Part shown: piece by piece, positions 1 to 33,199 of the stretch
Layout: the number at the start of each line of letters is the position of its first letter
Numbering within the stretch: the stretch's first letter is position 1
DNA from: a virus
Reading direction: 5' to 3' (one strand)
IMG/VR virus record: IMGVR_UViG_3300013014_000084
Location: 1 to 33,199 of that record
DNA: 33,199 bases
The notes under the pieces: model-generated
Seen by the model: only the letters and a program-made list of their open reading frames with translations
What the model was told of the DNA's origin: nothing
The model's database searches: none
Made by a program: the position numbers and the translations under genes

Positions 1-652
1 ATCCAACTGCTAAGTAGTTATTGGTAATGGATACAGAACTACCAAATTTTTTTGAAATGGATCCTGTGATAGAACAAAATGGAATATCACTTATATTATA
101 TTCATCTACAGATATAGAGTTCCCCGCAGAACTAGGAATAATACCTTTTGTATTATCAAACGTATAATTTGGATTAATTTTGAATATATCTACACAGGCG
201 AAATTATCTGTGTGTCCTAGATAATAACTTGATGATACTGATGTGTCTCCCACTGCCAAAAAATATGTAGATAAATCAATGGCGGATCCATAATTGGATT
301 GATTTACTTTTATATTGTCGGCTTCTACGATAATGAAATTGCAATTTGATAAAGAATCATTTTTAGAACCACTTTCAATTATCAGAGAAGCTGTTAATGC
401 AGCACTGGAACTTTGTTCTGTGTAGTAAGTCGCTAAATTCCCATTTTCTGGAAAAATCGTTTTCTTTAATATTTTAGAAACCGAGTAATTTGTTTTAAAA
501 CTGTCTTTTTTAATCAAAAAAACCTGACCAACTTTACTAAATCCTTCGCATGATGTGTATGTGTCAGACGGTGGATTTCCTATAGCGACAAGATCGCCAT
601 TGGTCACTACCACACTACCATAATTCTGATTATATATATTTTCCAAATTCAT
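1..652 (-). CDS. FG-GAP-repeat-like virion protein, N-terminal part (cut by window edge)
   Basis: The frame is open from an ATG at 652 through 217 codons to base 1, so the C-terminus lies outside the window. At least three spaced copies of an FG-GAP / integrin-alpha-like blade motif are visible: YGSVVVTNGDLVAIG near residue 11, YGSAIDLSTYFLAVGD near residue 118, and FGSSVSITNNYLAVG at the window edge. Such repeats usually form a beta-propeller and often bind ligands or metal. The gene is the most downstream of the structural operon, 11 nt after the 247-residue gene. A surface or adhesin role is inferred from repeat type and position. There is no signal peptide, as expected for a virion part assembled in the cytoplasm. 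Other propeller folds are possible. Confidence 0.75.
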   Translation of the reverse strand, partial: MNLENIYNQNYGSVVVTNGDLVAIGNPPSDTYTSCEGFSKVGQVFLIKKDSFKTNYSVSKILKKTIFPENGNLATYYTEQSSSAALTASLIIESGSKNDSLSNCNFIIVEADNIKVNQSNYGSAIDLSTYFLAVGDTSVSSSYYLGHTDNFACVDIFKINPNYTFDNTKGIIPSSAGNSISVDEYNISDIPFCSITGSISKKFGSSVSITNNYLAVG

Positions 653-663
653 ACTCTATATAC

Positions 664-1407
664 TTATGTAGATATCGACCCATAATACAAATATTGTCCT
701 AAACCTGTTATTCCATAATTAACTACGCTATTAGTATCAGTTGTATAAACTTCAAAATCACTAATAAAATATGATCCGGACAAATATAAATTGTTTATAC
801 CATCGTCTAAAATATCACCAACTATATCACCTGTTTGATTATTAATTACTACACTAAAAGGACTAATTTTGTCACCGCTCTGTGTTACATTTAATGTATA
901 ACTTATAAATTTATCATCCAAATTTAACTTAGCTTTAGATGTATCGTATCCATCAAATCCAAAAATATTATATGAGTTATTATAATTATTATAATACATA
1001 TTTTTTATTGTATTATAAACCTGTCCTTGATAAGTGCCATCTAAATTGATAGGATTAGTTTCACCATTATAATGAATATTATCGACTGGATAAAATACTG
1101 ATCCAGCTGAAATCTTTAACCCAAATTGAAACTGTGGATTATTTGGATCTTCTATCGGCGAACAAGCCAAGAAACCATTAGAATTAATTAATGATGACGT
1201 ACAACTATCATTGTTAACCGTAGCAAATGATCCTGTATCTAAATAATTAAAATTATAATCACATTCCTCTATGGCAATCACCAATGGGAAATTATACGTA
1301 CCATCACTTAGTAGTAGCAAATCAGAAAAGATGTTATTAGCGACTTTAGTCTTTGCTACCGAAAATGTAGTAACTTGTATGTCTTGATTTTTGAGAAATT
1401 TAATCAT
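664..1407 (-). CDS. Virion-associated hypothetical protein, 247 aa
   Basis: I do not recognise the family. The protein is rich in Asn, Tyr, Ser and Thr, with alternating hydrophobic stretches that suggest an all-beta structural protein. It has several aromatic/Asn-rich loops (MYYNNYNNSYNIFGFDGYD) and no signal peptide or membrane helix. It lies between a 369-aa virion protein and an FG-GAP-like protein on the same strand, so a tail or baseplate accessory role is inferred. The ATG at 1407 is preceded by TATTTATA with a 5-nt spacer (TTGGG), so it may begin its own transcript. Confidence 0.8.
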   Translation of the reverse strand: MIKFLKNQDIQVTTFSVAKTKVANNIFSDLLLLSDGTYNFPLVIAIEECDYNFNYLDTGSFATVNNDSCTSSLINSNGFLACSPIEDPNNPQFQFGLKISAGSVFYPVDNIHYNGETNPINLDGTYQGQVYNTIKNMYYNNYNNSYNIFGFDGYDTSKAKLNLDDKFISYTLNVTQSGDKISPFSVVINNQTGDIVGDILDDGINNLYLSGSYFISDFEVYTTDTNSVVNYGITGLGQYLYYGSIST

Positions 1408-1412
1408 CCCAA

Positions 1413-1420
1413 TATAAATA
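1413..1420 (-). promoter_or_regulatory. TATTTATA box before the 247-aa gene
   Basis: On the coding strand TATTTATA lies 5 nt before the ATG at 1407. The same box and spacing recur upstream of other genes in this window. It is a candidate phage late promoter or initiation element; no transcript data are available. Confidence 0.4.
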
Positions 1421-1442
1421 GGAAGATTTAAAAGTATTTAGA

Positions 1443-2552
1443 TTAAAAATCAATACGACACTTAATCAACAACTCATTATCAAATGATTTTTGTGTAGGT
1501 CTACTTAGTTTACCTACAGCTAATAGTTCGTTATTAGAATCATATAATCCAATTGTGGTAATATAAGTACGAGGATTACTAATAAGTGCTGGATATATAA
1601 TAGTGCCTTTAGTTTTACCGTCAGTACCATCTGATACAAATGTTGGGTTGTTACTGTAATTGAATTCTTTATTTTTTACTCTGATGAAGTAATTGGTAGA
1701 TGGTACAAATTCTGATTTACGAACCGCCATATTCTTATTTGATTTTTTTATACTCAAATAGAATTTACGTAACCAATTTCTCCAATAACTTTTCCAGTTA
1801 ACTGAATATTGATTGGTTGTTCTGGAATTAGTAATTTCTGGTGGATTTCCAGTAATACCAACTCTCGCATCTAACTTTAATGCGTTCAATATAACTACTC
1901 CATTTGTAGGATAAAATAAACCGATTCCGTCATAAACACCGGATACGGTACCACCTTTAGTATATGGAGTTGGAACTCCGTTAATAATAGATCCTGAAAT
2001 CAAGTTATAAACATTTTGTTGTGTATTAATAACTTGGGAATCGTCGATATACGAGAATTGACCTAAAGAGCCAGTGAAATTTAATTGAATTTGGCCTGGA
2101 TCAATTTGATCTTGGAATTTATCAGCTACATAGTTTAGTACAAAGATTGCGGAACTGTCAGTTGGAGAATCAACACTACCAGATGCAAAGCTAAAGAATG
2201 TATCGCCTGGTTGTAAAAGTGTGTTTTTATATTGTGTATATATAATTTTGGTTTCATTCGTATACACGTTTGCTATTGATTGACCCGGATAATTAAAATA
2301 ACTACTGCCTGAATTATAATAATCTCCATAAGCAACGGCAAAATATTGATCGCCTCCACTATATATATCAATGTAATATTGTGCATTTCTTACGTCAAAT
2401 GGACTAGATCCTGTCATGACGTTTGCTTGGGCGGATGAAGTTACAAATGATGATTGTGCTACTGTCAAACTACCAGTACCAAACATGCCCGATGATACCT
2501 GGTTAATTCTTCCTGCTACTACGTCGTCTGGAGTAAATGGTGTGAATATCAT
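1443..2552 (-). CDS. Virion structural protein, 369 aa
   Basis: This protein begins MIFTPFTPDDVVAG and has a Ser/Gly/Tyr-rich beta-type body. The last ~50 residues contain NPRTYITTIGLYDSNNELLAVGKLSRP and end in a KCRIDF-like strand. This 'TTIGLYD..xELLAVGKLS' block resembles the conserved strand region of phage tail-collar and fibre-associated proteins, where it seems to act as a small attachment domain. That is recognition by eye, not a search result. The gene is 6 nt downstream of the 213-aa gene, with a TAA-TAATAT-ATG junction and no Shine-Dalgarno, so coupled translation is likely. A tail, collar or baseplate-peripheral role is inferred. Confidence 0.7.
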   Translation of the reverse strand: MIFTPFTPDDVVAGRINQVSSGMFGTGSLTVAQSSFVTSSAQANVMTGSSPFDVRNAQYYIDIYSGGDQYFAVAYGDYYNSGSSYFNYPGQSIANVYTNETKIIYTQYKNTLLQPGDTFFSFASGSVDSPTDSSAIFVLNYVADKFQDQIDPGQIQLNFTGSLGQFSYIDDSQVINTQQNVYNLISGSIINGVPTPYTKGGTVSGVYDGIGLFYPTNGVVILNALKLDARVGITGNPPEITNSRTTNQYSVNWKSYWRNWLRKFYLSIKKSNKNMAVRKSEFVPSTNYFIRVKNKEFNYSNNPTFVSDGTDGKTKGTIIYPALISNPRTYITTIGLYDSNNELLAVGKLSRPTQKSFDNELLIKCRIDF

Positions 2553-2558
2553 ATATTA

Positions 2559-3200
2559 TTAATTTGTGGTAGGAACACTAACAGTTACATTGATTGAAGT
2601 ACTTCCACCACTTTCATTGCCAATGATAGTAATATTAGTTGTTGTTGTTTTAGACAAAGAACTATTTGGAATAAATCTAAACTTATTACCTATAACGACT
2701 TGTGACGATTGTGATGCTAAATCGCCTGTGAATGATGGAATCGTCGCGGATGTAGAATTCAAATTATTAGTTTCAGTGACCACTAAAGTGCCAACATTTT
2801 TATTAGTCAAAATTGCTGTATATCCCAATGTCACATTATAAACTGGACTTGTATTTGGGATAACGTCAATTGCAGCTGAATAAGTACGTGGTACAGAAAT
2901 CAATGGCGGTGCAATACTAATAGTTGGCACCGATGTAACGCCATCATTCAAAGTGACCAACTTATATTTCATTGTCTGTGATTCATCCGTAATGGGTTCC
3001 ATAATTGGAGTGTTACGAATAGCTATATCGTAATAAGCACTGCCCAGTGGGTGAGTTGGATTAAATTGAGTATAATCAATTTCGTCATCAGCTAAAGCGA
3101 ATGCTGTAATGTTCAATCCACCTGTTTTTGCTAATACTTCACGACCTTTTTTTGTCAGTATCGCGTTAACAGTCAGAACGTTGTTATTAAGGTATGCCAT
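2559..3200 (-). CDS. Virion protein with LTKKGRE...ALADDEIDY N-terminal domain, 213 aa
   Basis: The N-terminus carries LTKKGREVLAK, then ITAFALADDEIDYTQF, a block I know from small structural proteins of T4-like marine phages. The C-terminal part from about residue 105 is Thr/Val/Ser-rich with an Ig-like beta-sandwich pattern (VTLGYTAILTNKNVGTLVV, NITIIGNESGGSTSINVTVSVP). The likely architecture is therefore an attachment domain plus an Ig-like or decoration domain. It lies between the 1482-aa protein and the 369-aa protein. TTATTTACATATG surrounds the start, a degenerate version of the TATTTATA box. Exact virion location is unknown. Confidence 0.7.
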   Translation of the reverse strand: MAYLNNNVLTVNAILTKKGREVLAKTGGLNITAFALADDEIDYTQFNPTHPLGSAYYDIAIRNTPIMEPITDESQTMKYKLVTLNDGVTSVPTISIAPPLISVPRTYSAAIDVIPNTSPVYNVTLGYTAILTNKNVGTLVVTETNNLNSTSATIPSFTGDLASQSSQVVIGNKFRFIPNSSLSKTTTTNITIIGNESGGSTSINVTVSVPTTN

Positions 3201-3246
3201 ATGTAAATAATTATCAAGTGTTTTTAGTTTTTAATCAAAAATTATA

Positions 3247-6200
3247 TTATAAATTCATAATGTACATGTTCATACTAGCACTTGCACATGTGGAACATGT
3301 TAGTGGTTGTTGTATAAACAGACTATTTGGCGAGTCAATTGAACCAGTTAGTATTCCGTATTTAGGAAAATTATCACTTTCTATATCAACCGCCAAGTAT
3401 CCAGGTATCGTTATAATAGGAGAAGATCCATTTGGTAATCCTTTTCGATTCACAGTTGTAGTAAAATCATTTTTACCTTTTGTATAAGTGTAGTATGTCA
3501 ATTTACCAGACGATAAAGTTTTTACTCCATTTTTTATGGTATAATATGATCCAGAAATAGCTTGACATTTTAATCTACTACCGACACGGACAAATTTACT
3601 TAAATGTCTTTGTGAATAACCACTATTCATTTCTCCATAGTAAATATTCTTGAGAGATTTACTGCCTGTAATTTGATTGTTTAAATTACCAGACCCAGAT
3701 CCAATCGTTTGCATCGTGTAGTAACTTGACGTAAATGTTACAATAGATCCTGTATTATTTTGAGACTGATAATAATCATTCTCAGAATAATTTATTGTAT
3801 TTCGTACATTATATCCATTATTATCTATAAATATATATTTTCCATATTTAGCAAATATAAAATCTCTATCATCGACTCTATCTTTAATTTCAAATCTTGA
3901 AAAATTATATGTATCGTGATCCGTATCAATTCCATTTACGGATTCAATATTTATTACGGTGTTGCTTGATGAATTAACTGTATCTATCAATGAAGATAAG
4001 AATGTTGGTTTAATTTCATAAGACATTAAACTTGATGTTGTATTTGGGTCTATCGGTAAAAATACAGCATCTTTATAATTAAATTTTACACGTTCGAATA
4101 TTGAAGGTTCTAATAATAAACCGGTCTTTAAAGTAGCACGACTTGGTGTTAATTTTTTAACAAAATCAAATATAGAAAAATCAATGTAAAATTTATAAGT
4201 ACTATAATATTCTTGTGGATATATATATTTCTTATTTGCAGCTGCAAATTCGGTCTGTCTTAGTTTTAATTCAGGATAATTTCTCGATGTCAAATATTTA
4301 GGATCACCAATAATATCAGATATACCTTCTTTTCCTAAAAAGTCTTCTATATTTTCATTTAAGTATCTATATGGAGAAATATAATATCCAACTAAATTAG
4401 AATCGCTACCAATAATATCATTTGTGTATGTAGAATATTCATATGGCACTAAATTAGAACTTACAATTTGAGAAATTTTATTAATATTAGCGTTAGATCT
4501 GTAATTTGGGCCAAATCTATTTGAGTTTGTAGACTGTTTGACATTAAATTTCTCAAATTGATATGGGAAAATATCGGATGATATTGAATCGCAATATGGT
4601 GCTCCTCTTTGTATAGTATTTTGATTAAAATTATAAGCGTAAAATTTACTATTATATCTGTTATTCTGATTAGGAACACTAGCTGGATTACCATATAAAT
4701 TTACAGGAGTATCAAAACTCCATAAATAATACATATTTTCATATACCAACGACTTTTCCGTGATAGAAATAGAATTTAAGTTATAAGAGTGTTCTTGGAA
4801 ATCGTCATCACTTAATGCATATTTTTGTACTTTAATTTTATCAATATTTCCATAGAACTGCATTGACGATGAAAAGTTTCCTACATAATAACTTCCAGAC
4901 GAGAAATATTGATTTTGATCATACAATATTGTTTTGGTTTTTTTATCTGTAAAATTCAATAAACTTCCGTAATATTGATTAACACTTAAAGTATATGTAT
5001 GTGGTACATATTTATCTGCTGCGGGTGAAGTTAACGATTGAGTTTGATTATATAAATTTGATATAACAGGTAAAGAATCAAATCTAATATTTTCATTTGG
5101 TTGCTTTCTCAACATTAGTGTATAAAAATCGCCATTAAAATAAGGCATTTCGATGCTTTCTACACTAGACGTGATTATTGTAGAACCAATAGGACACATT
5201 TCAAAGACTAACTTTGCTGATTCTCTTTGTTTTGTCTTATACAAATAAATTTGCCAATCTAATTTATTAGATCTTGTTTTTTTAATCAACGGAATCTTAT
5301 CTTTATAATTGTATTTATTCCATTCATTTGATCGGAAAGACAGTTCTACAGTTGAAACTCCTGTAAATTCTTCGATTATTGATCTAGTTAATTGAGTTGG
5401 CGGATACGTACTTCCACTAGTGTATTGTTGTGTTACAAAATATTTATATTCGCTTCCCGTAAAATTGAATTTTACAAATTGATTGTCTTCATATTTAGTA
5501 GCGTAAATTATATCGTCAAACTCATAATATGATTGTTTGTTTATCAACACATTTGGGCTACTATATTCGACTACATTTATTAAATCAGAGGATATTCCGA
5601 AAATTGAACGAATCAAATTAAATGATGTGGATGTACCTTTAGTTTTGTATATATAATTTAGATTATTTGTTATTCTGTTGAATATAGACTTAGCATAATC
5701 AAAATAAGACGATGATAAACTTCCGGTTATCTGTGTGTTATTAAATAATAATTGAGTTACATCACTTTTATTAAATTTAAAATTAGTTACATCCCAGTTA
5801 AAATTATTTAACAGTTCTTCTATATAATTTTTTGGATAACTATTGTTATCATCCCAATTAATGGGATATGATTTTGGAAACTTCTTAATAAATACTAAAA
5901 TGTTATCAAAGAAATGACCAGTCATAGCAGTGAACTTTATATAATCAGCGTTTGATTCGTCCGTTTTAATATATTCAGGCAATTGATAAAATAGGGAATT
6001 GTAATTACTTTTGTCAAAACTTATACCATCTTCTATTTTTTGATCTATACTGGATGTAGAATAAAATAAATAAGATTCGTATTCGTCAAAACTATCCAAT
6101 AATAATATCTGTTCATCGATAATTCTGGTTATATCATTGGAATATGATGCCGATATTGAAATATTAGATGTTGACGAAGCTTGATTTTTAATTTGATTCT

Positions 6201-7695
6201 TGGAAGTCTCATAAGAACCGTATTTAGAAATTTTACTTTTAGCTATTTTTGATCTTAATTCAGCTGATGAAAAATTTATAAAATTACTAAAATCGGTATA
6301 ATTAATTAGCAAATCATTTATTTTTTGTTGAACACGTGTCTTAGCAGCAAATAATGTATTGTTATCTAAAGATTCAAATTTATCGTTTGTTGGATTTACA
6401 GACGGGGTTACTACTGTAAAATTAACGGCGTTTAAATAAACCTTTCGTGAAACTGGTGCCGTGTAAAGATTAACTTTAAAATATAAAGGCAATAATGAAA
6501 TATTGGATATCCAACATGTGTCTTTTAAAGTGTATTGTGATGGAAGCGGACTGTCTAATTTAATTTGAACATTTATACGTCCATCAACTGTATTTAAATA
6601 ACTTGTATGTGTTAATATTTTAACTAAATTACCACCATCAAAATTCAATGCATTTTTATAATAACCATAAAACTTTTGACTATAATTATTTAAAAGTTCG
6701 CCTATCTTTGGTTCTAACCAGTACTTATATAAAATTTGTACAAATACGTTTACCGTTTCTACCAAATCGTCATCTGTTAATGTCGTTCTTTGTAAGATTG
6801 CATCTTGACTGACTTTAAAAGTTATTAAAGAAATCGCTTCCAAAATTTCATTATATGAAAACTCGACATCATTATAGCTATAAACAAAATTCTTTATTTG
6901 TTCTGCTATACCTGAAAATTTTACATTTTGATTAATTACGGAATCTGGATCATTGGAAAGATTAACAATTTTATTATATCCAACATAAACTGAATTAATA
7001 AATTCTTGTAATTCGGCCGACGATTTAAATCCGAGATATTGTGCATATTTCAAATAATTAAAATTGGTTGAATTTTCATTAAATGATTGATCTATTGGGT
7101 TTCTATCTACTATAGGAACAATTTCATCTATTAGTTGTAAGAATACAAATTTTTTATCAGCGAATGATGAAATTTTTACAGAATCTAATCTGTTAACTTC
7201 ATTCAAGTTTGGATTGAATGCGTAGGACAGTCTTAATTCTGTTCTACTAGGAGAAACTTCTTTGATGAATAATCTATTAGTAGTATTTCCCGCAATATTT
7301 CGGATGGGGTTATATAATGCATAATATAGACCTGGATTTAATTCACTAAATTTAAAATCATACTGAGTATGTAATAACAATTCATTACCATACAAAGCAT
7401 AATTTGTAAATGGATTTGCTACTCTATATGAACGTTGTACATTATTAACGTCTCTATAGCTTGACTGTACAATACTAAATGTTGTTTTTGGAATTATTCT
7501 GTCAAAAAGAATTGGTTCTTGATTGCTATTATAGATACTCAATTCAAATATATCATCATTTGTATCACCGAAAAAGTTTTCCGAATTCAAAACTTGTTGT
7601 TCGTATAAAGATTGTAAATTTTGAGGAAGATACGAAGCACTTACTATACCGTTAGTAAGATCAAGTTCATTAATTGTTAAATAGTCGTATGGCAT
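3247..7695 (-). CDS. Very large virion protein with LamG-like domain, 1482 aa
   Basis: This is the largest gene in the window. A helical/beta N-terminal half is followed near residues 680-710 by a block (YKTKGTSTSFNLIRSIFG) resembling a module of large tail and baseplate-peripheral proteins, in which a KTKGT stretch precedes a small helical domain. Roughly residues 750-960 look like a LamG/concanavalin-type jelly roll: WQIYLYKTKQ, then FYTLMLRKQ, then FYGNIDKIKVQKYALSDDDF. Such domains bind sugars or proteins. The C-terminal 300 residues are Tyr/Asn/Ser-rich and unassigned. It starts 1 nt after the stop of the 157-aa gene (TAA-T-ATG). A baseplate-periphery or fibre-network role is inferred. 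Neither a gp7- nor a gp10-type assignment can be proved by eye. Confidence 0.75.
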   Translation of the reverse strand: MPYDYLTINELDLTNGIVSASYLPQNLQSLYEQQVLNSENFFGDTNDDIFELSIYNSNQEPILFDRIIPKTTFSIVQSSYRDVNNVQRSYRVANPFTNYALYGNELLLHTQYDFKFSELNPGLYYALYNPIRNIAGNTTNRLFIKEVSPSRTELRLSYAFNPNLNEVNRLDSVKISSFADKKFVFLQLIDEIVPIVDRNPIDQSFNENSTNFNYLKYAQYLGFKSSAELQEFINSVYVGYNKIVNLSNDPDSVINQNVKFSGIAEQIKNFVYSYNDVEFSYNEILEAISLITFKVSQDAILQRTTLTDDDLVETVNVFVQILYKYWLEPKIGELLNNYSQKFYGYYKNALNFDGGNLVKILTHTSYLNTVDGRINVQIKLDSPLPSQYTLKDTCWISNISLLPLYFKVNLYTAPVSRKVYLNAVNFTVVTPSVNPTNDKFESLDNNTLFAAKTRVQQKINDLLINYTDFSNFINFSSAELRSKIAKSKISKYGSYETSKNQIKNQASSTSNISISASYSNDITRIIDEQILLLDSFDEYESYLFYSTSSIDQKIEDGISFDKSNYNSLFYQLPEYIKTDESNADYIKFTAMTGHFFDNILVFIKKFPKSYPINWDDNNSYPKNYIEELLNNFNWDVTNFKFNKSDVTQLLFNNTQITGSLSSSYFDYAKSIFNRITNNLNYIYKTKGTSTSFNLIRSIFGISSDLINVVEYSSPNVLINKQSYYEFDDIIYATKYEDNQFVKFNFTGSEYKYFVTQQYTSGSTYPPTQLTRSIIEEFTGVSTVELSFRSNEWNKYNYKDKIPLIKKTRSNKLDWQIYLYKTKQRESAKLVFEMCPIGSTIITSSVESIEMPYFNGDFYTLMLRKQPNENIRFDSLPVISNLYNQTQSLTSPAADKYVPHTYTLSVNQYYGSLLNFTDKKTKTILYDQNQYFSSGSYYVGNFSSSMQFYGNIDKIKVQKYALSDDDFQEHSYNLNSISITEKSLVYENMYYLWSFDTPVNLYGNPASVPNQNNRYNSKFYAYNFNQNTIQRGAPYCDSISSDIFPYQFEKFNVKQSTNSNRFGPNYRSNANINKISQIVSSNLVPYEYSTYTNDIIGSDSNLVGYYISPYRYLNENIEDFLGKEGISDIIGDPKYLTSRNYPELKLRQTEFAAANKKYIYPQEYYSTYKFYIDFSIFDFVKKLTPSRATLKTGLLLEPSIFERVKFNYKDAVFLPIDPNTTSSLMSYEIKPTFLSSLIDTVNSSSNTVINIESVNGIDTDHDTYNFSRFEIKDRVDDRDFIFAKYGKYIFIDNNGYNVRNTINYSENDYYQSQNNTGSIVTFTSSYYTMQTIGSGSGNLNNQITGSKSLKNIYYGEMNSGYSQRHLSKFVRVGSRLKCQAISGSYYTIKNGVKTLSSGKLTYYTYTKGKNDFTTTVNRKGLPNGSSPIITIPGYLAVDIESDNFPKYGILTGSIDSPNSLFIQQPLTCSTCASASMNMYIMNL

Positions 7696-7696
7696 A

Positions 7697-8170
7697 TTAT
7701 ACTAGTGGTAAAAACGGAAAATCGTCGCTGAAATCAGATGGAACTGATCCTTGACCTAACTGTATTCTGAGGGAAATAATAGTAGTTTTCAACGCATTGA
7801 TAACTTGTTTATCATCATTATTTTCATATTTTTCAACTAACGCATTAACTGTTTGATTTAGAATTCTATTTTCTTCAATCAGATTGTTATATTGATTTAA
7901 AACTTCATTTATATTACGTTTTTCTTCAATTTGCACAGTTTGAAGTTCTGTAAAATCCACTGTATTTGCGTCAATAATTTTTTGTTCATTGTATATAAAT
8001 GTTTTCAATGGAACTTTAACATAATTAACGTTTCCATTAACAGATTGAGCCGCCGAAAATACTAATTGATAATTTCCAAAAGAATCGACGTTATTAGTAA
8101 AGTTTCCAAAATTTTTAAAACTGGAAACTTCATCTGTAGCTACGTCGTAATTTAATTGTATATCTGACAT
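7697..8170 (-). CDS. Coiled-coil structural accessory protein, 157 aa
   Basis: The family is not recognised. Residues 1-75 look like a compact beta region. Residues ~80-140 form a strong heptad-like helix (INEVLNQYNNLIEENRILNQ continuing to LIIQ-type repeats), and the C-terminus is hydrophobic and Pro-rich (DDFPFLPLV). It lies between the DNRLRE-like and LamG-like proteins with single-base gaps (TAA-T-ATG at both ends), so its synthesis is tightly tied to theirs. A trimerisation, connector or chaperone role for the neighbouring tail proteins is plausible but inferred only from shape and position. Confidence 0.7.
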   Translation of the reverse strand: MSDIQLNYDVATDEVSSFKNFGNFTNNVDSFGNYQLVFSAAQSVNGNVNYVKVPLKTFIYNEQKIIDANTVDFTELQTVQIEEKRNINEVLNQYNNLIEENRILNQTVNALVEKYENNDDKQVINALKTTIISLRIQLGQGSVPSDFSDDFPFLPLV

Positions 8171-8171
8171 A

Positions 8172-10064
8172 TTATCTTGTTATCTTAAATATTTTCTGAG
8201 TATCAGTTATATCTACTGTGCCGTCAACATATTCAGTCTTAATAAATATTTTCAAATATCTTTCTTGTGGTAATCCCGTTGTTTGTAACTTGAAATAGTT
8301 ACCTTGATTTGCATCACAACTTAATTTTGTATATTGATCAAACCCAACTAAAACTTCTTCCGATTCAGCGTCCTTAATCATATAATAAGAACTAGTAGGA
8401 AGATATTTTGGAGTAATCATAACTGGTTGTTGATAAGCTTTTTGGAAGTTTTTTAACGGATATCTATCTCTAGCAAATACAAATATTTTTGGTAAACTCC
8501 CAGCCTTATAAGCATCTTTAAGATAGTTTAATGTAATTAAATTCTGAATTGATCCAGAAACAGGTTTCAAACTTCCTGTTATGAATACACTGTCATCCCA
8601 AGCTACATCGATATATGGACTATAAATTGTATTTGTATCTTTACTAAAGAATTGCAACAGTCCATTAGTTTGTTGTAATGGAGGAGTTGAAATTTCCAAC
8701 GAACTTAACAATATAAGTCCTTGATTAGGAATACATCCGCATAACCAACCTCTAACGATTTTGGTTATATCCATAGTAACGTCACTTTGATTACCGTAAC
8801 TAAATGATTGACTACAAATTAAACTTGCATTAACCAACGATGGATACTTTGTTGAATTACAAATCCACTTTGGTTTGTTTGTGTATGAAGCCGGGACTTT
8901 ATAAAACCAAGTACCTCCTTGATTTTCAAAGCTAGCACTTGAATACGACGATGTTAATAAGTAATCTACCTGTTGATACTCGTTTGTAATTTGACTTCCA
9001 TACCAGATACCATTGCCATCGTAGTTTTTATAGTTCCAACTAACGCCTAACTGTGAACCATCATCAGCATATCTACCATTACCATTATTCCAACTTTGAC
9101 TTATTGGATAAGCATAAATACTATAATTTAACGGTAAGTTTCTAGCACCACATGACTTTAAGTTTAAAGTGAATTTTATATTAGATCCGCTAATATTATT
9201 ATTTGAGATAGATTTACTCAATTCATTTATATCAAACTTAACAAGCGTTCTAGAAAACTCGGGGTAGTTCAAATATGTTGCTGTAGACGGCCGAGTAAAA
9301 GATCCACTATATTTGCCTTTAAAATAACCAGCAAAATTTATGACATCCGCGTAATACAATTTACTGGACGTTAAAGTTTCTATATATAACTTAGAATTCG
9401 AACCACTAAAACTTCCTGTAAACGATCCTGAATTAAAAGCTCTTACCGGAGAATAAAAACTAGAGCTACACGGTATGCCTGTATTTGATTTGCCTAATAA
9501 TTTCCCTCTTAAATTTTTAAAGCTGCCTGTGCCTGTCAAAGATGACGTTAATGGACTTGTTGTATATGTCCGTTTGTTTACTTTTAGTTTTGTAAAAAAG
9601 CTACCAACTCTTACAGAACCTGAAAAACTACCTGTGCTCCAACTACCTGTAAAGAACGAATAACTTGTTATATTCATACTACCAGTAAACGATCCAGATG
9701 CATAATTGGCAGATCCAGAAATATAAAGTGGTTTTTTTGGGTTAGTAGTTACATTAGATAATCTGCCTGTAAAATTAGCAATAAATGATGTATTTGGTAT
9801 TACAGAAGATGTAAGATTAAAAGCATACCATTTACTTCCAGAGTAAATAAATAAAGAAGTGGTAGTATAAGCTAACCAACCTTCGTTACCATAAGATGAC
9901 GCTGTAATCGGAGCTTCGTGCCAGTTCGGATCTGTATATACAGTCGTCGTGCCTTTATTAGATGCATAAATTTCTAAGATCTCATCGATTCCAAAATTTT
10001 TATCGATAAATTCCGAAGAATTATTTATGTAGGTATCTTGAGATGGATAAATAAATGTGTGCAT
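8172..10064 (-). CDS. DNRLRE-like beta-sandwich tail protein with GSF repeats, 630 aa
   Basis: The N-terminus (YPSQDTYINNSS...NFGIDEILEIYASN) and the later RTLVKFDINELSKSI, PISQSWNNG and TMDITKIVRGWL segments match the layout of DNRLRE-type carbohydrate-binding beta-sandwich domains: a D-x-Y-I entry strand, an 'LVKFDI' strand, a W-rich strand and a 'DIT..V..W' strand. A Gly/Ser/Phe-rich stretch (about residues 105-245, SGSFTGSFSGS-like) is inserted into the sandwich, as if a fibre-like loop protruded from it. The C-terminal ~130 residues (after VAWDDSVF) form a separate domain. It follows gp6 by one base. An adhesin or baseplate-peripheral role is inferred. Confidence 0.7.
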   Translation of the reverse strand: MHTFIYPSQDTYINNSSEFIDKNFGIDEILEIYASNKGTTTVYTDPNWHEAPITASSYGNEGWLAYTTTSLFIYSGSKWYAFNLTSSVIPNTSFIANFTGRLSNVTTNPKKPLYISGSANYASGSFTGSMNITSYSFFTGSWSTGSFSGSVRVGSFFTKLKVNKRTYTTSPLTSSLTGTGSFKNLRGKLLGKSNTGIPCSSSFYSPVRAFNSGSFTGSFSGSNSKLYIETLTSSKLYYADVINFAGYFKGKYSGSFTRPSTATYLNYPEFSRTLVKFDINELSKSISNNNISGSNIKFTLNLKSCGARNLPLNYSIYAYPISQSWNNGNGRYADDGSQLGVSWNYKNYDGNGIWYGSQITNEYQQVDYLLTSSYSSASFENQGGTWFYKVPASYTNKPKWICNSTKYPSLVNASLICSQSFSYGNQSDVTMDITKIVRGWLCGCIPNQGLILLSSLEISTPPLQQTNGLLQFFSKDTNTIYSPYIDVAWDDSVFITGSLKPVSGSIQNLITLNYLKDAYKAGSLPKIFVFARDRYPLKNFQKAYQQPVMITPKYLPTSSYYMIKDAESEEVLVGFDQYTKLSCDANQGNYFKLQTTGLPQERYLKIFIKTEYVDGTVDITDTQKIFKITR

Positions 10065-10065
10065 A

Positions 10066-12045
10066 TTATACTACAAGTCCTTTTATATCAGAATCTGGAA
10101 ATTTAACTTCAAATATAGATGGATCTTTTGATGGATAAACTATGTTATTTTGAGTTGCTATACTGATATTATATGCAACTGGGGAATAATTTCCCTCATC
10201 AATAGTTAAATTTTTTATAACAATATCACTAACCGATTGAACACCTTCATTTTGCATTATTTCAAAATTTATTTGACTTAAATTAATTGGTTGATTAAAA
10301 CTCCATTTGTCAATTTCGAAAAATGATTTAATAGATTGTATGCAGTTATTCAACACATCCGACTTGTTGAATCCTTTAAATACTGTTATTTTGAATTCAA
10401 CTGCGATATTAATAATATAACCATCGATGATATTAATCTTATCGGTTAATATCTTATAATTTTGAATATAAGTTATTAAATTTTGAAGTGTAGCTGGATT
10501 TATTTGTGTTAAATTTTTATTTACATCATATCCCAACAAATACAAATTATTCGTAAATGGACTATTAGATTGTAAAAATTTTCTTCTATCTAATGGATTC
10601 AACGGAGTTAAATCTACAGTTGAATTGTTTTCTGTATTTACAACTCCGGTTATCAATCCATTATATTGTACTTCTCTTGTTAAATTACTTTGTATAAATG
10701 CTTTTGCTATATTTCCGAGCTGAGCAGGCAATGCATAGACTCTCAACAAGAAGTCGTCTTCTGTCACCATACGATTTTGCGTTGAAAAATTCAACATTGC
10801 ATTTTGTCTGATCTCTTCATCAGATTCAGCGTCATCACCACCAGTTGCGGCTTCTAAATTGTTTACTCTTAATGAGTTTTTAATCGTGTTTAACAAAATA
10901 ACTTCACTATCGGTCAATGATGTAACATCATTCAAATAAGAAATTCCTAGAATTTTCTTAATCTCCCCAGAGTTAACATTTGAATTTAAACCGCCGCCTA
11001 TAATATATGTAATTGTTAGTGTAGTGTTAGATGGTGATACGCCATATGACTTTTCTTTCAATGCATTTGTATTATCCAGTGAAATGTTTAAGTTCTTCAA
11101 ATTTGATAATGCTACTCCGACATTTGTAGGATTAGGGATAACGATTGTATTATCATAATTTTCAGTGTTTGCTCCAAATTGTAAAGTTGTTTGATTATTT
11201 TCATCAATAACTGTAACAAATCTTTTTTCAGTTCTTAAATACTTAAGAATTTTTGGAGTTTCATTTCTATACTGAGATAGTGTCTGATTATTCAATGGAA
11301 CATTATCCACCTCGATTGGAATAGTATCTTGTGCCAAGTAATCAAATTCATAGTACTTAACATTATTACTATCAGTGACACTTATAATTTTAAGTACATT
11401 AGTTTCATCCAATTTTGTACTATAAAATGGAACTTGATCGGTTACACTGACTTGTTTATTTACTACTGTACCGGAATAAGCTTTAGTTGTCTTTTTAATT
11501 AAATAAAATTGAGGGGCGCCAGTATTATCACGACTGTAAACTGTAATTTCTCTAGGGGAGAATTTAGTATCTTGACTAAAGTCTATACTTTCTTCTATTA
11601 TGAAATTAACTCCTGATGTACTCGACAACTGTGAAAATGGCTGTAGTATTAGACAATATCGTTCGTCTGGAAAATATTCATTGTCTTTGGTGCGAATGGA
11701 AGGCAATAATTGAAATACGTCAACCACAGCTGAAGAAGCAGACGAAACTTTAGGCTTGTATCCCAGATATTTAGCACCGTTTATAATGTTTCTACGATCT
11801 TGCGCAAATTGAATGTAACTTTCAAAAAATTGTTGATCAGTGTAATATGAAAGTACATCTCCAACATAAGCTGCTTGATCTATAAAGATTTGACCTGGTG
11901 AACTTTCACTGAAATCTTTATAACTCTGTGGATAATACTGTTTGGTGAAATCAATTAGTTGTTGACGCAATGATGTAAAATCTCTATTGAGATAGTTTAT
12001 ATCTTTTGTGTTCGCATCAAATGTTTTGTTAATTAGCTTTGACAT
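10066..12045 (-). CDS. 6: Baseplate wedge protein, T4 gp6-like (baseplate J family), 659 aa
   Basis: The N-terminus (INYLNRDFTSLRQQLIDFTK, then SSPGQIFIDQAAYVGDVLSYYTDQ, then QDRRNIINGAKYLGYKPK) is the hallmark of T4 gp6-like baseplate wedge proteins. The middle contains the baseplate-J segment (ATGGDDAESDEEIRQNA and TEDDFLLRVYALP). Length agrees with gp6 of T4-like phages. gp6 dimers form the inner baseplate ring, joining wedges and driving the sheath-contraction switch. The start overlaps the gp25 stop (TAATG), a conserved gene order that supports both calls. The C-terminus (IQSIKSFFEIDKW...INLSQINFEIMQNEGVQSV) also matches the family's end domain. Confidence 0.92.
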   Translation of the reverse strand: MSKLINKTFDANTKDINYLNRDFTSLRQQLIDFTKQYYPQSYKDFSESSPGQIFIDQAAYVGDVLSYYTDQQFFESYIQFAQDRRNIINGAKYLGYKPKVSSASSAVVDVFQLLPSIRTKDNEYFPDERYCLILQPFSQLSSTSGVNFIIEESIDFSQDTKFSPREITVYSRDNTGAPQFYLIKKTTKAYSGTVVNKQVSVTDQVPFYSTKLDETNVLKIISVTDSNNVKYYEFDYLAQDTIPIEVDNVPLNNQTLSQYRNETPKILKYLRTEKRFVTVIDENNQTTLQFGANTENYDNTIVIPNPTNVGVALSNLKNLNISLDNTNALKEKSYGVSPSNTTLTITYIIGGGLNSNVNSGEIKKILGISYLNDVTSLTDSEVILLNTIKNSLRVNNLEAATGGDDAESDEEIRQNAMLNFSTQNRMVTEDDFLLRVYALPAQLGNIAKAFIQSNLTREVQYNGLITGVVNTENNSTVDLTPLNPLDRRKFLQSNSPFTNNLYLLGYDVNKNLTQINPATLQNLITYIQNYKILTDKINIIDGYIINIAVEFKITVFKGFNKSDVLNNCIQSIKSFFEIDKWSFNQPINLSQINFEIMQNEGVQSVSDIVIKNLTIDEGNYSPVAYNISIATQNNIVYPSKDPSIFEVKFPDSDIKGLVV

Positions 12046-12446
12046 TAAATTTTATTAGTTTCCAAGTTAAACTCGGTATTACCCACGGCATTGTTATATC
12101 TAAAAGTAATACTTATAAATATCGAATTTTTACTATTATTGTCGGGTTGAACTTGAGATAACTCAACGTTTAATATAGTTGTACCGTTCAAAAATTTATC
12201 AACGTCACGTTGAATCACATCAATAATTATGTCTTTAGATATGTCACTTCCTATATTATTGAATAATAAATTGTATAAACCAGATCCGAAAGTATTGTTA
12301 AATCTTCTTTCACCTGGCATAGTTAACAACAAATTTTGAATATTTGATGCTATTTGGGATATTGTATCTTTGTTTGTGGCAAAGTATCCTTGATTACCAA
12401 GTTGAATTGGTAATGACAAACCTATAGATTTTGTCGGAGTAGCCAT
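12045..12446 (-). CDS. 25: Baseplate wedge protein, T4 gp25-like, 133 aa
   Basis: The protein belongs to the GPW/gp25 family. It carries the typical core (ISQIASNIQNLLLTMPGERRFNNTFGSGLYNLLF) including the E-R-x-F/N motif, then a helix and two strands (ILNVELSQVQPD..., SIFISITFRYN). Length matches gp25 of T4-like phages. gp25 sits at the inner wedge next to gp6 and initiates sheath polymerisation. It overlaps gp6 by the TAATG junction and lies 10 nt after the 156-aa gene. Confidence 0.92.
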   Translation of the reverse strand: MATPTKSIGLSLPIQLGNQGYFATNKDTISQIASNIQNLLLTMPGERRFNNTFGSGLYNLLFNNIGSDISKDIIIDVIQRDVDKFLNGTTILNVELSQVQPDNNSKNSIFISITFRYNNAVGNTEFNLETNKI

Positions 12447-12456
12447 TTATTTTACT

Positions 12457-12927
12457 TTATTTATTTCCGCGTTTATTATTAACCGCTTTCATTAACGATC
12501 TATAGTCTCTATTTATAGCACTATAAACACTTTTAACGGGTTCAGGAGCATTTTCAGGTACTTTGGTTTCTGTAATAACTTCTTGTGTACCCCCTCCATA
12601 TCCACCCATCATTCTAACCATACTACCTTCTTGTGGTACCCCACCTGTAGTTTGATTTAAAATTTCATTTAACATTGGGTTGTTGCTGTATTTTACAAAC
12701 TTCTTCACAGATTTAACTGGTTCCTCAACAACAGTAGATTCGTTCATAGTTTCCAATTCGCTTAGAATTTGTTGTTCTAAATCAGAATCAGCTGATTTTT
12801 TCTTGGCTTGAATAACTTCTTTAGAGAATATTTCTGCTAATTGACGTTTAATTTCAGATTGTACTACGATTCGTACCTCTTGTTGCACTGTTTTTTTGAT
12901 GAATTCTTTTAATATATCTATTTTCAT
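12457..12927 (-). CDS. Small coiled-coil protein of baseplate operon, 156 aa
   Basis: The family is not recognised. Residues 1-45 are a charged amphipathic helix (KEFIKKTVQQEVRIVVQSEIKRQ). An acidic/Ser linker follows, then a Gly-rich patch (MVRMMGGYGGGTQEV) and a basic C-terminal helix ending NNKRGNK. The protein is low-complexity with an unstructured middle, as in assembly or scaffold-type factors. It lies between the Gly-zipper protein and gp25. No membrane segment is evident. A baseplate assembly role is inferred from position only. Confidence 0.7.
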   Translation of the reverse strand: MKIDILKEFIKKTVQQEVRIVVQSEIKRQLAEIFSKEVIQAKKKSADSDLEQQILSELETMNESTVVEEPVKSVKKFVKYSNNPMLNEILNQTTGGVPQEGSMVRMMGGYGGGTQEVITETKVPENAPEPVKSVYSAINRDYRSLMKAVNNKRGNK

Positions 12928-12944
12928 ATTATTATATATAATTA

Positions 12945-14615
12945 TTAACCCAATGGAGATTTAGGTAAATTTAATAATGCTTGTGCGCCTTTTGTATCAG
13001 ATGGTCTGGGTATCTTGATGGTCTTGATACGTGGCATACTAGGCGGTTTTGGTATATTTGGCTTAGGCATTCCTTTTTGGACACTGGACAATTTAGCTGC
13101 CGCAGCTCCAACGGCTCCTCCAGTAACAGCCCCAATTGCAGCACCTTTTCCTCCCCCAACTATTCCTCCTATTCCAGCTCCTAACCCACCACCGGCTAAA
13201 ACTCCTCCCGTTACACCGCCAACGGACAATCCAGCACCAAGTGCGGTACCACTTAATCCGCCTATTAATGCTCCTTTACTACCCCCAGCTAATGATCCCA
13301 CACCGGCTCCAATAGCACCACCTAATATTCCACCTTTTAATCCTTTAACTAAATTAGATGTGGATTCAACCATACCTGTTTTAGCATTTACAAATTTATC
13401 ATTTCCAGCTATAGATTCAGGACTAAACTTATCAGGAGACCAATCTTTACCCAAACCATCTGGTTTAATACCTTTAGGATTGAGTTTATCAAATACCTTA
13501 CCAGCTATACCACCCGTAATCAATCCAGCGCCTGCACCAATTAATGCACCTTTTCCCCCACCTGCTAAAGCTCCAATACCCGCGCCTAAAGCCCCTCCGC
13601 CAATTGCACCTTTAACTCCTGATGAAAGATTACTGAGTACTCCCCCAGCGGATTCTTGAACACCACTAACTGCACCTTGTGCCTGTCCAGCGGCTCCTTC
13701 TAATGCACCTTGTGCTTGACCCGTTGCACCTTGAACTTGTGATGTTAACCCGCCGGCTGCACTTTGTACTTGAGACACAGCATTAGATGCTGCGCCTTGC
13801 GCTTGTGAGGTTGCTTGTTGTGCTGCATTTGCATCTAACCCCTTTACTTCTTGTGTTGGAAGTTTTATGTTAGGATTATCTACTACAGGAGCTTTATTAG
13901 CAACTCCTGATATCGTTTGTGTAGGCGGACCTGGTAAAGCTGGATCTGGATCAGGTAAAAAACAAGCAGGTACTAAATTCTTATCAAGTTGACCTGAAGA
14001 AATTTTACTTTTAATTTCTTCAGGTGTACGTCTTATTTTTGATTTGATTTCATCAATTTCGCCGTTATAATATAATTCGAAAGTATATGCATCTTTAATC
14101 CATTCCCGATTAAATGCTTGAATATTAAAAAGCCCTCTAAAGTCGAGTTGTAAATTTGAGAGGGTAGATGTTTTAATAACATCGTATTGTGCTAAACACG
14201 GAAGTTTATCTCCCACGTAATCGGCAAATACTTGATATTTCTCCAAATCAACAAACACATTTACTTTAGGAGTTCCTCCTGATTTTGGCGTATATGTTTC
14301 TGTAAAATAATTTTGAAAAAACTGAAAAGTTCTATCGTATTTTTTATATATTTTTGTATACTTATTATCTCCAATTTGTGCATACCCATTATTCAATAAT
14401 TCAGTGGGACTATAAAATTCATATAGTGATTGATAAGACTCCGCAGATATCAAGCTTGGAGTGACTGAGGTTCCTTGTGAATTTATTCTAAATACCGCTC
14501 CAACGACGGTTTTATATTTGTTAAAATATGGAATTATTTCCAAAGAGTTTTTTGGAAAAATTCTACCTGTTGCTGGTTGTAAATTACCAAATATGTCTAC
14601 TAGTTGTAATGCCAT
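12945..14615 (-). CDS. Baseplate-operon protein with glycine-zipper C-terminal half, 556 aa
   Basis: Residues ~1-215 form a folded, aromatic-rich domain (LVDIFGNLQPATGRIFPKN...) that I cannot assign. Then comes an Ala/Gln repeat (AQGAA-type units, ~265-325) and a long glycine-zipper stretch from about 330 to 510, with repeated GAGIGALAGGGKGALIGAG-like units. The C-terminus is Pro/Lys-rich (KGMPKPNIPKPPSMPR). Glycine zippers pack as membrane-inserting helices, so this part could act at a membrane, for example in a tail tip or tape-like insertion device. It lies between spike and gp25 genes. An intermediate lack of Shine-Dalgarno (GAGGATTAATATATG contains GAGG) gives a moderate ribosome site. 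Confidence 0.75.
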   Translation of the reverse strand: MALQLVDIFGNLQPATGRIFPKNSLEIIPYFNKYKTVVGAVFRINSQGTSVTPSLISAESYQSLYEFYSPTELLNNGYAQIGDNKYTKIYKKYDRTFQFFQNYFTETYTPKSGGTPKVNVFVDLEKYQVFADYVGDKLPCLAQYDVIKTSTLSNLQLDFRGLFNIQAFNREWIKDAYTFELYYNGEIDEIKSKIRRTPEEIKSKISSGQLDKNLVPACFLPDPDPALPGPPTQTISGVANKAPVVDNPNIKLPTQEVKGLDANAAQQATSQAQGAASNAVSQVQSAAGGLTSQVQGATGQAQGALEGAAGQAQGAVSGVQESAGGVLSNLSSGVKGAIGGGALGAGIGALAGGGKGALIGAGAGLITGGIAGKVFDKLNPKGIKPDGLGKDWSPDKFSPESIAGNDKFVNAKTGMVESTSNLVKGLKGGILGGAIGAGVGSLAGGSKGALIGGLSGTALGAGLSVGGVTGGVLAGGGLGAGIGGIVGGGKGAAIGAVTGGAVGAAAAKLSSVQKGMPKPNIPKPPSMPRIKTIKIPRPSDTKGAQALLNLPKSPLG

Positions 14616-14618
14616 ATA

Positions 14619-16325
14619 TTAATCCTCAAATTCAAATTCAACTTGTACTGGACCTTCACGACGATTTCTACCTTTGAAATCACCCACAACTCCAGCGCCT
14701 GTAACCGTATTAATTTCCACCGGATCTTTACACTCTCCACCACTACCAGTTGGTTTAACTCCATTACTACCTGGAGCATATCCACCTCCGGTCACGAATA
14801 CACGTCTACTTAGTGTCTTGTGTAAATTATCTCTTAATAATTGTAGTTTAATTTGTTGTACCGGTATTTGTGTTTGATCTGGATTAGCGTCATTGGTATT
14901 TTCAGCATCAATTTTACCGGCATCTTCATGACCATGTGGATGTGGATGAACGTGATGATACCAATGTACATGATCCAATAGCCAGTTACAAAGATCATAC
15001 ATCCAATCTACAGTTGTTTGACCCAATAACGCTGGTTCATTGGTTTCACCATATTGTCCTAAAAATATTTGGGGAGCATTTATAGTTGCTGTATTATTAG
15101 TGGTTATAACAACTTGATCATTAGCATCAACTGTATATTCACTATCTGTAGCAACAGCATAACGTTTTTTACTAAAATGAAAAGTTTCTGCAAATCTACT
15201 ACTCAATATTAAACGATCACTATTAATAACAATTTGATCGCCTATCAATGTTGGAAATTTAAATTGCGTAGAACCTTTTGGATTGAATCTAGATTGTTCT
15301 TCGGTTGATTTATTTTCACTGTTTATTCCAAATATACTTTTATATACAGTGGTTTGCCATGCACTTACTGTATATCCACTTGTTATTTGTATAGTACTTC
15401 CATCGTTGTTAATATCTTCATCTATCTGACCACCATAATTCTTTTCTTTATCAGTTATAGGAGATATTGGAGGAAGTTTAGGATGTAACTGTTGTGTAGT
15501 TTTTTGTGCAATATTACGTTGACGATTTCGTATAGTTAGTTTGGGATTTCCATATCCACTTCCGACTGACTCTTTGAATAGATTTCCATTTAAAGCATAA
15601 GATGCATATGCTCCTTTGTCATTAGAACGATTATCGTCATAAGCACTAAATCTTATAGATTGTCCAAATCTACTTTCAATTATAGTATCGCCCTCAAATT
15701 GACGAACACTGCGTATGAATGGATTGCATATAAAATAGTTACCAAAATATCCCGTTTGATTTTGATTTATAAATATTGGATGACTTACGTAACTTTTACA
15801 ATTTTTAGGTTGTAAATATGCAATTGCGCTTTTTCCATCATCGCTGCTTGATTTTTCAGTTATAAACTCCCCATTTGTTCCTAGAAAATTCAAACGATTA
15901 AATGGCTTTGTGTAATAATAATTCTCCCCTATTTTTAAAACCAAAACTTTTTCATTTAATAATGGAAATTGTGTGATGGTATTATCCAATGGAATTGCCC
16001 ATGGCAACTTATCATAAGACGTTTGTTTTTCTTCGCTTAAAATGCGAATTTTAACTCGACCAATATAACTGAAATCAGTATCTGTCGCAAGTGGTATTGT
16101 ATTATTGTAATTTACCGGTATTTGTTGATATCTTACAGTTGGAGGAGGCTGTGAATTTTTATCGGTTGTTGTTTTTCCAAAAAAAGGATGTTTATCGTCT
16201 AAAATAATATCTACAACAACTGCTAATTTTAAGAAATTAGTATCTATATTGTTATTAGATGTGTTTAAAACAGTTGACGTAGATGGATTTAAAAGTCTAG
16301 CTATAGTAGATACGTTTGTGCTCAT
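14619..16325 (-). CDS. Central baseplate spike, gp5-type OB-fold protein without lysozyme, 568 aa
   Basis: Residues ~30-150 look like an OB-fold as in gp5/VgrG-type hubs (FLKLAVVVDIILDD..., IGRVKIRILSEE..., WAIPLDNTITQFPLLNEKVLVLKIG). Next, RFGQSIRFSAYDD and NPKLTIRNRQ form the segment I associate with phage spike proteins. The beta-helix-like part (VDANDQVVITTNNTATINAPQIFLG) precedes a His-rich stretch near residues 443-467 (HVHWYHHVHPHPHGHED) that could bind metal. No lysozyme domain is visible, unlike T4 gp5. It begins at a TAATG overlap with the gene before it. The role is to pierce the cell envelope at the tail tip. Confidence 0.8.
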   Translation of the reverse strand: MSTNVSTIARLLNPSTSTVLNTSNNNIDTNFLKLAVVVDIILDDKHPFFGKTTTDKNSQPPPTVRYQQIPVNYNNTIPLATDTDFSYIGRVKIRILSEEKQTSYDKLPWAIPLDNTITQFPLLNEKVLVLKIGENYYYTKPFNRLNFLGTNGEFITEKSSSDDGKSAIAYLQPKNCKSYVSHPIFINQNQTGYFGNYFICNPFIRSVRQFEGDTIIESRFGQSIRFSAYDDNRSNDKGAYASYALNGNLFKESVGSGYGNPKLTIRNRQRNIAQKTTQQLHPKLPPISPITDKEKNYGGQIDEDINNDGSTIQITSGYTVSAWQTTVYKSIFGINSENKSTEEQSRFNPKGSTQFKFPTLIGDQIVINSDRLILSSRFAETFHFSKKRYAVATDSEYTVDANDQVVITTNNTATINAPQIFLGQYGETNEPALLGQTTVDWMYDLCNWLLDHVHWYHHVHPHPHGHEDAGKIDAENTNDANPDQTQIPVQQIKLQLLRDNLHKTLSRRVFVTGGGYAPGSNGVKPTGSGGECKDPVEINTVTGAGVVGDFKGRNRREGPVQVEFEFED

Positions 16326-16669
16326 TATTGATTACCTTTGCTAATTGTTATAACTTCTTCCATCAATTGTTTTCTTTCATCTTCACTGAGCACCATAGAT
16401 GGACCTTCCCCACTTGCTTCGCCTTTAGCGACTAATCGTTGTACTACAGATGCTAATTTAACCAATTGTTCGTCATTTTTAATACCGACATCGTAGTAGT
16501 CTTTAATGAGTGGAACAATAATCACAGCATCATTAACTGTTTTAATCAAAGTGCGTAATTCAGAAATCAATATATCAATTTGATCTTTCTTGTTTTCTGA
16601 ATTTTTCACTATATCTTTACAAAGACCAGAAAAATGCTTTCCTTTGTAAATTTCAAAATTTAAGTCCAT
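16325..16669 (-). CDS. Helical protein at head of baseplate operon, 114 aa
   Basis: The family is not recognised; the protein is all-helical (IDILISELRTLIKTVNDAVIIVPLIKDYYD..., SEDERKQLMEEVITISKGNQ). I chose ATG at 16669, giving MDLNFEIYKGKHF. The frame can be extended to a TTG at 16696, but that codon lies inside the hairpin terminator, which makes it unlikely. This start has TATTTATA with a 5-nt spacer upstream. It overlaps the spike gene by TAATG. It may be a baseplate chaperone or a small hub part; this is inference. Confidence 0.7.
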   Translation of the reverse strand: MDLNFEIYKGKHFSGLCKDIVKNSENKKDQIDILISELRTLIKTVNDAVIIVPLIKDYYDVGIKNDEQLVKLASVVQRLVAKGEASGEGPSMVLSEDERKQLMEEVITISKGNQ

Positions 16670-16674
16670 ATACC

Positions 16675-16682
16675 TATAAATA
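16675..16682 (-). promoter_or_regulatory. TATTTATA box before baseplate operon
   Basis: Coding-strand TATTTATA spans -13 to -6 relative to the ATG at 16669 (spacer GGTAT) and directly follows the terminator at 16685-16710. The box therefore sits exactly where a new transcript of the baseplate operon would start. Confidence 0.5.
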
Positions 16683-16684
16683 GA

Positions 16685-16710
16685 AAAACCACTCAAAATA
16701 GAGTGGTTTT
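16685..16710 (-). terminator. Rho-independent terminator after the sigma gene
   Basis: A 10-bp perfect stem (AAAACCACTC / GAGTGGTTTT) with a 6-nt loop is followed on the minus strand by TTTTTCTATTT. It separates the sigma-factor unit from the baseplate operon. Confidence 0.8.
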
Positions 16711-16726
16711 ATTATTGATTTAGATA

Positions 16727-17725
16727 TTATAATGTTCCTCTATGACTATAATTTCTCATCACAATATTTTGATAACTCTTCATTTTATTAATTACTTTTG
16801 TAATTTGTTGTGTTTTACAGTTACTGAGTTCTCTAATATAAAGATACAATGTTTTCTTATTAAAATTCTCAATTCTTTCACAATTTCTAAATAATTCAAT
16901 AACGGCGTATGCGATATTTAAATCTTTCTGCTTATTAAATATTTTTGTAATATTACACTCCCAATAATTTACCATGAGTTTCATGAATTCTTGTGTCTGA
17001 ACATCTTTATGATGTGCGTCTTCAGTTTGTAAACAGACAGAAGATTCACTTGGAGTATCGCTTATATCTACGTGTTGATTGAATCTTTTATAGTTATTGT
17101 TATTGTGGAATATTAAATAATTCTTAGCTACTATACTAAAATAACTAAATGCTTTGCCTTTACCTGCTTGAAATTTATGTATATTAGTTACCAAATGTGA
17201 TACTGTTTCTTTTTGAATTTCCTGAGGACTATTATCAAAATAAGTAAATTTAAATGTGTTAAATATATTTTCCACTAATTTGTCAAAACTAAACTTTATC
17301 TTTGTTTCATAGATTTCATTTCTTCTTGTATCATCTTCTTCATTATTATATTCTATGATAGCATCTTCTGTTTTTTTACTAAAATAAATTTTATCTTTTT
17401 TGTTTCTCCCACGTCTTTTTTTTCTTTCACCATTTACATCGAATTGAGACTCTTCACTATCATTACTTTTAATAATATTTTGTGTTTGAATACTACGTGG
17501 CACTTCAATATTAGAAATATTTTTTGATTTCGATGTGGTCTTTTTCTCTGCGTTCAGAACAATAATATCAATATCATTCTTAGGTTTTTTAACTAATTTA
17601 ACCATCTGAATGGCCGTTTTATCTTTTTTATTAACACCGTCTTTAAGAACCACAATCTTCTTTATTTTTTTAGAATGGTTTATTTTTGTTTTTTTCATCA
17701 ATGTCGGTTGATTTATCATTATCAT
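16727..17725 (-). CDS. 55: Late-transcription sigma factor, gp55-like, 332 aa
   Basis: The core (FDKLVENIFNTFKFTYFD, EIQKETVSHLVTNIHKF, GKGKAFSYFSIVAKNYLI, NNNNYKRFNQH) matches gp55-like late sigma factors of T4-like phages, where this is the region-2 helix set that binds RNA polymerase and melts the promoter. In T4, gp55 works with a sliding clamp and reads TATAAATA. This protein is longer because of a basic N-terminal extension of about 120 residues (MKKTKINHSKKIKKIVVLK, RRGRNKKDK). A later ATG at 17698 gives MKKTKINHSK; either start overlaps the upstream gene (ends 17670). It is followed by a terminator, so it is the last gene of its unit. Confidence 0.72.
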   Translation of the reverse strand: MIMINQPTLMKKTKINHSKKIKKIVVLKDGVNKKDKTAIQMVKLVKKPKNDIDIIVLNAEKKTTSKSKNISNIEVPRSIQTQNIIKSNDSEESQFDVNGERKKRRGRNKKDKIYFSKKTEDAIIEYNNEEDDTRRNEIYETKIKFSFDKLVENIFNTFKFTYFDNSPQEIQKETVSHLVTNIHKFQAGKGKAFSYFSIVAKNYLIFHNNNNYKRFNQHVDISDTPSESSVCLQTEDAHHKDVQTQEFMKLMVNYWECNITKIFNKQKDLNIAYAVIELFRNCERIENFNKKTLYLYIRELSNCKTQQITKVINKMKSYQNIVMRNYSHRGTL

Positions 17726-17984
17726 CAGTTTGAATTCTTTTATTTGTTAGTTTTATGATATTTAGCAAATCTGTAAACAAAAAGCCAACATCATCGTCTT
17801 TCTCAAATATACACCGATCATCAACAAATTTCAATTTATTATATGTATTTTTTACAAGTAATTTAAATTCTAATAACCATGTCTCCAGTGTATCTATTTG
17901 TACAAATGACTTTTTAAGAGCCACTAATAGAAAAATGTTTAATATTAGTGATGCAAGTAGTACGGTAAGTATAACATATATCAT
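17670..17984 (-). CDS. Small membrane-anchored protein, 104 aa
   Basis: Residues 1-24 form one N-terminal membrane helix (MIYVILTVLLASLILNIFLL), followed by a cytoplasmic helical and acidic tail rich in Lys/Asp (TDDNDKSTDIDEKNKNKPF). The family is not recognised. It overlaps the 50-aa gene at its start by ATGA and the sigma gene at its end by up to 56 nt, so the three are one transcript. Small one-helix proteins of this size are common in T4-like genomes, but no function is implied. Confidence 0.7.
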   Translation of the reverse strand: MIYVILTVLLASLILNIFLLVALKKSFVQIDTLETWLLEFKLLVKNTYNKLKFVDDRCIFEKDDDVGFLFTDLLNIIKLTNKRIQTDDNDKSTDIDEKNKNKPF

Positions 17985-18133
17985 TGTTTTAATTCGTCAA
18001 AAGTTTCATCGTCGTCATTTAATTCTATATACTCAGATAAATAATCTATAGACTCTTGTATCAAGTCCCAATTAGATGTATCAAATCCACGTTTAAGATT
18101 CCTATATAATTCGAAAATTTCTTTTTCTTCCAT
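17981..18133 (-). CDS. Small acidic protein, 50 aa
   Basis: An open frame runs from ATG at 18133 to TGA at 17981-17983, giving a 50-residue protein (MEEKEIFELYRNLKRGFD... ends DETFDELKQ). It is acidic and helical and of unknown family. The TGA overlaps the next ATG (ATGA), which argues that it is translated and coupled to the 104-aa gene. A 14-bp palindrome sits 3 bp upstream of the start. There is no clear Shine-Dalgarno. Confidence 0.6.
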   Translation of the reverse strand: MEEKEIFELYRNLKRGFDTSNWDLIQESIDYLSEYIELNDDDETFDELKQ

Positions 18134-18136
18134 ACG

Positions 18137-18150
18137 TATATGTACATATA
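18137..18150. promoter_or_regulatory. 14-bp palindrome upstream of the sigma unit
   Basis: TATATGTACATATA is a perfect palindrome just before the first gene of the sigma-factor unit. It could be an operator, or part of an AT-rich promoter. The sequence alone does not say which. Confidence 0.3.
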
Positions 18151-18180
18151 TAGTGAAATAGATAAAAATTATTTTTTATT

Positions 18181-19191
18181 TCAAAAACTAAACATACCTC
18201 TTACTCCAGTTGATTTTTTAGAACGTTTTTCAACCTCAACAGGCTTTTCTACTATACGTTCAACTATTTTTTCAACCTCAACAGGCTTTTCTACTATACG
18301 CTCAACTATTTTTTCAACCTCAACAGGCTTTTCTACTATACGTTCAACTGTTGAATGTGTTGGTTTATCGTTGTACTCATCTGTGAATTTTTCTTGTTTT
18401 TTGTCATCTTCTGAATAAATTTTATTTGTACTTATATTATACGCCAATAATAATACGACAGCGAGTGGATCAAATACAGTAATAAGCACTACAATAAACC
18501 ATTTTACTACATTTTGAATCGTTGTATTAAATTGATCAGCAACAAATTTAAACGTTATAATATCTTTCTTCTGACTATTATCTACTTTTAACTTGAAAAT
18601 ATCATCATCCACAGATGTTGATTTAACACTATAGGTTTTGATTTTATCATTTTCGTTTTCTAACTGTTTATTGAGATCTGTAATTTGATCGTTAATTTGA
18701 TTTTGGATATTTTGTAGTTGGATTGGATTACGAGCAATTAATACATTTGTAAGTACTCCGTTCAATCTACTTTCTTGACTACTTCTCAGCGCATACAGTT
18801 TTTCTATAGATTTTTTTGTAGACTCAATTTTATCAATCTCTTCTTTTTTCTGAGATTCCAGTGTTGAAATTTTATTTAATGCCAATTCAGTTTCCAAAGA
18901 TGATTTTTGAAAAGCGGCTGTCAAAAATCCAAATACACCCAATGATGTTATAGCCATCAATGCGAATACGGCAGTTATCATATAGATTCTCATTAGAATA
19001 TTAGCATAGTTCCAATATCTAAATAGCCAAGATGTTGTTACCAATTTGCCCAGTTCTAAAGCGGATGCCATTATCATAACAGCAATCGTTGCGCCTGAAA
19101 ATAATAATCCTATACCATATACGCTAAAATAAGCAGCACATCCAGCGATTAAAAGTGATGTAAATATTACCAAATGTTTAAACTGTATCAT
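18181..19191 (-). CDS. Multi-pass membrane protein with coiled coil and VEKP repeats, 336 aa
   Basis: Three N-terminal membrane helices (about 5-25, 27-48, 66-92) are followed by a coiled coil at ~97-190 (LESQKKEEIDKIESTKKSIE...). A fourth membrane helix (~228-252, WFIVVLITVFDPLAVVLLLA) precedes a charged tail with three 14-residue repeats (IVERIVEKPVEVEK) at ~282-322. The C-terminus is basic. I recognise this layout from T4-like marine phages, where it is a predicted membrane protein of unknown role. It could anchor a phage complex at the inner membrane. It starts 3 nt after a TATTTATA box and follows the Hsp20 terminator. Confidence 0.8.
   Translation of the reverse strand: MIQFKHLVIFTSLLIAGCAAYFSVYGIGLLFSGATIAVMIMASALELGKLVTTSWLFRYWNYANILMRIYMITAVFALMAITSLGVFGFLTAAFQKSSLETELALNKISTLESQKKEEIDKIESTKKSIEKLYALRSSQESRLNGVLTNVLIARNPIQLQNIQNQINDQITDLNKQLENENDKIKTYSVKSTSVDDDIFKLKVDNSQKKDIITFKFVADQFNTTIQNVVKWFIVVLITVFDPLAVVLLLAYNISTNKIYSEDDKKQEKFTDEYNDKPTHSTVERIVEKPVEVEKIVERIVEKPVEVEKIVERIVEKPVEVEKRSKKSTGVRGMFSF
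18226..18348 (-). repeat. 42-bp tandem repeat, three copies
   Basis: Three near-identical 42-bp units encode IVERIVEKPVEVEK, with only single-base differences between copies. The array lies inside the membrane-protein gene. Confidence 0.9.
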
Positions 19192-19194
19192 ATC

Positions 19195-19202
19195 TATAAA
19201 TA
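19195..19202 (-). promoter_or_regulatory. TATTTATA box before the membrane protein
   Basis: Coding-strand TATTTATA lies 3 nt before the ATG at 19191, directly downstream of the terminator that ends the Hsp20 unit. Confidence 0.4.
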
Positions 19203-19212
19203 TCTACAAAAT

Positions 19213-19244
19213 AAAAACCCCATCCAATTAAATGAACGGGATTT
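19213..19244 (-). terminator. Probable terminator after the Hsp20 gene
   Basis: On the minus strand AAATCCC pairs with GGGGTTT (one G-U) over a long loop, followed by TTTTATTTT. The stem is weaker than the other terminators here. Confidence 0.5.
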
Positions 19245-19273
19245 AATATAACCTTGATTGAATATTACGAATA

Positions 19274-19756
19274 TTACTCAATCTTTATTTTTTTGGTTTC
19301 TGGAATTGTAGGTTTGATCTTTGACAATGTAACCTTTAACAACCCATTTTCAAATTTTGCAGATGGATTTTTTCGATCAATTTGATCGCCTAATGTAAAA
19401 CTTCGTTTGAAATTGCTATGTTTTAATTCTCTACGAATATACTTTCCTGTAAATTCCCTATCATCAATCTTTTTAATCTTTTGACCACTGATAGTAAGAA
19501 CGTTTTCTTGTACATCGACAGAAACATCTTCTTTAGAGAGACCAGGAATCTCCGCTAGAATTTCTACGCGGTCATTGTAATCAACAACATCTACACGGGG
19601 ATAACTTTGTTTTTCAAAAAAACCAACACCCAACTCTTTATTTAGTTCTGGAAAATGTGCCGCGAATACTTCATCGAATACACGGTCAAATGGCGTTAAA
19701 AACTCATCACGATCAACGTGACGTAATGCAAACGGACTATATTTAATTACTGACAT
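19274..19756 (-). CDS. hsp20: Hsp20 / alpha-crystallin small heat-shock protein, 160 aa
   Basis: The alpha-crystallin domain spans about residues 53-146 (YPRVDVVDYNDRVEILAEIPGLSKEDVSV, then LTISGQK, then FENGLLKVTLSK). It carries the A-x-x-x-N-G-L-type motif as KFENGLL and the C-terminal I-x-I oligomer motif (I157, I159). Small heat-shock proteins hold unfolding proteins and are common in T4-like marine phages, probably helping capsid or tail assembly. The start has a real ribosome site (AAAGAAAGGTAAATATATG), unlike most structural genes here. It is followed by a probable terminator and preceded by a 130-bp non-coding region, so it looks separately regulated. Confidence 0.93.
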   Translation of the reverse strand: MSVIKYSPFALRHVDRDEFLTPFDRVFDEVFAAHFPELNKELGVGFFEKQSYPRVDVVDYNDRVEILAEIPGLSKEDVSVDVQENVLTISGQKIKKIDDREFTGKYIRRELKHSNFKRSFTLGDQIDRKNPSAKFENGLLKVTLSKIKPTIPETKKIKIE

Positions 19757-19885
19757 ATATTTACCTTTCTTTTAATAATTCAATTGAACTTATTAACCTA
19801 ATAGCCTCACTCGAGCACTATAGTGAATAACACATTGTGTCGTTCAAGAATATATATAACGCAAATTGAGAAAAATTTCAATATT
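19757..19885 (-). promoter_or_regulatory. Upstream regulatory region of the Hsp20 gene
   Basis: This stretch lies between the fibre-gene stop and the Hsp20 ATG. On the minus strand TTGAAC and TATAGT occur 19 bp apart, a possible but loosely spaced sigma70 promoter. Two palindromes, CACTATAGTG (19816-19825) and ACACATTGTGT (19830-19840), lie beside them and could be operators. AGAAAGG is the ribosome site. Confidence 0.4.
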
Positions 19886-21172
19886 TTAATAGTAACCAAC
19901 TACATAACCCGACATCTTTGCTATACCCGACAAACCGGCTGTAGCATTTACATAAAAATTCAAAGTACCACTATTAGTGCTAGATGTAGGTTTTCCCTCA
20001 ATAGTAAAATGATTCCGGGAGGCATATGTATTGGTAGCTTCATTGCCCTGACCGGAGTAATTGTCCCATCCCCAACTTGAATAAACGTCATTTGTAATTA
20101 ACGTAGCGTTAATTTTTAGTCCGTATAAATAAATGTATTCGGACTCTTTAACCCCAAGGCTACCTTCAATTTTGAACCATTTTATTGTTTTGCCAGCTGG
20201 CACTGTTAGTTGGCCTATTATATAATCAGCTGCTGGTGCCGAAGGCGTGCCTGGCGAGGTTGAAGAATTTATTAAAGCGTTACTAAATATTAAGCCGCCA
20301 GCGCCGTCCGTATAGCTCGCACTTTTTGCTTGATTTGCAAAACTACTGCTTACAGCATAACTTGCGGTGCCATTGAATGATACTTTTTTACCTGTGCCTT
20401 TAAAATTAGTAATATTATCGATTCCTCTAAATGATCCGGTAATTAAAGATCCGTTGGATCCTATTACTTTCCCATAATGACTCCCACTAAAACTGCCTGT
20501 AGCTTTGGTATTTTTGCTTATTAAACTACCGTAGTGACTTCCACTAAAACTGCCACTAGCTTTAGTATTTTTGCTTAGTAAACTGCCGTAGTGACTTCCG
20601 CTAAAACTACCACTGGCAATCGTATTTGTACTCACAACTGAACCTCTAAAACTGCCTGTGGCTTTGGTATTTTTGCTTAGTAAACTGCCATAATGACTTC
20701 CGCTAAAGCTACCACTAGCCACAGTATTTTTGCTTAGTAAACTGCCGTAGTGACTTCCGCTAAAACTGCCTGTAGCTTTGGTATTTTTGCTTATTAAACT
20801 ACCGTAGTGACTTCCGCTAAAGCTACCACTAGCTTTGGTATTTTTACTTAATATCCGTCCCCAATAACTACCACTAAAACTGCCACTAGCTACGGTATTT
20901 TTGCTTATAACTTTACCCCAATAACTACCACTAAAACTGCCCGATGATATTCCTTTAAAACTTCCTTTAAAACTTCCTGTAAAACTTCCAGAATATGATC
21001 CTGTTAATCTGCCTAATGATGATTTTAAATCATTAATGGTACTACGTCTTGACCAAAGTGAAGAACCTGATTGAACCGTCAACAATAAATCATCGCCATC
21101 CAAATTTGAATATCTAACTAGTTGGCTTACTTTAATCGGAGTTACACTGACGTTATTACATGGTAAAGGCAT
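19886..21172 (-). CDS. Fibre/adhesin protein with 19-aa GSFSGS repeats, 428 aa
   Basis: Residues 1-55 share the N-terminal layout of two other fibre genes here (a short P-C-N start, I-x-x-SQL, then D-D-LLL, then a 'TINDLK'-type end), probably the virion-attachment domain. Residues 78-240 are nine units based on GSFSGSHYGSLLSKNTKA (19 aa, one unit of 15). The C-terminal ~150 residues (AADYIIGQLTVPAGKTIKWF... to GYVVGYY) form a globular beta domain, the likely receptor-binding tip. Beta-repeat shafts of this kind form extended fibres. It sits downstream of the protease gene. Host receptor unknown. Confidence 0.8.
   Translation of the reverse strand: MPLPCNNVSVTPIKVSQLVRYSNLDGDDLLLTVQSGSSLWSRRSTINDLKSSLGRLTGSYSGSFTGSFKGSFKGISSGSFSGSYWGKVISKNTVASGSFSGSYWGRILSKNTKASGSFSGSHYGSLISKNTKATGSFSGSHYGSLLSKNTVASGSFSGSHYGSLLSKNTKATGSFRGSVVSTNTIASGSFSGSHYGSLLSKNTKASGSFSGSHYGSLISKNTKATGSFSGSHYGKVIGSNGSLITGSFRGIDNITNFKGTGKKVSFNGTASYAVSSSFANQAKSASYTDGAGGLIFSNALINSSTSPGTPSAPAADYIIGQLTVPAGKTIKWFKIEGSLGVKESEYIYLYGLKINATLITNDVYSSWGWDNYSGQGNEATNTYASRNHFTIEGKPTSSTNSGTLNFYVNATAGLSGIAKMSGYVVGYY
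20453..20941 (-). repeat. 57-bp tandem repeat array in the fibre gene
   Basis: Eight units of 57 bp and one of 45 bp (residues 173-187) encode GSF(S)GS(H/Y)(Y/W)G...SKNT(K/V)A. Copies differ mostly at synonymous positions and at the Y-W/H-Y pair, a pattern of repeat gain and loss within a gene. Confidence 0.9.
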
Positions 21173-21177
21173 ATATT

Positions 21178-21185
21178 AATAAATA
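21178..21185 (-). promoter_or_regulatory. TATTTATT box before the GSF fibre gene
   Basis: Coding-strand TATTTATT lies 5 nt before the ATG at 21172, inside a 48-bp gap after the protease stop. It is a one-base variant of the TATTTATA box. Confidence 0.35.
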
Positions 21186-21220
21186 TTTGAATTTGATAAA
21201 TATAGATAAAATCTTATTTT

Positions 21221-23074
21221 TTATAAATAAGTTGAATCGGTTTTAATTTTTAAATCAAAATTTTTGATTGCAAAATTTTCAACGACATTATAATATCTAC
21301 TGTAAAGAACATTTTGATTGCCGCCACATAAAGCGTATTCTGAATCTTCTCCTGGGCCATACGGATAATAAGAGTTCCATGCGTTAGATGAAATATACAT
21401 TTGATTATTAATTGATGATGAAATTACATATTTTCGTAATTTATCAGGTGTAAATGTTGGAAATTTTTGAAGAATCATAGCACCGAATCCACATACTTGT
21501 GGAGATGCAAATGATGTTCCGTCTAGTCTAGCACATTTCCAATTATCATCTCCGAAATATTTAGATACATTGTATTCTGCAAATTCATTAATAGTACTCG
21601 TCGCTGTAACTATAAAAGTTCCAGCCGCATATAAATCTACTCCTGGTCCTACCTGCGTATAATCTGACTTCACTCTATATTTTCGTGTGTTTGTGACTCC
21701 TACAATCGGGTATGAATACTCACGTGGGTGATCTAAAGCGCCAACTATAAAAGCTTTTCTAGAATAAGGCGATCCTCCTCTATGGTAATATAATTTTTCA
21801 TTATAATATGAGTTAGAAATGTAATTATTATAATCCAATCCACCGTTTATATCTATCTTAAGATTATCATTACCTGCAGCAATACAAACGTGTACGCCTG
21901 TATTAATACAATCTTCTAAATCGGCATTAGTTTGAGAAACTATAACAGGTATATACACATTTCCTAGAGAAAATCCATCTTTTGAAGTACCTCCTAACCA
22001 AATTCCACGTATACCTATTCTTGATAAATATGTTTCAAATCTTTGACTGGCTATAGGTTCATCGTTTTGAAAATCATAACATCGTTCTCCTCCATATACG
22101 ATATTTGGAGAGTATGTATTTGGAATTATCCAACTACTCCCGGTATAACTGCCTGTTAAAATATATGGATAAAACCGCCATTTAGATGTTATAAAGCCAG
22201 ACATAAATCCCGCCGACTGCACACTTCCCCAACTACTATTAACAATAGTTGGATTTTTAACTCCGGTTCTAGTATTAATAGGTTTATTTTGGTGAAAAGC
22301 TTTAATTAGTGGATATACGTCTTGTGTAGGAACGCCTCTAGTTGGATCACTTGTTCCTTTTAAACTATCTAATTTTATTGAATAAATATTAGCTCTTTTA
22401 GCCCATCCATACGTTTTCCCCGACGTAATCGCTGCGCATGATGTACCATGTCCATAATAGTCAACCACATTATTTATGTTTGCGTATGGAGCAGGAATTC
22501 CAGCATTAGTATACCAATCGAAGTCTATAACTCTAGAGTTTCCGTTTGAATCTAAAAATTCAGGATGATTTTTTTCTATTCCACTGTCTGTTATAATTAT
22601 ATCTACATTGGCCCCATCTAAAACGTATGTATAAGAACTTGATGTAAAGACATTTACATCGTAATATGGAGTCCCGTTATCATACGCTGTCCCTCTGTAA
22701 AATGAGCTAGAATAACGTGTTGCGTCAATTAAACCTAAATTTATACTTGAAGTAAATTCACCATATGAAGGATCATTAAAATTTCCTGTTTGTATTGCTC
22801 TATGTTTTATCTCATAACTCTCATATGTTTCATATGATAAAACATCTAAAACTCTAAAATCTTTTTTTAATTCTACAACTTCCTCATCGGTTAAATAATA
22901 ATCAGTGTTTCTTAATGATAATGGTCTTTCATCTGCAATAGTAACGATTCTAATAGGAACACAACTGCATGATGTAACAAGATGATGATGTATATTACAA
23001 TCTGAAACCATCTCATCATAAAAGTGATCGTAGTTTACATCGTCTTTTAATGTAACTGTGTATTTTTTATGCAT
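21221..23074 (-). CDS. Subtilisin-like serine protease (S8 family) in the adhesin cluster, 617 aa
   Basis: All catalytic features are present: Asp163 in IITDSGIEKNHPEF, His209 in YYGHGTSCAA, oxyanion Asn402 in IAAGNDN and Ser521 in LDGTSFASPQV. Residues 1-~100 look like an I9-type prodomain or an N-terminal attachment part; no signal peptide is visible. The ~150-residue insert between His and Asn and the long stretch (TSKWRFYPYILTGSYTGS...) fit an extended subtilase. It sits between two fibre genes with tight spacing (8 nt before, 48 nt after). It could process the fibres during assembly or act in the virion to cut host surface proteins. Those two roles are inference. Confidence 0.9.
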   Translation of the reverse strand: MHKKYTVTLKDDVNYDHFYDEMVSDCNIHHHLVTSCSCVPIRIVTIADERPLSLRNTDYYLTDEEVVELKKDFRVLDVLSYETYESYEIKHRAIQTGNFNDPSYGEFTSSINLGLIDATRYSSSFYRGTAYDNGTPYYDVNVFTSSSYTYVLDGANVDIIITDSGIEKNHPEFLDSNGNSRVIDFDWYTNAGIPAPYANINNVVDYYGHGTSCAAITSGKTYGWAKRANIYSIKLDSLKGTSDPTRGVPTQDVYPLIKAFHQNKPINTRTGVKNPTIVNSSWGSVQSAGFMSGFITSKWRFYPYILTGSYTGSSWIIPNTYSPNIVYGGERCYDFQNDEPIASQRFETYLSRIGIRGIWLGGTSKDGFSLGNVYIPVIVSQTNADLEDCINTGVHVCIAAGNDNLKIDINGGLDYNNYISNSYYNEKLYYHRGGSPYSRKAFIVGALDHPREYSYPIVGVTNTRKYRVKSDYTQVGPGVDLYAAGTFIVTATSTINEFAEYNVSKYFGDDNWKCARLDGTSFASPQVCGFGAMILQKFPTFTPDKLRKYVISSSINNQMYISSNAWNSYYPYGPGEDSEYALCGGNQNVLYSRYYNVVENFAIKNFDLKIKTDSTYL

Positions 23075-23082
23075 ATATTATC

Positions 23083-24174
23083 TTAACCCAAAACAACCCA
23101 TGTTGATCCATTATAACCTTGGAACTGGATATCAGTCGTATTGAATATCATATCGCCTACAGTAGGACTCACAAAACTGTTTCGCTGTATAGTTGTAAAT
23201 GAAGCAATTCTAAATGGACTTTGAGTTACTATAACTGTCCCATTTCCAAGAGATGCTGCTTGAAATCTAATATCTGTTGCGGAAGTTATTTGCGGTATAC
23301 CTGCTCCTTGTATACTAAGTGCGCTAGCGCTTACTGGCCCATCAACGTACAAAGAACCACTTCTATATCTTAATTTAGATGTACCGCCAAAAGAGTTTAG
23401 AGTTTTATATAATTGTATACTTCCACTAATGCCACTAGGTTTTGCGCCTCCATTCAGTGCATAACTAGCAGTAACAGCACGACTACCATATGAAGCTGTT
23501 AAAGCTCGTGCCGCATATGATGATGTACCGAAAAAATATGCAGACGATACGCCTCCGTTTGAAGTTGGAGTAGTAGTACCACTTTCTAATACTTTTGTTG
23601 TTGTGGCATTATAAACGTCTCCGGTTAAATTACCGGTTATATTACCACTGAATCCAGTTGTAGCCGTTATAGTTGTACCAGTTATAGTTGTAGCAGATGT
23701 ATTTCCTATAATAGTACCATCTATATTTCCCCCATTAACATCGATACTACTAAATGTGCTTGTTCCGGTAGATGTTATATTGCCTGTTACATTACCTGTC
23801 ACATTGCCTGTCACTGTTCCATTAACGGATCCAGTGACATTGCCAACCACGTTGCCAACCACGTTGCCTGTTAAATTTCCCGAAAAACCAGAGGTTGCAA
23901 TAATCGTATTACCCGTCAGTGTATTTCTAACTGAAACTGTATAAAAATTAGACGATTTGAAATCTGGATTGTAGAAACTGCCTGTATATGAAGCGTTTAC
24001 CGATCCAATGTACGTTATTAAGTTTCCAAATGTAGCTTTCTTGGAATAATACACATTATTAATACTGTCATATTGGGAAATAACCAATAGATCATTTGAA
24101 CTTATATTCGAAGAAGCCAATTGGCTTATTCTCAAAGTTTTTACATTTAAACTGTTACAAGGACTGATTGCCAT
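23083..24174 (-). CDS. Fibre protein with TGNVTGN repeats, 363 aa
   Basis: The N-terminus (PCNSLNVKTLRISQL, SNDLLVISQ, then ATFGNL) parallels the two other fibre genes here. It is followed by the block SFYNPDFKSSNFYTV shared with the 518-aa paralogue, then a beta-helix-like shaft of GNV(T/V)GN repeats and TSTGTSTFSSIDVNGG. The YFGTSSYAARALTASY part, built from ALTASYA-type units, is typical of phage fibres. The C-terminal ~85 residues (IRFQAASLGNGTVIVTQSPF... to NGSTWVVLG) look like a trimer-tip domain of tail fibres. It ends 8 nt before the protease gene. Confidence 0.78.
   Translation of the reverse strand: MAISPCNSLNVKTLRISQLASSNISSNDLLVISQYDSINNVYYSKKATFGNLITYIGSVNASYTGSFYNPDFKSSNFYTVSVRNTLTGNTIIATSGFSGNLTGNVVGNVVGNVTGSVNGTVTGNVTGNVTGNITSTGTSTFSSIDVNGGNIDGTIIGNTSATTITGTTITATTGFSGNITGNLTGDVYNATTTKVLESGTTTPTSNGGVSSAYFFGTSSYAARALTASYGSRAVTASYALNGGAKPSGISGSIQLYKTLNSFGGTSKLRYRSGSLYVDGPVSASALSIQGAGIPQITSATDIRFQAASLGNGTVIVTQSPFRIASFTTIQRNSFVSPTVGDMIFNTTDIQFQGYNGSTWVVLG
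23641..23820 (-). repeat. 180-bp duplicated segment, copy 1
   Basis: It aligns without gaps to 25387-25566 with about a dozen differences by eye. It encodes the GNITSTGTSTFSSIDVNGG...TTITATTGFSGN shaft shared by two fibre genes, a sign of recent duplication or recombination between them. Confidence 0.8.
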
Positions 24175-24209
24175 ATATTATAAGTATATATATTCTTGGT
24201 ATTTTCTTT

Positions 24210-24217
24210 TATAAATA
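24210..24217 (-). promoter_or_regulatory. TATTTATA in the gap after the 107-aa gene
   Basis: TATTTATA directly follows the stop codon of the 107-aa gene and lies 35 nt before the ATG at 24174, so its spacing differs from the other boxes. Confidence 0.25.
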
Positions 24218-24541
24218 TTAACAATTAGTGCCGGTATTAGTTGGTATGGTTCTTGGATTTGTACCGGATACAGGATCCCCACTATTTACAAGTGTTAGAG
24301 ATGTTGCATCCGATGGTAAACAAGATGTAATTGTAAGAGTGATACCACTCGGACATCCATCTGAAGTACTAGTAAAAATAGCAGATCCATTTCCTGCTGA
24401 CACGGATGTATAACTATATTCTACTTCAGCGCCTCCGTTTGCACATACGGATGCGTTTGACGTGGTTGTACCTGAAAAAGTTTTATACGTTACACCAGGA
24501 ACATAATCGGTATTTCTCCAAAAAGAAAACGGAAAGTTCAT
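24218..24541 (-). CDS. Small Thr/Ser/Cys-rich virion protein, 107 aa
   Basis: The family is not recognised. It has an aromatic N-terminus (MNFPFSFWRNTDYVPGVTY), then a Thr/Ser/Gly-rich all-beta body with four Cys (near 33, 64, 74 and 107). It lies between two fibre genes. It may be a small decorating or tip protein. Start context AAAATATATG lacks a Shine-Dalgarno. Confidence 0.65.
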   Translation of the reverse strand: MNFPFSFWRNTDYVPGVTYKTFSGTTTSNASVCANGGAEVEYSYTSVSAGNGSAIFTSTSDGCPSGITLTITSCLPSDATSLTLVNSGDPVSGTNPRTIPTNTGTNC

Positions 24542-24546
24542 ATATT

Positions 24547-26103
24547 TTATTGAAAATTATTAACTGCACTACCAAATATTTTATCATTAATATTTACAAA
24601 TGTTATAATATCTTTCTTTTGGTCTCCTTGAGTAATAGATGCGCTTAATCCGTTTTTCCAATAAACTTTTGTAGACGATGTGGCTCCCCCATCCAAACTA
24701 CCAGACCACTTTAAAACTTTATAATTACCACTATTTTGTACAAATACTGAGGTTGTTTGTCCTTTCATCAAAGACATTGTACAATATGCACTAGAACTTA
24801 ATTTTAAGAAAACCGATGAATATTTATGTCCACTTATAGTTTTATATTGAGTAGCTCCTATGCCTGTAGGTACCGTTACTGTTTGTGAATATCCTTTAAA
24901 AGAACTAGTAATACCGCCGGTTGTCTCGCCAACTGTTATTGAATTAGCTGTTAATCTATCATTTACAATCAGAGGCACACTAAAGTTCCAAGCTCCACCA
25001 TTGTAATTAAAATTATTTAAATTCTTCAATGTTCTTGCGCCATCCCACACAGCAATATAGTCGAGAACTCCTTGATTACTAGCTGTAATTGGATTTGTCC
25101 ATCCTACATCATAATTAGTATTAGTATTTTTAGCTAATATTTGATATTGATTACCTCCTATTGGCACACCATTTATTGCTGATCCACCAGCAGATGCATA
25201 TGCTGCAGTTAAAGCTTGAGTAGCATATGACGATGTACCATAAAAGAACGCATTTGGATATCCACCATTTGCTGTAGCAGCGCCACTGCCATTTTCTAAT
25301 ATTTTATTAGAGCTAGCGTTATATACATCACCGGTTAAATTACCGGTTACATTACCGGTTACATTGCCGGTTACATTACCGGTTACATTACCACTGAATC
25401 CAGTTGTAGCCGTTATAGTTGTGCCAGTTATAGTTGTAGCAGATGCAGCTCCTATAATAGTGCCATCTATAGCCCCTCCATTAACATCTATACTACTAAA
25501 TGTGCTTGTTCCGGTAGATGTTATATTGCCTGTTACATTACCTGTCACATTGCCTGTCACTGTTCCAGTAACATTGCCAGTAAAACCAGTAGTAGCAGTT
25601 ATGGTTGTTCCGACTATAGTTGTACCAGCTATAGTTGTAGGAGTTGTAAGTCCTATGCTTGTACCGTTTATAGTACCACCTTCTATTTTTACTTGAAGTA
25701 AATTAGCTTTAGACGCGGTTAACTGTTGTTGAACATACACGTTTGTAAATTTACTAGAATTTGTATCATATACACTGCCTGTTAAATTACCAACAAACTT
25801 TGTATTTGTAGTGATCGATCCTACAACAGTTAAATTATCTCTAACATTAACGGTATAGAAATTAGATGATTTAAAATCCGGATTATAAAAACTACCTGTG
25901 AATTTATTATTTGTACCAGTGAAATTTACAGTTGCATTAAATGGACTAAAATTAGTTGAGCTAAGTATAGATCCGCTTAATGTGGCATAGTTTATTCTTT
26001 TAGTAATTCCACTCGACTGCAAAAGAAATTCATCTTGCCCTACTATAGTTGAAGTTATAGGCAACGATGAAATTAATCTTCCATTATTAGATAAGACTGG
26101 CAT
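24547..26103 (-). CDS. Fibre protein with TGNVTGN repeats, 518 aa
   Basis: The N-terminus (SLPITSTIVGQDEFLLQSSG, then INYATLSGSI) is a more distant relative of the attachment region of the other two fibres. It is followed by SFYNPDFKSSNFYTVNV, a tandem TTIxGTTITATTGF/TGNVTGN shaft partly duplicated from the 363-aa gene, and FYGTSSYATQALTAAYAS. The distinct C-terminal ~200 residues (VPLIVNDRLTANSITVGETTGG... to ASITQGDQKKDIITFVNIND) are probably the tip. It is the first gene of the adhesin group and follows PhoH by 16 nt. The two shaft genes probably arose by duplication with divergence of the tips. Confidence 0.78.
   Translation of the reverse strand: MPVLSNNGRLISSLPITSTIVGQDEFLLQSSGITKRINYATLSGSILSSTNFSPFNATVNFTGTNNKFTGSFYNPDFKSSNFYTVNVRDNLTVVGSITTNTKFVGNLTGSVYDTNSSKFTNVYVQQQLTASKANLLQVKIEGGTINGTSIGLTTPTTIAGTTIVGTTITATTGFTGNVTGTVTGNVTGNVTGNITSTGTSTFSSIDVNGGAIDGTIIGAASATTITGTTITATTGFSGNVTGNVTGNVTGNVTGNLTGDVYNASSNKILENGSGAATANGGYPNAFFYGTSSYATQALTAAYASAGGSAINGVPIGGNQYQILAKNTNTNYDVGWTNPITASNQGVLDYIAVWDGARTLKNLNNFNYNGGAWNFSVPLIVNDRLTANSITVGETTGGITSSFKGYSQTVTVPTGIGATQYKTISGHKYSSVFLKLSSSAYCTMSLMKGQTTSVFVQNSGNYKVLKWSGSLDGGATSSTKVYWKNGLSASITQGDQKKDIITFVNINDKIFGSAVNNFQ
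25387..25566 (-). repeat. 180-bp duplicated segment, copy 2
   Basis: This is the partner of 23641-23820 with the same length and no gap. Flanking shaft repeats are expanded here (ACCGGTTACATT units from about 25330 to 25390). Confidence 0.8.
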
Positions 26104-26119
26104 AATATAATATATATAA

Positions 26120-26836
26120 TTATAGCAGAGTTTTAAGTTTTTTTAATACGAATTTGACTAATCCACTTCTCACAATATCATCTTCGCCAAATTTAAATAC
26201 GTAAACTCCATTATTACGACTTTCTTCATCATCAAATACATTCATCATAGGTACAAAGCCACTTTTACCATTAATATCACTTTGATCTGGATCACCGCAA
26301 ATGAATAATTTACTAAATTCACCTACACGTGTGATTAACGTAGTAAGTTCTTTCTTAGTCATGTTTTGTGCTTCGTCTGCTACAATACATTTAGCATTCC
26401 AACTTAATCCACGTAAGAAATTGATTGGAAATCCGTGGATACGTTCTTCTTGTTTTAACTTTTCAATATCACATCGAGGTACCAACTCTTCTAATTTGTC
26501 TATCAATGGTTGGATGTATGGACTCATTTTTTCATTCAATTCACCAGGCAAAAATCCTAATTTACTATCGCTGCTTTCAACTATACTTCTAACATATACT
26601 ATTTCACTCACTCTCTTATGATTCAATAAGTTTAAACCTGCTAATATTGATGTATATGTCTTGGCAGTTCCAGCTGGACCAGAAATAAAGACACATTTTG
26701 TATTTTTGTGTTGTAATAATTCTAAAAGTTCAATTTGTTTCGGTGTTAATATACGATTATCAATTTTAATCAAATCTTTAATTTTTGCGTTTTGGTGAAC
26801 TTTTGGACTTGTGTCTTTCTTGGTGTTTTTGTTCAT
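26120..26836 (-). CDS. phoH: PhoH-like ATPase, 238 aa
   Basis: A RecA-like P-loop ATPase fold is clear: Walker A GPAGTAKT (residues 53-60), Walker B IVADEAQ (151-157) and the sensor GDPDQSD (181-187). PhoH-like ATPases are frequent in marine phages. Their exact role is unsettled; RNA/DNA helicase-like activity is proposed. The length equals other short phage PhoH proteins. The start overlaps the preceding 117-aa gene by 59 nt, so the two are coupled. There is no Shine-Dalgarno. Confidence 0.9.
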   Translation of the reverse strand: MNKNTKKDTSPKVHQNAKIKDLIKIDNRILTPKQIELLELLQHKNTKCVFISGPAGTAKTYTSILAGLNLLNHKRVSEIVYVRSIVESSDSKLGFLPGELNEKMSPYIQPLIDKLEELVPRCDIEKLKQEERIHGFPINFLRGLSWNAKCIVADEAQNMTKKELTTLITRVGEFSKLFICGDPDQSDINGKSGFVPMMNVFDDEESRNNGVYVFKFGEDDIVRSGLVKFVLKKLKTLL

Positions 26837-27131
26837 GTTGTTCTATTTGTTTTTTTAATTTAACTAACCGATCACAAAACTCATATTGTTCAGTTGCGAT
26901 GTAATGTTCAAAGATATTATCAATATTATCTCTGAAGTTTGACCGATCCAATATAACAATAAAATTTGAATTCTTAAATGCAAATACTTCGATTGACAGA
27001 TATCCGTTGTCCAGTGCGTATTGCACTGATAAAACAATCTGTTCCATTAATTTGACTTTGTTTTTCTGAATATACGATTCCATTTCATCATAATCAGAAG
27101 GTAAAGTCATTACGCTAAATGATTTATCCAT
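26778..27131 (-). CDS. Hypothetical protein with basic tail, 117 aa
   Basis: The family is not recognised. It has a compact alpha/beta body (MEQIVLSVQYALDNGYLSIEVFAFKNSNFIVILD) and a highly charged basic tail (KHQERHKSKSSPKRKN). Its 3' end overlaps the PhoH start by 59 nt. The ATG is preceded by GAGTGG and, 6 nt away, by TATTTATT. A strong terminator sits just upstream, so this is the first gene of the PhoH unit. Confidence 0.75.
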   Translation of the reverse strand: MDKSFSVMTLPSDYDEMESYIQKNKVKLMEQIVLSVQYALDNGYLSIEVFAFKNSNFIVILDRSNFRDNIDNIFEHYIATEQYEFCDRLVKLKKQIEQHEQKHQERHKSKSSPKRKN

Positions 27132-27137
27132 CCACTC

Positions 27138-27145
27138 AATAAATA
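27138..27145 (-). promoter_or_regulatory. TATTTATT box before the PhoH unit
   Basis: Coding-strand TATTTATT lies 6 nt before the ATG at 27131, and the terminator at 27161-27188 is directly upstream of it. Confidence 0.4.
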
Positions 27146-27160
27146 GAAAAATAAAACAAA

Positions 27161-27188
27161 AAAGGCGTTACCATTACGTAACGCCTTT
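27161..27188 (-). terminator. Rho-independent terminator after 76-aa gene
   Basis: An 11-bp perfect stem (AAAGGCGTTAC / GTAACGCCTTT) with a 6-nt loop is followed on the minus strand by TTTGTTTTATTTTT. Confidence 0.85.
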
Positions 27189-27206
27189 ATTATAAACCAT
27201 TTATTT

Positions 27207-27437
27207 TTACCGTCTAACCCTATCTTTCTTCTTTTTAGAAGATTTTTTGGATTCGGTTGACAGTTCAGTAGTCTGTACAACCTCGTTAATACCTAACATG
27301 GATAATCTGACTTTAGCAGCTGATTTCCAAGCACGTCGTGTATCTTCGGTAGCAAATTCAAAACTTTTTCCTTTTGACAATAATGAAAAAATTTCAGATT
27401 CTGAATTTGCTTTTTTAATTTGTTCTTTTAATCCCAT
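27207..27437 (-). CDS. Small basic hypothetical protein, 76 aa
   Basis: The family is not recognised. It is helical, with the basic tail ESKKSSKKKKDRVRR, compatible with nucleic-acid binding but no more. AAAGG is a good Shine-Dalgarno 8 nt before the ATG. It lies 2 nt downstream of the 63-aa gene and is followed by a strong terminator. Confidence 0.75.
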   Translation of the reverse strand: MGLKEQIKKANSESEIFSLLSKGKSFEFATEDTRRAWKSAAKVRLSMLGINEVVQTTELSTESKKSSKKKKDRVRR

Positions 27438-27439
27438 AA

Positions 27440-27631
27440 TTACTTACCTTTCGATTCAATAATTTCCAATTTACTTCCATCCGGCCATCGTTTAACGATA
27501 TTTTTCCAATGGTTATATTCTACTTTAGCCTCTTCTTCATTTAAATACTCCAAGTCGGACACTCTTAAACCATTACGAATAACAACGTACTTACTTTGTC
27601 TCTCATTTGTTATATTATTTTTAACTAACAT
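27440..27631 (-). CDS. Small hypothetical protein, 63 aa
   Basis: The family is not recognised. It contains the strand-helix pattern YVVIRNGLRVSDLEYLNEEEAKVEYNHWKNIVKRWPDGSKLEI, compatible with a small alpha-beta fold. It is the first gene of a two-gene unit and is divergent from the 893-aa plus-strand gene across a 151-bp region. Confidence 0.7.
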   Translation of the reverse strand: MLVKNNITNERQSKYVVIRNGLRVSDLEYLNEEEAKVEYNHWKNIVKRWPDGSKLEIIESKGK

Positions 27632-27782
27632 ACTATATTATTACTTTTTAAGTTTTTAACTATTGGTACATGATCAGAACTATAAGATTACCAGTCTCAT
27701 ATTCACTCAAGTATATATACAGAAGTTGGGGGATGTCAATGTTATTTTAAAGTTTTTAATCAGATATATATATTTATTCAAT
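27632..27782. promoter_or_regulatory. Divergent intergenic region between 63-aa and 893-aa genes
   Basis: This 151-bp, strongly AT-rich region separates divergent transcription units. It holds two similar TTTTAA(A)GTTTTTAA elements (27648-27659 and 27746-27759) and TATTTATT at 27771-27778 (plus strand), 4 nt before the plus-strand ATG. Both directions must start here; the exact promoter elements cannot be fixed by eye. Confidence 0.5.
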
Positions 27783-30464
27783 ATGGATAGAAATTTAAAT
27801 CATAAAGAAGCTGTAATAAAAGACATTTTAAGAGAATTTATATATGCGGAATTTAATTCTAAAAAGTCTTTGACCGAATCATATTTAGGAGTTAGCAAAA
27901 AATCAAAATTCTATAAATTGTATCAAGAAGGCATCAATCAAGGTATAGAATTACAAACGGAGGTTTTATACGAAATAATAAAACAAGATTCCAAATTAAG
28001 TGAGGATATATTTCAAAGAGCAACCGCTGGTTTCAAAAATATATTTAAAGCTGGAGACGCTAAAACTAAACTAGATACCTATTTTCAGACGTTTAAACAA
28101 CAAACCGAACCATACGTTACAACAACTCCCCCACCTGCGCTTTCAGGTATGCCAGCTAATGTTTCAGCTGCACTGCAAAATTATCGGGGAGTTGGTCCTG
28201 GTCCAAGTCAATACGCACCAGATCCAGAAACGAGCGCCGATAAATTCGGAGGTACCGCAAATACACAAAATACTAACCAAGGTATTCCTGGTTTAGGTGT
28301 ATTATTTGGCAAAAGATTTGCAAATTTAAGACCCAATCCTAAATTACAATGGTCAGCTGGTACCCCAGAAGAAATTGCTGCAAAACAATCTAAAGTAGAA
28401 CAATTGTTAAATAAACTACGTGCTAAATTGCCATCATCATTCAATGATACTTTGGATGAAATTGGCATTTTTGCAAGAGAACATCCTTATATAACCAATA
28501 TACTAATTGGTGCATTAGTAAGTCTTTTAGTTGTTAAACTAGGACCATTAATCGCAATTCCTAAACTATCGATTTTTATAATAGGTACTTCGATAAGAAC
28601 TATAGTAGGTATTTTGAAAGGAGAAGAACCTGTAAGAGCCGGTATTAAAGCCGCTACTCTTACCGCTGCAGCTATAGGATTAAGCGAGTTGTTTACAAAG
28701 TATATTCCTAACATAATGAATTGGCTCCAAACTAAATTGCAAGGAGCACAAGGACCAATGGGACCACAAGGCCCAGCAGGCGGAATGGGGCCATCAGGTC
28801 CACAAGGTCCATCAGGAGCAGCTGGTGAACCTGGAGTACCAGGAGAGACTGGTACTGGTCCTGCTGGACCTGCAGGACCACAAGGACCAGCTGGTCCAGC
28901 AGGAACATCCTTTGGTAGTGGCACTGGAGGAGTTACTACATCCGCCGTACCATCAATAACAGGCGATACAATTCAATCAAAAATAAGCGCATTAAATAAT
29001 TTACCGGATTGGGCTTCTTTAAAGGCTGGTTCGTTAACTCAAGATGTTGTAAAACTTCTTAATGGTCAATATGTGCAACCTAAAGAAGCATTAGAAATGT
29101 GGATAAATTCCATAAAAGACGCAGGTGAAGCAAAACAGTTAATAACTGCTCCTGGCATAAGACAACAACTTATGCGAAAAGGACTGTTGAGCATGTTTAG
29201 CAAGAAATTCGGCATACAAGAAGCTTTGGAACTAGACGTAATTAAAGCTGAATTATTAGCCGAAGCAAATCCTCTTCAATATGCGTTTGGTACTAGAGGC
29301 GCAAATATGGGCGCTGAAAGAATGGATTATAAATCCGTCGAAAGTGCTTATAATAAGTTCTTGACCAATACTGGTATATTACTCAAACTTAAAAATCCAA
29401 CAAGAGCAGACGTTGAGAAAAAAATATTGGAAACTGATAAAAACGTTTACGACTACTTGATGAAAGTTAAAGATTGGTTGTATCCACGTAAAGCAGATAA
29501 AGAAGCACTTCCAGATAAAGTACCACCGCCACAACCAATTCCAACTCCTCCTGGTACACCTCCAATTATACCAGTTCCACAACCACCACAACCTGATCCA
29601 GTTACTCCTCCACCACCTGGACCAGTTACTCCTCCAAAACCAGGACAACCAGACGGTGATAATCTATTTGGACCGGAAGATTGTGAAAAGATTAGAAAAA
29701 TCGCTCGTAAACAAGTATTTGCATTACGTTTACAAGGATTTGTAATTCCTCAAGGCGGAGATTATACGAAACCAAAATTAACAGGTCCAGACAAGGTAAA
29801 TGTTGTTTATTATATCAAAAATTCAACAAATGTAAGTGCTAGATACACAATCTTGATGAATGGAAAACCGATGGCATTTAGAATTGGTAATAAAAATCTC
29901 ATATCAAAAACATATGTAGATTCATTCAAAGGAAAATTAAAAGAAGCTGTAGTTAATCTATCTGTTGAGTCAATGAAAAAGGAATTTACTTCTCACTTTG
30001 TAATGGCTCTTACAAATGGAATAATGAAAGATCCTACTTTTAATCCTAAAAAATATAAGTTCCAAAGTCAAGCTTCGTATCAAGTTCTATTTAATAAAGT
30101 TAATGAATGTATTCAAGGTGACGATCAATTGAGTAGCGAAATTTCTAGTATGTTACAAACCCACACTAGATTTATATCTAAATTCAACGATGATCCAATG
30201 AACGAAAAATATAAACCTAAATTTATATTCGCGGTAACTACAGCTAGAACGTTCATTCTTGAAGAAGAAGGCGGTCAAATAACTCCTAACAAACCAGAAG
30301 AACCACCCAAAGGTTCCAATAAATCTAAATCTATCAAACCAGAACCAATCAGTACATCTGAACCTCAAGTAAAAGGATTTGGTATTCAGTCCAGAGGAGA
30401 CACTAAAGGCGCAGCTGAATCGATGACAAAACTTGGTAATTTGTTAAAAAATATAAACAAATAA
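27783..30464 (+). CDS. Large protein with hydrophobic, collagen-like and proline-rich regions, 893 aa
   Basis: I chose the ATG at 27783 (MDRNLNHKEAV); upstream extension would need TTG and crosses the promoter region. The helical N-terminus (to ~140) is followed by a Gly/Pro-rich linker. A hydrophobic stretch at ~235-280 (NILIGALVSLLVVKLGPLIAIP) probably forms membrane helices. About 18 collagen G-X-Y triplets (~321-374) have one break. A helical domain precedes a proline-rich linker (~579-625), and the C-terminal ~270 residues form a folded domain of unknown type. Collagen-like segments in phage proteins usually trimerise fibres. It is transcribed opposite to the structural genes. Function unknown; a virion or membrane-docking protein is possible. 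Confidence 0.75.
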   Translation: MDRNLNHKEAVIKDILREFIYAEFNSKKSLTESYLGVSKKSKFYKLYQEGINQGIELQTEVLYEIIKQDSKLSEDIFQRATAGFKNIFKAGDAKTKLDTYFQTFKQQTEPYVTTTPPPALSGMPANVSAALQNYRGVGPGPSQYAPDPETSADKFGGTANTQNTNQGIPGLGVLFGKRFANLRPNPKLQWSAGTPEEIAAKQSKVEQLLNKLRAKLPSSFNDTLDEIGIFAREHPYITNILIGALVSLLVVKLGPLIAIPKLSIFIIGTSIRTIVGILKGEEPVRAGIKAATLTAAAIGLSELFTKYIPNIMNWLQTKLQGAQGPMGPQGPAGGMGPSGPQGPSGAAGEPGVPGETGTGPAGPAGPQGPAGPAGTSFGSGTGGVTTSAVPSITGDTIQSKISALNNLPDWASLKAGSLTQDVVKLLNGQYVQPKEALEMWINSIKDAGEAKQLITAPGIRQQLMRKGLLSMFSKKFGIQEALELDVIKAELLAEANPLQYAFGTRGANMGAERMDYKSVESAYNKFLTNTGILLKLKNPTRADVEKKILETDKNVYDYLMKVKDWLYPRKADKEALPDKVPPPQPIPTPPGTPPIIPVPQPPQPDPVTPPPPGPVTPPKPGQPDGDNLFGPEDCEKIRKIARKQVFALRLQGFVIPQGGDYTKPKLTGPDKVNVVYYIKNSTNVSARYTILMNGKPMAFRIGNKNLISKTYVDSFKGKLKEAVVNLSVESMKKEFTSHFVMALTNGIMKDPTFNPKKYKFQSQASYQVLFNKVNECIQGDDQLSSEISSMLQTHTRFISKFNDDPMNEKYKPKFIFAVTTARTFILEEEGGQITPNKPEEPPKGSNKSKSIKPEPISTSEPQVKGFGIQSRGDTKGAAESMTKLGNLLKNINK

Positions 30465-30487
30465 TAATTGATTATAAAAAATAAAAA

Positions 30488-30534
30488 AATAACGTCACTC
30501 ATATGTATATAAAAATATTATGAGTGACGTTATT
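30488..30534. promoter_or_regulatory. Perfect 16-bp inverted repeat over the start codon of the 92-aa gene
   Basis: AATAACGTCACTCATA (30488-30503) and TATGAGTGACGTTATT (30519-30534) are exact reverse complements around a 15-nt AT-rich loop. The ATG of the next gene and its first codons lie in the right arm, so an mRNA starting upstream would hide the start codon. On the minus strand the hairpin is followed by TTTTTTTATTTTTT and could stop transcription. Confidence 0.75.
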
Positions 30535-30798
30535 AAGTTTACAGATGAAGAAATGGTATCGATTGCTAAATTGCAAAATGATTATCAACAATCAATTTAT
30601 ATGCTTGGCCAAATTGATTTAGAAAAAACAGATCTAGAACAACAACTCAAAGATTTAAATACTCGTAGAAACGAAATATTTGAAAATTGGAAAAAAACTC
30701 AACAAGATGAAAATAACTTGTTAAGTACTTTAAGTCAAAAATATGGAGACGGTAGTCTCAGTTTGAAAGACGGTACTTTCAAACCAATAGTTAAATAA
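30520..30798 (+). CDS. Small coiled-coil protein, 92 aa
   Basis: It is almost entirely helical (VSIAKLQNDYQQSIYMLGQIDLEKTDLEQQLKDLNTRRNEIFENW...). It is too short for a known assignment; small phage helical proteins of this size include assembly and packaging factors. It ends near a bidirectional terminator. Its ATG is inside a 16-bp inverted repeat, the most unusual feature of the gene. Confidence 0.75.
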   Translation: MSDVIKFTDEEMVSIAKLQNDYQQSIYMLGQIDLEKTDLEQQLKDLNTRRNEIFENWKKTQQDENNLLSTLSQKYGDGSLSLKDGTFKPIVK

Positions 30799-30806
30799 TA
30801 AATAAA

Positions 30807-30830
30807 AAACCCGGTTTTAACACCGGGTTT
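30807..30830. terminator. Bidirectional rho-independent terminator
   Basis: An 8-bp stem (AAACCCGG / CCGGGTTT) with loop TTTTAACA lies between converging genes. Both sides have T-tracts (TATTTT on plus, TTTTTTATT on minus). Confidence 0.85.
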
Positions 30831-30834
30831 TATT

Positions 30835-31020
30835 TTACTTTGTTGGATCTCCAGCTGAAGCTTCTTCTACGATAGCTTTTATCTCACTTTCAATCTCTTT
30901 CATTCGATCTTTGTATCCACTCGCTACATCTTTAAAATCTTTTTTAACATGTAAAAGATCTTCGGTTAGTTGATATACTTTCTTTTCGGCTTCAGCCTTT
31001 GTTAGTTTAATATTACTCAT
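30835..31020 (-). CDS. Small helical protein, 61 aa
   Basis: It is one long helix with a Lys/Glu pattern (KAEAEKKVYQLTEDLLHVKKDF..., RMKEIESEIKAIVEEA), probably a coiled coil, of unknown family. Its ATG overlaps the upstream stop (ATGA). It ends at the bidirectional terminator. Confidence 0.7.
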   Translation of the reverse strand: MSNIKLTKAEAEKKVYQLTEDLLHVKKDFKDVASGYKDRMKEIESEIKAIVEEASAGDPTK

Positions 31021-31430
31021 AACTGTTTTAAATCTATAATTTTTGTTACTGCTTCTATCGGTATATAACTAGTAACATAATTACCCGTATCTACATTTTT
31101 TAAATCAGGTAACTTACTCTTATCTATTACAACCACTATACCTTCTCTCTTGTCTCTGTAGTTGACCAACGCAAACCTAGCTGCCAATTTAAAATCACTC
31201 GCTAGATAACTACCCACAATGTTTCTGGTATTTCCCCTACCTCTCGACGTAACTTTACCAGTACTCTTTAAAATATTATACTCCTTCTCAGACATTCCTC
31301 TATAAAGTTTAGAACTGTCGATTGGAATTTTATCCAATTCATCCGCAATATATTGCAATTTTCCCGTCGGTTCCCATACTAGATAATCATATATGCTAGA
31401 TTCGTATAATAAACTATATCTTTTCATCAT
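31017..31430 (-). CDS. Possible ADP-ribosyltransferase-like protein, 137 aa
   Basis: The central pattern KLYRGMSEKEYNILKSTGK...VGSYLASDFKLAARFA resembles small ADP-ribosyltransferase-fold proteins: an R in LYRG (R44), a G-S-Y-L-A strand (S74) and a later acidic residue in IPIEAV (E126) could correspond to the R-S-E triad. The C-terminus (GIVVVIDKSKLPDLKN) is also typical of that fold. This is recognition by eye at a modest level; other folds are possible. Phage ADP-ribosyltransferases modify host RNA polymerase or other targets. I start at ATG 31430 (or 31427); further upstream ATG/TTG exist. TATTTATA sits 2-5 nt before it. It overlaps the next gene by ATGA. Confidence 0.45.
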   Translation of the reverse strand: MMKRYSLLYESSIYDYLVWEPTGKLQYIADELDKIPIDSSKLYRGMSEKEYNILKSTGKVTSRGRGNTRNIVGSYLASDFKLAARFALVNYRDKREGIVVVIDKSKLPDLKNVDTGNYVTSYIPIEAVTKIIDLKQL

Positions 31431-31432
31431 TA

Positions 31433-31440
31433 TATAAATA
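31433..31440 (-). promoter_or_regulatory. TATTTATA box after tmRNA terminator
   Basis: TATTTATA on the coding strand lies 2 nt before ATG 31430 and 5 nt before ATG 31427, and follows the terminator at 31474-31500. Confidence 0.4.
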
Positions 31441-31473
31441 TACATATTCAAAATATAAACTTTGAATAAAAAA

Positions 31474-31500
31474 ACCCCGGGCCAATAACGGCGCCGGGGT
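31474..31500 (-). terminator. Terminator downstream of the tmRNA
   Basis: A 10-bp stem ACCCCGGGCC / GGC(G)CCGGGGT has one bulged G and a 6-nt loop; TTTTTTTATTC follows on the minus strand. A small ACCC-ATT-GGGT hairpin (31510-31522) between this and the tmRNA end may guide trimming. Confidence 0.85.
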
Positions 31501-31533
31501 CAACTAAATAACCCATTGGGTTATAAGATAAAA

Positions 31534-31919
31534 TGGTGGAGATGGCGGGGAGTCGCACCCCGCGTCCATAAAAAATTATTACTGCCAGACTACACGTTTA
31601 TATATTTTAAATTGTTGGGAAGTAATAATTAAAAATATCTAAAAATATTACTCTTAAGATTTACCATTTTCTCAGCCATTTACGCAAATCAAATATTTGG
31701 CCCAGTCCAATAATTTACACCCAATACAACTATCAGACTTCATTGTATTGAATGTGCAACAACTTAGGCTGCAAGGGCTACAACGTCATCATAAGAGAAG
31801 TCATAGCTAACTACGTTATCTTCAGCAGTTAATTTTCAATAGAACTTTTAAAGAGGCCAACTATTATCCTCTACGTGCCTAACAATAGATATTTATCTAT
31901 GTCGAAACTACACATCCCC
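31534..31919 (-). ncRNA. ssrA: tmRNA (trans-translation RNA), 386 nt
   Basis: The 5' end GGGGATG pairs with CATCTCC at the 3' end (seven pairs, one G-U) and is followed by discriminator A and an encoded CCA. A T-arm (GGGG/CCCC stem), the P2 helix (CATAGATAAAT with ATTTTTTATG) and the GTGTAGTTTCGACATAG start are typical of one-piece tmRNA. An internal frame at 31764-31826 starts at a GCT resume codon and encodes a 20-residue tag beginning AEDNVVSY and ending VVALAA before TAA, the usual protease signal. The T-loop reads TGCGACT, with G instead of the usual second T. tmRNA rescues stalled ribosomes; a phage copy could keep translation going late in infection. It is flanked by the GT gene and its own terminator. 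Confidence 0.93.
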
Positions 31920-31946
31920 ATAAAATTTTAAAGAACTAAATAAATA

Positions 31947-32711
31947 CTAAACGTAAAAATTTTTGTAAGGATGTACAATCCTATCAGACATATTTAAATT
32001 AAAATTTTCATTATGTCTATAACTAGTTCCGTTCATATAAAGTGGAAAAATCAAAGATAATAAATAATCCCAATACCATATGTGATTAAACCCATGTTCA
32101 TAACACGCATTATATATAGATTTAATCTCATATGCATATTTAATATAATTATTCCAATCATTAATGATCGTTTTAGCAAACTCTGTTTTATATATAAAAC
32201 CACCTCCACCTACAGTTAAATCAAAAAGTGGATTAATACATACATTGTTTTTTTGATAAAACTCAAACATACGAGGTAGTATACTTTTTTCTCTCAATTC
32301 ACTGTAACCATTCATATGAAAATTCCACTGCAGATCATTTAAACTTAAATTAGTACTTAACATATTAAGTTCTGTATCAGTTGCTAATTTAATAGTATCT
32401 TTTACTAAACAGTCCGGTTCAAGATTTATAAAATATTTTTCTCTAATTAAAAAAGAACACATTAAAAATCTATACGTATATTTTAAAGGTATTTCAAAAT
32501 CATATGACGCTGGATATCCAATTTTTTCAGAATGTTGAATTAACACACACTTAAATGTATTAACAATATCATTTATATTATCTACCTTACCATCAACATA
32601 TATTACTATGCTACTAGTCGGGTTGAATTCTCTAAATGATCGAATCATTTCATATGCCGATTGTTTTTGTTCCTCAGAAACAATCGCGACAGCTCCAATA
32701 TCAGATAACAT
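31947..32711 (-). CDS. Glycosyltransferase-like protein, 254 aa
   Basis: I chose the ATG at 32711 (MLSDIGAVAIVSEEQ); a longer frame would run through the tRNA-Gly. The layout fits a GT-A-type transferase: an N-terminal 'DIGAVAIVSEEQKQSAYEMI' strand-helix, 'SIVIYVDG', a possible metal or sugar-nucleotide site EPDCLV near residue 100, and a Gly-rich VGGGGFIYKTEF near 165. Such enzymes could decorate virion proteins or host surface sugars. The acceptor and sugar are unknown. The gene lies between tRNA-Gly and the tmRNA and has TATAAATA one base before the ATG. Confidence 0.65.
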   Translation of the reverse strand: MLSDIGAVAIVSEEQKQSAYEMIRSFREFNPTSSIVIYVDGKVDNINDIVNTFKCVLIQHSEKIGYPASYDFEIPLKYTYRFLMCSFLIREKYFINLEPDCLVKDTIKLATDTELNMLSTNLSLNDLQWNFHMNGYSELREKSILPRMFEFYQKNNVCINPLFDLTVGGGGFIYKTEFAKTIINDWNNYIKYAYEIKSIYNACYEHGFNHIWYWDYLLSLIFPLYMNGTSYRHNENFNLNMSDRIVHPYKNFYV

Positions 32712-32726
32712 ATTATTTATAAAAAT

Positions 32727-32800
32727 TGGAGCGGGTAGAGGGAATCGAACCCTCACATCAACCTTGGCAAGGTCGAAGGCTACCACTACATCATACCCGC
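32727..32800 (-). tRNA. tRNA-Gly (GCC), CCA encoded
   Basis: Acceptor GCGGGTA / TACCCGC, discriminator T, anticodon loop TTGCCAA in a CGACC/GGTTG stem, TTCGATT T-loop and encoded CCA; 74 nt. It lies directly upstream of the glycosyltransferase gene. Confidence 0.95.
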
Positions 32801-32852
32801 TCTCTGAATATTAATATATAGTTGAAACTAATCAACATACACTAATTTAAAA

Positions 32853-32927
32853 TGGTGGACCTGTCCAGGGTCGAACTGGAGATTACCGGATGCAAACCGG
32901 TCGTGTTACCACTAGCACCACAAGCCC
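32853..32927 (-). tRNA. tRNA-Ala (UGC), CCA encoded
   Basis: Acceptor GGGCTTG / CAGGTCC shows the G3-U70 identity pair of alanine tRNA; the anticodon loop TTTGCAT in an ACCGG/CCGGT stem gives anticodon TGC. D- and T-arms are regular; CCA is encoded. 75 nt. Confidence 0.95.
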
Positions 32928-32979
32928 CATTTAAAAATCTTACACCAATATATAGTATAAGTCAAAACAAAAATTCAAC

Positions 32980-33068
32980 CCTATCCTATCTGGATCAGAT
33001 TCGTCCGGGTCAGACATACAGGGGTGTATCGTGTCCCTCACGCTGTTGGACGTTTCCACCCAACACGC
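32980..33068 (-). ncRNA. GC-rich structured RNA element between tRNAs (unidentified)
   Basis: This stretch is GC-rich in an AT-rich genome and lies between tRNA-Gln and tRNA-Ala in their orientation. Read on the minus strand it starts with a 9-bp stem capped by a GAAA tetraloop (33044-33065, including two adjacent wobble pairs). It continues with ATACA-CCCC-TGTAT (33016-33029) flanked by GGG/CCC and GAC/GUC pairing, and ATCTG-ATC-CAGAT (32988-33000). It has no tRNA cloverleaf. A 20-codon frame (ATGTGCGTG...) exists but does not look like a gene. Pieces (ACCC..GAA.CTGATC...TAGGG) faintly recall a TPP aptamer, though CTGAGA is missing. Confidence 0.5.
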
Positions 33069-33082
33069 ACATCATTGCAAAT

Positions 33083-33156
33083 TGGTTGGGGATGATGGAA
33101 TCGAACCACCACAAGCAGATTCAAAGTCTGCCGCACTACCATTATGCAAATCCCCA
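33083..33156 (-). tRNA. tRNA-Gln (UUG), CCA encoded
   Basis: Acceptor TGGGGAT / ATCCCCA, anticodon loop CTTTGAA in a GCAGA/TCTGC stem (anticodon TTG), TTCGATT T-loop and encoded CCA; 74 nt. Confidence 0.95.
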
Positions 33157-33167
33157 GTTACTAAAAA

Positions 33168-33199
33168 TGGAGCGTGTGGTGAGGTTTGAACTCACGACA
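33168..33199 (-). tRNA. tRNA 3' part, cut by window end
   Basis: Minus-strand GTGAG-TTCAAAC-CTCAC T-arm, then CACACGC, discriminator T and encoded CCA. The anticodon is outside the window, so the identity is unknown. Confidence 0.85.

Follow-up and report, generated by a model that had tools for sequence, protein, structure and literature searches.

The 33,199-base virus record IMGVR_UViG_3300013014_000084 (GC 32%), the whole of which we call the window, carries the word TATTTAT[AT] a few bases before several start codons, in some cases directly after a terminator hairpin. This raises the question of whether the box is a late promoter and whether the mRNAs made from it are leaderless. The window reads as a T4-like phage, with gp6- and gp25-like baseplate proteins, a match to a gp5-related hub, PhoH, Hsp20 and tail-fibre genes. 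Its close relatives are IMG/VR contigs with gp6 identities of 47-100%, and about 50 further IMG/VR contigs have gp6 identities near 40%. Two isolated phages are also related, Flavobacterium phage immuto (gp6 identity 36%) and Microcystis phage Mel-JY01 (41%). Among the viral contigs searched for relatives of 21221-23074, none was confirmed. Gene starts throughout are those of a longest-ORF caller.

The original prediction placed boxes before the genes starting at 1407, 16669, 31427, 19191, 21172, 27131 and 27783, and all seven are present at these places (Table 1). Hairpin terminators had been claimed upstream of 16669, 19191, 27131 and 31430. A scan recovered the first three and folding the last (z -4.1), and the z-scores of all four lie between -3.5 and -6.4. 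The gene at 31427 has three in-frame ATGs (31427, 31430 and 31445), of which the caller picks 31445. The gene at 18181-19191 encodes a membrane-like protein with C-terminal VEKIVERIVEKPVE repeats, and its terminator-box upstream region is kept in close relatives.

Table 1. Boxes, terminator hairpins and the candidate sigma gene in the window
Feature	Positions	Strand	Basis
Box TATTTATA, N5 to ATG of gene 664-1407	1413..1420	-	sequence; conserved in orthologues
Box TATTTATA, N5 to ATG of gene 16325-16669	16675..16682	-	sequence; clade orthologues and immuto (longer leaders)
Terminator hairpin; its end is two bases upstream of the box of 16325-16669	16685..16710	-	scan; fold z -6.4
Candidate gp55-like sigma; conserved core residues 103-332	16727..17725	-	clade-wide conservation, weak sigma profile hits, predicted fold
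Box TATTTATA, N3 to ATG of gene 18181-19191	19195..19202	-	sequence; close orthologues nearly all keep it
Terminator hairpin upstream of the 18181-19191 box	19215..19244	-	scan; fold z -3.5
Box TATTTATT, N5 to ATG of gene 19886-21172	21178..21185	-	sequence
TATTTATA 35 nt before ATG of 23083-24174, possible leadered promoter	24210..24217	-	position only
Box TATTTATT, N6 to ATG of gene 26778-27131	27138..27145	-	sequence; conserved in orthologues
Terminator hairpin upstream of the 26778-27131 box	27161..27188	-	scan; fold z -5.5
Box TATTTATT, N4 to ATG of tail-fibre gene 27783-30464	27771..27778	+	sequence; conserved
Box TATTTATA, N5 to ATG at 31427	31433..31440	-	sequence; homologues start at the 31427 codon
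Bulged terminator hairpin, then a run of T, upstream of the 31427/31430 start	31473..31501	-	fold z -4.1; missed by simple scan

When TATTTATW was counted before gene starts against shuffled sequence, it proved enriched in the window and in four related contigs of 80-105 kb (G001 to G004). Six of the 30 called genes in the window have TATTTAT[AT] at -15 to -9 before the ATG, where 0.13 were expected and the maximum in 60 dinucleotide shuffles was 1. The 31427 site is not among the six because the caller starts that gene at 31445. In G001, G002, G003 and G004, respectively, 16, 19, 11 and 12 genes have the box at these positions (expected 0.3-0.8, maximum 2-3 in 60 shuffles); the 19 are out of the 115 genes of a 105-kb contig (0.8 in shuffles, maximum 3). 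These per-contig figures are the ones to trust, as orthologous sites in close relatives are not independent. The dinucleotide shuffles rule out chance from AT-richness. In an unbiased 8-mer count, TATTTATA and its one-base shifts were the top three enriched words in G001 to G003; the top word for T4, used as a control in the same count, was TATAAATA. The base just before TATTTAT[AT] is usually A or C.

Boxes of the window clade precede sheath, tail-fibre and head-completion genes, not capsid or portal genes; the major capsid, portal and terminase genes of this clade have no box close by. In G001 and G002, the terminase large subunit is matched by two distinct ORFs, as though an insertion or intron interrupted the gene (G002 73966-76763). 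In the uncultured jumbo phage LR756508, which has a clear homologue (45%) of the candidate sigma described below, no TATTTATA was found before genes in the 50 kb covered (80-130 kb of LR756508.1). Both LR756508 and the unboxed core late genes weigh against the late-promoter model set out below.

The word had been described as the reverse complement of the T4 late promoter word, which is true as a property of the word. It is better described as TATAAATA in the same orientation, with AA at -10/-9 changed to TT. We rejected the reverse-complement reading, as TATAAATA on the coding strand before genes of the window clade occurs only at background level; the opposite orientation of the box, [AT]ATAAATA at -15 to -9, is likewise near background in the related contigs. 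T4 itself has TATTTATA before genes at six sites, four of which overlap or face a TATAAATA. Within the open-access literature, we found no paper naming TATTTATA as a phage late promoter.

Computation strongly supports the view that the box behaves as a promoter and not as a ribosome signal, and aligned orthologous upstream regions settle the choice. Upstream of the 16325-16669 gene, the window clade has the order terminator-TATTTATA-N5-ATG. Among far relatives at 36-58% identity, the ATG of the orthologue mostly follows TATTTATT or TATTTATA by about 10-16 nt, and in immuto the box is at -21. The 2559-3200 gene has no TATTTAT box in the window; many far relatives and immuto have one there, with leaders. 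More generally, orthologous genes of distant relatives (immuto and IMG/VR contigs) also have the box in front of them, with leaders of about 10-36 nt. The same holds within the window's own clade for the tail-sheath gene, where the box is about 41 nt upstream and the leader contains GAAAGGAT. Because the box-to-ATG distance varies among orthologues in this way, the box is not tied to the ribosome. Terminators lie just upstream of 13 of 66 boxed vs 4 of 356 unboxed genes, upstream gaps are larger at boxed genes, and genes internal to operons mostly have no box.

These observations bear on the reading of the box as an AU-rich, Kozak-like element for translation initiation in a host whose translation does not rely on Shine-Dalgarno sequences, with the promoters elsewhere. 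It would fit the fixed position of the box near the ATG in the window clade and the low Shine-Dalgarno use there (the window clade has SD-like words at 10-20%; the figure for immuto is 4%, and Mel-JY01 and G006 are at 43-44%), and Flavobacterium uses adenines at -3, -6, -12 and -13. However, in relatives, and also for the sheath gene, 10-41 nt or more separate the same box from the ATG. Terminators come just before the box, and its core is T-rich, unlike the A-rich Flavobacterium signal. With most operon-internal genes lacking it as well, a translation element is already largely refuted and we consider it very improbable. A promoter of the host sigma factor, as a variant of the Bacteroidota -7 type, is another reading of the box that we regard as improbable. 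The Bacteroidota sigma-A promoter (TTG at -33, TAnnTTTG at -7) resembles the box in having TA followed by a T-rich word, with TAnnT-T shared between TATTTATA and TAnnTTTG, and in a transcription start 4-5 nt after the element; it differs in its last bases and in its -33 TTG. Immuto has two promoter-like classes, TATTTAG[AG]T and TATTTATA, and the related TATTTAG class does have the TTG, exactly 25 bases before the start of the box in 15 of 16 sites. At the same distance from TATTTATA, however, only 1 of 21 immuto sites and 1 of 62 window-clade sites have TTG, the level of chance. Host promoters of the form TAnnTTTG were also rejected for the window clade, before whose genes this word is not enriched, and the phage has a sigma candidate of its own.

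The TATTTAG[AG]T class of immuto is likely to consist of host-type early promoters; TTG-N22-TATTTAG[AG]T stands before many small hypothetical genes at about 22-77 kb of NC_055915.1. In the same genome, the TATTTATA class precedes terminase, portal, sheath and tube genes, and TATTTATT precedes PhoH. Mel-JY01 has nine genes with TTG-N17-21-TAnnTTTG, the Bacteroidota promoter form, vs 0.9 expected, which is odd for a phage recorded on a cyanobacterium.

We did not see a conserved block in the -35/-33 region of the window-clade boxes, and the best reading of TATTTAT[AT] is that it serves a far-T4 clade as its late promoter. The idea of a late promoter thus draws on the leaders of orthologues, the terminators, the gaps, the structural genes of immuto, the absence of a -33/-35 element and a gp55-like sigma in the window. 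The closest known system is the T4 late promoter (TATAAATA) with gp55, together with its versions in KVP40, 44RR, S-PM2 and Aeh1 (PMC2988020). T4 late promoters have no -35 element and are made up of an 8-bp box that lies about one turn upstream of the start, and known T4-type late promoters also vary in word, for example in Aeh1 (PMC2988020). The box shares with this system an 8-bp AT box at the -10 position, the lack of a -35 element, a gp55-like sigma and a place before structural genes. It differs in the TT for AA at -10/-9, so that the 8-bp T4 consensus is not matched, and in the spacer of 3-6 nt that takes the place of a leader in the window clade.

The gp55-like sigma that the window was predicted to encode is probably the clade-conserved 16727-17725 protein, whose core is retained through the clade, immuto and Mel-JY01 and includes a region 2.3/2.4-like KAFSYFSxxxKNYLI. 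Sequence libraries gave weak sigma hits only, the immuto homologue matched phrog_234 weakly (E 0.19), and a search of PDB sequences with the sigma profile gave no match. A profile comparison with gp55 (hhalign probability 21%, E 0.001) was one-to-one only and is suggestive only. The predicted structure (pLDDT 77) appears to contain a sigma region 2 fold. Its best match is T4 gp55 in the open complex (7d7c_F, Z 10.7, 118 residues, rmsd 5.0), and other sigma factors score nearly as well. The protein exceeds T4 gp55 in size, has an additional helical part at its C-terminal end and shows neither a recognised clamp-binding tail nor an obvious clamp-binding motif at the C-terminus. Neither the clamp (gp45) nor gp33 was identified, the PF02916 clamp-family search being uninformative as it matched nowhere. 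Equally uninformative was phrog_274, guessed to be gp55, which matched bacterial controls only and none of the contigs.

In T4 gp55, the pockets for A-12, A-9 and A-8 are lined by Y97, N13/H95 and T99, respectively (PMC7892883). The box retains A-12 and A-8 and has T in place of A-9. In the sigma alignment, Y97 corresponds to an invariant Y and T99 mostly to S. A change of H95 to F in the A-9 pocket was rejected as sufficient to explain the T at -9, since cyanophage gp55 shares this F and a cyanophage late promoter is reported to be highly similar to that of T4 (PMC2988020). For this reason, we could not name a single residue as the cause of the changed box.

The distance from the box to the ATG in the window clade is N3 at 11 sites, N4 at 22, N5 at 19, N6 at 6, N7 at 4 and shorter at 5; it ranges from 1 to 7 nt overall and is 3-6 nt at 58 of 67 sites. 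In T4, the late box lies at -13 to -6 and transcription starts after 5 nt (PMC2988020), and at Flavobacterium sigma-A promoters it starts 4-5 nt after the element (PMC6847099). The N4-N5 mode agrees with the T4-like position originally proposed for the box, and with either spacing it would put the start on or beside the A of the ATG. By analogy, we infer that late mRNAs of the window clade have no leader or almost none. At the offset matching the start site, far relatives are rich in A, which weakly supports a start there. The box could also be a late promoter whose mRNAs have a leader of 2-6 nt, or begin inside the ATG with an internal start codon being used. The variation of the spacer and the three in-frame ATGs of the 31427 gene would suit such mRNAs, and at N3 sites the T4 spacing would place the start inside the ATG unless it is shifted upstream. 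Against this, orthologues support the start codon of the 16325-16669 gene, and the N4 and N5 modes put the A of the ATG where T4 and Flavobacterium promoters would be expected to start; we therefore think such mRNAs unlikely. On balance, we favour the reading that in a far-T4 clade the late promoter has become joined to the start codon, many late mRNAs beginning at the A of AUG, and that the clade uses a gp55-like sigma whose specificity has changed (TATTTATA). Late translation in the clade would then be leaderless to a large extent, and sister clades with the same promoter would be leadered.

A similar arrangement exists in Rhodothermus phage RM378, where TATTTAA lies exactly at -13 before the ATG of nine genes, once right after a terminator, and where a weak homologue of the window sigma is encoded. 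The last bases differ (TATTTAAA-type) and the protein relation is only weak; the RM378 sites hint at a wider or convergent near-leaderless arrangement. The top upstream 8-mer of RM378 is TTATTTAA/TATTTAAA (22 vs about 1).

The model as a whole, a -10-like late promoter of a far-T4 clade that is read via a gp55-like sigma and yields leaderless or near-leaderless late mRNAs in the window clade, is one that we hold to be quite probable. TATTTAT[AT] would act, as in T4, without a -35/-33 element, and it would presumably be read, late in infection, by the core RNA polymerase of the host together with the gp55-like sigma that the clade encodes. In most relatives, transcripts from the box would keep a leader. 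In the window clade, most boxed genes would have lost the leader, with the mRNA beginning at the A of the ATG or within a base or two of it, and terminators directly upstream may insulate some of the boxed units.

If so, the known range of gp55-type late transcription would grow to take in a large clade of environmental viruses that has a new box word, and the box would serve as a simple annotation rule for the late genes of these viruses. Nature would also have supplied, in these relatives, a graded set running from leadered to leaderless as a single promoter class came to lie beside the start codon. Only a minority of Flavobacterium mRNAs lack a leader, 5.5% in F. psychrophilum (PMC9723704), and late-phase leaderless translation could be tested directly in a phage in which many late genes are leaderless.
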